Shown here piece after piece: positions 1-64,000 of a stretch of 64,000 bases of DNA. The notes under the pieces were generated by a model, which had not been told where the DNA came from, ran no database searches, and saw nothing but the letters and a program-made list of their open reading frames with translations. The stretch is from Amyelois transitella. Taxonomy: Eukaryota > Arthropoda > Insecta > Lepidoptera > Pyralidae. Where the stretch lies: assembly GCF_032362555.1 (NCBI RefSeq), contig NC_083530.1, forward strand, positions 2,014,001 through 2,078,000. Direction: 5' to 3'. Made by a program: the position numbers and the translations under genes. How positions within the stretch are numbered: the first letter of the stretch is position 1; each line of letters begins with the position of its first letter.

Positions 1-1016
1 AACAATTTAACATTTAACACATGAATTTTCATGCCAACAAAGACTGATTGAGTCATCATCGCCTTTAGTCAACGTTTTCGTTTAAGAATATAATTCATTT
101 AAAGTTCCTACACTTTTGACATTACTAGTTTATAAGTTTTTGTTTTTTGTAAATGCGAACAATTGCAATGATAATATGCAGTCGTCAATTAATTGACAGT
201 ACATTGATTATACTTTTATATCACTCTGAGAAATCTCATAGATCAGATATCATCATACATTTGTTTGCATCATATTTGCTTTTGATGAGTTTTATCATCA
301 TGTACTTAATAGGTATTATTAAGATTAGATTAGTATTGTGCAATGGATTTGGAAACTGAAGACTAAGAGGACTGAACGAAGTGGATTGGGAAATTTCGAG
401 AAGGGAACCCTGCTTGGAGTGAGTGAGAGAATGTTCCAGTCTTCATAGAAGGATGAACTATTATACCTCATCATGCCTCTCGTATAGCTTGACAAGAAAT
501 GAAGCATACCTCGATGTAGTATTGAGAAAATGTTGCGGATAAAAAATTGAGTATAAACCAACGCTATTAAGTAGTTACTTTTGTTTATGGCTCCTTTTTT
601 ATACTATACATCTTCTAAAACAGGTCGGTTTATAATAGTGAATTGTCAAATCATTTCACGAAACCTCAATAACACCAAATAACAGTCAATAACTATTTGG
701 TGTTTCTATATGAAACGCAGAAGTAGCGCCCTCATCGACCGGTCTGCTTAATTTCCTTTCAGGCTTTACATTTGTGATACATCTAATGTAGTTGTATATA
801 TTGTTTTTAATTTCCAAATATAAATGACATTTAACTTTATAATCATATTTAATTTCACAAATAACAATCTCCAATCTAACACATAACTAATCAATATCCC
901 CCGCTTAATAATTCCGAACACGTGATTGGTACGCAATAAAGGGAATTGAAGAGGAAGTTATATTAAAATAGCTAGATGAGACCAAATTATAGTCACAAAT
1001 TTGAAATTAACCTTAT
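1..1016. other. AT-rich DNA, no gene seen
   Basis: The stretch is AT-rich with only short open frames of atypical composition. I see no splice-bounded exon, tRNA or clear repeat boundary. It may be intron or intergenic DNA of the gene whose candidate last exon lies at 2926. Confidence 0.5.
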
Positions 1017-1686
1017 TATAGGTCGCGCGGTGGTTAAAGAACGCTCGGAAAAAATAGTGGGGGCAAACGGCGCATGTGTACATTCGCGCTCAAAAATGCT
1101 AAGGGAAATGTTTTTTTTTTTATTTATTTAATACTAACTGTTGTCCCGCAACTTCGCCCGCGTGATTTTCCAAAAAAAGTAGCCTATGTTTTAACTCGGT
1201 TATTTAACTATGTATATCCATATCTTATAATATACTTATAATGTTAGTATGGATTTTGTGCCTTATATATACTTATAATCCCTACTTATATTATAAATGC
1301 GAAAATGTGTTTGTGTGTATGCATGTTCAGTTTTCACACTTAACCTGACCTGGCTGAACCAATTTTGATGAAATTTGACATAGTTATATTCAACCGTGGA
1401 CGGACATAGGGTAGGGGCGACTTGTACTGTTTGAGAATTGATATATTATTTTAAGTTGTCGCGTACAAATACGATAAAACAATTTGTGCGCAACAGTACC
1501 CAAGAGACACGGGACGCGCGAACTCAACGCGGGAAGTAAAGAGTGACTAATCCACCAATACGTGTCGCCGTCGGCGCACACCCGCCCCCCCTCTCTCCTC
1601 GTCGCACCTAATAGACCTAAAAATTGATCACTGCGCATGCCCCTTCTACTTTTGCCGAGCGTTCTTAAACCACCGCGCGACCTATA
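1017..1686. mobile_element. Non-autonomous DNA transposon with 32-bp terminal inverted repeats
   Basis: The two ends are inverted copies of a 32-bp sequence starting TATAGGTCGCGCGGTGG, with one mismatch by eye. The element is flanked on both sides by CTTAT (1012-1016 and 1687-1691), a plausible 5-bp target duplication. The inside holds no transposase-like frame; part of it (about 1130-1380) resembles older Helitron-type filler. The superfamily cannot be assigned from the ends alone. Confidence 0.75.
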
Positions 1687-2925
1687 CTTATTACTTACCT
1701 TAATAACCATTTTCAGTAATTCCCTTCTGCGTTATCGGTTACAAATATAATATCATATTCTCTGCATTACTAACACTTACCGAGTAACTACGGAGAAATA
1801 TACAATGTATATTTCGAAATCTTACTCGTCGTCCGAATGTTTAAAAAAAGCTAATAAAGGATACCTAAAAACAAATCAACGTGGAGAAAGAAAAAAAGGA
1901 AAATATAAATAAATATATATCTTTATTATAATTTAATATATTAAAAAAATACATACAATACTAATTTGTGTATACAAAATAAAGGAAAAAAACGCGTCGT
2001 CGAATGTTGAAAAAAAAAGCTGATACAGGACACCTAAGAACAAATAAACGTGGAAAAAAAAGGGAACATATATGAAAAAGGAAAAATAAATTAAAAATAA
2101 AAAAAAAAGAAAAGAAAAAAAAATAAAAAAAAAGAAAAGAAAAAACAATAAAAAAATAAATAAAAAATGAAAAAAAAAGGAAAGAAAAAGAAAAATAAAA
2201 AAAGGAAAGAATAAAAGAAAAAATGCATCTAGTTTAATAGATGCCAAGCCCCATTTCGGGTGCATTTTTACAGGAAGTTTTGGAGATGATAGAAGAAAAC
2301 AATACAGATTTTTTTAACAACGGGGTTTGGTAAGAGATTAAAAAGTTACATTTGGTCTATCGCTGAAAGAGCATTCATAATACACATTATTTTGTAATGA
2401 TCTGATTGATGTACAGCATTAATTCTCCGCATGATTTGTTCCAAGCAGATATTTGGAGTTGATGGCTCTACGAGAGAATTCTACTCGGCACAGAAGAGTA
2501 AAAAAAAGAATAAACCAAAAACATAATGACAAATATTATTATTACTATTATACGGACGGAAACTCAAATTAAGAATACTGAAACTTGCTCACCCACTCGA
2601 AAATGAAACCGTAAAGTAACCAATTTCGTGCGCTTAATTTATATAAATATTTTTTAAACTTATATTCATACAAACCTAAACACTTAACACCACACCATTT
2701 CACAATCATTATCTTCACAAATTTCGTTTTAACTTGTTTATATTAACAGGAGCCTCCGCAGTAAAACACTCGCGACGCCGTTTTTATCGCGCCAAAAACT
2801 ATCGCTGTTTCGCTTTTTAATTTGACGTGAAGCGTGACAGCTATAGTTTTTCACGCGCCGTCTGATTCGATATAACCAAAATAAAAATAAAAAAAAAACT
2901 ACATTCCCAATATCTTCTGTTACAG
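1687..2925. other. Non-coding stretch with a long purine tract
   Basis: Positions 2050-2225 are almost entirely A and G on the plus strand, a low-complexity polypurine tract. This makes an artefactual Phe/Leu-rich frame on the minus strand. No gene is supported here. Confidence 0.55.
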
Positions 2926-3063
2926 AATGACGAGGTCAGCCTTCTGTCGTACAATGAGGACTCAAATTCATCGAATCTCTTCGAGGTGCAGTTGCAAAAC
3001 GGATCGCACACAGACAAACAGACAGACAAGGCCGAGTCGTCCAGCTCTATAGCCGTCACGTAG
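2926..3063 (+). CDS. Candidate 3'-terminal coding exon of an unidentified gene
   Basis: A good splice acceptor (TCTTCTGTTACAG, ending 2925) is followed by 45 in-frame codons and a TAG at 3061-3063. The peptide is hydrophilic and Ser/Asp/Glu-rich, begins NDEVSLLSYNEDSN and ends ESSSSIAVT. This looks like the cytoplasmic tail of a membrane protein or a disordered C-terminus. Upstream exons would lie left of the window or be unrecognised in the first 2.9 kb. One other frame is also open across most of the exon, but its composition (many Arg and Cys) is less protein-like. I do not recognise the family. It could be a chance acceptor plus open frame. Confidence 0.4.
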   Translation, partial: NDEVSLLSYNEDSNSSNLFEVQLQNGSHTDKQTDKAESSSSIAVT

Positions 3064-3540
3064 CAATACGTCATCTGGAGACAACGGTTCATATACGGAA
3101 CCGGCAAGCGGAAAGTGTAAAACGTTTTAAGTGACACAGTGATGTGTGTTGTTTGTGGAAACAACTGTGCGTTTAATAAGTGATAAATCAAGGGTGTGTT
3201 TTAAGTTTGTGTCGGAACGTTTGTGATTATTGCAAATGTGACCAGGATATGGTGGGTTGACTATGTTTTAAAATGTCTTATTAGAATAAGAGGAGCGATT
3301 CGATTTTGAAAGCTATTGCTGGAGGGCTATGCTAAACTTAGGTATGAGGTAGGTTCACGAATGTCCAAAAGGCGTTATGTGTTTACAAAAAGAGTTGGAG
3401 AGGCAAGAATGTCCTTTTCAATGTACGTTAATAATCTTATTGGTGTTAGATTAACATGTCTTGCCTCTTCCTACTGGCTTTTTTTATTTATTTACTAATT
3501 TATGTACACAGAAAATGACAATTGACAAAATGACTATGAA
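3064..3540 (+). other. Possible 3' UTR of the preceding exon
   Basis: Unique-looking AT-rich sequence follows the TAG at 3063 and precedes the first repeat. It fits a 3' untranslated region, but this rests only on position. Confidence 0.3.
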
Positions 3541-3905
3541 TTCTGCTTATTTCAAAGGAAACTTCTTCCAGCAGGCTTTAGTCCCGGTTGCATCCTCATC
3601 ACTCTGGCGAGGAACCTGGGTTGTGCCATTAACTGATCCTGGATTGGTCAGGTTTTAACACGAAGCGGCTCCCGTCAGACCTCCACAGTAGCTTGAATGT
3701 GCAGGTTTCCTCACGATGTTTTCCCTCACCGTAACAGCATCGGTTAGTATTAAAACTAATGTACGTAACTTCGAAAATAGTCATTACTACATGGCCAAAT
3801 TGGGATTCTAACCTGTGCCTTACTGCGGATCACGTATTTTAACCGGGCACCTTGCCGATTCGACCTCCGACGCTCTAAGTCGGCCTTGTCCTCTCTCTCT
3901 GCAGT
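3540..3905 (-). mobile_element. Lepidopteran SINE relic, inverted
   Basis: The segment around 3660-3740 (GTCAGACCTCCACAGTAGC and CCTCACGATGTTTTCC) matches, from memory, a very common lepidopteran SINE read in reverse. A degenerate tRNA-like head follows near 3800-3890. It is decayed, and its right boundary merges with the LINE fragment that follows. Confidence 0.55.
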
Positions 3906-3908
3906 TAA

Positions 3909-4095
3909 TCTCAAAGATAGAAGCAAGTAAAGGTAAAGGGTCAGGTCAAGAGTACCCGAAACCGCCGAGCTTGCATGAAGAGAGTTATGAATGTGGATGA
4001 AGCGAAGGAAGTGTGCAGAGATCGTGGCAAGTGGAAGGAGGTAGTCTCTGCCTACCACTCCGGGAAAGAGGCGTGATTTTATGTATGTATGTATG
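3909..4095 (+). mobile_element. 3' end of a LINE with (ATGT)n tail
   Basis: This is one of about seven copies in the window. Read in the sense direction it encodes a C-terminal stretch with [13 protein letters not shown] followed by a short Lys/Glu-rich end and a stop, then a (ATGT)n tail. The better copy at 35420-35632 extends upstream to a [13 protein letters not shown] segment of the kind found after reverse transcriptase domains. I infer an RTE-like LINE; the clade is not proven. Confidence 0.6.
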
Positions 4096-4099
4096 GAAG

Positions 4100-7000
4100 C
4101 AAGTTTAGACACGTGTCTTATTCGTGAATCAAATTTGCCGTTTCAAGTCGTTTATATGATGAGCCAACCTCTTTAAAGCTCATCATCATACAACAACGTG
4201 CCACACTGATTTCGTAGCCTTCTAGCGATAATTATCAAAAGTGAAACTATATCTTGACATGTATATGTTTTTGTCGGACTGGACATAGGCATGATAGCTA
4301 AAGATGCCACTGAAATTGACTAAAACTCGAGCATAGACTATACTGAAATTACTATTTTCTGCTAAAGACTAAAAAAGAATGAATGAAAATGTAAAAAAAA
4401 AATATGCATTAAATTGTTCTACTCGTAGGATACTGTTTTTAAATACTTTAAATGTTTGATAGTCAATGAGATTGTTATTTGTATTAATCTCATCATCTTT
4501 CATGGGTCAAAATGATGAAAAATTTTAAGATTGACATTTTGATGTCTTTAGTTTCGTGTGTTTAGGCTAATGTTGAATCTTTATGGTAAATGGCAAAATC
4601 CCAAATTGATAAGGTAGATTTGTTACATTATCTCTCACATAAGGACTTTATACTTGAGCTCAATAGTAAAATGAAAAATATTTGATAAGTCTTTCTAGGT
4701 GTATTGTCACGAATTCAACCTTATATTTTGGTGATAAGATTTTAAATAACAATGGCTGTATACATTTAATTATATTTCGATGACGAATGACGCTAGACTT
4801 AAATGTAATATTATTTAAAATAACAGTAGGATTTGGATAAAATGACTTGCAATACTTTGTTACAATAACCGGATGACGATCAAATTGGCTCATAATTTAA
4901 TCATAAACGATAGTTTTTCTGACAGAAATAAGTTGCAAATATTGTCTCAACTTGATCTTAATGGCGTTAGTCAGACCCGGTTTCATCCTTACACTAAAGA
5001 GGTGTCCGGGGTCTCACCTTGTATGTTGTTTTAAATGGCTAATATCTTGCTCATAGGAGGAGGAAAGTAGTAAAATTAAAATAATTAGAGACATAAACGA
5101 ATTTCCTTAAACTTAGGATAATTTTTAGACAATGAGAAATATAACCCAAAATTATTTTTATCATGTATCTTAACTTTTCTTTCGAGTCATATGATATTTG
5201 AGTAGGATTAAAAAAGTGATATGGGTGCATTTTATAAAATTTTACGTCGTCGTCTTAAACAAGGTAAGACATAATATGCGAAGTCGTAATATCCAAATTG
5301 TATTGTATTCCACCGATTCTATACCTACATGTTATAACTTTGCCCAATATCCGACACAAACAAACAAAAAATAATATTTTTTTATAATTCACTTTATTTA
5401 ATTGGTATTGTTTTAAGATGAGGACACTGTACCTACGTAAGTTAATTGTATAGTAATAGTGTGATGCATTTCTATGTGAAAATTTAAAAAAAAAAATATT
5501 GTAAATACTATTTTAATTAGTTGTTGTCCGAATTTAAGTAGGGGTTTTATGGGAAGCTGATTCTGTTTCTGCAATATCAAAGAGTCTTGAGTATTTTTGT
5601 GTTACGCGTAAAATTTGGTCGATAATTATACTTTTGGAAACAAGTTAGTTAGCTATCTTTACTCATGAAGTTCTTAATAATGACATGGCGTCTACTGGCC
5701 AACTAGCACAAGTTCGTCAAGGTAAACCAAAAACATTTATTTTACAATGCAATCAAGTTTTTAACTTTTTGCTGAGCAACCAACTCGCAAGTTATGATCG
5801 CGAAGGTAAAAAAAAAGGTCCTAATTATCGGACATCGGGTTGCTTACAACTTGTTGCAAATTTGCAAATAACTTTATATCACCCGTTACCTTGCGATCTG
5901 ATTACCTCAATTGAGACACCTATTTAAGAAGCAAATTGGTTGCTATTAAATAAAATTTAGCAACAAAATTTGACGCTTTTCCTTTTGTATGTAAGAGCTA
6001 GAACATGAAATTGTTTACTTATATTAATTGTTGAAGAGATAATTCGAATGCAGTCAATAATTTAACAGTTTTTAGTTTCAAATTTTACCGATGCCTCCCT
6101 TAGAATTTTAAAATTGAAAACCGTTAAATTATTTACTGAAGTGGCACCATTCAAATCAATAAATATGTTTTGTACGATTTGATGTGTTGCTATTAAGTGT
6201 GTGTTTGTATGTATATGTACATGCACTTTGATACCGTCAGAAGTGATTTAGTAAAAATATACGTCATTTTTTTAACATAGAAATCTGAATAGTATAATAC
6301 AAAAGAAAATACATCTTATAGTAAAAGCTATATGAATAATGATTCGTCGTTTTGCATAGCACGTAATTTTCAGTTTTCAAATAAATTTCAGAATTGAGAT
6401 GAAAACAAAACGTCCATTTACTAATATATACCACTTCTATAGTTTAATATCATTCTGAATTCTACGGTATCAAAGGAATCTGGGTAAAAGTTTTATTACA
6501 GATAGTTTTCCTATTGATTGTCGTTGTTTTGAACTATTGTCTTAGAATGTTCTCATTTTGTTATCAGGATGGGGTGACACACGCAACCTGTTGCAAGACA
6601 AATTTCTTGACTAAAAACTTTGAGCAATATTTTTACAAACGAAATTTGTTATTATTTTTATGTCAACGCTTAGATATTTGTTTTTTGTTTAGTGTACCTG
6701 CAAAAACATATGTGTACTTAAAAAATTTAAAATGTTTCTGTAATTTAATATATCGACTTTCGCTCTACATTGGATCTAAAACCATTAATATATGGCATTA
6801 TTTGGTATTCCCAAACAGAATCTGCTGATTTAAGTTTGACAAGCGCTACATACAAATACATATGCGTGTACTCGTGTTTGCTTGCAGTTGCAGGTCGCAG
6901 GCGACGGCGGCACGTAAGTTGAACAATCTGAATGTAGTGCGACACGATGCGATCATGTCACACAAAAAAATAGTTTTCGAAAATATTGAAATCGTAAAGA

Positions 7001-10000
7001 TAGACCCAAACAACTTGTTATTGGATCTCATTTTGTCGGTTTTCTTTTGATTCGTCAAAAATAATTCAGTTTTTTTCTTTACTGTTTTAAAACACTTAAT
7101 TTGCTATATACAATCCCATGCATAGTAACTAGGTCGCGTCGCGTCGCAACTGCGTTCAGAGCTTAACATTCATAATACATGACGGAAAACAATTAGCGGT
7201 TGCATTTCCTACAATATGCGAGTTAATATAGGATATTATGAATTAACTACTATTACTTGCTGCGATGTGTGATCCCACTTCTGCTTTAAGTGATCCCACC
7301 TCTGACCCCATAATTTGAACAGTTTTCTGTTCACTTTGTGGTCACTTAATTTTCGAAATGCAATCCTACAACTTTAGCTTTTATTTGCCCCTAACACCAC
7401 TGCCATTTGCAAGAAATATTATTATTTTTAAGTCAACATGTAGCGGCCGTTCAGCCTCCATGGACAGACAGACTTTGACTTGACATTTTAGATGAACAAA
7501 GCTGACTGACATATTGATGAAAAATAGGACAATCAAATTTGACTAAAACGACGACGAGACAAGACGCTTACAATCTGGTATTATTCTGACTGACCTACCA
7601 GACCCTCGGCCCGTTCACAACAAGACCGATTCAAATAGGCTTTCTGCTAAATTTTCATATGTATTGTCCAATACGCTAGCAAAACCATTTATGGTTTACT
7701 ATGCCATAGTACGGAGAGATGACCTTACTAAAGGGTTATGTGCGTATTTAGTGCGTTTAATTATGACGTACTAAATTTGACTAATGATTTTAAGGGTTCA
7801 AGTTAGCCCGGTTATTCAAAGCTAGATTGTATACCCTTTATTGTTAATAAATTAAGTAGATTAATCCTAAGCTTATGTTGAGGTTATCTACAAAAGGCGG
7901 ACTTATCGCATTATTTTATAAGAAGTCCCCGCCGAAAAGCGCTAAATATAGGTTTCATATAGCGTAGTTCCATTATAAAACATTTGTTCTTAGTTTATAT
8001 ATAAACATTTATTCTTAGTTATAAAATGTTACAGTGACAGCCGATATTTCAAAAGAAAATAGGTCGCGCGAAAAGAAATAATTTGCTTTAAAATAATGTA
8101 TGTGATTGTATATTCACTCTTATTCTGGTCAGTTATTTATGAACGAAATCATTTCGATACACAATCATAAATTAACAATAAAAAAAACTTAGGACTTGCT
8201 CACCTTTTCCTTTGATTTAATAATATTTCTTGCAAATGAGATAATACAGTACAAAGTGGAAGAAATGTTTATATCGTAGTGATTATTTTAACTATTAATA
8301 GGTTGAGACAAGAATCAAGCAGGAAGGATTTATTTTTTAAGAGAACCTTACACTAGGGTTTTTTGAGTCTCAATCAAAGGTTATATTTTTAATTGGGTTG
8401 TGTTGTGTTGAACTGGGTTATACCGACGACCGGCTAAAGTAACTGATTGAATGTAGTCCTTCAGTCTTTCAAGAATATATATTTGTAAAGTGCGGATTGC
8501 TTATTATATTTAAAGTAATTTCGAGGCATGGTTTTCTGTGGCAATTTATTCTACGTCGACTTGGAAGGCTTATTCACGAATATTGATAGGACATAATATG
8601 TCTCATCTCCCTATTTTTGAGGTAATCCGAAGTGTTAAAAATTTAGAAAATACGTATGTGAATAAGTGTGCTGGCAACACCATAACCTCAAAAGACTAGT
8701 GTAAGGGTTCTCAAATTATACTAATTTCTTAATACGTGTTCACGTAAAAGAAATCGCACAAAAATTTACCCATACCTTTACTTCTTTATTTCTAAAATAG
8801 TATCCCATTGTCTGTCTTTCTTCAGCACATGAATGATGACAGAAATTAAATTTCATGATCGGTCGCAACTCGTCCTAAAATTACTTTTTTTTTAATTTGG
8901 TCCCTTCATTTAACCTACATATATGTAAGTAAATAATCTGTAATATTTGCGCTTTCCTTCCGCCACGAACCATCTGAAAATCTTTTTATTAGTTAGTTAA
9001 CTCTCATCTTTGCATTTTCTATTAACCTCTAAGCTTCTGGGCTCGGGGTCTACGTATCGATTTCCTTCCACTTTTACCAGTCTTATGCATTGTATAAACA
9101 TTGCATTGCAAACACTTGTATTTAAGACAGAAACAATGCTAGCTTTGTGCGATTTGATGTGAGTGAACACGCAACTTTTTACGGGTGTAAGTTCACTTTA
9201 GAATCGAAATTTAAAATTTTGCGTGACATTTCCTATTATCAATTGTTTTTTTTTGTTTTTTTAATGATATGAATACTTGTTTATGGTTTATATTTTATCA
9301 CTGCCTGAAATCGTTTCATTTAAACAACACATTTTCTTAAAGTTAAATTGACAGAATTTCAGCGTTATCCAAATACTTGAGAATGTTGTTCTTTATTTGA
9401 TAATAATGAAAATTAAACTTTTAATGTCGTCGTTAAAAACAGATGGTCGTAATAATAAAAATCGAATTATATTTGTATTTCTGGTTCCCAGCATCGCCCA
9501 AGTGTGATCTTTTGGCACTTCGTTATTACTTACAGTGCCCGTTATAAAAATTCTTATTTACTTATGGGGCTATTCACGGATTTTATTACGGCATATGTGA
9601 TCTTATCCACTATTGTTCTTCGTTGCAAACATGGTTCAGTAATGCAAACATGTGTTGTTAAATGAAATTGTATTGTAACTATAATAATTCTTTTGTCATA
9701 TTTGGTTAACGTATTTTGTTTTATTGGTAACCATTTATGATATACGGCAAAGATTCTTACTCTCAAAATTATTTTCTCTTATTTTATTTCTCTCATTGGC
9801 AAATATATATGTATATTTTTTCAGTTGATTCCATTTTGTACACCACGGTTGTATTACCCTGATGACAAAACAAGACTTTTTGGTGTCTTCAATTTACTTC
9901 GGATGCTAAAAATCCACGGATTTATAAAAAAAAAAAAATAGTACTTGTATCGAATTATTTAAACAACCAGGAAATTTTCAAGGTGATATATTTTTTCAAT

Positions 10001-10465
10001 ATGAATACACTAAAAATGTCCACTTTGTTCACCCGGGTGATGTCACCGGTGACATAGCGAAACACCATTTTTTTAATTAAGCGATTCACGATTGTCTTTG
10101 ATTGTTAGTTTATATATAAACAATGATTCCACTTAGTTTTAAGAGTCAAATGTAGCGCCAGGAAATAATTGTAAGTTGTATATAACGATAGCCAATTTTG
10201 ATTATAATATGAAAATATATATCTCGAAAAAATTATTTCGAAAAAGAACAAAAAAAAAACGGAATAAATGTACATATAAAAAGTATTGGTTTTTCATTTT
10301 CATCTACCCATAAAAAACAGACTTTATTTTTTACTAGCAAAGCCACAATGAAAAAAAACACATTGTCAATTAATTTTTTTTATAGGTATATATTTTAATA
10401 TTTTTTCTTTCGTGTTATTACAATAGCATTATAATTTGAAATACATTAAAAATAAATAAAAATTA
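4100..10465. other. Long AT-rich region without recognised genes
   Basis: About 6.3 kb of AT-rich sequence holds only short open frames and few copies of the repeats that crowd the rest of the window. No splice-bounded exon or RNA gene was recognised on either strand. Possible contents are a long 3' UTR, a non-coding transcript or plain intergenic DNA. A TTTATT near 10323 could be the minus-strand polyadenylation signal of the next gene. Confidence 0.45.
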
Positions 10466-13394
10466 CTATATTCTTAGCTTCAGTTCATTTTCTTGATTCT
10501 TGATTACATACTGCATACCTGGAAAATAATACAAATGATGACAAAAAGAAAATTATGCAAATCACGAATTTAATAATGGTTAAAATTGCGTGACTCATCC
10601 ACAATAATTCCCACTAGTTCGAATGGTCAGTTACATACATATGGTCACGTCTACATCCTTTGCGAAGTAGGCAGAGCCAATCCCGAGTCTATAACCCTAT
10701 CCCTTAGTAGCCTTTAATTACAATGACTGATGATGACAATTGGTCAGTGAGATCATCGCAGTTTTCGCGTGAAGCGAATACAAACATGAGAAAATGAGAT
10801 AGAGATAGAGAAACGCACAGAAGTGCTAAAAATCGCATTTTTTACTCATATGTATAAATTCCTAAAATCTATTTTATGCCAATAACTTTCATGCACAGAC
10901 ATTGGTCAGTTTCTATTTTTTTTATAAATTTTTATTACAGTTATCGCACCACCCGTACATCCATCTCGGTTCGGTCCAAAGGCTCGACTGGCAGAGAATG
11001 CCTTGTAACATTAAGTCCACCTGTTGTACATTTTACGTGCATATAGTTTAATACATACAAATGTTCACGTTCAGCTATTTGGCTTAATGATAGAATTGAG
11101 ATTCAACTAGTGACAGGTTGCTAGCCCATCGCCTAAAAAAGAATCCCAAGTTTGTAAGCCTATCCCTTAGTCGCCTTTTACGACATCCATAGGAAAGAGA
11201 TGGAGCGGTCCTATTCTTTTTTGTATTGGTGCCGGGAACCACACGGCACTATAAAGTTTAAATAAATAAATAAGTGTACATAATAAGAAGACTTACGCCA
11301 CTATCCAGTTCCTTGGCGGCTTGCAATTCAAGGATGTCATCTTGTATGTCCACGCTCAACTCCTGAATTGGCACAGTTTCAGTCTCCCACAAGACTTCCT
11401 GATGGCGCATCGTACGGTGTCTACGTTTGTGTGTTTTTAGATGCACCTGGTTAATGAAAAATCATTTAATCCGTTATTTTGGAAGTTATCAAAGTGTTAA
11501 AATCTAAAAGTTCTGAAAACATTGTCCATTTCAGATACTTAAAAGTGGTAATATCGCTTGATACATCTGGACACTAGACAATTAATAAATTAGCATATTT
11601 ATACTCATTTGTTTGAACGCGCTAATCCCAAGAACTACTGGTTCGAATTAAAAAATACTTTTTGTGTTGAATAGACCATTTATCGAGGAAGGCTTTAGGC
11701 TGTATAACATCACGCTGCAACTATTAGGAGCGAAGAAAAAATGGAATATGTGCAAAAAAAAAACGTAGTTCCTTAAATTATCAAACAAACAAACAAACTC
11801 TTCAGCTTTATAACATTTGTACCTATAGATAACCAATCACCCTGAGATTAGCGCGTTCAAACAAACAAACTCTTCAGCTTTATAATATAAGTACCTATAG
11901 ATAACCAATCACCTTTTTAATATGAGTGTTGACCATAGACCTCAGATGGAATAGAGCGGGGCATAGCGGACAGCGGCGGGTGGGCGCGGAGTGTGCGCAG
12001 AGCGCGTGCTGATTTCGGCGGTTACACGACACAAAGCCGCGGCCGCACGTCTGACAACAGATACATACATACATACATAAAAAATGAAAATGCATTTATT
12101 TCTTTAACTACTAATACTAGTGTATGTTTAGAAAGAGCAGGATTTTCTGATACAGGCATACTTTGCTTAATAGAAAATCCTAACAATGTATAGTGTACAC
12201 TTTGTAGTTAAATAAATAAATGCATTTTCATTTTTTTTTATACATATGATCACGTCTTTATCCCTTACGGGGTAGACAGAGCCAACAGTCTTGAAAAGAC
12301 TGATAGGCCACGTTCAGCTGTTTGGCTTAATGATAGAATTGAGATTCTATATTCTAGATGAGAGAGAATAGTGAGGGGTTGCTAACCAATCGCCTAAAAG
12401 AAGAATACCAAGTTTAGAAGCCTATCCCTTAGTCGCCTTTTACTACATCCATGGGAACGAGATGGAGTGGTCCTATTCTTTTTTGTATTGGCGCCGGATA
12501 CCACACAACACTAATATTAGTATAGTATACTAGCTGTCCCGGCAAACAAATGTTAAGTGTGGACAACCCTTAACACTTAGGGGTATAAAAAATAGATGTT
12601 AGCCGATTCTCAGACCTACTGAATATGCATGTAAAATTTGGTTAAAATCGGTAAAGCCGTTTCGGAGGAGTACGGAGACAAACATTGTGACACGAGAATT
12701 TTATATATAACATACTAGCGACCCGCCCCGGCTTCGCACGGGTGCAACAAAATTATAAATGTTATTACACATAAAAACCTTCCTCTTGAATCACTCTACA
12801 TGTTACAAAAAACCGCATCAAAATCCGTTGCGTAATTTTAAAGATCTAAGCATACAGACAAACAGACTAAAATAGCGACTTTGTTTTATACTACATATGT
12901 AGTGATAATATATCTCACCTCACAAGTGTAAGGTCTCTCATTAGTATGCAACCTGTTGTGCCACATCAGCGCCCTCTCGCCCAGGAAGCTGCGGCCGCAA
13001 GTCTCGCACGTGAACCGTCTGTCTGTCTGCGCCGGCGGTTCCTCCGCAACTCGGCTGCTTGGACTTTTGTGTCTGGAACAAGTTCAAAATTTACCACAAA
13101 CACTATAGAAAATATAGTTTTGGCAACTTGAAAACCTGGTATGTAACGAATATTCTATGTATTCAGTTCGTTTAGTTTTTATTTATTTATTCTTTATTGT
13201 AACAATTACAATTTGTAAAGTACAATAGGCGGACTTAATGCTAACAGCATTATCTAACAGTCTACCATTGGGTTAAGCGGAGAACCTTTGTGTGGGTGAT
13301 AATAATAATGTATAACAGACATACTTATTATACGATATATACTAAAAACCTATACATAATATATACCTATATACTACACTAAACATACATATAT

Positions 13395-13443
<49 letters not shown>

Positions 13444-15823
13444 CAGCAGTTTTTGTGCATAAGAAATTCGGCTCGACCGCCACCAAAGAGCTTCCGCCAG
13501 GCTAGGTGTTATCCCTGGGGAACCCCGGCTCCGCCATCACAACTAATCTGGCGGAAGATCTTCCCTTTGATGGCGGTCGAACCCGAATCATCGCTCCAGC
13601 TACAAAATAATTAAGCAAAAACAGATTGATTGTTCAACGAAAGTAGTTGATAATGTACAAAGTTTACAATCCAAAATCAGGTTTTGAATAGATACAAACA
13701 TATAATCACGTCTAAATCCCTTGTGGGGTAGACAGAGCCAACATTCAGCTGTTTGGCTTAAGGTTAGCATTGAGATTCAAATAGTGACAGGTTGCCAGCC
13801 CATCGCCTAAATGAAGAATTTCAAGTTTATAAACCTATCCTTCAATCGCCTTACGACATCCATGTAAAGAGATGGAATGGTCCTATTCTTTTTTTGTATT
13901 AATGCCGGTAACCACACGGCACTGTTTATAAGACAGATACTCACTTCATTTCCTTCAACTTCATAAACTTCTCATGCTTTTCAATATGTTTGTCAAAACT
14001 GATTCTCCCTTTATACATTCTCCCGCAATAATAACACGTGTAACCCTTATAATGTTTCTTGTCGCAATGATTTCTCAAATCCTCCTCGTTGCTAGTTATC
14101 TCCCCGCACATCTTACAAACATGGCCGTCAGTTTGTTTGTTAGTCTCATGCCATTTGATGTGGGAAATCATGATATCACGTTTTTGGAAAACTGTGTCGC
14201 ATATATCGCATTGATGTATGTTTGTGTGCGTTTTTAAATGTTGACGGTATTCTTGTTCGTCTTCTATAAGCGCTTGGCATATCTGTAAAAAAATTTAAAA
14301 ATTACTTGATATATATTCTATACTAGCTGTGCCCGCGACTTCGTCCACGTGGAATAGTTATTTTGGGCATCATTGAATGAATTCAAGGATGAATTATTTT
14401 CCCCGTTTTTTTTTACATATGTATTCCATTATTTCTTAGCTCCTTATAGTTGCAGCGTAACGTTATACAGCCTCCTCGATAAATGGTCTATTCAACGCAA
14501 AAATATTTTTTCAATTGGAACCAGTAGTTCCTGAGATTAACGCGTTCAAACGAACATACATATAAACATCCATTGCCTACAAGTGAATCCCGAGTTTACA
14601 AGCTTAAACCTTAGTGGCCTTTTACGACATCCATGGGAAAGATGTGAAGTGGTTCTATTCTAAAGTGTTGAAACCAGACGCCACATGAATAAATAAAAAA
14701 AACAAGACAACTACAAACCTTGCATGCATGCAAAATGACTCCATGTTCCATCTTCATGTGCTCTTTCAATTTTGCCACAAAACGGTACTTGATCGGACAA
14801 CGGGTGCATTGCTTGAATGTCATTGGTTCACGTTTCTTTCTTTTCCTTTCTGCCTGCAGTTGTTTTTCCATTTTTATCATGGCAAGACTGCCATCCGGGA
14901 GAGGTCTATAATATGTTTGTAAGCCACCTTCGCTTTTTATAATAACAATATGATCGTCATCTTTGTCTACAACTTCCTTCTTTGATTCTAATTGTGATTC
15001 GGATTTCATATTAAGAGCACCTTTTTTAAGAACACCATCTAAATTGTAATCGAAATCTGGAGTGAGCGGTTCATACTCTGATAATGATATACACAGGGCC
15101 TCGGACATTAATGATTCCGGGATTTCTATACAGTTTACATTACTCTCCATTTCATTTACATAAAAGGTCAACATATCATTGTTGCGTTTCGTTTTCAAAA
15201 AGAATTTGTATGCATTTGAGGCATTTTGGAAACATTCCAGACAAACATAGTATTTGTCGGTCTCTGCAAACTAAAAATATACAGATTTTTTTATTAATAT
15301 CATAATACTAAAAGAGGCAATTTGTGCTTTATTATGTTGAATAAAAATGAAGTTAAATATAAAAACAATGATTTCATTTGTAACTAGTTTAATCTTTTGC
15401 ACAAAAGAACCGCAACATATTACGTCTTTATCCCTTACGGGGTAAACATAGCCATAGGTCAGTTTACAGGTCCTGTTCCAGACAAGTTATGATAATGTAT
15501 TACGGTAGATTAACTCCTGCGTGGATCGTATTTTGGTTCAAGTACACATGTAGGTAATGTAAAAGTTGGTTTAATTTTATTAAAGGTAAATCCATGTATT
15601 AAGCTGAGTGAAAAGTCAATTTAACAAACTAACTAACCTTAATACTACAAATTTCCTCTAACACATCGGCTATACAATATTCTTGCTCGTCTTTGCATAT
15701 TCTCGTATAAATATCCTCACGCAATTCGGGAAGAGGTTGCAAACATATTCGACACAAATTCTCTTCTAAATCACCATTCAGGAGGTGATGTAAAACCAAT
15801 TTCAAGTCCAAGGCGCTAGCCAT
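10466..15823 (-). CDS. ZAD-domain C2H2 zinc-finger protein, eight fingers, seven coding exons
   Basis: Probable nuclear DNA-binding regulator of the insect ZAD zinc-finger family. Coding exons in gene order are 15823-15638, 15270-14719, 14282-13945, 13072-12919, 12050-11913, 11446-11297 and 10510-10466; all phases agree, giving about 520 residues. The N-terminus is a ZAD domain: a CRIC pair (about residues 24-27) and a CLEC pair encoded at the start of the next exon, followed by a helix. An acidic linker carries an IKSE motif. Eight CX2CX12HX3-4H fingers follow, several of them split by introns (HACK/ICQ, YTCE/TCGRGF, NTHIKK/VHLKTH), with one TNERPY linker. ZAD domains dimerise in known members. 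The ATG lies 28 bases inside its exon, so a 5' UTR exon probably exists near 15950-16010. The last exon (ending ELKLRI) is the least certain. The target gene is unknown. Confidence 0.85.
11040..11250 (-). mobile_element. SINE A copy, partial
   Basis: This matches the multicopy SINE A, which in sense orientation runs from GCCGTGTGGTTCCCGGCACC to a (ATGT)n tail. It sits in reverse, immediately 3' of exon 6 of the coding exons here, in the last intron of the ZAD gene. Confidence 0.7.
11600..11885 (-). mobile_element. Helitron-like fragments
   Basis: This holds the 5' half of the Helitron-like repeat (GTTTGAACGCGCTAATC onward) and a second short fragment with ACAAACTCTTCAGCTTTATA. Both are in the intron between the 11913-12050 and 11297-11446 exons of the ZAD gene. 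The direct repeat at about 11780-11830 and 11862-11912 suggests a small local duplication reaching up to the exon edge. Confidence 0.55.
12241..12515 (-). mobile_element. SINE A, near full length
   Basis: This is a reverse-orientation copy, starting at the TACATATGATCACGTC tail side and ending at the CACAAC head side. It includes all the conserved blocks of the family: the GGGGTAGACAGAGCC block, CATCGCCTAAAAG and TAGTCGCCTTTTAC. Confidence 0.75.
12530..12900. mobile_element. Two adjoining decayed Helitron-like repeats
   Basis: Two units abut. One starts ACTAGCTGTCCCGGC (12530) and the next TACTAGCGACCCGCCCC (about 12710). Both have the GC-rich subterminal end followed by text typical of lepidopteran non-autonomous Helitrons. 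They are diverged from each other and from the main family in the window. Confidence 0.5.
12946..12946. other. Reference point inside ZAD exon 12919-13072
   Basis: Any plus-strand reading across this exon is antisense to the zinc-finger frame; only the minus-strand frame is supported. The exon encodes FTCETCGRSF and the TNERPYTCE linker. Confidence 0.3.
13185..13300 (-). mobile_element. LINE 3' tail fragment (family with AATAAA-rich end)
   Basis: This is shared with 59738-59850. In reverse it reads from GCTTAACCCAATGGTAGAC to an AATAAA-rich end, the structure of a non-LTR retrotransposon 3' UTR and tail. I do not assign the clade. Confidence 0.5.
13381..13441. repeat. (CA)n then (TA)n microsatellite
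   Basis: A run of CA dinucleotides passes into an uninterrupted TA run of about 40 bases. Confidence 0.85.
13469..13604. mobile_element. Palindromic relic of TRIM LTR
   Basis: Two fragments of the LTR of the TRIM element at 44646 lie head to head. The left one is inverted (CGGCTCGACCGCCACC) and the right one direct (CTGGCGGAAGATCTTCCC through GCTACA). Together they make an imperfect inverted repeat of about 135 bp in the intron between ZAD exons 13072 and 13945. Confidence 0.65.
13690..13923 (-). mobile_element. SINE A copy
   Basis: This is a reverse-orientation copy with both conserved ends, slightly shortened. Its GCACACGG-side head lies about 20 bases from the donor of the ZAD exon ending at 13945. 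Confidence 0.7.
14322..14550 (+). mobile_element. Helitron-like element, truncated
   Basis: It begins ACTAGCTGTGCCCGCGACTT, the inverted 3' end of the family, and runs to CGCGTTCAAAC. It lacks the final AATATTAGTATAGAT end seen in complete copies. Confidence 0.7.
14570..14695 (-). mobile_element. SINE A fragment
   Basis: This is a decayed head half of SINE A (CCTTTTACGACATCCATGGG). It runs to within about 25 bases of the ZAD exon end at 14719. Confidence 0.55.
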
Positions 15824-16289
15824 ATTTCCGAGAATATTTTCGAGCAGTTCCTGGTACAAAAATATATATTTAAAAACATTTGTACATTTATTATTAATAA
15901 TAGTAAACAGAAAATACTTTGTTGTTGAATTTTACTGAATTTACCACTCAAAATAAAGATGCGTTCTTCACAACACTCGCGATCCAATTTAGAATATTAC
16001 GAATTCGCACGCCATGATGACAAAAAAAGTTAATCGTAAATTAAATGCAGAAGAACGGAACGGAATCAAAATGGGCGTAGCGAGGTACGGGCCGAGGGCC
16101 CTCCCTTATTACTCTGTTAAAATGTTATGGTGTGAAGTGGAGATGGTGCGGTGAATTAAAAAGCTTTTAAGCTGTGTAATTTATTTATAATTAATACTTA
16201 GTTTACTAACGTAACAAAGTGAGAGAAGACGTATCAAAGTGCAAAAGGTGTTTTGTATTTATATTGTTAACTTAAATATAAAACTAATT

Positions 16290-16760
16290 AAAGAAAACTA
16301 ACAGATAAATCTACAAGTAGACCTAAATATAAAACTAACACTTATTTACAAAAAGTCCCGGCAGAACGGAGTCTTGAGGTAAAATGCCCAGAAGGCTGGC
16401 AGCATTGCCACGTTGAATGGCAATGCTTATCTTTTGAGCGAGATAAAGACCACCTTCTGGTTACGAGTAACCTCGACAATTTTTCAGACGATGACGTCGT
16501 ATAATTTATGTGCAGAAAGTCCCCATGGCCCCAGAGTCTCAACCCCAAACGGCTAAAATATATAGTTATTCCCAATAACTGCATCTTTACGCCGTTTGAG
16601 GTCTTCTGCACCTACCGCAGCTGAGCCGGCCTTGGACTCGGTGGTTTGGAGATGGGACTGTGCCAAGGTGTCCACACAAGTGGCATCCCAGATAAGGGGA
16701 CGTCCCAATTTCCAACGCACGAGGGTCATGCTATCCACGAGCCAAACCGGTGGACTTTTT
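16290..16760 (-). pseudogene. Degenerate multicopy protein fragment, probably from a retroelement
   Basis: On the minus strand interrupted frames encode GRPLIWDATCVDTLAQS, a Lys/Arg-rich KRRKDAVIGNNYIF stretch, GVETLGPWG and KISIAIQRGN. A second copy lies at 51640-52049. From memory, similar segments occur in many invertebrate genomes next to or fused with reverse-transcriptase-type proteins. Only the C-terminal portion is here, with frameshifts. It lies between the two divergent zinc-finger genes. Confidence 0.5.
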
Positions 16761-17399
16761 TGTTGATTTATCTTTTAGTTTTCTTTAATTAATTTTATTA
16801 AGTTTTATATTTGTAATGTTCCTACTTCTTTAATGAATAATAAAGATGTTATGGTATTTTAGAAGTTACACTTTTGATATTTGATGAATTGTTACTTAAT
16901 TAAATATAAATAAGTATGCAGGGATTGTGGCCAGTGGAAAGATGTGGACCCTGAGAAAGAGGCGTGATTTATGTATGTATGTATTGTTAACTTATACAGT
17001 TTAATACGGACCACCGTACTATCAATCCTGCATGGCCTGCATGGCATGAAATGGCATGTAAAATAAAACACATGTTATGTTTTTAAATCTGTGAACATAA
17101 TAATATATTTTTATTTGTGCTGTATGTTGCAGTGTGTCAAGTCTAAAATAGTAGGAGACTAATAAAAAAATCTATCAACTGTCAAAATTGTCAAAACCAT
17201 AAAATGGTTGATCGCCGATTTGTCAAACTAAGTAGAAATAAGTTTTTTGCTATTTTATGTTGCTAAATTCTTTTATATACTTGTGTATAAAACGTCCTAA
17301 GTAAAATACAATTATTGTTGTTATTATAACGTAAATATTAATTACAAATACCTACGTAACCTGGCCCAAAGTAAGGCTGATGTAGGCCAATTAATGCGC
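16761..17399. other. Intergenic spacer between divergent zinc-finger genes
   Basis: AT-rich, with a short relic of the LINE C-terminal repeat at about 16915-16985. No coding exon is seen. Promoters for the flanking divergent genes are expected on either side of 16000-17500, but no core motif is convincing. Confidence 0.4.
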
Positions 17400-17568
17400 G
17401 AAGCCAATTATTGGAATAATATGATGTTCCTTCGAGGTCTTACGTATGAATTTAGTAACATTACTGAAGGGAAAACAAAACCGATGAAATAGTGAAGCGA
17501 TTTAATTTGAAAACTTGTTATTCATAAAAAAGACGAGTTGTTTCGGTATTGATAAAACAGTTTCTAAG
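17400..17568 (+). other. Putative 5' UTR exon of the plus-strand zinc-finger gene
   Basis: TTTCTAAG followed by GTGAGA (donor at 17569) would splice to the acceptor TTTTCCAG ending at 18007, two bases before the start codon. The 5' limit of the exon is not defined, and no in-frame upstream coding sequence is seen. Confidence 0.4.
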
Positions 17569-18009
17569 GTGAGACTATTTTATATTGTTTTAATTATTAA
17601 TTTGTGGCTGTGATGGCATAAAATGGCTTAAATTTACAAAGTTTAATGTGAGCATTTGCTACCTAATTATTTTTGTAAAAATTTTTTTAAATATGCTAAT
17701 TTTATTCAACATTTTCATTGTTTATGATAATGTTTATTCAGTGACTTATTATCAATATTTTTTCATTACTTTTCCAGTCAGTTTCAGGTTTCAGTTTTAG
17801 TCCATTTTAAAAGTGACACTAATACTTTTGAATACCTTAAAAAATTGAAGGATTTACCAAACTAGTAAATGAGTTTTTTAAACATTTCTGTAGAAGTTGA
17901 CAAATATCAAAAGGCACTTGTATTATCTTAGTACTCAGATTTTATAATTATAAGTAAGATTCTAAATGTAATGTAAGAGAACCATTTTTTATTTTTTACT
18001 TTTCCAGCC

Positions 18010-20582
18010 ATGGCAGAACAAGATCAAATGACTGACTACAGCATGGATTTAAACATCAAAGAAGAAGATGAAGTTGTTGACGACATAACAATCCACATTA
18101 AATCTGAAATAGAAACTGATGATGTCCCAACAATTGATTCTGCAACCGAACATGATGAGAACATTCAAACTACAGATCATGAAAACATCCCTACCACAGA
18201 TCACGATGAAAACATCCACACGGGGGAAGACAATCACGAAACTTCTGAACCTAATACAAGTAACGAACCTAGTCCGTTCGAAAACATACAGCTTGAAGTA
18301 AAAGAAGAAATGATGTCTCCAAATTATATAACACCAACCCATAGTAATATAATGGTTACGTTGCCAACAAACATAGAAACGGATATGCCTAAAGCAATGG
18401 ACATAGATCACGATGTGAAGGAGGAGATGGAAGGAGAGATAGTTACGTATGATTATCCGGATTATGATGATGGCAGTATGGACAGTGCGGAAGCTACGGC
18501 TCTTGGGAATGTGGCATGTTTGCTGGACGATGTTAATGTGAAGACTGAGGATGAGGTGTGTACAGTTATAATTATTAATCTCATTTCTAAATATCTATTT
18601 TTTGGCTGGTGCCTTTGGATGACCCAATCAGTTCAATAACTTTTAAGTTAATTTGTTGAATAAAAAATTTTCTTACTATGTTACAGGACAATCTCAAAGA
18701 TTACAACAGCCTGATCAAGCAAGAGGAAGAACTAACTGTGACGGAAACACATTTGATATCAAATAAACTGATCAATACAACCTCCACTATCACTCACCCA
18801 CAAGATGGTGTGATAGAGTCGCGAACAACCAAAACATTAGTCATGGAAATACTGCCAATGTCCACTATATCTGAACCGTTACATAAAATCGGTAACCCAG
18901 AAGAAATCCTACCAACAACGTACTCAAGCGATGATTATGACTCGTTCCAACTTAATTCTATTACAGGAAATGTTCTGTCTTTAGAACAGGAAGCATACGG
19001 GTTGTTGAAAGCTAAAACGGATAAGAAAGGAACCGTTATAACTTGTCCAAAGTGCCCGAAAATGTTCAACGGTTATTACAGGTTAAAAAAACATTTGGGC
19101 GTTCATGTTGCTATTGAGAAGAGGGCGATGGGCATTATCAAAGGACTTGAAACGAGGAAAGAAAACCAACAGAAGAAATTGGAGATGCAAAATCAGAAAA
19201 TGCCGAAAGTTAAAAAAGAAAAAAGAAGTGGTGTTAAGAAAGAAATTGCTAACAAAACTAGGTCTGGAAGGGCTGTTGAAGGAACTGAATTGGATGCGGC
19301 TAATATTAAATTAGAAGATGAAATTGGTATTAAAAGAGAAAATGTTAAGAAGGAAGGTTATGAATGCACATGCGGTCAAGTTTTTCAAAGACGGAGCAGA
19401 ATGGAGACTTGTCTTAGATCTCATAACATGTATTCGGACACGGATAGCGTGTATCCTTGTGTTTCGTGCACAAAACAATTCAAAGATAAAGAAGAATTGG
19501 CGTTGCATCGCAAACGGTTGCACAGAAAGAAATTCCCGTGCAAATTCTGCCCAACGGACTACGGGACTAGGAAAGAGCTGTTCAAACATTTGCAAATACA
19601 TCAAAAAGTGCAGTTGCTTGAATATAAAGTCATATCAGAGTTTGTCAAACATAAGAAGAAGTTACGTTGTTTCATTTGTTCCAAGAGTTATTCTGAGTTA
19701 TCAGACTTGAAGTGTCACGTAATGGAAGATCATAAGGAGCCCTACATTTGCCCGCTGTGTAGCGGGACGTTTTCTAAAATAATAGACTTTGCTCATCACA
19801 CCAAGAGTTTTCATCCAGAAATCGAAGGGCAGTCGGTGCTGGATGTTCTTGAAGCGTTTTCGAAGCTAGTCAAAGCATGGAAGTGCGAAGAGTGCGATTT
19901 GCAGTTTCACGAAGCCGATAAACTGGCTGTACATCAGATTGAGAAACATAGTCCCGATGTGAAAGTGGATTGCCAATTTCAATGTCCGGATTGTCGGAGA
20001 GTTTTCATAAGTCAGAAAGGCTTAACGTCCCATAGAAGAATACATCACAGTACGGAGAGCACAGAGGAAACAGAAGAAGTAGAGAAAGGTGTGATGTGTG
20101 TGGAATGTCGAAAGATCTGCAAAGATATGACTTCTTTGACTTCGCACATGCGTTTACATTCTCCTGAGAGGAAGTATCCGTGCAAATTCTGTGATTTCCG
20201 TTTCGCTACACCTGAAAAGAGGAAGGCTCATGCAGAGATACATACTGGAGATTTAAAATATGTTTGCTTTATTTGCGAGTATCAGTGTAGTTCGGAGCAC
20301 AGGTTGGAACAACATAAAATGTCAGTGAAACATTCAAGCATGAAAGAGTTTTTGCTGACAGGGAAGCCGTTAATAGAAGAATCTACGTCGAAGAAGAATT
20401 GTAGTAAGAAGAGAGATACAAAGAGAAGGGAAAAGAAAGATAGTTCTAGTGATGACGAAGTGTGTTGTGATATTTGCGGTGAGAAGTTTAGGAGTGAGGT
20501 TGAAATGGCCGAACACAAACAAACACACCCGTTCATAGAGTTTCCCCACGAAGATACACCAAGTAGAATATTTTTTAAGTGA
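18010..20582 (+). CDS. C2H2 zinc-finger protein with about twelve fingers, two coding exons
   Basis: Probable nuclear DNA-binding regulator. Coding exons are 18010-18555 and 18687-20582 (donor GTGTGT, acceptor GTTACAG), joining in phase 0 to about 813 residues. The first 290 residues are acidic and disordered, with many short PsiKxE motifs (IKEE, IKSE, VKEE twice, VKTE, IKQE), which are consensus SUMO-acceptor sites. A first finger (CPKCPKMF) stands alone, followed by a Lys-rich linker of about 75 residues. Eleven more fingers run to the C-terminus. The second (ECTCGQVF) is degenerate because its first Cys pair is spaced by one residue and a zinc His is replaced by Cys. The others fit CX2CX12HX3-5H. 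A KKRDTKRREKK stretch before the last finger could be a nuclear localisation signal. The ATG follows a spliced 5' leader. No ZAD or BTB domain is visible. Confidence 0.9.
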
Positions 20583-23500
20583 CTTTCTTGCCTTTTGTTA
20601 TATTTGTATGTTTTTAAGTATAACTTTTGCTGGTCAAAGGTATTATGTAGAAGTAGTAAGAATCGGTAATAGGTAGTTCATATTCTTTTTTTGTTTCGTT
20701 TTTTTAGAATCTATTTTATTTTATTATTTTCATATATTTTGTTTTCTGAGACTTTTCGTTTCACAATTTCATTATCTTTTATGGCTGGGTACACTTTGAT
20801 TAGTTTTTAATACAAGTTTTAATTTTTCTTCTTTTTTTGTATTTGCAATTTTTTCTCTATATTTTTCACTTCGATTGCATATGACTGAAAGATATTTATA
20901 TTATAGTTTATATAAGATAGATTTTCACTTACAAACAAAAGTGATTAGCACGCAACAAATTATTATAAATATATTTAAAAAAATATATATCAGAATAAGT
21001 TTGTTATAAAATGAGTTTTCGTTTAGAGTAAAAGGATTAATGCTAGAACAGAACTAGAGCTTGCAGAACTTACACTTAGAGCGCTCATTTTAAAAAGCCG
21101 AATTTAGAAAAGTCGACGTAACAAAATTGATTTTCATACAAACATACTTAAGTTTTCTCATAAAGAACAATATTAGCAAAATATTTATCTGTTACAAATA
21201 TGTTAAACTAAAACTCAATTTATAAAAATAAGAACGAAACAGTTCTTATTTATTTTTTTTATATTTAATTTGGTCTGTGATTCGATAAAATATTTTGTTC
21301 TAAATTTGCCTTTATAAATTGCTAGTCTTAAAGGTTTTAAGGAGGCTTTAATAAATTTGTACAAATTATAACTGGAATGTCGTCAGTCAAGAATAGTTTG
21401 TATTCACTAATTTGATTTTGTGAACATTTTTCTCACTTGTTCGACTTTCGAAATACCAAGGCTTTTCTCATTGGTTGGAATAAAATAAAAATAATATTTC
21501 TTTTTTATTTTACTTTTTGGTTAATTTTTGGTTGTATACGAATTTGAACGACGAATACAATTTTTTTTCGATATCGAGTCCATAGTCGAACAAATAAGAA
21601 AAAAAACCAAGAAAATTCGTTTGTATGTTAACGTGTAGTTCAGTGCCTCATAAACTAAGTTAAGAAGTTTTGGTAAGAAGCTTTCAGAGACTAATAGAAA
21701 TATCATGATTACATTTTTTTTTTTCATAGCCACAAGTCATTTTCCCTATTTCAATACAATTCGTTATGATCAATGTCAAAATGTATGTAGGTAAAGTTTA
21801 CTACTGCGGAGGTCAGATGGGTATCGCTTCGTGTTGAAATCTGACTCACCCGAATGGTGAGGATGAAACCAAGTTTAAAACGACAGGATGGAGAAGATCG
21901 TAACATATTGTTGGGATTTCTATACCAAATCGTAAAATGTCGATTTCCAATTGAAATTGTTAAGAAATGAGAGGCTTATTTTGTCTTAATTTTATAAACG
22001 TTTACGTAAGTTGTTTTACCTCAATAACTATCTACATTGAAGTTATTTCTGTAACGTTATTGTAATTTTTTTTGTGTCTGCCTCACTTGTAGTGTAGTTC
22101 TCTTGTTATATCAGGGTTGAAAGATTATTGACAATATGCAGTGTTTTTTAATGTTATGTTTTCAAAAGATCAACTTATATACCTTGCAAAATTGTGGAAA
22201 TCAAGAGAAAAGAGTATGTTACTCTACACATTAAAATAATGAAAAATACGATAAAATTGAAAAATAAAAAAATAACACTGCAAATTGACAAAACAAGGAT
22301 ATTTAAATAAAATAATGAAATATCTGAATTTGTTTTATTATCACTAAACACGAAAACAAACCATTTCTTACCGACAGGTATTAAAAAAAAGAATATAATT
22401 ATGTTCCAAGTGCATTTGTAAAACTGCTAAATTTACAATATAATTTTACCTTCATCCCTGATGGGATAGACAAAGTCTTAGGTTGTCAGTGAAATTAGCC
22501 TTTACTTACTTAAAAAATAGTAAACAGTGTTTTGCATTTATTGTAAATAGTTATTTTAATCAAATTTTTAACTAAACTCTGACCTAGAACATCCTCGATT
22601 TAAGGGCAGCATTTGCACATTAAACTTACAGCAACTATGCCGGTGTAGCCATTTAGCGGGCAACAGGACAAAATATTGTAAATTAAAACATTAAAAGGTC
22701 TTAAACAAATTGTAGCCGTGATTGTCAAAAAACATAGTTTTCTTTCTTTCTTTTCTATATTATGGCTTCCACCGGACTTTCAGTGATTCTGCCAATGTCA
22801 TGGTTTGAAGAGACACGAAGTTACGAAATTGGACGGTATACAATCATAGTTATTTCATGGTAAACATTAATATAATGCGGTAAAATTGCGAGGTAATTTT
22901 TCTATAACAACCCTGTAAAGTTTTCAAATTTTGACTCAGTAATGGCAACACCCCAGCAGAAAAAAGGAAGTTAGATTTGAAACGCGGAGTATTTCATTTT
23001 CGGGGCCAGACTATAGGTATAAATTATAGGAACTGGCTCTGTCTACCACGTCAGAGATAGGTAAATTACATAAATAAGTATGGAAAATGCAAAGAACATC
23101 ATAATTTGTATGCCCCTCATCCATTTTAAAGAAACATTAGAAAAAGAGGAATAATTCAAATACATTACATACATTGCAATATTAAAAATGACTTATCACC
23201 CGTTATTACATTTTTACTATAATTCAAAGTCTTCATATTTCTAACGAACAAATAATTAGTGGCTGTGATTATTTTTCTCAAAAAAAAGTTAATTCTTTTT
23301 ATACAGTTATTCTTTTTTATTAAGTCTCACATTTCTTCTAAATGGCAAATTAAGCTGACCCAAATATACAAAATTTCATACTAAACCAAGACCCAGACCA
23401 GTTAAACAATATTTTCGACATGACTTGGCCGGGGATCGAACCTAGAACCTTGTAGTTCACATCATTGCCTTTCAGTCCTTTCGGGACTGTTGGCTCTGTC

Positions 23501-24550
23501 TACCCCGCAAGGGATATAGACATGATTAGATATATATGTATGTAAAATTATTGGCACACGCATTTTAAGTTACATTCACTATTATTTATGAATTAAGCCC
23601 TCTAGTGGTTAAAATCAGAAAATTAATATAATCGTTAGTAAGTGTATGAAGACTTACGCCATGTGTTTTGCTATATCAAAAGTGATAATACTTAAACTTA
23701 TGCGATACATAGACCTTGACTATTTTACCCTAAATTGCGACTGACTGGTTGGACAAAGCCTTATCACTAAGAGTATCTATAATACTCTACACTGGATAAC
23801 ATAATATACTGATTAATTTCAATTAACTTTCTAATACAGAGTGTATATATTACGGTAGCGATGTTTTGACTTAATGTTACTTTTAATGCATAATTATTAT
23901 CCCCCCATTACCCCCACCAGATTCAGAAACCCTTTTAAATGAGGGGTAAAAAAGTTTAAAACTTAGAATAAACAAATGTGCAGTTGAAAAAAATGTTAAT
24001 AAAAAACAATGTGTTAGAAATACGCTGTTTGTTTCAAATGACGTGTATGTAAACTTGCGTATGGGGGTGTTATTTCTCAGGGTAAGCAAAGCGGGTGAAA
24101 CCGCGTTAAGAAAATAGTTATACACAGTATAAAAAAATGTCACCAATGTCATATCACAAAATACCCAGCCAGTTATCGAATACCTTATTGAATTTATACT
24201 TAATTATTCCTTTAAAATTATGATAAACTATTGAAATTAGACTGACTGTACCTTATATGAGTTGTTAAAATAACTGATGGCATGATATAATGTAAAAAAA
24301 ATTGTGTTTGATGAGTTTAAGGTATGAGAGGTCACCACAGATATTTATAGACTCACACATAAATCCTAATGAAAATGTACGAAACATACAAATCAGTCTG
24401 TCCGTTCAAAAATATATCTTAATATATAATACAATAAAGCACATAATTCTCAATAATGTGCTTTATTGCAATACATTTTTGAACAAAATAACGTATAAAA
24501 GTGAGGATGTTTTTTTTCCATAGATTTTGCTCTCATCTGTAAATCTAGAA
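20583..24550. other. 3' UTR and intergenic region
   Basis: About 4 kb of AT-rich sequence separates the convergent zinc-finger and glucosidase genes. Short SINE A tail fragments occur at about 22450-22490 and 23470-23540, and a SINE-like box-B fragment near 23425. A hairpin with 12-bp arms (AATAAAGCACAT) sits near 24432-24468. No gene is supported. Confidence 0.5.
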
Positions 24551-25048
24551 TACAGGGTGATATTTAATTAACTGGAATCCTTTATATAGGTGAATAAGTA
24601 CATCAAACTGAACAACTTTTACTACGCGACCGACCACGAAACTAAAATATTTTTCACTAGCTGTGCCCGCGACTTCGTCCGCGTGGAATAGTTATTTTGG
24701 GCATCATTGAAGTACTCAAGGATGAATAATTTTCCCCCTTTTTTTCACATTATCCATTATTTCTTCGCTCCTAAAAGTTGCAGCGTGATGTTATATAGAC
24801 TAAACCTTTCCTCGATAAATGGTCTATTCAACACAAAAATATTTTTTCAATTCGAACCAGTAGTTCCAGAGATTAGCGCGTTCAAACAAACAAACAAACT
24901 CTTCAGCTTTATAATATTAGTATAGATAAGTTTCGGTTCTCTGTACTTTTTTTGCGATTTCAACGTTCATCCCAAAGTAACATTTGCTCGTTTTGATATA
25001 TTAATTCACATGTTAAAAGGATTCCAATTAATTGAAAATCACCCTGTA
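24551..25048. mobile_element. Mariner-like MITE interrupted by a Helitron
   Basis: The terminal inverted repeats are TACAGGGTGATATTTAATT at the left and its complement ending ATCACCCTGTA at the right, with an inner GGAATCCTTT match. Terminal TA could be the target duplication. The middle (24656-24927) is a complete Helitron-like copy, so the MITE itself is about 225 bp. Confidence 0.7.
24656..24927 (+). mobile_element. Helitron-like non-autonomous element, complete
   Basis: It runs from ACTAGCTGTGCCCGCGACTT to AATATTAGTATAGAT. Read in reverse this gives a 5' TC start and a 3' CTAG end preceded by a GC-rich palindromic stretch, the Helitron signature, inserted between A and T. It is nested in the MITE. 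Confidence 0.8.
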
Positions 25049-25166
25049 TATCTAAAATGTCTTTAAAAAGTCGTTAATGGTGACCCCTCACCATTTTACA
25101 CATACATTTAAAAGACAAATTTTCAATAAGTTTTAAGGTAAAGATGAGGTCATTCACTAATTAAAA

Positions 25167-28100
25167 TTAATAGCTAAAGTTGATCTTCCACGGCTTAGCC
25201 ATGCTCGCACCTGGTTTTCTGATCACAAGCACGTCGTTACCTGAAGGTTAAAAAAATATTATAAACAACTTTAACACTTGTATAATATTCGTATATATTT
25301 GTAAGATATAACTAATCTGAAAATGTCAAAAGAAACTAAACGAAAAAATGACACCGTCAAATTGAAATTAACAACTTTTTTCCGAGACTGTTGGCTCTGT
25401 CTACTCCGCAAGGGATATGAACGTGACTACAGGGTGACATTTAGAACAACTGCATCCTTTTAAACATAGACTATACCCATGCTTCTGAGCCGTTTGAGCC
25501 TATTTTTATTTAAATTAAACGTCATCATTTTCACATTTAAAAACCCTCAAAAACTACGTCACATGCTTTATTAAAGACCAATACTACAAAAAGAAATTAA
25601 AACTAAACATGTTAATAAATGTCTGAAAAATAAATTATTTTTCTTGTATCAAGATCAAGTAAAGTACAGAGTTGTCGAGATCGCTCAGCTGAATGAATTG
25701 TGTCGTTGACCTCTGAATCTCACGCGTCGCTTTTCCGCCGACCTTTTATTTTTTTTCGTACTTTCTAAAATATGAACCGATATTTCTCTTTTAACGTTTT
25801 TAAATATCCTTTAGATGAGTACACTTAACAGTTAAATTTGTGCAGTTGAATTAAAAGTCACCCTGTATATGCATGTATGTACGTGGACATTTCAACAACA
25901 TACCTTTGTGCAGCGTCATGAGCAGAGAAGTCTGCTTGTCGCCCTGTGCGAGTTTAGCGGTCTTCAGCGGCTCAAAATATAATTAATAACTTTTCTCCGA
26001 GACTGTTAACTCTGTCTACCCCGCAAGGGATATAGACGTGACCATATGTATGTACCTTTGTGCAGCGTCATGAGCTGAGAAGTCTGCTTGTCGCCCTGTG
26101 CGAGTTTAGCTGTCTTCGGCGACTCAAAATATAATTAACTACCTTTTCTCCGAGACTGTTAACTCTGTCTACCCCGCAAGGGATATAGACGTGACCATAT
26201 GTATGTACCTTTGTGCAGCGTCATGAGCAGCGAAGTCTGCTTGTCGCCCTGTGTGAGTTTAGCGGTCTTCGGCGGCTCAAAATATAATTAATAACTTTTC
26301 TCCGAGACTGTTAACTCTGTCTACCCCGCAAGGGATATAGACGTGACCATATGTATGTACCTTTGTGCAGCGTCATGAGCAGAGAAGTCTGCTTGTCGCC
26401 CTGTGCGAGTTTAGCTGTCTTCGGCGACTCAAAATATAATTAACTACCTTTTCTCCGAGACTGTTAACTCTGTCTACCCCGCAAGGGATATAGACGTGAC
26501 CATATGTATGTACCTTTGTGCAGCGTCATGAGCAGCGAAGTCTGCTTGTCGCCCTGTGTGAGTTTAGCTGTCTTCGGCGGCTCAAAATATAATTAACAAC
26601 TTTTCTCCGAGACTGTTAACTCTGTCTACCCCGCAAGGGATATAGACGTGACCATATGTATGTACCTTTGTGCAGCGTCATGAGCAGAGAAGTCTGCTTG
26701 TCGCCCTGTGTGAGTTTAGCTGTCTTCGGCGGCTCAAAATATAATTAACAACTTTTCTCCGAGACTGTTAACTCTGTCTACCCCGCAAGGGATATAGACG
26801 TGACCATATGTATGTACCTTTGTGCAGCGTCATGAGCAGCGAAGTCTGCTTGTCGCCCTGTGTGAGTTTGGCTGTCTTCGGCGGCGCCTTGATGCCGGCT
26901 ATCACGATCCTCTCCACCCACGAGCGCGTGGCGTACGACGCGTTCTCATTGATGAAACTGTAATTGGTGATGTGATTTATATATATATATATATACATAT
27001 ATTATAAATATATATATATTTATGCCGTGTGGTTCCCGGCACCAATAAAAAAAAGAATGGGACCACTCCATCTCCTTCCCATGGATGTCGTAAAAGGCGA
27101 CTAAGGGATAGGCTTACAAACTTGGGATTCCTTTTTAGGCGATGGGCTAGCAAACTGTCACTATTTGAATCTCAGTTCTATCATTAAGCCAAATAGCTGA
27201 ACGTGGCCATTCAGTCCTTTCAAGACTGTTGGCTCTGTCTACCCCGCAATATAGACGTGAACATATGTATGTATGTATGTGTATATATTTATGTACAGTC
27301 AACCGCATTACAAGTGATCCTTCTTTAATTAGACAGAGAATTCTGTATAATTAGATAGAGCCTTTATATGCTGCTTATCCATACTAATATTATAAAGCTG
27401 AAGAGTTTGTTTGTTTGTTTGAACGTGCTAATCTCAGGAACTACTGGTTGGAATTGAAAAAATATTTTTGCGTTGAATATACCATTTATGGAGGGAGGCT
27501 TTAGGCTATATAACATCACGCTGCAACTATTAGGAGCGAAGAAATAATGGAATATGTGAAAAAAACGGAAAAATTATTCATCCTTGAGGGATTCAGTAAT
27601 GCCCAAAATAACTATTTTACGCGGACGAAGTTGCGGGCACAGCTAGTTTATAATATAATTAGTTGCGATTGTTATAAATATTTTTGTTTAAGAAAAAATA
27701 ATAGGACCACTCCATCTCCTTCCCATGCATGACGTAAAAGGCGACTAAGAGATATGCTTATAAACTTGGGATTCTTTAGGCGATGGGCTAGCAACCTGTC
27801 ACTATTTAAATCTCAATTCAAGCCGAATAGCTGAACGTGGCCTATCAGTCTTTTCAAAACTGTAGGCTCCGTCTACCCCGCAAGGGATATAGACGTCATT
27901 ATATGTATGCATGTGAAAAAACTCAACATTCATAATATTAATTGCGATTGTTGTTTAATATTTTTTTTTAACTCACGTGTAACTCATAATCTCCGGGGAG
28001 TACTCCAATTTGGCGTATATATATTTGTTGTTCCTGTACTCGTACGTTTCACCGTCGTCAATGTACAGCGTGCCAGAGGCGGTGTTCTGAAATTAAAATG

Positions 28101-28382
28101 ATTATAACATTTAATTCATTAAATACACATAGGTACTTAGATATAATCACGTGTGTGAATGCCTGTGTGAGTGAGTGCGTGATTGTGTGTGTGAGTGCGT
28201 GAGTGTGTGTTAGTGAGTGTGTGCGTGCGTGTTAAGTGTGTGTGTGTAAGTGCGTGAGTGTGCGTAAGTGCTAGAGTGTGTGCGTGGGTGTGTTCATGTG
28301 TATGTGAGTGTGTTAGTGCTAGCGTGCGTGCGTGTATGTGTGTGTATGTGTGTGGGTGTGTGTATGTGTGTGCGTGAGTGTG

Positions 28383-28458
<76 letters not shown>

Positions 28459-31400
28459 TGTGTATGTGTGTGCGTGAGTGTGTTTTTGTGTGTGTGCGTG
28501 TGTGTATGTGAGTGCGTGAGTGTGTTTTTGTGTGTGTGTATGTGTGTGCGTGTGTGCCGTACGTACGTTGGCGTCCAGGGCCACGACGAGCGTGTAGGGG
28601 TCGGCGGCCATGAGCGCGGAGGCGCGCCGCACGCGCTCCTTGCGCGGGAGCACGGTGCCGCCGCGCTGGTACACCGGGATCTACGACGAATATTAATAAT
28701 AGGTACATTTTTATAATCAATTTGGCAAACAAATATCTATTATAATTAAAGATCGGAATAGGTAGATTGAATTGGGGTCAATGAACTGAAACGTATATAT
28801 TAATATGGACATGCCTCCGTCCGGGATTGCGGGATTTGTAAATTATTAAGATTTTTTCCGGAATTTTTACAAGTGGGATGAAGAATATATTAGTGGTAGC
28901 TGTTTTCCCCCGACTTCGTTCACGTAAATTGTAGTCCTATGTTACCCGCGGACAATGTAGTTTACTGTAAGTGTAATTACTGAAATGGAACTTATCCATG
29001 TTATGCTTTCTATTGTAATTCATGATGCAAGTACATAAAATCAATCTACCTATTCCGATCTCTGATTATAATACATACATACATAAAATCACGCCTCTTT
29101 CCCGGAGGGGTGGGCAGAGACTACCCCTTTCCACTTGCCACGATCTCTGCATATTTCCTTCGCTTCATCCACATTCATAACTCTCTTCATGCAAGCTCGG
29201 CGGTTTCGGGTACTTTTGACCTGACCCTTTACCAGGACGTACTTCAATTCAAATACAATGTAAAAATCGTTAGTGATAATAATAATAAATAAGGTAATAA
29301 GGTAATAAATAGTGAATAAATAAATAAAGATCCATATGCCTCACCTTAGACATAGGTGTCTCCTGATTGATATACCCGTTGGCTTGGTGAGCTTGGTACG
29401 TGTCCACGTCGTACCAGAGAGTGCGGGTTCGAGACCCGGGCAGGTACACTTTCACCGAGCTCACTCCTTGCTCTAGCACCGGCCGGACTAGTAGTTTGTC
29501 ACCTGTGGAAGGAATTTTAAGTTGGTATTTACACATCTTTTTCCCGGCGGGGTAGGCAGAGACTATTTATGTGGACGGATGGAATACGATTATAAGATTT
29601 TTTTTTGTTATTTTGTGATAAATGTGAATGTTCTTCAACTTGTTTGTTTCTGTAAGTAACTTCTTTGTTTCTTCTTTGTTACTCATATTATACTTGTGAT
29701 TTGTCCTTTTATTTAAAATGAAGACTGTCAAGATTTTATTTTATTATACATATAAGAATTACTTGCCAAACACTTTAAGAGGTGTACTACTACCGTTGTA
29801 TTATTGGCGTAAATAAATCAGTTACACTTTCACTTCCAACTCCACTCACAGACTGAACAGCCAAGGTGACACAACACATTTTTGTTTTCAACAATTTTCT
29901 TACTTTTTTTCAATCTTGTAAACCTGTCATTACCTCCAATCAATCTCATCCGAAAAGACCATAGACTCACCAAGCAAATACTCGTTGTCAATGGTGAAAA
30001 CTGCAGTTTCATCTGGATATTCCTGGAACAATGGCCGCATTACGGGAAGGCCGTCGCGGGAATGCTCGAAAAATAGTGTGTACCTGTAATTAAGACATAC
30101 AGTTAGATATCTTAATAAAAAAATATACGACGATGACAGCCTCTGTAGCGCAGCGGTAGTACGCTTGTCTGTGACACCGGAGGTCCCGGGTTCGAATCCC
30201 GGTCAGGGCATGATGAGAAACGAACTTTCTCTGATTGGCCTGGGTCTTGGATGTTTATCTATATAAGTATTTATTATAAAATATAGCACCTTTGAGTTGG
30301 TATCTCGTAACACAAGTCTCGAACTTACTTCGAGGCTAACTCAATCTGTGTAATTTGTCCCGTATATATTTATTTATTTATTTACTATATTTCCGAAACA
30401 AATTATACAGATTGGTTAGTTCGAAACTTGTTTCACGAGATACTAACTCAACGATACGATATTTAATAGTAAAGACTTATATTAATTAACATTCAAGACC
30501 CAGGCCAATCAGAAAAAGTTCGTTTCTGATCATGCCCTGGCCTTCTTTGTTGCAAAGACACTTTGCGACTTTTACATAAGAATAACATATTGTAACTAAG
30601 ACATTAAGCAACAAAATCAACGTAACTTTTTTGCTAAGACACTCTGCGATTACATTTCTTTGAGAAGTCTATGGAGCTAAGACATTATGCGGGTAACACG
30701 GTGCTACTTTTTTGCTACAAAGACACTTTGCGACTTTTTTGCTACAAAGACACTTTGCGACTTTTTTATAACGGAGTCATTCATATTGTGACTAAGACAT
30801 TCTGCGACTTTTTTTGCGATAACTCACCAGAAGTCCAGCAGTGCGTATCTTCTTCTATATGCGTCTCGGATCAGAGCTAAAGTGTCAGCGTCATACAGCC
30901 AAGGCTCGCGGCGTTTCGTTTCAATGTGAGAGTGAGACATTGCGACTTATTTCAAGTAAGTCATTTTGCGACTAAAGATATTTTGCCGTGACTATGTTCC
31001 GACTAAGGCACTTTGCGACTAAATTTCGTGGTAAAGTCTGTGCGATTTTTTTGCTGCCTAGTCACATTGCGACTAAGACATTCTGCGACTTTTTTGCGAT
31101 TACTCACCAGAAGTCCAGCAGTGCGTATCTCCTTCTATTGGCGTCTCGGATCAGAGCTAAAGTGTCAGCGTCATACAGCCACGGCTCGCGGCGTTTCGTT
31201 TCAATGTGAGAGTAAGAAACTGGGACTTATTTCAATCAAGACATTTTGCGACTCAGATATTTTGCCGTGACTATGTTCCGACTAAGGCACTTTGCGACTA
31301 AACGTGGTAAATTCTATGCAGCAAGACATTATGCAAATAAAACAGTGCGACTTTTTTGCCGCCAAGACATTTTGCGACTTTTTTTTGCGATTACTTACCA

Positions 31401-34400
31401 GAAGTCCAGCAGTGCGTATCTTCGTCTATTGGCGTCTCGGATCAGAGCTAAAGTATCAGCGTCATACAGCCACGGCTCGCGGCGTTTCGTTTCAATGTGA
31501 GAGTGAGCGCGGAAGAATGATTGATATGCACCGGCCTGTGAAAAAAATAATTATGAATAGTTTGTGGTTCCCGGCACCAATAGGTACACAAAAAGAAATA
31601 GGACCACTCCATATCTCCATGTCTTTCAGTCTTTTCAAGACTGTTGCCTACTCCACAAGAAAAAAAATCTTCTTCGACGGATGTGTTGCGTCATCTCGAC
31701 TGTTCCACCTATTCAACTATATTTTTGACATTTTATTAGAATGTAGAGTAATGAATGTGGTCAAACGAAAGGATGTATGAAGGGATCGTAGCTAGTGCTA
31801 TATTGTATGTGACTTGCAATAACATACAATAATCTTTTGACTTTGAAGTATATTTTTAATTAGAAAGATATTTGACCTCGAGGTGGCATTTGAACGTGAT
31901 AACCTATTAAGCTGGTAACACGTTATTTAGGGTGACCCTGGACCTTGGTGTGACCTTTGACTTCAGATTGACCTTTGACCTCGAATTGACCTTTGACCTT
32001 TACGACACAGACCTGGTACCACCTGGTCATCAGCTCGCTCTCGGGGTACTTGAAGAATCCGCCGACGTCCGAGCCGCAGAAACTCATCCCAGCGATCGCC
32101 ATAGACAAGCACATCGACACGGAAGCGGAAAGGAATCCCCATTCGGCCATGTTGTCGCCGGTCCATATTGCCGCGTATCTGTGGGAGAACAGTTCTAATT
32201 TTATTATTTTTGATTTGATTTTTACATGTTCATACATACATGAAATCACGGTGCCATGTGGTTCCCGGCACCAATAGAAAAAAAAATAGGACCACTCCAT
32301 ATATTTCCCATGGATGTCGTGAAGGGCGACTAAGGGATAGGCTAATAAACTTGGGATTCTTCTTTTAGGCGATAGGCTAGCAAACTATCACTATTTGAGT
32401 CTCAATTTCATCATTAAGCCGAACAGTTGAACGTGGCATATCAGTCTTTTCGAGACTGTTGACGTATAATCACGTCTATATCCCTTGCGGCGTAGACAGA
32501 GCCAACAGTCTTGTAAAGACTGATAGGCCACGTTCAGCTGTTTGGCTTTAAGATAGAATTGAGATTCAAATAGCGACAGGTTGCTAGCCCATCGCGTAAA
32601 AGAAGAATCCCAAATTTATAAGCCTACCCCTTAGTCGCCTTTTACGACATCCATGGGAAAGAGATGGAGTCGTCCTATTCTTTTTTCTATTGGTGCCAGG
32701 AACCACACGGCAAATATGTATGTAACTAGATATATTTACCTCTGAGAGCCAGCGAAACCCGCTCTGGTCAGCACAAACGGTCTATATTTCCCGTTGTCTC
32801 TGTCCAACATGCCTTGATGAGTAGCTCTGATGTAATATAGACCATATTCATTATGGATGTGTCTGTGAACAAGTGAATTACATTAAGTTAGTATGTTAAA
32901 ATAACAATAAATACATAATAATAATATTATACAATCTACAATTTTAATGTTATCTATACATATATCTATAAAACAGTAAAAATATTTTGCCTGTACATTT
33001 AGTATTTTGGACTGAAATAGACAGAGGGACACTTAGAATGAATAATAGAAAGCAAAAACTTTTTTTTTTTTAATTTTTTGTCTGTCTGTCTGTCTGTATG
33101 AATGATCAAGCTTATCTCCGAAAATACTTAAATTCAAATTCAAAATTTTTATTCATTATTATAGAATACTATATATCGCTTAATAATTGTCAAAACGTAT
33201 GGTTTAACAACATTGGTTGACGTCAAATAAATTACTTAAAAACTAAGTTCACTGCCGCTTCCAGGGCGTCAGTGCAGAAGAAGCGGTAACAAACTGCACT
33301 GCAGCATTTTCTTCAACAACGTCAACTTTACAATATTATTACTATATGTATATACTGAACTGATTTACTTAAAACTTTCACCAATTGCATTGTTATTAAT
33401 TATATTTCTATTACCTGTGCTCCCAATAAGCGGCAGGCCCTTCCGAGCCGCTCTCGGATTCTTTGTAATGGCGGTTATCTTTTGGCATTGTTATCTCCGG
33501 GCCGTTGAATACCTGTGAATTATCCATATATGCATATACACGTATAGTCACGTCTATATCCCCTTGCGGGGTAGACAGAGCCAACAACATGTTTAATCAA
33601 CCTAAGCTGTTAAGCGAAATGATAGAATCCATATTACTTATACAAAAAAATAAAAATTTGTATTTTTGCATGATTGTAACGTATAAACTTAATTTTGACG
33701 GCCTCTGTGGCGCAGCGGTAATACGCTTGTCTGTGACACCGGAGGTCCCGGGTTCGAATCCCGGCCAGGGCATGATGAGAAACGAACTTTCTCTGATTGG
33801 TCTGGGTCTTGAATGTTTATCTATCTAAGTATTTATTATAAAATAAAATATAGTATCGTTGAGTTAGTATCTCGTAACACAAGTCTCGAACTTACTTCGA
33901 GGCTAACTCAATCTGTGTAATTTGTCCAAAAAAAAATATATATAGTGTACATAGGGCGCTTGTCTGAGACATTGGTGGTTCCGGGTTCCATTCCGGGACA
34001 TGGCATAATAATAAACGAACCTTCTCCGATTGGCCGGGGTCTTGGATGTTTAACTATATAATTATTTATTACAAAATAGATATAATGTCGTTGAGTTAGT
34101 ATCTCGTAACACAAGTCTCGAACTTACTCCAAGGTTAACTCAATCTGTGTAATTAATTTGTCCCGTATATATTTATATTATTTATTTATAAATATTGGTG
34201 TCGTGTGGTTCCCAGCACCAATATAAAAGAATAGGATCACTCCATCTCTTTCCCATGGATGTCGTAAAAGGCTTAATTATATAATATAGTATCGTTGAGT
34301 TAGTATCTCGTAACACAAGTCACTTACTTACTTCGGGGCTAACTCAATCAGTGTAATTTGTCCCGTATATATTTATTACATACATACATACATACGGTCA

Positions 34401-37400
34401 CGTCAATATCCCTTGCGGGGTAGACAGAGCTAACAGTCTTGTAAAGACTAACAGGCCACGTTCAGCTGTTTGGCTTTAAGATAGAATTGAGATTCAAATA
34501 GTGACAGGTTGCTAGCCCATCGCCTAAAAGAAGAATCCCAAGTTTATAAGCCTATTTATTTATACTATATATACTATTATTAGTATATATTTATTTATTT
34601 TATAGAACGAGACTCACGCTTGGCTCGTTCATGTCGTTCCAAATGTGCACGTCTTTGCTGGTGCCGACGAATTTGTCGTAGCGGTACTGTTCCGAGAGGT
34701 ACTGACTCACGAGCGGGTTCAAAAAGTCCAAATAGGAACTTGAACCGGGCCAGCACCAACCTGTGGATTAATACATTATACATATAATGTAATTATCTAT
34801 ACGTTTATAAATTTATATATCTATATATATATAAAAGCGAAAAACACTCACTTAGGAATCACAATATCTCGAAATCTAATGAGCCAATAAAGATGAAATT
34901 TGACAGGAAGGTAGATTTTAACTAGGAGGGATCCACTTAGAGAAGATTTTTGGAAATTCTATTCCTAAGGGGGTGAAATAGGGGTTGCAAGTTTGTATGA
35001 AACTTTGTCATTTTTAGTGTGGGTTACGCGGACGAAGTCGCGGGCAACAGCTAGTTATATATATATAGTTTTATTTTCTCGACCTCCGAGTCGGTTTCTT
35101 GTTGAATTCCCGTCCTGAAGCTGGAGAGAGGAGAAGAGGGAGATTCGGCGTCCCCTATATATATACATATGTCGTGGCCATATCATAGAATTGATCATTT
35201 CATGAAATACTCGGCCATTTCATGATCTGTTCACATTTCATGAAATGGCCAACTATCTATTGACCACATCATGATGTGGCTTGACCAGATCATTGATAAG
35301 AAACAGTTTGACGATTTGATCAACGAAACGCGCAACTATTTCATGAAATGGCCAAGCTTGTTTGATCATATCGTAAAATAGTTACCGTAATTACCGACAG
35401 AGGCGCTAGAATCGCTTTGTTATATACATACATACATACATAAAATCGCTTCATCCACATTCATAACTCTCTTCATGCAAGCTCGGCGGTTTCGGGTACT
35501 CTCGACCTGACCCTTTACCAGGACGTCCTTAATTTGATCAAGATACGTTCGTCTAGGTCTTCTTTTAACGGCTTCACCGATTCTCATGAAATTTTGTGAG
35601 CGTATTGAGTAGGTCTGAGAATCGGCCAACATCTATTTTTCATACCCCTTAGTGAAAAGGGTTGAAACTAGAAATTACTTAGGACCACTCCATCTCTCTC
35701 TCTAGAAAAATCCCAAATTTATAACCCTATCCTTTAGTCACCTTTTACGACATCCATGGGAACGAGACGGGAGTGGTCCCTTTCTCTTTTTTTTTTTAAA
35801 TTAGTGCCGGGATCCACACGGCTCATTAAATATAAACTTACCTGTTATGAATATGTTTATGTCACGTCACTATTGTTGTGTAACATCACTATGCGAATGA
35901 AGATGGCGTCCTAACCGGATTGAGGGCTAGCCATTACTCGCGGCATACTTGTATTTCTTACTTACAACTCAAGTTACCTAATTCAAGTCTTAATTATTTA
36001 TATGAATCCAAGACCAACACATTACCGTCATAATCTTTTCCATCTTTATTCTTGACATAGTACCCTCTCTCCGTGGCCTCTTCGTGTAGAAAGTAGCCGG
36101 CCTCGCGTTTTATATGAGGGTCTATGATCACGATCAGCTTACGACCTTTGGCGGTGAGGTTGGAGACCATTTCGCTTGGATGTGGGAATTTCTCTAAATC
36201 CCATGTGAAGTACCTGTAACAATGAGGATTTTTGAGATTTTCGTAAATATATCGATCTTCTTCAGCGGAGTTGCAGGATTTGAGTCAAATTCAAAATTTT
36301 TATTCATTACATGGGACATAATTATAGTACACTGTAACTACATCAATCAATAATATTCCGAGATGCAGTTCCCCAAGGACTCTCACTTAGTCCTTTAACA
36401 ATTATAATACTAATGTTTTCATAATAATCGATACTATTCCACATATCTGGAATTTCCCAGGGGTCATTACTAGGTCCATTATACATAATTATAGTAACTT
36501 CATCAATCAATATTATTCCGAGCTGCAGTTCCCCAAGGACTCACACTTAGTCCTTTAACAATTATAATACTAATGTTTTCATAATAATCGATACTATTCC
36601 ATATATCTGGAATTTCCCAGGGGTCATTACTAGGTCCATTATACATAATTATAGTAACTTCATCAATCAATATTATTCCGAGCTGCAGTTCCCCAAGGAC
36701 TCACACTTAGTCCTTTAACAATTATAATACTAATGTTTTCATAATAATCGATACTATTCCACATATCTGGAATTTCCCAGGGGTCATTACTAGGTCCATT
36801 ATACATAATTATAGTAACTTCATCAATCAATATTATTCCGAGCTGCAGTTCCCCAAGGACTCACACTTAGTCCTTTAACAATTATAATACTAATGTTTTC
36901 ATAATAATCGATACTATTCCACATATCTGGAATTTCCCAGGGGTCATTACTAGGTCCATTATACATAATTATAGTAACTTCATCAATCAATATTATTCCG
37001 AGCTGCAGTTCCCCAAGGACTCACACTTAGTCCTTTAACAATTATAATACTAATGTTTTCATAATAATCGATACTATTCCATATATCTGGAGTTCCACAA
37101 GGGTCAATACTGGGTCCATTAAACATTATAATACTTTTTTATACATATATATAACACGTCTATATCCCTTGCGGGGTGGACAGAGCCGACAGTCTGAAAA
37201 ATGACTAATAGGCCACGTTCGGCTGCTTGGCTTAATGATAGAATTGAGATTCAAATAGTGACAGGTTGCTAGCCTGTCGCCTAAACAAAGAATCCCAAGT
37301 TTATAAGCCTATCCTTTAGTCGCCTTTTACGACATCCACCGGAAATAGATGGAGTGGTCCTATTCTTTTTCCTATTGGTGCCGGCAACCACACGGCACTT

Positions 37401-38401
37401 TTACTTTTTTATATCAATCAATATATTTTTAACACTCACTTTTTAGTGTTAGTATACTCGATGTCAAGCCAGATGGAATCGGCGGGTATGTCGTGGGTGT
37501 CGAAACCTTCGTTCACAGACGCCACATCGGCTTCGTCCACGTAGTTCCATCGGGACTGGTGGTAGGCCAAGGAGAATTTCTGTGAAACAAAATGGCCGAA
37601 TTAGGAATACCGAATGAAAAAAGGCAATGATTCTGGTGACTACAACATAAATCGTTCGGATTGTCTGAATGTAGCAACCCTGAATAAAATGGGACATTCA
37701 TATGATCACGTCTATCAGGCTTGCGGGGTAGACAGAGTCAGCAGCCTTCAAAGGCCACGTTCAGATAATAGGCTTTATGATAGAATTGAGATTCAAATTA
37801 TGACAGGTTGCTAGCCCATCGCCTAAAATAAGAATCCCATGTCGCTTTTTACGACAAACATGTATCTGTAATACATAATATACATACACACATACATAAA
37901 ATCACGTCTATATCCCTTACGGGGTAGACAGAGCCAACAGTCTTATCTGAATATACTATGTATCTGAAATATATGTATCTTTTTTCATATAAACCAACAT
38001 TCTGTGGAACTGGAGTCGCCCAAGGGTCGTTACTTGGTCCTTTACACCTTCATTTTTATTATTTGGTTAAGGAAGAAAATAATTAACAATAACGTTGAAA
38101 TAATCAATATAAAAATATATATAAAATAAATAAATATGCCGTGTGGTTCCCGGCACCAATTAAAAAAAGAATAGGACCCCTCCATCTCGTTCCCATGGAA
38201 GTCGTGAATGGCGACTAAGGAATAGGCTCATGAACTTGGAATTCTTCTTTTAGGCGATGGGCTAGCAACCTGTCACTATTTGAATCTCAATTCCATCATA
38301 AAGCCAAACAGGTGAACGTGGCCTATCAGTCATTTCAATACTGTTGGCTCTGTCTACCCCGCAACGGATATAGACGTGCTTATATGTATGTATGTATGTA
38401 C

Positions 38402-38432
<31 letters not shown>

Positions 38433-41400
38433 TGTATGTATGTTGAAATAAGGGTTGTTTTGTTACTCACAGGCGGTAAGGGCGCGACTCCAGTGAGAGC
38501 GGTGTACTGCCTGAACACGTCTTTAGGTTTGTCTCCCAGCAACACGAACACGTCCAATACACCGGATTCGCTCATGAAACTGAAACGTGTATACATTTTA
38601 TTAATGGGTTTATCAAAAATCTTATTAAATCTTCTTTCTCCTGGCATCTTTCTCTCTGTCTACCCCGCAAAAGATATAGACGTGACTATATGTATGTAGT
38701 AGCTGTGCCCGCGACTTCGTCCGCGTGGAATAGTTATTTTGGGCATCATTGAAGCCCTCAAGGCTGAATAATTTTCCCCGATTTTTGTAACATTTTCCAT
38801 TATTTCATCGCTCCTAAAAGTTGCAGCGTGATGTTATATAGCCTTTAACCTTCCTAGATAAATAAATCTATTCAACACAAAAAGAATTTTTCAACTCGAA
38901 CCAGCAGTTTCTGAGATTAGTGCGTTCAAACAAACAAACAAACACTTCAGCTTTATAATATTAGTACTATACATAAAATCACGCCTCTTTCCCGGAGGGG
39001 AAAGCAGAGACTACCTCATTCCACTTGCCACAATCTCTGCATACTTCCTTCGCTTCATCCACATTCATAACTCTCTTCATGCAAGCTCGGCGGTTTCGTG
39101 TACTTTTGACTTGACCCTTTACCATTAGTACTATAGATTTGCCGTGTGGTTCCCGGCACCAATGAAAAAAAGAATAGGACCACTCCATCTCTTTCCCATG
39201 GATGTCGTAAAAGGCGACTAAGGGATAGGCTAACAAACTTGGGATACTACTTCTAGGCGATGGGCTAGCCAACCCGTCACTATTTGAATCTCAATTCTAT
39301 CATTAAGCCTAACAAAAGCTGAACGTGGCCATTCAGTCTTTTCGAGACTGTTGGCTCTGTCTACCCCGCAAGGGATATGGACGTGACCGTATGTAGGTAC
39401 TATAGATGACAATAAGAGATGCCTCACCGCGCGTCCACTCTCTGTTTCTGACCGCCGGTCACCAAGTAGACGACAGACGAGACAACGTTGCTGTCTGCGT
39501 AGTTGACTCTGTCTACCCCGCATGACTATGTATGTAGGTACTATAGATGACAATAAGAGATGTCTCACCGCGCGTCCACTCTCTGTTTCTGACCGCCGGT
39601 CACCAAGTAGACGACAGACGAGACAACGTTGCTGTCTGCGTAGTTGACTCTGTCTACCCCGCATGACTATGTATGTAGGTACTATAGATGACAATAAGAG
39701 ATGCCTCACCGCGCGTCCACTCTCTGTTTCTGACCGCCGGTGACCAAGTAGACGACAGACGAGACAACGTTGCTGTCTGCGTAGTTGACAACGTCCACCC
39801 CGCATGGGATATAGACGTGACCGTATGTATGTATGTACTATAGATGATCTCTATTCTATTCTATCTAGATCTATTCTATTCTATTCTAAGTATAATTTAA
39901 TATTGTGAAGTTGACGTTGTTGAAGAAAATGCTGCAGTGCAGTTTGTTACCGCTTCTTCTGCACTGACGCCTTGGAAGCGGCAGTAAACTTAGTTTTTAA
40001 GTAATTTATTTGACGTCAACCAATGTTGTTAAACCATACGACAATTATTAAGCGATATAAAAGTATCCTATAATAATGAATAAAAATTTTGAATTTTTGA
40101 ATTTTGATAATAAGAGTTGCCTTACCGCGCGTCCACTCTCTGTTTCTGACCGCCGGTCACCAAGTTGACGAGGGACGAGACAACGTTGCTGTCTGCGTAG
40201 TTGACTCTGTCTACCCCGCATGACTATGTATGTAGGTACTATAGATGACAATAAGAGATGCCTCACCGCGCGTCCACTCTCTGTTTCTGACCGCCGGTCA
40301 CCAAGTTGACGAGGGACGAGACAACGTTGCTGTCTGCGTAGTTGACTCTGTCTACCCCGCATGACTATGTATGTAGGTACTATAGATGACAATAAGAGAT
40401 GCCTCACCGCGCGTCCACTCTCTGTTTCTGACCGCCGGTCACCAAGTTGACGAGGGACGAGACAACGTTGCTGTCTGCGTAGTTGACTCTGTCTACCCCG
40501 CATGACTATGTATGTAGGTACTATAGATGACAATAAGAGATGCCTCACCGCGCGTCCACTCTCTGTTTCTGACCGCCGGTCACCAAGTTGACGAGGGACG
40601 AGACAACGTTGCTGTCTGCGTAGTTGACTCTGTCTACCCCGCATGACTATGTATGTAGGTACTATAGATGACAATAAGAGATGCCTCACCGCGCGTCCAC
40701 TCTCTGTTTCTGACCGCCGGTCACCAAGTTGACGAGGGACGAGACAACGTTGCTGTCTGCGTAGTTGACTCTGTCTACCCCGCATGACTATGTATGTAGG
40801 TACTATAGATGACAATAAGAGATGCCTCACCGCGCGTCCACTCTCTGTTTCTGACCGCCGGTCACCAAGTTGACGAGGGACGAGACAACGTTGCTGTCTG
40901 CGTAGTTGACTCTGTCTACCCCGCATGACTATGTATGTAGGTACTATAGATGACAATAAGAGATGCCTCACCGCGCGTCCACTCTCTGTTTCTGACCGCC
41001 GGTGACCAAGTTGACGAGGGACGAGACAACGTTGCTGTCTGCGTAGTTGACTCTGTCTACCCCGCATGGAATATGTATGTATGTACTATAGATGACAATA
41101 AGAGATGCCTCACCGCGCGTCCACTCTCTGTTTCTGACCGCCGGTGACCAAGTTGACGAGGGACGAGACAACGTCGCTGTCTGCGTAGTTGACTCTGTCT
41201 ATCCCGCATGACTATGTATGTAGGTACTATAGATGACAATAAGAGATGTCTCACCGTGCGTCCACTCTCTGTTGCTGACCGCCGGTCACCAAGTTGACGA
41301 GGGACGAGACAACGTCGCTGTCTGCGTAGTTGACTCTGTCTACCCCGCATGACTATGTATGTAGGTACTATAGATGACAATAAGAGATGCCTCACCGCGC

Positions 41401-44400
41401 GTCCACTCTCTGTTTCCGACCGCCGGTCACCAAGTTGACGAGGGACGAGACAACGTCGCTGTCTGCGTAGTTGACTCTGTCTACCCCGCATGACTATGTA
41501 TGTAGGTACTATAGATGACAATAAGAGATGCCTCACCGCGCGTCCACTCTCTGTTTCTGACCGCCGGTCACCAAGTTGACGAGGGACGAGACAACGTTGC
41601 TGTCTGCGTAGTTGACAACATCCACCCAGGTTTCGGCGGCGTTGTGCCAAAAAACGCCGACCGTGCGTTTCGTTCTAAAAAAAAAGAAGGAATTATTTTA
41701 GACAAATTATTCAATTCGATACTTATTCAATGATAGGTACTATATTTTATTAAAAGTACTTATATAGTTATGAATGTGGATGAAGCGAAGGAAATATGCA
41801 GAGATCGTGGCAAGTGGAAAGAGGTAGTCTCTGCCTACCCCTCCGGGAAAGAGGCGTGATTTTAGGTATGTATGTATATAGATAAACACCCAAGACCCCC
41901 AGGCCAATCAGAAAAAGTTATATTCTCATCATGCCCTGACCGGGATTCGAACCCGGGACCTCCGGCGTCACAGACAAGCCTACTACAGCTGCTCCACCGC
42001 CAGTTCGAAATGTCCCATAACATACATACATATAGTCACGTCTATATCCCTTGCGGGGTAGACAGAGCAAATAATCTTGAAAAAACTGTTAGGCCACTTT
42101 CAGCTTTTTGGCTCGATGATAAAATTGAGATTCAAATAACGACAGGTTGCTAGACCATCGCCTGAAAGAAGAATCCCAAGTTTATAAGCCCATCCCTTAG
42201 TCGCCATTTACGACATCCATGACAACGAGATACACAGATGGAGTGGTCCTATTCTTTTTTTTTTATTTTTATTTCATCATATTTATCTTTATTTTTATTT
42301 CATTGGTGCCGGGAACCACACGGCACTCGCCCCATACCATACAAACTTCCATTCAAGACGGCCTCTGTGGCGCAGCGGTTGTACGCTTGTCTGTGACACC
42401 GGAGGTCCCGGGTTCGAATCCCAGCCAGGGCATGATGAGAAAAGAACTTTTTCTGATTGGCCTGGGTCTTGGATGTTTATGTATATAAGTATTTATTATA
42501 AAATATAGTATCGTTGAGTTAGTATCACGTAACACAAGTGTCGAACTTACTTCGAGGCTAACTCAATCAGTGTAATTTGTCCCGTATATATTTATATAAT
42601 TTGACTCACCCATGAGCGTACAAAACGGGAATGCCAGCGTACAAAGCCATACGGCTGTCCAGCTCAAACTCGAACACGTCCAAATTAAAGAGGCGGTAGG
42701 GCTCCCCCGATGTAGTGGTGGCCAAGTTCACCTTGTCCGTGTGCTCCGGTATACCTGGCAAAGATATATATATATATATATATAAATTATTCATCCTTGA
42801 GGCATCCTTCAATGATGCTCAGGATAACTATTCCACGCGAACAAAGTCGCGGCCACAGCTAGTATATATACATATATATATTTATATATATGTATTTATA
42901 CTAGACTTCGTCCGCGTGGAATATTTATTTTGGGCATCATTGAAGGATACTTCAAGGATGAATAATTTTTCCCATTTTTTTTCATATTTTCCATGATTTC
43001 TTTGCTCCTTATAGTTGCAGCGTGATGATAAATAGCTTAAAGCCTTCCTACCGAACCAGTAGTTCCTGAGATTAGCGCATTCAAACCAACAAACAAACTC
43101 TTCAGCTTAAAATTTAAATTATTCATCCTTGAGGGCTTCAATGTTGCCCAAAATATTCCACGCGAACTTAGTCGCGGGCACAGCTAGTTTATAATATAAG
43201 CAATGGATAACTTTTATTTCTCTTTGACAAAGACGGTATGTACAGTAAGAATATAATAAACTCACCATAAGCCTGTTCTGCATCAGGAAACGAGAAATCC
43301 ATCGATATGGCCTCGTTTCCTCGTGGCTTGCTGTCATGATGAGACTTGAAGTTCTCCCCCCAAGTGCCTTCTTCATCCTGAAGACAAATATAAACAATCA
43401 AGTCTATATTCCGCCGTGTGGTTCCCGGCACCAATACAAAAAAGAATTTGACGTTGTTGAAGAAAATGCTGCAGTGCAGTTTGTTACCGCTTCTTCTGCA
43501 CTGACGCCTTGGAAGCGGCAGTAAACTTAGTTTCAAGTAATTTATTTGACGTCAACCAATGTTGTGAAACCAAACGTTTTGACAATTATTAAGCGATATG
43601 TAGTATCCTATAATAGTGAATAAAAATTTTGAATTTGAATAGGACCACTCCATATCTTTCCCATGGATGTCGTAAAAGGCGACTAAGGGCTAGGCTTACA
43701 AACTTGGGATTCGTTTTGACGTGATTATATGTATTTATGTATGTTTAAACACTGAAGAAGTTAGAAAATAGCATATGTACACGTGTTAATGAGTCATTAC
43801 TGTTATTGAATACTGACATTAATTAGAACTTATGTTTGATACCAACTTGAACTACTACAAAACGGAGGCGACCTCACGTACATAATTAAGTTTAGATATT
43901 ATACTAACAATGAACTTTAGATAAACATATTTATCTTTCTTATGGATGTCGTAAAAGTACGACAAAGGGATAGGCTTATAAACTTGGCATTGCCCTTGCA
44001 GACGATGGGCTAGCAACCTGTCACTATTTCAATCTCAATTCTATCATTAATCTTTTAGATTTTGTGATTCCCGGCACCAATATAAAAAAGAATAGAACCA
44101 CTCCATCTCTCTCCCATGGATAACGTAAAAGATGATTAAGGGATAGGATTATAAACTTGGGATTTCTCATGTAGGCGATGTGCTACCAACCTGTCACTAT
44201 TTGAATCTTAATTCTATTATTAAGCCATACAGCCGAACGGGGCCTTTCAGTCTTTTCGAGACTGTTGGCTCTGTCTACCCTGTAAGGGATAAAGAAGTGA
44301 CGTATTTGTATGTTAAAAAAAAATAATACAATAGTGACAGGTTGCTAGCGTATCGCCAAAAAAAGAATTCAAATTCATTTTCCCTTAGTCGCGTTTTACG

Positions 44401-47266
44401 TCATTCATGTGAAAGATATGGAGTGCAGAGTCCTATCCTAGTGGCCGGGAACTACACGGCACTTTAAAACTTAAACATTTGTTTACTTTTAATAAGGTAT
44501 CATAGGCATTTAACGCCCGCTTAATTTCAATTCAATATATTATTGAATAAAATGATTGGATTAAAAAACTGTTTAGAAAAATAGTTTTATTGTCAAAAAA
44601 AGAATACAAAAAACTAACACATATATGTTATCAGTCATATAAGATTGTGGCGCCATCTCTACGCCACTCGTCAACAACATCAAATCACACAACAACTGTC
44701 AATCATCTCGAAGAAATCGACGCGCTCAGCCAATAGCAGCGAAGAACCCAAATCGCGATTTCAGAGATTTCAAGGATTGGAGCTATATATACAACCTCCG
44801 ACACAACATCGTCGGAGCCGCGGTTCCCCAGGCATAGCACCTAGCCTGGCGGAAGATCTTCCCTTTGGTGGCGGTCGAGCCGAATCATCGCTCCCGCTAC
44901 ATTGGTGACCCCGACGTGATTGGAAGCAACCTTCTCCATCATCATCAACTCTCCAATCCTCAGTATCACTCCTCACTCTGCAAGCAGTCTCACAGCAAGC
45001 CAGCAACTGGGTATCGCAGCAGGTCCATCGCAGCCAACGCAACGAGCTTCCTGGTCCTGTCTCCACCCGCACTCACTCTCATCGACTTCAGCGACCGACG
45101 CATCTACCGCAGCCCACGCCTGGATCTCTTCGACGGCCGCTCTTCTCTCCAGCGTGGCAGCTCTGCACGATTTCTCCCGGCGCCAACAAGTCGACTTCGC
45201 TCTCTACTGTCTCGACTCACCGCAGACTACGAGCAACGCAACGGCTCACTCCTGACTCACAAGGACTTCGAGCAACTTCCGACTCACTGGAAGACAACTG
45301 GCACTTGCAAGCTACAACTGAAGCACAGATTGCACAGCAAGATCAAGACTTCAGACCTCCGGTCTTGGGGGGGAGTACTGTGGCGCCATCTCTACGCCAC
45401 TCGTCAACAACATCAAATCACACAACAACTGTCAATCATCTCGAAGAAATCGACGCGCTCAGCCAATAGCAGCGAAGAACCCAAATCGCGATTTCAGAGA
45501 TTTCAAGGATTGGAGCTATATATACAACCTCCGACACAACATCGTCGGAGCCGCGGTTCCCCAGGCATAGCACCTAGCCTGGCGGAAGATCTTCCCTTTG
45601 GTGGCGGTCGAGCCGAATCATCGCTCCCGCTACAAGATTATGAAAACAAAGACTTTCTGAATAGCCTGTCATTGGCGTTACTGAACATACAGTTTTTAGT
45701 AACGCCCATATATTTATTTACGTAATATCTTAATAAACACATATATTTCGACTTAGAGCCGTACAAAACTTAAAAGTATATTATATTATCTTTTTTTAGA
45801 TAGCATCATAATTATCATTATATGAACTAGAAATACTAAAATATTATAATTTTATAACACTTTCAAACATCTCGTAATTTCTACTTAATCATCTATAACA
45901 AAAATATTTCACTTTTAACATGTTCTATAACAATAGAAAATCAATTTTTAAAGGATTTTAATAAAAAATCAGATTATTATTAAAATGCCTATTGGGCGCT
46001 ATTCGCCGTAGGTGGCTAATGACGCCCCAAAACAGTACGTCAATTAACGCCCTGAAATGAAGTAAATTAATATTATAGCTTAAACATAAATGAGATCAGT
46101 AATCAACTTATATATCCTACGGACTATTCAGAGTATCAGTAATCAGTCTTACAATCCTTTGAAATTTTAATACTTTTTCTATTTATTCGCAATTTGAACA
46201 AATGAAGTTGTTACGTTTTGTGAGGCCAACACACTCCTTATGGTACCACTTAGGATAATAGCGCCCATACAGGCTATTGACGCCCAAACCTCACGTCACG
46301 GGGCGTTATTACCCGAATAGCACCTTGTACCTAGTTCTCATATTTTCACACATAATTACAAACAAATCAATCAAATTGTCAATGAAATATGAATAAAGAT
46401 ATCTAAATAGAACGCTTATCACAAAATTAGACATGTAAATTACAGAAAATGAATTAAAACTTACGGATTTGTCGGAGTATTTTTTATAAGAACAGCGTGC
46501 ACTGCCGGCGTCCTTCAAGTTCGGTTCACAACTGAGCGACCGATGGCCTGAGCGGCGCCGCGTCGCGTCCGCGCGTTCCTATTGGTTTATTCTATGTGTG
46601 CATGAAGTATAACGTAACTCGTGCGGCATTATCTCCGATTTTTAGCATTCGGGCGTTTTTACACATTGGGCGTTAAATGCCATACCTACCTTATGTTACA
46701 TAATAAAAATCGGTCATCATAATCCGCTGACCTTGCAGCTATATCTTAAGTTACAGATAAACGCGTGTCATAGTATGTCAATGATCTTAACAACTATCTC
46801 TACGTGACATATCTGATATGTTAGAACCCCCTCTATTGAGACATTATCTTGTTTTGATCACATAGGTATAGATGGTTTAAATCTATATAATCTTTTATCT
46901 ATTATATTGTTTATTGCGTTCTTAAAATTGCTATTCAAGAAACGTACATACATACCCATAATCTGATTAAATCCTTTACGGGGTAGACAGAGCCAACAGT
47001 GTCAAAAAGACCACCTTTAGCTGTACGGCTTAATGACGAAATTGATATTAAAATAATGCCTAGAACCACACAGTACTTACTATAATATAAGCGTGAATAT
47101 ATACACATACACATATAATCACGTCCTTTTCACTAACGGGGTAGACAGAGTCAACAGACACGAAAAGACTGAAATGGCACGTTGAGCTATACTTATACAA
47201 ATGCGGAAGTAAGTTTTTCTTCTCTTCACGCTTCATCAACTGAATTAGGATCATTTCATGTATATG

Positions 47267-47301
<35 letters not shown>

Positions 47302-50300
47302 TATATAACTAGCTGTGCCCGCGACTTAGTCCGCATGGAATAGTTATTTTGGGCATCATTGAAGCCCTCAAAGGTGAATAATTTTCTCCGTTTTTTGTTT
47401 CACATTTTCCATTATTTCTTCGCTCCTAATAGTTGCAGCGTGATGTTATAAAGCCTAAAGCCTTCCTCAATAAATGGTCTATTCAACACAAAAATAATTT
47501 TACAATTCGATTCAGTAGTTCCTGAGATTAGCGCGTTCAAACAAACAAACAAACAAACTCTTCAGCTTTATAATATCTGTAATAGTTGTGTAATTGTAAG
47601 TGGCGCTAAATTCGAGCGGGTGAAGTTGCCGGTAAAAGCTATTGGATGTGTTAATAAATAGTTGTGAAGTTGACGTTGTTGAAGAAAATGCTGCAGTGCA
47701 GTTTGTTACCGCTTCTTCTGCACTGACGCCTTGGAAGCGGCAGTGAACTTAGTTTTAAGTAATTTATTTGACGTCAACCAAAGTTGTGGAACCAAAAGAT
47801 TTGACAATTATTAAGCGATATGAAGTGTCCTAAAATAATGAACAAAAATGTTGTATTATGAATTAAAAAAAATATTTTGAAATATAGTAAAATTTCTCAC
47901 CACTTCAACAACATTCCCGCTCTCATCATCGACCGCTTCCCTCTTCTTTCTTAACGGTTCGATGATCAACTGAGAGTTCTCGTTCATCACCAAGGCTACA
48001 TCACCGCTCTTGTCATAAAACTCAACCTTTAGTGGGTCAGCGGTGATCACCACTTTGTGCCCTTGTGAGTTGGTTGCGATTACTCTGTTGTCGTCTTTGG
48101 AGACAAGGTTTAATCTGTGAAAAATACATATATACATATATAATCATGTCTATATCACATACGGGGTTCACAGAGCCAACTGCCTTGAAAAGACTGGAAT
48201 GGGCAAGTTTACTTATGTTAATAAATAAATACAGGGTGAAATTTAAAACAACTGCATCCTTTTAAACATAGACTATACCCATGCTTCTGAGCCGTTTGAG
48301 CCTATTTTTATTCAATGTGAAAATGATGTCGTTTAACGACATCATTTTCACATTTAAAAAACCCTCAAAAACTACGTCACTCTGAATCTTACGCATCGCT
48401 TTTCCGCCGGCCGGGGTGATATGACGTATTCATATTCTGAAATATGAACCGATATTTTTCTTTTAACGTTTTTAAATATCCTTTAGATGAGTACACTTAA
48501 CAGTTAAATTTATGCAGTTGAATTAAAAGTCACCCTGTATACACGGGACAAATTACACATATTGAGTTAGCCTCGAAGTCTTGTGTTACACTATGAGATA
48601 CAAACCCAACGATACAACGATTAACATCCAAGACTCAGGCCAATCAGAGAAAGTCCGTTTCTCATCATGCCCTGACCGGAATTAAAACACAGGATTCTGG
48701 ACATTGAAAATACTTAAAAACAAATCAGCAATTTGCTAATAAACTCTAATCACAACTTTATACTTTAAATGTTATTGACGGAATGAACAATAAACATGAT
48801 TATATAGATCTCATGGGATTCACTATTTGAATCTCAATTCTATCATTAGCCAAATAGCTGAAAGTGGCCATTCAGTCTTTTCAAGACTGTTAGCTCTTTC
48901 TACCCCACAAGATATATAGTTGTGACCATGTACATATGTGTATGTGACGCCTATTAACAAAAGGCAGCTTAATATGACGTCACACCTGTGTTTCTTGTGA
49001 AAATCTAATTCAATTCAATAAAATATAAAGACATTTAAGATAAAAAGATAAAGATAAAAATATTTATGCCACTGCAATACATCCACATATATAAAATTGC
49101 ATACTTAAATGGTAATTTTCAGCATAAGTAGTATTACAGGATTTCGCAAAAAACATTGATTAACATCAAAGACTTCCTCACTAGGAAAGCCTGTGTCAAG
49201 AATCAAAATTAACAATAATTAAGAGAGACAAACAGTAAAGTTTACCGAGCCAGATAAATTTATTTATTTATTCATTAGGAATAACAAACAGCTATATTAT
49301 AAAGACATATTAAAAGTTATTATATGCTAAAGTAGTAACAATACATATAGCCCACACTGTTATTCACAGACTAGTAAACAATATTGGTAAATTATGTAAT
49401 TATTGATGATTACACTTTAAAAGTGCCGTGTGGTTCCCGGCACCAATACAAAAAAGAATAGGACCACTCCATCTCTTTCCCATGGATGTCGTAAAAGGCG
49501 ACTAAGGGATGGGCTTACAAACTTGGGATTCTTCTATTAGGCGATGGGCTAGCAATCTGTCACTATTTGAATCTCAATTCTATCATTAAGCCAAATAGCT
49601 GAATATGGCCATTCAGGCTTATCAAGACTGTTGGCTCTGTCTACCCCCACATTGGCTCTGTCTACCCCCACAAGGGATATAGACGTGACCATATGTATGT
49701 ACACTTTAAAAGTTTAGTTTCATTGTTTATCCACTCACTTATCAGGGACAGGGGTGTCCTTCAAAGCCAGCTGGGGCACATAACGTGGATACAGAGGTTC
49801 CGCCTCGTCCATCTCCACTCGGAAAGTGCCATCTTGGATTGCTGACAGTTTGAGGACATACTTGTGCTGAAAACATAATATTATCAATCAAATATTATCA
49901 ATATAAATCATTAATTTTATACTTATATACTAAGTTTTCGTTTTATGTATGCAATGTGCATTCTACCACAATTTAGATTTAAGACAACTATAATTGTAAA
50001 TTTTGCAGAAAGCAGTAAATGTTGCAGTGTAGTTTGTTCCGCCGCTTCTACTACACATGTGCTTTGGAAGTGGAAGTAGATATAATTGGATTTAAGTTAT
50101 GTTGACTTGACTTGAGGTGTTACCTCGTATTCAATTTTGGAACTAAATCTATTCTATTTTATACTCTGGGTGTGGGTGCCATGTGGCCATGTGTGTGGTG
50201 GTAAGCCAATCCCTTAGCCACCTTTTACAACATCCATGGGAAAGAGATAGAGTGTAATTGTAAACAAAAATACAAGACTTCTTTATTTTATATTCTTAAT

Positions 50301-50728
50301 AAAATCAGACCATCTTGCATAAAGAGAGTTATGAATGTTGATGAAAGAAAAGGAGTATGCAGGGATTGTGGCAAGTGGAACAAAAGATATAGTCTCTTAC
50401 CTTTAACAAAGAGGTGTGATTTTACGTATGTATGGACAACAAGTCGAAAATGAATCATATACAAATTTATAGAATACTTTGATTAATTGCTTACCAAAAC
50501 AGTTCGCTTTTCAGATTCCCTGTCAATTGTCTCCACATTGGCGAATAGAGTGTTGCCTTGAACCATCACAGACGTTAGATCCAACGCATACTGGGATTTC
50601 TCAGGTTTTTGTTCCCTCAAACGCTTGCAAAATCCTGACTGGGCGCAAGTCTTAAAGTTGTTCCTATCAACGGCAAAACTGCCGTGGATAGCGAGAAATG
50701 CCAATAGAAGACAGCGCAAGGTCTTCAT
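25167..50728 (-). CDS. GANAB: Glucosidase II alpha subunit (neutral alpha-glucosidase AB), GH31, 20 exons
   Basis: ER-lumen enzyme that removes the two inner alpha-1,3-glucoses from N-glycans, working with a beta subunit that holds it in the ER. Exons in gene order: 50728-50495, 49866-49739, 48114-47901, 43377-43266, 42754-42610, 41674-41537, 38579-38471, 37579-37440, 36213-36026, 34760-34618, 33512-33415, 32862-32740, 32178-32013, 31535-31399, 30083-29971, 29502-29345, 28680-28567, 28086-27977, 26957-26818 and 25240-25167. All phases close, giving 927 residues, close to the human length. A signal peptide (residues 1-19, ending GSFA) precedes [11 protein letters not shown]31 landmarks are [15 protein letters not shown] with nucleophile Asp512, and WTGDN with acid/base Asp599. 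The C-terminus INFSY has no KDEL, as expected. Exon 13 uses the weak donor GTCTGT. The 3' ends of exons 6, 14 and 19 are copied into their downstream introns. The insect gene name would be GCS2alpha. Confidence 0.95.
25428..25867. mobile_element. Mariner-like MITE
   Basis: Ends are TACAGGGTGACATTTAG and its inverse ending GTCACCCTGTA, with a shared inner CAACTGCA. This is the same family as 48230-48539, and it lies in the last intron of GANAB. Confidence 0.7.
25903..26817 (-). repeat. Tandem array of GANAB exon-19 3' ends with donors (six units of ~152 bp)
   Basis: Exon-end equivalents fall at 25904, 26056, 26209, 26361, 26514 and 26666, and the true exon end is at 26818. Each unit has about 69 bases of exon 19, the donor GTACATAC, the SINE A tail block (ATATAGACGTGACC, TACCCCGCAAGG) and a spacer (CTCAAAATATAATTAA). 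Units differ by a few substitutions. None has an acceptor. Confidence 0.92.
26818..26957 (-). CDS. GANAB: GANAB exon 19, parent of six downstream partial copies
   Basis: It encodes [19 protein letters not shown] and ends TLHKG across the junction. The donor is AAAG/GTACATACATATGG, in which everything after the first G reads as a SINE A tail in reverse. The last ~69 bases are repeated six times in the intron. Confidence 0.88.
27021..27290 (+). mobile_element. SINE A, full length
   Basis: This is a sense copy from GCCGTGTGGTTCCCGGCACC to ATATGTATGTATGTATG. It is preceded by a TA-rich stretch and lies in the intron between GANAB exons 18 and 19. Confidence 0.8.
27377..27647 (-). mobile_element. 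Helitron-like element, complete
   Basis: It reads in the Helitron sense direction: ATCCATACTAATATTATAAAG at the left, then GCGGGCACAGCTAGT at the right. It lies in the GANAB exon 18-19 intron. Confidence 0.8.
27695..27915 (+). mobile_element. SINE A, head-truncated
   Basis: The copy starts inside the family at TAGGACCACTCCATCTCC and ends in ATATGTATGCATG. Its left neighbour is the Helitron copy. Confidence 0.7.
28140..28560. repeat. (TG)n microsatellite filling GANAB intron 17
   Basis: About 420 bases of TG with interspersed AG, CG and TTTT breaks, including an uninterrupted run of over 60 bases. It ends within about 6 bases of the exon 17 donor (28566) and makes up nearly all of that 480-bp intron. 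Confidence 0.95.
29083..29245 (-). mobile_element. LINE 3' end with (ATGT)n tail
   Basis: This is a reverse copy of the C-terminal LINE fragment (CATTCATAACTCTCTTCATG block) with its tail at the left. It lies in the intron between GANAB exons 16 and 17. Confidence 0.65.
30135..30384 (+). mobile_element. SINE B, tRNA-derived
   Basis: The head has a pol III A box (TAGCGCAGCGGTAGTACGC) and B box (GGGTTCGAATCCC), followed by a family-specific body and an AT-rich TATTTATTTATTT tail. A tRNA finder might report it as a pseudo-tRNA; the head lacks a cloverleaf acceptor stem. Confidence 0.85.
30388..30541 (-). mobile_element. SINE B body, inverted, head lost
   Basis: It begins in the tail-proximal body and ends at CATGCCCTGG, just before where the B box should be. 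With the preceding copy it forms an inverted pair in the GANAB exon 14-15 intron. Confidence 0.7.
30560..31398. repeat. GCGACTTTTTTGC minisatellite with two partial GANAB exon-14 copies
   Basis: A diverged ~25-bp motif (AAGACACTTTGCGACTT with T runs) is repeated many times. Embedded in it are copies of the exon 14 3' end with a donor GTGAGT (30828-30935 and 31108-31215), spaced 280 and 291 bases from each other and from the true exon. Confidence 0.85.
31399..31535 (-). CDS. GANAB: GANAB exon 14, parent of two downstream partial copies
   Basis: It encodes [16 protein letters not shown] through RRRYALLDF, phase 0 in and phase 2 out. Acceptor TTTTTTTCACAG; donor GTAAGT. Copies of the last 108 bases with donor GTGAGT lie at 31108-31215 and 30828-30935. 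Confidence 0.9.
31951..31998. promoter_or_regulatory. Three direct-repeat-1 nuclear-receptor-like sites
   Basis: TGACCTTTGAC(C/T) occurs at 31951, 31969 and 31987, spaced 18 bases. In reverse this is a tandem AGGTCA half-site with one-base spacing, the DR1 layout bound by HNF4 and RXR/USP-type receptors. It may be only an 18-bp minisatellite. It lies within 15 bases of the exon 13 donor. Confidence 0.35.
32013..32178 (-). CDS. GANAB: GANAB exon 13, acid/base residue
   Basis: It contains [16 protein letters not shown] and [16 protein letters not shown]. The Asp in TGDN is the expected acid/base catalyst. The donor is CAG/GTCTGT, weaker than the other donors in the gene, and the next bases are a nuclear-receptor-like repeat (31951-31998). 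Confidence 0.92.
32250..32712. mobile_element. Two SINE A copies in inverted orientation, tail to tail
   Basis: A sense copy (32250-32464) that stops at GACTGTTG meets a complete reverse copy (about 32465-32712). The arms are over 200 bp. The pair lies in the intron between GANAB exons 12 and 13 and would fold back if transcribed. Confidence 0.75.
32950..33125 (-). mobile_element. Second Helitron-like family, partial
   Basis: It shares the block TAAAACAGTAAAAATATTTTG and the AGAGGGACACTTA block with the longer copy at 61617-61970 in the opposite orientation, and ends in a (GTCT)n run. Confidence 0.5.
33136..33343 (-). mobile_element. LINE tail of the TTGAATTT family
   Basis: This is a reverse copy of a ~200-bp element found also at 39898, 43447 and 47665. 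Conserved blocks are GCTGCAGTGCAGTTTGTTAC and ATTTGACGTCAACC, with an A-rich AAAATTTTGAATTT end. It is the shape of a 5'-truncated non-LTR retrotransposon end; the clade is not assigned. Confidence 0.6.
33698..33932 (+). mobile_element. SINE B, tRNA-derived
   Basis: It has complete A-box and B-box head (TGGCGCAGCGG and GGGTTCGAATCCC), body and tail. It is followed directly by a more decayed copy. Confidence 0.85.
33950..34375 (+). mobile_element. Decayed SINE B copies with a SINE A fragment between
   Basis: A SINE B with a damaged B box (GGGTTCCATTCC) runs from 33950 to about 34178. A SINE A head fragment (about 34197-34272) and another SINE B tail segment (about 34280-34375) follow. Confidence 0.65.
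34385..34556 (-). mobile_element. SINE A, tail half, inverted
   Basis: It starts with (CATA)n and GGTCACGTCAATATCCC and stops after the CATCGCCTAAAAG block, about 60 bases from the exon 10 donor. Confidence 0.7.
34618..34760 (-). CDS. GANAB: GANAB exon 10, catalytic nucleophile
   Basis: It opens with [16 protein letters not shown] and ends with [10 protein letters not shown]. The Asp of WNDMNEPS is the GH31 nucleophile. The splice junction falls right after this motif. Confidence 0.93.
34805..35056 (-). mobile_element. Helitron-like element, third family
   Basis: It has a TATATAAAAGCG-type start and a GTCGCGGGCAACAGCTAGT end, with a body unlike the main family. The 3' CTAG end after a GC palindrome is the Helitron feature. 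Confidence 0.6.
35180..35400. repeat. Cluster of ATTTCATGAAAT palindromes
   Basis: ATTTCATGAAAT occurs at about 35198, 35234 and 35338, with related half-palindromes (CCATTTCATGATC, CATCATGATG) between, often next to GGCC. It is in the GANAB exon 9-10 intron. It could be a palindrome-rich MITE. Confidence 0.6.
35420..35632 (-). mobile_element. LINE 3' end, longest C-terminal copy
   Basis: The minus-strand frame reads through [17 protein letters not shown] and then [17 protein letters not shown], typical of the segment after a reverse transcriptase, before it is cut by the (CATA)n tail side. A SINE A fragment follows at about 35685-35825. Confidence 0.65.
36290..37130 (+). repeat. 160-bp tandem array built from reverse-transcriptase motif pieces
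   Basis: Five units with period 160 (AGCTGCAGTT at 36521, 36681, 36841 and 37001; a variant at 36361). Each unit holds two RT box-like segments: GTTCCCCAAGGACTC (VPQGL) and GGAATTTCCCAGGGGTC (GISQGS), the latter followed by LLGPL. The last unit (about 37087) reads [11 protein letters not shown]. The array is nearly homogeneous and lies in the GANAB exon 8-9 intron. Confidence 0.85.
37140..37400 (-). mobile_element. SINE A, near full length
   Basis: This is a reverse copy from the tail side to GCAACCACACGGCAC. It ends about 40 bases from the exon 8 donor. Confidence 0.75.
37690..38060. mobile_element. SINE A fragments and a lone RT-motif remnant
   Basis: Two reverse SINE A fragments (about 37699-37865 and 37885-37945) are followed at about 38000-38045 by GGAGTCGCCCAAGGGTCG (GVAQGS), another decayed reverse-transcriptase box of the same kind as the 160-bp array. 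Confidence 0.6.
38138..38400 (+). mobile_element. SINE A, full length
   Basis: This is a sense copy from GCCGTGTGGTTCCCGGCACC to a long (ATGT)n tail that continues to about 38442, close to the exon 7 donor. Confidence 0.8.
38699..38970 (+). mobile_element. Helitron-like element
   Basis: It runs from TAGCTGTGCCCGCGACTTCG to CTTTATAATATTAGTAC. It is in the GANAB exon 6-7 intron and inserted next to a SINE A-type (ATGT)n tail. Confidence 0.75.
38971..39126 (-). mobile_element. LINE 3' end, inverted
   Basis: This is another copy of the C-terminal LINE fragment ([19 protein letters not shown] on the minus strand, then a stop). Confidence 0.65.
39131..39400 (+). mobile_element. SINE A, full length
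   Basis: This is a sense copy immediately left of the exon-6 array. Its end (CTCTGTCTACCCCGC, GACGTGACCGTATG) is the block that recurs in every array unit. Confidence 0.8.
39420..41536 (-). repeat. Tandem array of GANAB exon-6 3' ends with donors (13 copies, ~141 bp)
   Basis: Two blocks hold three copies (39422-39800) and ten copies (40121-41530); the true exon end is at 41537. Each unit has 80 bases of exon 6, a donor (GTGAGGC, once GTAAGGC), about 27 intronic bases and a SINE A tail piece (GGGGTAGACAGAGT in reverse). Copies are nearly identical. The left block shares private changes (GTAGACGACAGACG). The period divides by three, which leaves a long open but meaningless frame. Confidence 0.93.
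39838..40108 (+). mobile_element. LINE tail inserted in the exon-6 array
   Basis: A (TCTAT)n stretch and the AAGTTGACGTTGTTGAAG-to-TTGAATTTT LINE tail separate the two array blocks. The array resumes at once on the right, so the insertion probably split it. Confidence 0.7.
41537..41674 (-). CDS. GANAB: GANAB exon 6, parent of the large exon-end array
   Basis: It encodes [16 protein letters not shown] and on to QKQRVDAR, matching the GIFWLNAAETW region of the vertebrate enzyme. Acceptor TTTTTTTTTAG; donor GTGAGG. The last 80 bases (41537-41616) and the donor are repeated downstream in the intron. Only this copy has the upstream half and an acceptor, so it is the working exon. Confidence 0.9.
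41767..41880 (+). mobile_element. LINE 3' end with (ATGT)n tail
   Basis: This is a short sense copy (ATGAATGTGGATGAAGCG to GGTATGTATGTAT) just upstream of exon 6 on the gene's strand. Confidence 0.65.
41880..42010 (-). mobile_element. SINE B head region, inverted
   Basis: The B box is visible in reverse (GGGATTCGAACCCGG). The A-box side is decayed (CTGCTCCACCGCC). Confidence 0.7.
42024..42330 (-). mobile_element. SINE A, full length
   Basis: This is a reverse copy with an expanded T-rich stretch (42255-42300) inside the normally short poly-T next to the head. Confidence 0.75.
42356..42598 (+). mobile_element. SINE B, tRNA-derived
   Basis: Complete copy with TGGCGCAGCGG and GGGTTCGAATCCC boxes. 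It ends a few bases before the donor of GANAB exon 5 (42609). Confidence 0.85.
42785..43190. mobile_element. Helitron-like fragments in both orientations
   Basis: A reverse 3'-end piece (about 42790-42863), a plus-orientation body (about 42903-43110) and a second reverse end (about 43120-43188) abut. They are remnants of two or three copies in the GANAB exon 4-5 intron. Confidence 0.6.
43414..43740 (+). mobile_element. SINE A interrupted by a LINE tail
   Basis: The SINE runs GCCGTGTGG through AAAAAAGAAT, then breaks at a TTGAATTT-family LINE tail (about 43447-43640). It resumes at AGGACCACTCCATATC and ends ATGTATTTATGTATG. This gives a clear insertion order, with the LINE tail younger than this SINE. 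Confidence 0.75.
43935..44465. mobile_element. Decayed SINE A copies
   Basis: Two overlapping sense copies (about 43938-44055 and 44060-44315) and a reverse relic (about 44330-44465) are recognisable by their conserved blocks despite many changes. Confidence 0.6.
44505..46681. mobile_element. Terminal-inverted-repeat DNA transposon hosting the TRIM
   Basis: It starts GGCATTTAACGCCC and ends with the inverse GGGCGTTAAATGCC. Many subterminal copies of the GGGCGTTA core, in both orientations, lie inside (for example near 45677, 45701, 45988, 46020, 46043, 46250, 46278, 46301 and 46651). Without the TRIM and its duplicated target it is about 1.18 kb. ATA flanks both ends. No transposase frame is seen, so it is probably non-autonomous. 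The superfamily is uncertain. Confidence 0.6.
44646..45634 (+). mobile_element. TRIM: miniature LTR retrotransposon with identical LTRs
   Basis: LTRs of 256 bp (44646-44901 and 45379-45634, TGTGGCGCC to GCTACA) look identical base for base. AGAT flanks both ends as a 4-bp target duplication. The tRNA-Trp primer site TGGTGACCCCGACGTGATT begins at 44903, and the polypurine tract GGGGGGGAGTAC ends at 45378. The 477-bp interior carries no gag, protease or polymerase motif. The long frame across it is non-coding by composition. It is non-autonomous and must use enzymes supplied by another element. Confidence 0.92.
46945..47170 (-). mobile_element. SINE A fragments
   Basis: Two reverse tail-side fragments (GGGGTAGACAGAGCCAAC and GGGGTAGACAGAGTCAAC) with shortened bodies lie in the GANAB exon 3-4 intron. 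Confidence 0.6.
47308..47577 (+). mobile_element. Helitron-like element, complete
   Basis: It runs from ACTAGCTGTGCCCGCGACTT to GCTTTATAATATCTG, after a TA-rich stretch (47260-47305). Confidence 0.75.
47665..47860 (+). mobile_element. LINE tail of the TTGAATTT family
   Basis: This is a sense copy (GTGAAGTTGACGTTGTTGAA onward) ending about 40 bases before the exon 3 donor. Confidence 0.6.
48230..48539. mobile_element. Mariner-like MITE with internal palindrome
   Basis: Ends TACAGGGTGAAATTTAAAAC and its inverse are as in 25428-25867. Inside, 48316-48352 is a near-perfect palindrome (arms start TGTGAAAATGATGTCGTT with a 1-base centre) that the sister copy lacks. Confidence 0.7.
48542..48690 (-). 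mobile_element. SINE B, inverted and decayed
   Basis: The tail-side body is followed by CATGCCCTGACCGG and a damaged B box (GAATTAAAACACAGG). Confidence 0.65.
48810..48950 (+). mobile_element. SINE A tail half
   Basis: It starts in the body (CACTATTTGAATCTCAATTC) and ends near ACCATGTACATATGTG. Confidence 0.65.
49424..49705 (+). mobile_element. SINE A, full length with small internal duplication
   Basis: This is a sense copy in which the TTGGCTCTGTCTACCCCCAC block near the tail is doubled. It ends about 30 bases before the exon 2 donor of GANAB. Confidence 0.8.
49975..50155 (+). mobile_element. LINE tail, related second family
   Basis: It is similar in plan to the TTGAATTT family (GTGTAGTTTGTTCCGCCGC, then TTGACTTGA) but ends in a TCTATTCTATTTTA tail. 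A sister copy is at 60193-60345. Confidence 0.5.
50310..50430 (+). mobile_element. LINE 3' end, decayed
   Basis: This is a sense relic of the C-terminal LINE fragment with a TACGTATGTATGG end, 65 bases from GANAB exon 1. Confidence 0.55.
50495..50728 (-). CDS. GANAB: GANAB exon 1: signal peptide and mature N-terminus
   Basis: It encodes a Met-Lys start, a Leu-rich hydrophobic core and an Ala cleavage site after residue 19. The conserved Cys pair [12 protein letters not shown] of the family follows. TTTTAG directly upstream of the ATG could be a splice acceptor, so a 5' UTR intron is possible. Confidence 0.9.
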
Positions 50729-51338
50729 CCTAAAATAGACGCCGGAATTTTAGAGATACATAAAATAATAAAGGTGTTTGGCGTGGTTTGACGTACGAAA
50801 CCGAACCGGTGTCATTACGATTATGTGGGAAAAATGATTCGTGAAGACATACCTGAACAAATTTAAACTTTAAATGTTATAATATTATAATGCTCTACTA
50901 CGACCGAAATAGACAGCTAGTAAATCATTTCTAAATTAAATAAATTGTGTTTTCTTTTTATAAACTGATCGCTTACGTTACGTGGAGAAAACTGGTTGTC
51001 TGAAAATTGGTTGTCTGACATTGACAGCTGACAGTAACGGTTACATAGAGGTGTTGCCAATAACGAAGAGTGAATTACCCATCGTTTCTCATGTATCGGA
51101 AGCGACGTTTCGGGCTCGAGCACTACAAAAGAAAAGATTTTCTCCATGAAGGGTGAGAAATTTTTTGAAAAATGCGTGATTTCAATAATGTAAAAATGTG
51201 CCTTAAGAATCTTGAAATGTGTCCACAAGTACTTAATTAGTCTTTCTTAATAAATATTGAAAAAAATAAAAACGGGCATAACAGAAATAATTGTGTTAGG
51301 GTCACCTTAAACAAAAAAAAACTAGTTTTAGGGCATTA
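50729..51338. other. Region upstream of GANAB
   Basis: This should contain the minus-strand promoter and 5' UTR. I see no convincing core promoter motif and no repeat. Confidence 0.4.
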
Positions 51339-51400
51339 AAAATACATTCTAAATGAGCAAAGTATTCATTTACATACTTTGCTCATTTAGAATGTATTTT
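51339..51400. repeat. Perfect 27-bp hairpin with 8-base loop
   Basis: The left arm starts AAAATACATTCTAAATGAGC and ends AAAGTAT (51365). The right arm (51374-51400) is its exact complement. The loop is TCATTTAC. I know of no gene here. Confidence 0.9.
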
Positions 51401-51417
51401 GTGTTTAGAATGTATAC

Positions 51418-51455
51418 TGCAATAATACACGTTCAATTGAACGTGCATTGTTGCA
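51418..51455. repeat. Second palindrome, 19-bp arms without loop
   Basis: TGCAATAATACACGTTCAA is followed directly by its near-complement, with two mismatches that would be G-U pairs on one strand of RNA. It lies 17 bases from the preceding hairpin. Confidence 0.85.
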
Positions 51456-51639
51456 GTCCGACTATAAGTAGAAGGCTACGACAAACGGAAGTAAAAGTAC
51501 TTCAAATGGTAATCAAATCAAGGAAGGTCCTGGTTCTAGTTCTATTTAGAAAATTTGTGGGAATTCCATTAATTGTGACAACATTTTTTTTATATCCACA
51601 AATTTATGTACTCTATTGTTCACTAAAGGAAGAAAACTA

Positions 51640-52049
51640 AAAGATAAATCCACAAATAGGCCTAAATATAAACCTAACATTTATTTACAAAAATGTCCCG
51701 GCAGATCGGTAAAGTGCCTAGAAGGCTGGCAGCATTGCCACGTTGAATGGCAATGCTTATCTTTTGAGCGAGATAAGGACCAGCCCTCTCGTCACAAGTA
51801 ATTTCGACAATTTTTCGGGCGATGACGTCATATAATTGGGCAGAAGGTCTCCATGGCCCCAGAGTCTCAACCCCAAATGGCTCAAATATGTTGTTATTTC
51901 TAATAACCGCATATTTACACCGTTTGAGGTCTTCCGCAGCTGAGCCGGCCTTGGACGCGGTTGTTTGGAGGTGGACTGTGCCAAGGCGTCCACACAAGTG
52001 GCATCCCAGATAAGGGGACGTCCCAATTTCGAAGGCACGAGGTTCATAC
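51640..52049 (-). pseudogene. Second copy of the degenerate multicopy protein fragment
   Basis: It parallels 16290-16760 over most of its length (GGCAGCATTGCCACGTTGAA block), encoding GRPLIWDATCVD, GVETLGPWR and KISIAIQRGN pieces on the minus strand. It is cut at 52049 by the LTR retrotransposon. The remainder, including CACGAGCCAAACC, appears just beyond the far LTR at about 58158-58200. Confidence 0.55.
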
Positions 52050-52983
52050 TGTGGCTACCAGCATACTTACCATCAAGTACCAACATACTTACCAACAAGC
52101 TTACCTTACCGAATAACAAGAACAACAGTTACCTTCACAATATTTACCATTTACAATTACAATACCTTACCAGGATATAATAGATATAATACATATATAT
52201 ATATAAGAGATGAATAAAACAAATCAAGCACTTTAATATCATGCCGACTTCGTTGCCCAGAAACCAGAAGAAGCTAGTTCTGAAAAGAACTGTTTGTGAG
52301 CGCGTGCACATGGACATGCCACACATCGTGCATCAGCAGTTCTTCCAGGCAGCATCAGCATCTTCACACGCCAATTCTTCACACTGCATAATCGTCTATC
52401 GGATCTCCGTCCGAAACAACAAACTCAAGAGTTCGACGCACACACTGCACTTCGCGAGAGCATCACGAGCGCGACCTCACGCCGCAAGTTCAAATTCACA
52501 CTGAGGCGGGGAGCAAGCAGCAAGACGGTTTTATACGCAAGCAAGTTTGACCTAACAAACATCGCGTGCACACCGCACGTAGCGCCCTCGGCGCGCCTGC
52601 GGCCGCACCGGGCGTCACAGAAACTCAAGCTCGACACGTGTAGCGGAAACGAGACGGAGCTATCCAGACTCAGGAGACAGCAATACAAAATTCTAAGAAA
52701 TCTATGCAAATCCATTTTATTATCAACAAAAACTTTTCGATAGATTTCTACTTGTAAATACGATCACACCATTGGCTATAATTCGATATTTCTGATTTGT
52801 TAAAAATAATCTCTCTTCTTCATTGGTAATAATTCCGTATTTATGATTCGTCCATGCCTTTTCCTTTGTAAATAGTTTTATATAAATATGTCTCAATTTT
52901 GTAAATAAACCATTCCATTCTCACCTTCTGAAACGGAGTATTACTTCACTACCTACAAACCCTGGAGAATCTCTCTCTCCAAA
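52050..52983 (+). repeat. 5' LTR
   Basis: It starts TGTGGCTACCAGC and ends CTCTCTCTCCAAA. A TATA box (TATATATAAGAGATG, about 52194) marks likely transcription start in the first quarter, and AATAAA near 52905 is the polyadenylation signal. The U3 is therefore short and R-U5 long. Confidence 0.9.
52241..52504 (+). CDS. Short open frame inside the LTR (87 codons), function unknown
   Basis: An ATG about 35 bases after the TATA box opens an 87-codon frame (start MPTSLPRNQKKLVLKRT, Ser/His/Ala-rich end) that is intact in both LTRs. It resembles no protein I know. Because the LTRs were identical at insertion, conservation between them is not evidence for selection. Confidence 0.2.
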   Translation: MPTSLPRNQKKLVLKRTVCERVHMDMPHIVHQQFFQAASASSHANSSHCIIVYRISVRNNKLKSSTHTLHFARASRARPHAASSNSH

Positions 52984-53002
52984 TTGGTGACCTCCGACTG
53001 AA
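52984..53002 (+). other. Primer binding site, tRNA-Trp type
   Basis: TTGGTGACCTCCGACTG follows the LTR directly. The first eight bases from TGG match the complement of the tRNA-Trp 3' end; the rest matches with one extra T. The TRIM at 44903 carries the exact form. Confidence 0.7.
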
Positions 53003-53112
53003 CAACAACAAGAAGAAGAATCCCTGCTCGTCGGCCCAGCGGAAAAATTCCTAAAGAAAAAATTTCAACGCGGAATCTCTGCCCGACTGCAACAAAAAAG
53101 AAAGGAATCATC

Positions 53113-54015
53113 ATGGACGCCGAAAAATCTGCCGCAAATGCCGCCGCCGCCGCCGCATCGCAGACCACACAGCCCGATCCAGCCCACGTCCACAACCAGC
53201 CCGAAATCGCCAACATATCCCTTGCTCTGCGGATACCACCATTCTGGCGCGACCGACCACGTCTATGGTTCTACAGTTTCGAGGCTGCCACCCACGACCA
53301 AAGGAAGGGTGAACAGAAGATGGCGCAGATGGTCATCGCTCGTCTAGAAAAGCAAGACATAGAGCAAATCAGCGACCTCCTCTACAATCCACCAGAGACA
53401 AACCCATACCAGGCGATCAAGGAGCGTCTCATCACCGCCTACGAAGAATCGGACAGCCGGCAATTCCAAAAGCTTCTGTCCGAAATGGAACTAGGCGACC
53501 AAAAGCCGACCCACCTGCTACGACGGATGCGCGATCTCGCTCGAGACAGAATTCCCGACTCCACACTACGACTCATGTGGACCAACCATCTACCGGCACA
53601 TATTCGCTCTGTCCTCGCCGTAAGCGAATCATTTAGCACAAAAACCGCACTGGAAGAGCTTGCCCTACTTGCCGACAAAATGATGGAGCAACATCGGGAA
53701 ATTTCCGCCATCAACATAACCACGTCGTCGCAATTATCATCACAAGCCCAGTCATCATCGCAATCGTCAGATACACAATTTCTCATCAATGAATTAAGAA
53801 AACTTTCCGTCGAAATTGCCGAACTAAAATCAAGACCGCCATACAACAACAACAATTATCGAAGAAATCAATCCCAGTCCCGGAACCGCAACTATTCTCG
53901 TCCCAACTCACGAGATAATTCGCCATCGCCACATTGTTTTTACCATCGACGATTTGGAGCACAAGCGAGAAAATGTACATCGCCCTGTTCCTACATCGAG
54001 AAGCCGGAAAACTAG
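53113..54015 (+). CDS. gag: Gag polyprotein of CsRn1-type retrotransposon
   Basis: A 300-residue structural protein that would assemble the particle and bind RNA. It opens MDAEKSAANAAAAAASQ, contains a capsid-like segment (FWRDRPRLWFYSFEAA at about 47-62) and a Ser/Gln-rich stretch with an Asn/Arg-rich basic region. It ends in the box CFYHRRFGAQARKCTSPC. This is the CHCC arrangement diagnostic of CsRn1-clade Gag, in place of the usual CCHC knuckle. The frame ends at 54015. Pol overlaps it in the -1 frame, so Pol is probably made by frameshifting; GGAAAAC just before the stop is a candidate slip site but not a canonical one. Confidence 0.92.
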   Translation: MDAEKSAANAAAAAASQTTQPDPAHVHNQPEIANISLALRIPPFWRDRPRLWFYSFEAATHDQRKGEQKMAQMVIARLEKQDIEQISDLLYNPPETNPYQAIKERLITAYEESDSRQFQKLLSEMELGDQKPTHLLRRMRDLARDRIPDSTLRLMWTNHLPAHIRSVLAVSESFSTKTALEELALLADKMMEQHREISAINITTSSQLSSQAQSSSQSSDTQFLINELRKLSVEIAELKSRPPYNNNNYRRNQSQSRNRNYSRPNSRDNSPSPHCFYHRRFGAQARKCTSPCSYIEKPEN

Positions 54016-57000
54016 ACCGAACGCTGGCCGAGGCGGAACCCAGCGTTCTCCCATGTACATACCGCCTATTCGTCACAGACAAAAAAACTGGATTATCTTT
54101 CCTGGTGGACACCGGTGCGAACATTTCGGCTATACCTAGGCTAAAAACCAGCCTAACTAAGCCGCTACCCTACAAGCTATATGCCGCCAACAACACCGTC
54201 ATATCAACATACGGCGAAAAAACACTCGAACTCGATCTCAACCTACGTCGTCCATACAAGTGGAAATTCATCGTCGCAGACGTATCGAAGCCGATCCTGG
54301 GAGCCGATTTTCTCAAACATCATCAACTCATCGTCGATCTCAAAAACAAAAGACTAATCGACAACGTTACGAGTCTAAAGGTCAACGCCCCTGTTCGAGC
54401 AACATCTGTACCTACAATACGCAGTATAGACTCGAATAATTCGTATCACGCGATACTCGCCGATTATCCCGGAATTACTCGTCTCACCGCCATGAATATC
54501 AACAATAGCAAGATCAACGTTCAACATTTCATCGAAACCGAAGGTCAACCTGTCCACTGCCGAGCTCGTCCCATACCACCTCATCGCTACGAGAAAGTCA
54601 AACAAGAGTTCCAAAATATGATTGAACAAGGACTCTGTCGACCCAGCAAGAGCCCATGGTCATCACCACTTCACGTCGTACCCAAGAAAAACGGGGACAT
54701 CAGAGTCTGTGGTGATTATCGCCGTCTCAACGCGATCACTAAACCCGACCGCTATCCAGTTCCAAGGGTTAAAGACTTCACCTACCAGCTTGCCGGGAAG
54801 ACCATATTCTCAGTTTTGGATTTAAATCGAGCTTATCAACAACTGATGGTTCGTGAGGAAGACATCGAAAAGACAGCCATCATCACACCGATGGGACTAT
54901 TCGAATTCCCACGAATGTGTCCAGGTCTCAAGAACGCAGGCCAAACTTTCCAACGATTCATCCACCAAGTACTCAGAGGACAACCTTTCGTCTTTCCATT
55001 CATCGACGACGTACTCATAGCATCAGAAAACGAAACCCAGCACCGTGAACACCTACGACAAGTACTCGAACGACTTGAAGAACATGGCATCACCATCAAC
55101 CCAGCAAAATGTCACTTTGGCCAACCTGAAGTAAAGTTCTTGGGCTACATCGTATCCAAAGATGGTATCAAACCACCAGCTGAAAAGGTAGACATCATCT
55201 CAAAATACCCCAAGCCCAACACTATCGAAGAACTACGTCGTTTTCTCGGTATGTTGAATTTCTACCGCGATCACATACCTAACGCCGCATCTATCCAAGC
55301 ACCACTCAATGCACATCTCCACAACGTCAAGAAACGCGACAAAACCGTCATACAATGGACACAAGAGTCATCGGACGCATTCGAAGCATGTAAAAACAGC
55401 ATATGCAACGCTGCTTTACTCGCCCACCCGTCCCACGATGCTACTTACGCCCTATTTTGCGACGCTTCGGATAAATCAGCTGGCGCCGTGCTACAACAAT
55501 ACATCGACGAAAAATGGCAACCACTTGGCTATTTTTCTAAGAAGTTTTCCAGCGCACAAACAAAATATTCAACATACGACAGAGAACTACAAGCAATCTA
55601 CATGGCCGTCAAACACTTCCGAAAAATGTTCGAGGGACGTCCACTGATCATCTTCACCGATCACAAACCTCTTACGTTCGCTATGCACAAAATAACGTCG
55701 ACTACAGAAACGCCACGCCGTACCCGACAACTCCTATTCATCAGCGAGTTCACAACCGACATACGCCATGTGAGCGGAAAAAACAACATCGTAGCCGATG
55801 CCCTAAGTCGCATAGAAGCAGTGTCATTCCCGTCTACAATCAATTACGAAGAAATTGCAAAAGCCCAACACGAAGACACATCTGTACTCGACTTACAAAA
55901 ACAAGACAACATCTGTCTCAAGAAAATCATCATTCCCAACACCGACGTCGAACTCTACTGCGAAACATCAACATCGAACATACGACCATACATCCCAGAA
56001 AAATATCGTGAAGAAGTATTCAAGAGTGTACACAACATCAACCACCCCGGTACACGCACAACACGGAAGATGGCATCTCAAAAATATTTTTGGCCGTCAA
56101 TGAATAGCGACATCTCAAGATGGACGAAAAGCTGCATCGATTGTCAAAAAAACAAAGTTCAACGCCATACCTACAGCGAAGTTTCGAAATTCCCGCCAAC
56201 TGAACGATTTCGACACGTACACGTGGACATCGTCGGACCGCTACCTACGACGCCTCAAGGTCATCGCTACCTAGTAACCATGATTGACCGCGAAACGAAA
56301 TGGCCCGAAGCAATACCTACCGAAGAAATAACAGCTGACAAAGTTACCGAAGTAATTTACAACCACTGGATTACGAGATTCGGATGCCCTACAACACTCA
56401 CCAGCGACCAAGGACGTCAGTTCGAAAGTCAACTTTTCAACAACCTTATGAAGCTTATGGGAATCACGAAAAATCGCACTACAGCATACCATCCGCAATC
56501 AAACGGTATCGTCGAACGCTGGCACAGAACACTGAAGACCGCACTACGCACCCGGCTATCAAGTTCAAGGTCATGGATCGACGAGTTACCTACAGTCCTA
56601 TTCGGATTACGCGCCACCCTACGCACAGACGCTGAAGTTAGCCCAGCCGAACTCACATATGGCTATAACTTACGTCTACCGGGTGAATTTTTCACTACGT
56701 CATCAATACCTACATCAATGGACTACAACTTCGTCGAAAAACTACGATCTACCATCAAAGAACATAGCCCGCAACAGTCAACAGTACATCACAACAGCAA
56801 TCCACGCATCTTCATTCATAAAGACCTACAAGATTGCACACACGTATTTGTTCGTGTCGACGCCGTTAAGAAGTCACTTCAATCACCATACGAAGGCCCT
56901 TATCGTGTTATCAAGAGACTAACGGACAAGTACTACACAATTCAACTACCGGATCGCGAGTCAAACATTTCAATAGACCGACTCAAGCCTGCCTACCTAT

Positions 57001-57215
57001 TGCAAGACGACGACATCGCAAATTCATCAACAATGTCAACACAAGTTCAAGCTACACTAGGTCAAGGTCAAGCTATCACTAAGGCACAGGCGCAAGAAAG
57101 TACCTCACCACAGAAAATTCCCGCTCCGGTCAATACGAGCAACATGACGCCACAGCAAACGGACAAGAAAACTCGTGTCGGCCGTGCCGTCAGGTTGCCG
57201 GTACGTTTCACTTGA
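53934..57215 (+). CDS. pol: Pol polyprotein: protease, RT, RNase H, integrase
   Basis: It is an uninterrupted frame of about 1090 codons with no good start of its own. Residues are numbered from 53934. Protease has LVDTGANIS (DTG at 59-61). Reverse transcriptase has YRRLNAITKPDRYP, VLDLNRAYQQ and FIDDVL (from 356), with FIDD replacing the usual YxDD. The normally conserved MPFGLKNA reads MCPGLKNA here, an odd change that might impair activity. RNase H has FCDASDKSAG, YDRELQAI and FTDHKPL. Integrase has an HHCC finger (HNINHPGT, CIDCQKNK) and a D,D35E core (HVDIVGP, TSDQGRQFES, SNGIVERWHR). A basic tail follows. It would copy and insert the element. Confidence 0.94.
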   Translation: MFLPSTIWSTSEKMYIALFLHREAGKLDRTLAEAEPSVLPCTYRLFVTDKKTGLSFLVDTGANISAIPRLKTSLTKPLPYKLYAANNTVISTYGEKTLELDLNLRRPYKWKFIVADVSKPILGADFLKHHQLIVDLKNKRLIDNVTSLKVNAPVRATSVPTIRSIDSNNSYHAILADYPGITRLTAMNINNSKINVQHFIETEGQPVHCRARPIPPHRYEKVKQEFQNMIEQGLCRPSKSPWSSPLHVVPKKNGDIRVCGDYRRLNAITKPDRYPVPRVKDFTYQLAGKTIFSVLDLNRAYQQLMVREEDIEKTAIITPMGLFEFPRMCPGLKNAGQTFQRFIHQVLRGQPFVFPFIDDVLIASENETQHREHLRQVLERLEEHGITINPAKCHFGQPEVKFLGYIVSKDGIKPPAEKVDIISKYPKPNTIEELRRFLGMLNFYRDHIPNAASIQAPLNAHLHNVKKRDKTVIQWTQESSDAFEACKNSICNAALLAHPSHDATYALFCDASDKSAGAVLQQYIDEKWQPLGYFSKKFSSAQTKYSTYDRELQAIYMAVKHFRKMFEGRPLIIFTDHKPLTFAMHKITSTTETPRRTRQLLFISEFTTDIRHVSGKNNIVADALSRIEAVSFPSTINYEEIAKAQHEDTSVLDLQKQDNICLKKIIIPNTDVELYCETSTSNIRPYIPEKYREEVFKSVHNINHPGTRTTRKMASQKYFWPSMNSDISRWTKSCIDCQKNKVQRHTYSEVSKFPPTERFRHVHVDIVGPLPTTPQGHRYLVTMIDRETKWPEAIPTEEITADKVTEVIYNHWITRFGCPTTLTSDQGRQFESQLFNNLMKLMGITKNRTTAYHPQSNGIVERWHRTLKTALRTRLSSSRSWIDELPTVLFGLRATLRTDAEVSPAELTYGYNLRLPGEFFTTSSIPTSMDYNFVEKLRSTIKEHSPQQSTVHHNSNPRIFIHKDLQDCTHVFVRVDAVKKSLQSPYEGPYRVIKRLTDKYYTIQLPDRESNISIDRLKPAYLLQDDDIANSSTMSTQVQATLGQGQAITKAQAQESTSPQKIPAPVNTSNMTPQQTDKKTRVGRAVRLPVRFT

Positions 57216-57225
57216 GGGGGAGTAC
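57214..57225 (+). other. Polypurine tract
   Basis: GAGGGGGAGTAC directly precedes the 3' LTR and primes plus-strand synthesis. The TRIM has nearly the same tract in the same position. Confidence 0.8.
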
Positions 57226-58157
57226 TGTGGCTACCAGCATACTTACCATCAAGTACCAACATACTTACCAACAAGCTTACCTTACCGAATAACAAGAACA
57301 ACAGTTACCTTCACAATATTTACCATTTACAATTACAATACCTTACCAGGATATAATAGATATAATACATATATATATAAGAGATGAATAAAACAAATCA
57401 AGCACTTTAATATCATGCCGACTTCGTTGCCCAGAAACCAGAAGAAGCTAGTTCTGAAAAGAACTGTTTGTGAGCGCGTGCACATGGACATGCCACACAT
57501 CGTGCATCAGCAGTTCTTCCAGGCAGCATCAGCATCTTCACACGCCAATTCTTCACACTGCATAATCGTCTATCGGATCTCCGTCCGAAACAACAAACTC
57601 AAGAGTTCGACGCACACACTGCACTTCGCGAGAGCATCACGAGCGCGACCTCACGCCGCAAGTTCAAATTCACACTGAGGCGGGGAGCAAGCAGCAAGAC
57701 GGTTTTATACGCAAGCAAGTTTGACCTAACAAACATCGCGTGCACACCGCACGTAGCGCCCTCGGCGCGCCTGCGGCCGCACCGGGCGTCACAGAAACTC
57801 AAGCTCGACACGTGTAGCGGAAACGAGACGGAGCTATCCAGACTCAGGAGACAGCAATACAAAATTCTAAGAAATCTATGCAAATCCATTTTATTATCAA
57901 CAAAAACTTTTCGATAGATTTCTACTTGTAAATACGATCACACCATTGGCTATAATTCGATATTTCTGATTTGTTAAAAATAATCTCTCTTCTTCATTGG
58001 TAATAATTCCGTATTTATGATTCGTCCATGCCTTTTCCTTTGTAAATAGTTTTATATAAATATGTCTCAATTTTGTAAATAAACCATTCCATTCTCACCT
58101 TCTGAAACGGAGTATTACTTCACTACCTACAAACCCTGGAGAATCTCTCTCTCCAAA
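57226..58157 (+). repeat. 3' LTR
   Basis: It matches the 5' LTR base for base apart from a TA-run two bases shorter, as far as read by eye. Confidence 0.9.
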
Positions 58158-58230
58158 ATACCATCTGGTCTTTTGCCATCATCACGAGCCAAACCGCTGG
58201 GTCCTAGAATAGCAGGAATGTTAATAGTGG

Positions 58231-58400
58231 TGTAGCGGCTAGCTGTTATACCTAGGCTAGCCAGGCTAGGTGTTATACCTACCGGAACCGCAGCTCCGAC
58301 GATGTTGTGACGAAGGTTGTATATATTATGCTCCAATGCCTCCAATCCGTGAAATCTTTGCTTGCGCAATTTAGGGTTATCGCTGTTTTTGAGTGATAGC
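58231..58400 (-). mobile_element. Solo LTR relic of the TRIM family
   Basis: In reverse it carries the blocks TATACAACCTTCG, ACAACATCGTCGGAGC and GCCTAGCC of the TRIM LTR, starting at TGTAGCGG. It is diverged and rearranged at the left (duplicated GGCTAGC). It was part of the older DNA flanking the CsRn1 insertion. Confidence 0.6.
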
Positions 58401-58540
58401 GTCGCGTGATTTTATTTAACCGGCCGGCGCTTCTGCGGCAAGAAAGGTGATGGTGCAAACAATGGTGGCCCAGCACGTCGACGTCATCGCCGAAAGGACT
58501 ACGATGCGGGTCTGTGCATTTTCATTTTGTATATCAATAA

Positions 58541-58880
58541 CTAGCTGTGCCCGCGACTTCTTCCGCGTGGAATAGTTATTTTGGGCATGATTGAAGCTTT
58601 CAAGGATGAATAATTCCGTGGCGCGCGGGAAGAACTTGACAACTAGACCTACATGTTTTTTTTTTTATTGGTCCAAACGCTTTCTAAGCCTATTATTTTC
58701 CCCGGTTTTTTCACATTTTCCATTATTTCTTTGCTTCCTATAGTTGCAGTGTGATGTTATATAGCCGAAAGTCTTCCTCGATAAATGGTCTAGTCAACGC
58801 AAATATAATTTTTCAATTCGAACCGGTAGTTCCTGTGATTAGTGCGTTCAAACAAACTCTTCAGCTTTATAATATTAAGT
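58541..58880 (+). mobile_element. Helitron-like element with a 77-bp internal insertion
   Basis: It runs from CTAGCTGTGCCCGCGACTTC to CTTTATAATATTAAG. A foreign stretch (about 58617-58693, GTGGCGCGCGGGAAGAAC onward) splits the conserved GGATGAATAATTTTCCCC block. Confidence 0.7.
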
Positions 58881-59179
58881 ATATAAGTATATATTAAAGT
58901 TCAGTGTCAAATCTGTCAATGTCTTCAGTCATTCTAGTTTTTCTTTCATTCATGTCATGTCAGGATTTCTCGTGTTTTGTGTTGGTTGATTTTATTTACA
59001 CTTTAATAAAAATAATTAAAAATTACTTAATTTGGCCTCAACACTACCTTAAAATCAATTCAATTAACTTTAGTTACATTATTCAAATAAGTCATTTGGA
59101 ATGAGTGATCGCGCCTTCGGACCATATGTTTGACTTGTTTGATAACAAACGGGAGGTCACAGTAGAAAAGTTGTAGAAA

Positions 59180-62128
59180 ATGTCCTCAAATTTAGAGGCC
59201 GAGGACTTTAATGTGCCTCTGGTACGAATGGAAGATGTTCAGCCAGACATTTATTGTATGAAAGAGGAGAATGATTTAGAGACTTACATAGATGATGATT
59301 TGGAATACGACAATGAATTTATTGTTGATAACGATGAGGATTCTAATATCGGGAGCATGGTGTCTATACACTCTGAAGAGGTCCCGGAGGATAGCGATAG
59401 CGCTGAAGTTATAGTACCAGAGGTTCTGGATTCAAAAATAGAGGTGAGTCATTAAAAAGATAGTCCATTTCTACAGTCCATACTGAAGTAAACAATTTTG
59501 ACAGGTTTTATCATTGAAAATCAAAATAAAACATTTGTAAGCTCCATATGTACTTAAGCAGTTACTATTTATATATATTCAGAAACATTTTATATGTAGT
59601 AGGGTTAATTTTTTTTTTTAATATTTTGATTTTAATAGCAGAAATATGGTGAGGTTAGGTATCTTTATATACATCCCGTGCACAGGCACTGAAGTTTTGA
59701 AGGACTATGTTCAAGTCCCCACTTTTACACCTTAACTTATTTTATTTATTTATTATTTATTGTAACAATTAAAATTTGTAAAGTGCAATAGGCAGACTAA
59801 ATGCTAATAGCATTATCTAACAATCTACCATTGGGTTAAGCAGACAACTTTTGTTCGTCATTGTTTGTTCCGTGTTTTAAGAAGTATCAATTAAAAAACT
59901 TTAAATGTAAAAAACAAATGTTAATTTTGTTATATAAATAGTGTTATTTATTAAAATCTGAAAATTTAAAGTAAGTACTTTATGGGAAATCATGACGTAT
60001 CAAAGTGGCTAGGACCTTGTGAAATTTCGTGCCTTGTTTTAAATTTTAATCCATTAGATGTCATTCTAGTGCCATATATTTAGATTAAGAATAGACCTTC
60101 AGGAGTGACATGAACTAGTTCTACATTCATTCATGTTTTTTAATGTAGACAATGTGCATTCGTCCATGATTTATATTTAAGAGATCTATATTTGTATATT
60201 GATGTCTGATGAAAATGCTGAAGTGCAGTTTGTTCCGCCGCTTCCTCTACACATGCGATTTGGAAGAGGTAGTAGTTATAATTCGATTTAAGTGATGTGA
60301 CGTCAATAAGTGATACCTTTTATCCAATCTATTCTATTCTACTGTTTTACTTGGAATTTTTCCAGGGAGCCCCGTGGAAAAGCTGATTTTTCATTAATGT
60401 ATTTTTCATACAAAGACCTTCAGAAGATTGTTCATCTTTATTTAAGTACAAACCCAAAGAAATGGACTTAAGAGGTTTTAATAAGCTGTGATTTGTTGTG
60501 TTATATAAGCCCAAAAATATTTTTTATCTAATTTTTATATTTATTAATATAAATAACTAAATTCCAGCGCAAGCCAGTCATTATCAAAGAAAATTATGAA
60601 GAAATAAACGCAGAAAAAAATCTAGACAGTTGGCCTACTCTCGAAATCCTACCAGGCGGTGTGATAAAACGGGGAGAGAAATGTAATACCAACCTTACGA
60701 CGTTGCGCACAGAGAACGAATTGTCTTCGGAATACAACAACGCTAACATTTACGCTTGTGCGAAATGTTCACAGAGCTTCAAGTTCTTGTTTTGTCTCGT
60801 GAAGCATGTGCGGATGCACGAAGAGATTGCCAAGAGGAAACATCGGGAGATGGCGAAATTAGGTGAGTATTTTGTTCTTGTTTGTTATCCTACTAATATT
60901 ATAAACGCGAAAGTTTGTAACAATAACAAATATAATAAGACCACCCGTTATGAGGAGAGAGTAATAAATCTACATCCTACTAATATTATATATGCGAAAG
61001 TTTGTCAGTATGGATGTTTGTTACTCTTTCACGCAAAAACTACTGAACCGATTACAATGAAATTTGGTATGTAGGTAGCTGAAGACCCAGAATAACATAT
61101 AGGCTACTTTTAATCCCGGAGTTACCGCGATTCCACACGGACGAAGTCGCGGGCGGCCTCTAGTTTCTAATATAACAACATCTACATATAATATTAATCC
61201 CTGATACATACGACTTGGGGATTTCAAAGGCAAGTGTGTGGCGCCATCACTAACGTCACACACATCTGTCAATCATAGCGAACAAAATGACGCGCTCAGC
61301 CAATAGCAGCGAAGAGTCTAAATCGCGATTACAAAAATTTCACGGACTGGAGCATATACAACCTCCGACGCCAATAGCCGCAGCAGCAGCTGAACGTAGC
61401 TTTTCAGTCTTCGCGAAATTGTTGGCTCTGTACATAAAGGATAAAGACGTGATTATAGACCGATGTCTATATTCTACCAAACAAATAAATTGTAACTGAC
61501 CGATGTCAGTTACAATTTATTTGTTTGTAAACTTTATGGCACATAAAAATAAATGTAACAAAAATAGAACAGTAATTGGATATAGAAGAATATGTACAAT
61601 GGCGGACTTATTCCAATACTAGCTGTTGCCCGCGACTTCGTCCGCGTAAATTGCGAATTTTTTCGCAGGCAAACTAATGCCTTGAGTTCATTCAAATGCC
61701 GATAACTTTTTTTAGTGAACCGATTTTGATGAAACAAACTTTAAATGTTTTTCTGAGTTAAAACAAAGCATTTGGTGAAAGTTTTAAGTAAATCGGTTCA
61801 GTACTTCCGGAGATAATCGTGATCATACATACAGACAGACAAGAAATTTAAAAAAAATATTTTTGCTTTCTATCATTCATTTTAAGTGTCCCTCTATCCA
61901 TTTCAGTCAAAAATACTAAATGTACAGACAAAATATTTTTACTGTTTTATTATATGTATAGATTATTTATCTTATTTTTTTATGTATGGATAAGGTATTT
62001 GCTAATTTATTCTCGTCCCTCCAGTTCCAGGGCCGAAGGAAACGAAATTTTTGAAGTTAACCAAACGTAAAGCTGTAGCGAAAACCTGCAAGAAAAAAGT
62101 CCCCATACGAAATAAGACAAAATCATAG
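59180..62128 (+). CDS. Small single-finger C2H2 protein, three coding exons
   Basis: Exons 59180-59443, 60568-60862 and 62025-62128 (donors GTGAGT twice; acceptors ATTCCAG and CCCTCCAG) join in phase to about 220 residues. The first 88 residues are very acidic (DDDLEYDNEF). Exon 2 encodes one perfect finger, CAKCSQSFKFLFCLVKHVRM, followed by a helix rich in Lys, Arg and Glu (EEIAKRKHREM). Exon 3 is short and basic (KLTKRKAVAKTCKKK). The plan of acidic N-terminus, one finger and basic linker matches the first part of the 18010 gene, whose lone first finger is followed by a similar helix (HVAIEKRAMG). It may be a truncated paralogue that lost the finger array. ATG context is AGAAAATG. A polyadenylation signal AATAAA lies near 62530. 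Confidence 0.7.
59738..59850 (-). mobile_element. LINE 3' tail fragment
   Basis: Sister copy of 13185-13300, about 90 percent alike by eye, in intron 1 of the single-finger gene. Confidence 0.5.
60193..60345 (+). mobile_element. LINE tail, second family
   Basis: It matches 49975-50155 (AGTGCAGTTTGTTCCGCCGC, GTGACGTCAATAAGTGA) with a TCTATTCTATTCTA end. Confidence 0.5.
60889..61166 (-). mobile_element. Helitron-like element, fourth family, with doubled 5' end
   Basis: The start block CCTACTAATATTATA with GCGAAAGTTTGT occurs twice (60889 and 60974). The body ends at CGAAGTCGCGGGCGGCCTCTAG. It lies in intron 2, right after the donor of exon 2 of the single-finger gene. Confidence 0.6.
61237..61395 (+). 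mobile_element. LTR fragment of the TRIM family
   Basis: It starts TGTGGCGCCATC and keeps the GACGCGCTCAGCCAATAGCA and CAACCTCCGACGCC blocks. It then breaks into a SINE A tail-like piece (GTTGGCTCTGTACATAAAGG). Confidence 0.65.
61478..61527. repeat. Perfect 23-bp hairpin with 4-base loop
   Basis: The left arm CAAACAAATAAATTGTAACT (plus GAC) and its exact complement flank CGAT. GACCGATGTC also occurs 41 bases upstream. It is in intron 2 of the single-finger gene. Confidence 0.9.
61617..61970 (+). mobile_element. Helitron-like element, second family
   Basis: It runs from ACTAGCTGTTGCCCGCGACT to ATTATATGTATAGAT, with the standard AACCGATTTTGATG block. It is a longer copy of the 32950-33125 fragment and ends about 55 bases before the last exon. 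Confidence 0.65.
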
Positions 62129-63480
62129 CTTAAGGTATTCCATAGATGCAAATTAAGTACAAATATTTAGAGCTAACAACTGAATATGCCATACATTAGT
62201 TTGAATACTAACCAATGTTCTTACGGTGAGCGGTGGTGATACCTGAACATTTGAGCAACTGGATGTATAACTATCATCCATTATAGGTTTGGTTCTCTTG
62301 CAGTGGTCATGGAAGTCAGATGGGATTTGTTTCCTGTAAAAATCAGACTTATACAATCCAGAACGTACTCTGAGCTCGAGAGGACTTCAGAGTGGTGAAT
62401 GTGAAACCGGGACTATAGCCTTAAAGTATTTGTATTTAATGTGTATATCTTGTGTTATTCATTGTAGAGTATAAAATTAGGTTTCGTTTGTTTGTAATAT
62501 GCTGTTACAAGAAATAGTACATAGAAAAGAAATAAATCACTAGCAATGGGTGACTTATCTCATGAAAGTATATCTTCCAGTTAACCGGCATAATTTCATT
62601 GTTGAGACTCAATTATATTTAAAAAACAGTTCAATTTAAAACTGTAAGCCACGTTCAGCTGTATAAAGCCTGATGATGGAATTGAGATTCTAATAGTGAC
62701 AGAATGGTGTTAAAAGAAAAATGCCAAGTTTATTGGCTCTTCCCTTGGTTGACTTGACAATATGCCTGTGAGGAGAATCAGATGGCTCACACAATGTTTT
62801 TTTTTTCATCCATACCAGACCAGCATAAAAGCTAAACAAGTTACCTTTGATTTTGATTATTTATTTTATCAAATCTCATTATTATTGTACGAAGTACAAA
62901 TTATTAAATTTTTGTAGATACTTTAAATCTGAACGTGATCTATTGATCTTTTCGAGATTGTTGGCTCTGTCTTCCCCGCAAGGGATATAGACGTGATTAT
63001 ATGTATGTATGTATGTAGATAGTTTCGCACGAAGTTAAGTATTACCACTTTTATAAGTTACAACGCTGTGTGTGCGTGTGCGCAGAAGTCTTAATTTTTG
63101 TATGACGCGTAAAATATAGCCAATCAGAGCGCGCCAGTTGAATCCGCGAACTCAATTGTACCGTTATTGAGAGCGAGATGGCAGGAGGCCGTTTTTGGAT
63201 TTTAAGTTTAATGTACTTGTAATAAAGTCGTTATTTGATTGAGTTTTCATATGGCGGTAGGTTGGGCTATTCTTGCGCCGTCGTACATACATATATTGCA
63301 GAGGCAACTTATAAAAGTAGTACTGTTATTAATAAATTTACATTGTGTTAAATTAAAAAAAAAACACATTGTGTAAGTAAAATATTAAAACAATCTTGAA
63401 AGGCAAGTTTAACCATCTGTTGGAAAACAAAGTGTGTCAACTGTATGTTTAATTTTTTTATTTAAAGGGCGTCTTATATG
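62129..63480. other. 3' UTR and intergenic, SINE A fragments
   Basis: It contains a decayed SINE A body (about 62640-62750), a SINE A tail piece with (ATGT)n (about 62930-63025) and a unique AT-rich remainder. No exon is supported. Confidence 0.5.
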
Positions 63481-63484
63481 AGAG

Positions 63485-63640
63485 AGAGGAGAGTTCTCAA
63501 AAATATTCATTCCCGCGGGAATTCCAGAAAGCCCTAGACCACATAGGCTATATGCCAAATTTCTAGACCCAGCGTTTTGGGCTGCGTGTTGTACATCAGT
63601 CAGTCACTAATTAACGGAACGAGTTTTATATATATTTCGA
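63485..63640. mobile_element. Helitron-like fragment
   Basis: TTCCCGCGGGAATTCC, the TAGGCTATATGCCAAATTTC block and ATCAGTCAGTCAC are typical of lepidopteran Helitron-derived filler. Ends are not defined. Confidence 0.4.
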
Positions 63641-63841
63641 AATAATTTTACGTGTAATTAATAATTGTTATTTTGTTATTATGCGTCTAATGTGTGTATG
63701 TGTTGTGCGTGTTAGAAAGTAAGCGTGTGTTTTTACCGAGAGCAAAAATTTGTACAGATTGTAATCATTTAAACTTCTAAAGAGATTTAAAGTTTTGTTA
63801 AAAACAATAGTAACAAAAACAAGTGAAAGTGTCTTTAAAAA

Positions 63842-64000
63842 TCAATTCATTGGGGGATCTGGGTGCGCGGCAGTGCCCCCGCCAAGTCCGCGCGAAGCAA
63901 ACGCTGCCGTACCATCTTTTACTGGAACCATTTCGCCACATTTTCATACGCCTATTTGAAAACATCTGGATAAGACCAGAACGCAGAAATTTTCGTCATC
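63842..64000 (+). other. GC-rich segment at the window edge, perhaps a retroelement leader
   Basis: Composition shifts abruptly to GC-rich (GGGTGCGCGGCAGTGCCCCC) after AT-rich DNA with TATATATATT. The pattern resembles the start of a retroelement interior after an LTR, but no primer site or frame can be proven before the window ends. Confidence 0.25.

Follow-up and report, generated by a model that had tools for sequence, protein, structure and literature searches.

The locus raises the question of why the ends of certain exons, together with their splice donors, recur in tandem within the introns that follow them. The window, a 64,000-nucleotide stretch of Amyelois transitella DNA, contains the gene for the alpha subunit of glucosidase II (neutral alpha-glucosidase AB; 25167-50728, minus strand), for which 20 exons and a product of 927 amino acids were derived from an exon model combined with PDB and Pfam comparisons. 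The model has GT at 19/19 donors and AG at 19/19 acceptors, and its single open frame spans all 927 amino acids. The best PDB match of the product was the mammalian neutral alpha-glucosidase AB 8d43 (E 8.7e-280, residues 6-924 aligned), and this full-length homology places it in family GH31. GH31 domains were found above cut-off by Pfam (PF01055, E 2.5e-109; PF13802; PF21365), and a match to PF17137 fell below its own cut-off. The window also contains a C2H2 zinc-finger protein encoded in a single long frame (18660-20582, plus strand) and an LTR retrotransposon with gag-pol-like frames (52047-57379), in which a 157-base stretch starting at 52047 recurs without change 5176 bp downstream. Intron 3 of the glucosidase gene holds two identical 256-bp direct repeats (44646-44901 and 45379-45634, starts 733 bp apart), a pair that resembles a small terminal-repeat element.

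In order to locate copies of coding sequence, each of the 20 exons was compared by BLAST with the whole window (E up to 1e-3). The comparison returned 21 off-site matches, 13 of exon 6, two of exon 14 and six of exon 19, each of which extends to the exon's final base, directly ahead of the donor. No off-site match was found in the window at this threshold for the remaining 17 exons, and no acceptor-side copy for any of the 20. A preliminary description of the locus had stated that arrays at exons 6, 14 and 19 start within the exon, take in the donor and some intron, and lie on the donor side only. Both statements were confirmed: the repeated unit starts in the exon, includes the GT donor and ends in the intron, and 21/21 spare copies reach the donor and keep its GT. 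None of the copies carries the acceptor of its exon, and the arrays are accordingly not whole-exon tandem duplications. With the live copy counted, exon end and donor are present 14 times at exon 6, three times at exon 14 and seven times at exon 19. The presence of exon-end copies in the following introns at 3/20 exons is both real and odd.

Tandem Repeats Finder, run with periods up to 500, identified five arrays with a unit of at least 100 bp, every one of them within the glucosidase gene: 25901-26885 (152 bp), 30794-31504 (280 bp), 33724-34154 (233 bp), 36334-37133 (160 bp) and 39389-41616 (141 bp). An exon end is included in three of the five. The arrays at 33724-34154 and 36334-37133 are purely intronic, which counts against the process proposed earlier. 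One counter-example is the array in intron 8 (36334-37133, minus strand, five units of 160 bp), which begins 17 bp from the 3' end of a copy of SINE A, the retroposon family found in two of the exon-end arrays. By eye, its unit resembles two diverged halves of about 80 bp, with a single relative near 38040-37980. Chance was modelled by placing the five unit lengths of at least 100 bp uniformly in the gene, where approximately 10% of placements per unit fall on the donor side and 10% on the acceptor side. Under uniform placement in this one gene, the probability of at least three of five donor-side arrays was 0.009 (0.015 when each array was reduced to roughly one unit), and that of at least three of five at either boundary was 0.058 (0.088 after this reduction). 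These values overstate the surprise, since the case was chosen post hoc for its striking look. Three donor-side arrays against zero acceptor-side arrays give p=0.25 (two-sided).

The most extensive array follows exon 6 (live copy 41537-41674, minus strand, from exon model and BLAST), the final 80 bp of which are repeated. It comprises 14 units of 141 or 142 bp (39389-41616, minus strand), each composed of exon end, donor, target-site sequence and SINE A 3' end, with 98% identity between units according to Tandem Repeats Finder. Copy starts span 41614 to 39505 at a spacing of 141 or 142 bp, with one step of 416 bp that arises because another repeat element with a TAGAA-type repeat sits within copy 11 and splits it (39846-40117, ends approximate, no strand assigned). 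The last copy passes into a full-length SINE A (39140-39395, plus strand, antisense to the gene) that bounds the array at its far end and has an 11-bp target duplication, GTACTATAGAT, on both sides, as produced by target-primed reverse transcription. The donor-side copy of this duplication is present in 14/14 units. The SINE A insertion therefore came first at exon 6 and the duplication later.

The exon-6 breakpoints fall in the last ~50 bp of SINE A, and two join types were read from the alignment of copies. At 12/13 joins the SINE sequence ...GACAGAG meets exon TCAACTACG, and at the remaining one (39800) ...GCGGGGT meets exon GGA.GTTGTCAAC with four shared bases, GGGT. The CAAC match reported earlier for this junction is thus present at 12/13 joins, but amounts strictly to one base, or to six with one mismatch. 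With equal base frequencies assumed, the chance of at least four matching bases at one join is 0.016. Copies 12-14 have three codon differences from the live exon in common, and copies 6-11 have none.

At exon 19 (live copy 26818-26957, minus strand, from exon model and BLAST; donor AAG/GTACAT) the final 68 bp are repeated. The array (25901-26885, minus strand, 152/153-bp unit) contains seven exon ends with donor, six of which are followed by a SINE A remnant, and a two-unit period of 305 bp fits it better than one of 152 bp (98% vs 96%). In the seventh copy, 21 bp of intron lead to a MITE with inverted ends ACAGGGTGAC (25429-25866, minus strand) and, past it, to a SINE A remnant at 25431-25378; the MITE lies inside the SINE tail of this unit. 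Remnant and ~20 bp of intron (25357-25431, minus strand) complete the seventh unit, with a 5' truncation like that of the other six (model positions 195 and 197). Furthermore, with the MITE set aside, copy 6 and the copy-7 region are alike at 144/160 aligned bases. A target duplication of ~70 bp, considered as the origin of this array, is ruled out by the SINE remnant that continues the seventh unit. A second copy of the MITE, also with inverted ends ACAGGGTGAC, lies at 48538-48230 (far end placed by eye).

Copies 1-6 at exon 19 are without 21 bp that copy 7 has between two GTA, a difference that most simply arose through loss. It is for this reason that the live donor reads AAG/GTACAT and that of the last copy AAG/GTATGT. 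On a small matrix built from the gene's own 19 donors, the live donor scored 5.6 bits, second lowest of the 19, and the last copy 7.6 bits. The earlier view that the parent copy is left whole consequently fails at exon 19, where the live donor was weakened by the change from GTATGT to GTACAT. The proposed GCCGCC junction homology was rejected as well: TTTGA meets GCCGCC in a blunt join, with TTTGACGG as the downstream source sequence, and the breakpoint lies ~20 bp past the SINE remnant.

Exon 14 (live copy 31399-31535, minus strand, from exon model and BLAST) has its final 109 bp present in three copies (30635-31507, minus strand, lower end by eye; 30794-31504 by Tandem Repeats Finder), spaced 291 and then 280 bp apart. 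SINE A was not found in this unit, in agreement with the preliminary description, which had placed SINE A sequence in the units at exons 6 and 19 only. The join shares two bases, CT. The exon parts of the copies are 95-96% alike, with 4-5 of 109 positions differing and no gaps, and the intron parts, cut by eye, are a degenerate AAGTCGCAAAATGTCTT-type repeat. Differences in the intron parts amount to 12/151 aligned bases for copies 1 and 2, 34/159 for copies 1 and 3, and 24/160 for copies 2 and 3, with 51, 57 and 44 gap columns, respectively. When the non-coding copies 2 and 3 are compared, the exon part differs at 5/109 positions vs 24/160 for the intron part (p=0.008).

SINE A covers 17% of the glucosidase gene vs 3.4% of the remaining window. 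It did not serve as a taxonomic handle: an exact 34-base pattern from it had no match in collections of viral and genome contigs. A copy lies within 150 bp downstream of 7/19 donors (8/19 with exon 6 counted by its terminal unit) and within 150 bp upstream of 9/19 acceptors. Arrays occur at 2/8 SINE-flanked donors vs 1/11 other donors (p=0.55). In this gene, the idea that SINE A is tied to donor-side arrays was thus not upheld. Of the ten array edges, two are no more than 20 bp from the 3' end of a SINE A copy (P=0.03). This is a hint of a role for the SINE and speaks for the process put forward earlier, in which retroposons landing just after exons seed local duplication. Among eight near-full SINE A copies, target duplications of 11-12 bp were found at three (27023, 37150 and 39140, that at 27023 being AT-only and of low complexity) and one of 6 bp at a fourth; none was found at the other four. 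The SINE A after exon 2 contains a 21-bp tandem duplication (49631-49672) at the SINE position that corresponds to the exon-6 join, and a run of 15 TATG units (38383-38443) follows the SINE A downstream of exon 7. Three tRNA-His-like sequences (30139-30210, 33701-33772 and 42361-42432; all three reported by ARAGORN and two by Rfam) resemble the heads of a further tRNA-derived SINE family.

Read-through at the live donor would reach a stop 1 nt downstream at exon 6, 1 nt at exon 14 and 47 nt at exon 19, and use of a later donor would therefore truncate the protein. Spare donors are identical to the live one in 10/13 cases at exon 6 and 5/6 at exon 19, and at exon 14 both (2/2) score higher than the live donor. 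An acceptor-like CTCTTATTGTCATCTATAG is present in 13/14 exon-6 units with an own-matrix score of 3.5, a value below which 4/19 real acceptors fall when left out of the matrix. Of 12 exon-6 pseudo-exons predicted from these sites, 11 hold a stop and one is open and in frame. This hypothetical pseudo-exon of 114 nt (40972-41085, minus strand), with CTCTTATTGTCATCTATAG before it and a donor after it, derives from the sole 142-bp exon-6 unit and could possibly serve as a usable exon. That one case excepted, the reading of the copies as usable extra exons was rejected, given the missing exon acceptors and the stops.

Distinct codon differences among the copies were synonymous in 11/22 cases, against the 24% that random point changes would give (p=0.008), a count tallied by hand from changes that are not fully independent and with no mutation bias allowed for. 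By exon, the synonymous changes were 3/8 at exon 6, 5/7 at exon 14 and 3/7 at exon 19. The excess would fit live exons that went on changing under constraint on the protein or that repeatedly converted their copies.

Ordinary partial tandem duplication with little junction homology, followed by unequal exchange and filtered by selection, probably explains all three arrays. One or two such duplications per array, with later expansion between direct repeats, would suffice, and the three arrays would represent minisatellite-like expansions of independent events. In each, the left breakpoint would lie inside the exon and the right one in the next intron; in two of the three, the latter would fall within the 3' end of a pre-existing SINE or a little beyond it. 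At exon 6, where the order of events could be read directly, SINE A inserted antisense ~30 bp past the donor. End joining or template switching with a strict homology of 0-4 bp at the joins would then have produced the tandem copy of exon end, donor and intron start that the anatomy shows. Such direct repeats may subsequently grow by unequal exchange, which would yield near-identical units and the two-unit period at exon 19. Selection would retain the donor-side layout: the left copy keeps its connection to the acceptor of the exon, so that the mRNA is predicted to be unchanged, and the spare copies, having a donor without a proper acceptor and a stop on read-through, would be removed with the intron. 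Acceptor-side duplications would bring a new 3' splice site, make a change of the mRNA likelier and presumably be purged more often. The earlier suggestion that donor-only arrays are tolerated accords with this, as copies without a proper acceptor should in principle be harmless. No special seeding process would be needed, as the selection filter can account for the layout.

Several observations support this explanation. The 927-amino-acid frame is intact with all splice sites kept; the 11-bp target duplication is in 14/14 exon-6 units, which have two join types; and at exon 19 copies 6 and 7 match, with a common SINE truncation and a 305-bp period. Retention of GT in 21/21 spare donors, early read-through stops and the synonymous excess are also in its favour. 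Against it stand the donor-side excess (P 0.009-0.015 under uniform placement) and the prediction from chance plus selection of a purely intronic majority, seen here in only 2/5 arrays. Furthermore, the contrast between exon and intron parts at exon 14 calls for an additional cause, be it gene conversion, a function of some kind, or an intron repeat that is slippery and decays faster.

A SINE A beside an exon could itself be the trigger, if its 3' end were fragile and gave rise to duplications again and again. At exon 6 the SINE predates the duplication and two separate joins fall in its last ~50 bp; the exon-2 SINE A (49631-49672) carries its own 21-bp duplication and that at exon 7 its TATG run (38383-38443); and the start of the intron-8 array, 17 bp away from a SINE A 3' end, is among the 2/10 edges within 20 bp (P=0.03). 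This trigger is nevertheless rather unlikely, given that SINE A is absent from the exon-14 unit, that 6/8 SINE-flanked donors and 9/9 SINE-flanked acceptors are array-free (association p=0.55), that inclusion of a SINE in an array is cheap where SINE A covers 17% of the gene, and that the exon-19 join is blunt and ~20 bp beyond the remnant. The retroposon seeding of the preliminary description has support at exon 6, in that the SINE came first and the breakpoints lie near its end, and none at exon 14, and the proposed process as a whole is partly supported. An extended version, in which fragile SINE A 3' ends repeatedly seed arrays over exon ends in this lineage and the acceptor-less donors are tolerated as a nursery for cassette exons, appears improbable; if it were true, the array copies would be one acceptor mutation away from new cassette exons, with 41085-40972 already open. 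That the exon end is instead a very long target duplication of a retroposon insertion, amplified later, is suggested by the resemblance of the exon-19 array to alternating exon ends and SINEs closed by an exon end and ordinary intron (E-S-E-S-...-E). It is hardly credible when the seventh copy reaches a matching SINE remnant past 21 bp of intron and a MITE, and when the target duplication at exon 6 is only 11 bp.

The spare copies might also act on the mRNA, as decoy donors or as poison or new exons that tune splicing. GT is kept in 21/21 spare donors, many of which are identical to or stronger than the live donor, although recent copies are expected to keep GT even without selection. Similarly, the acceptor-like site in 13/14 exon-6 units scores above 4/19 real acceptors at 3.5 but is weak, and 1/12 pseudo-exons is in frame and stop-free but 11/12 contain a stop. 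Judged from these splice-site predictions, a role in the mRNA is quite unlikely. An assembly artefact, in which a single exon end was inflated by looped or misplaced reads, could be suspected from the high unit identity at exon 6 (98%). It is very unlikely, however, as the units vary by substitutions, a single 142-bp unit, the copy-11 insertion, the MITE and the 305-bp period, and the intron parts of the exon-14 copies are strongly diverged. Partial tandem duplication under a selection filter thus remains the preferred explanation. If arrays on the donor side also occur in other genes, intronic minisatellites, decoy splice donors and raw material for new exons would have an overlooked source in exon ends, and the ratio of donor to acceptor arrays would gauge the filtering of structural mutations by splicing. 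Otherwise, the locus is a striking local pile-up in one SINE-rich gene.

Among the matches listed, which included few subscription journals, no title or abstract opening named arrays of exon ends on the donor side. Related phenomena are already known: partial tandem duplication of exons, duplications across exon boundaries, and minisatellites associated with SINEs. A boundary duplication on the acceptor side in potato RdRp shows that such events can alter splicing and lead to intron gain (PMC4974935). A tandem unit spanning an exon/intron boundary is common to both cases; the potato duplication is on the acceptor side, with one extra copy and changed splicing, whereas the present arrays are on the donor side, with as many as 13 additional copies and an mRNA predicted to be unaltered. 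Fly populations commonly carry partial duplications with exon sequence in them (624/1901, cited in PMC2891723). The intronization of exonic tandem duplications in Drosophila likewise involves partial exon copying with premature stops in the copied part, but there a copied AG/GY motif makes a new intron, and here the copies remain within an existing one (PMC2891723). SINE-associated minisatellites are similar in being tandem repeats from or beside SINE ends; among the matches listed their units are TE sequence, while approximately half of the unit here is host exon and donor (reviewed in PMC9659126). Tandem exon duplication also copies exon sequence locally, yet its copies are usable as alternatives and those described here are only 3' exon parts with a donor (PMC9013439). 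Finally, lepidopteran tRNA-type SINEs such as SfSE1, with its (ATGT)n tail, have in common with SINE A a length of 250-300 bp, a tail of the ATGT type and numerous intronic copies, a likeness at the level of description (PMC8010984).
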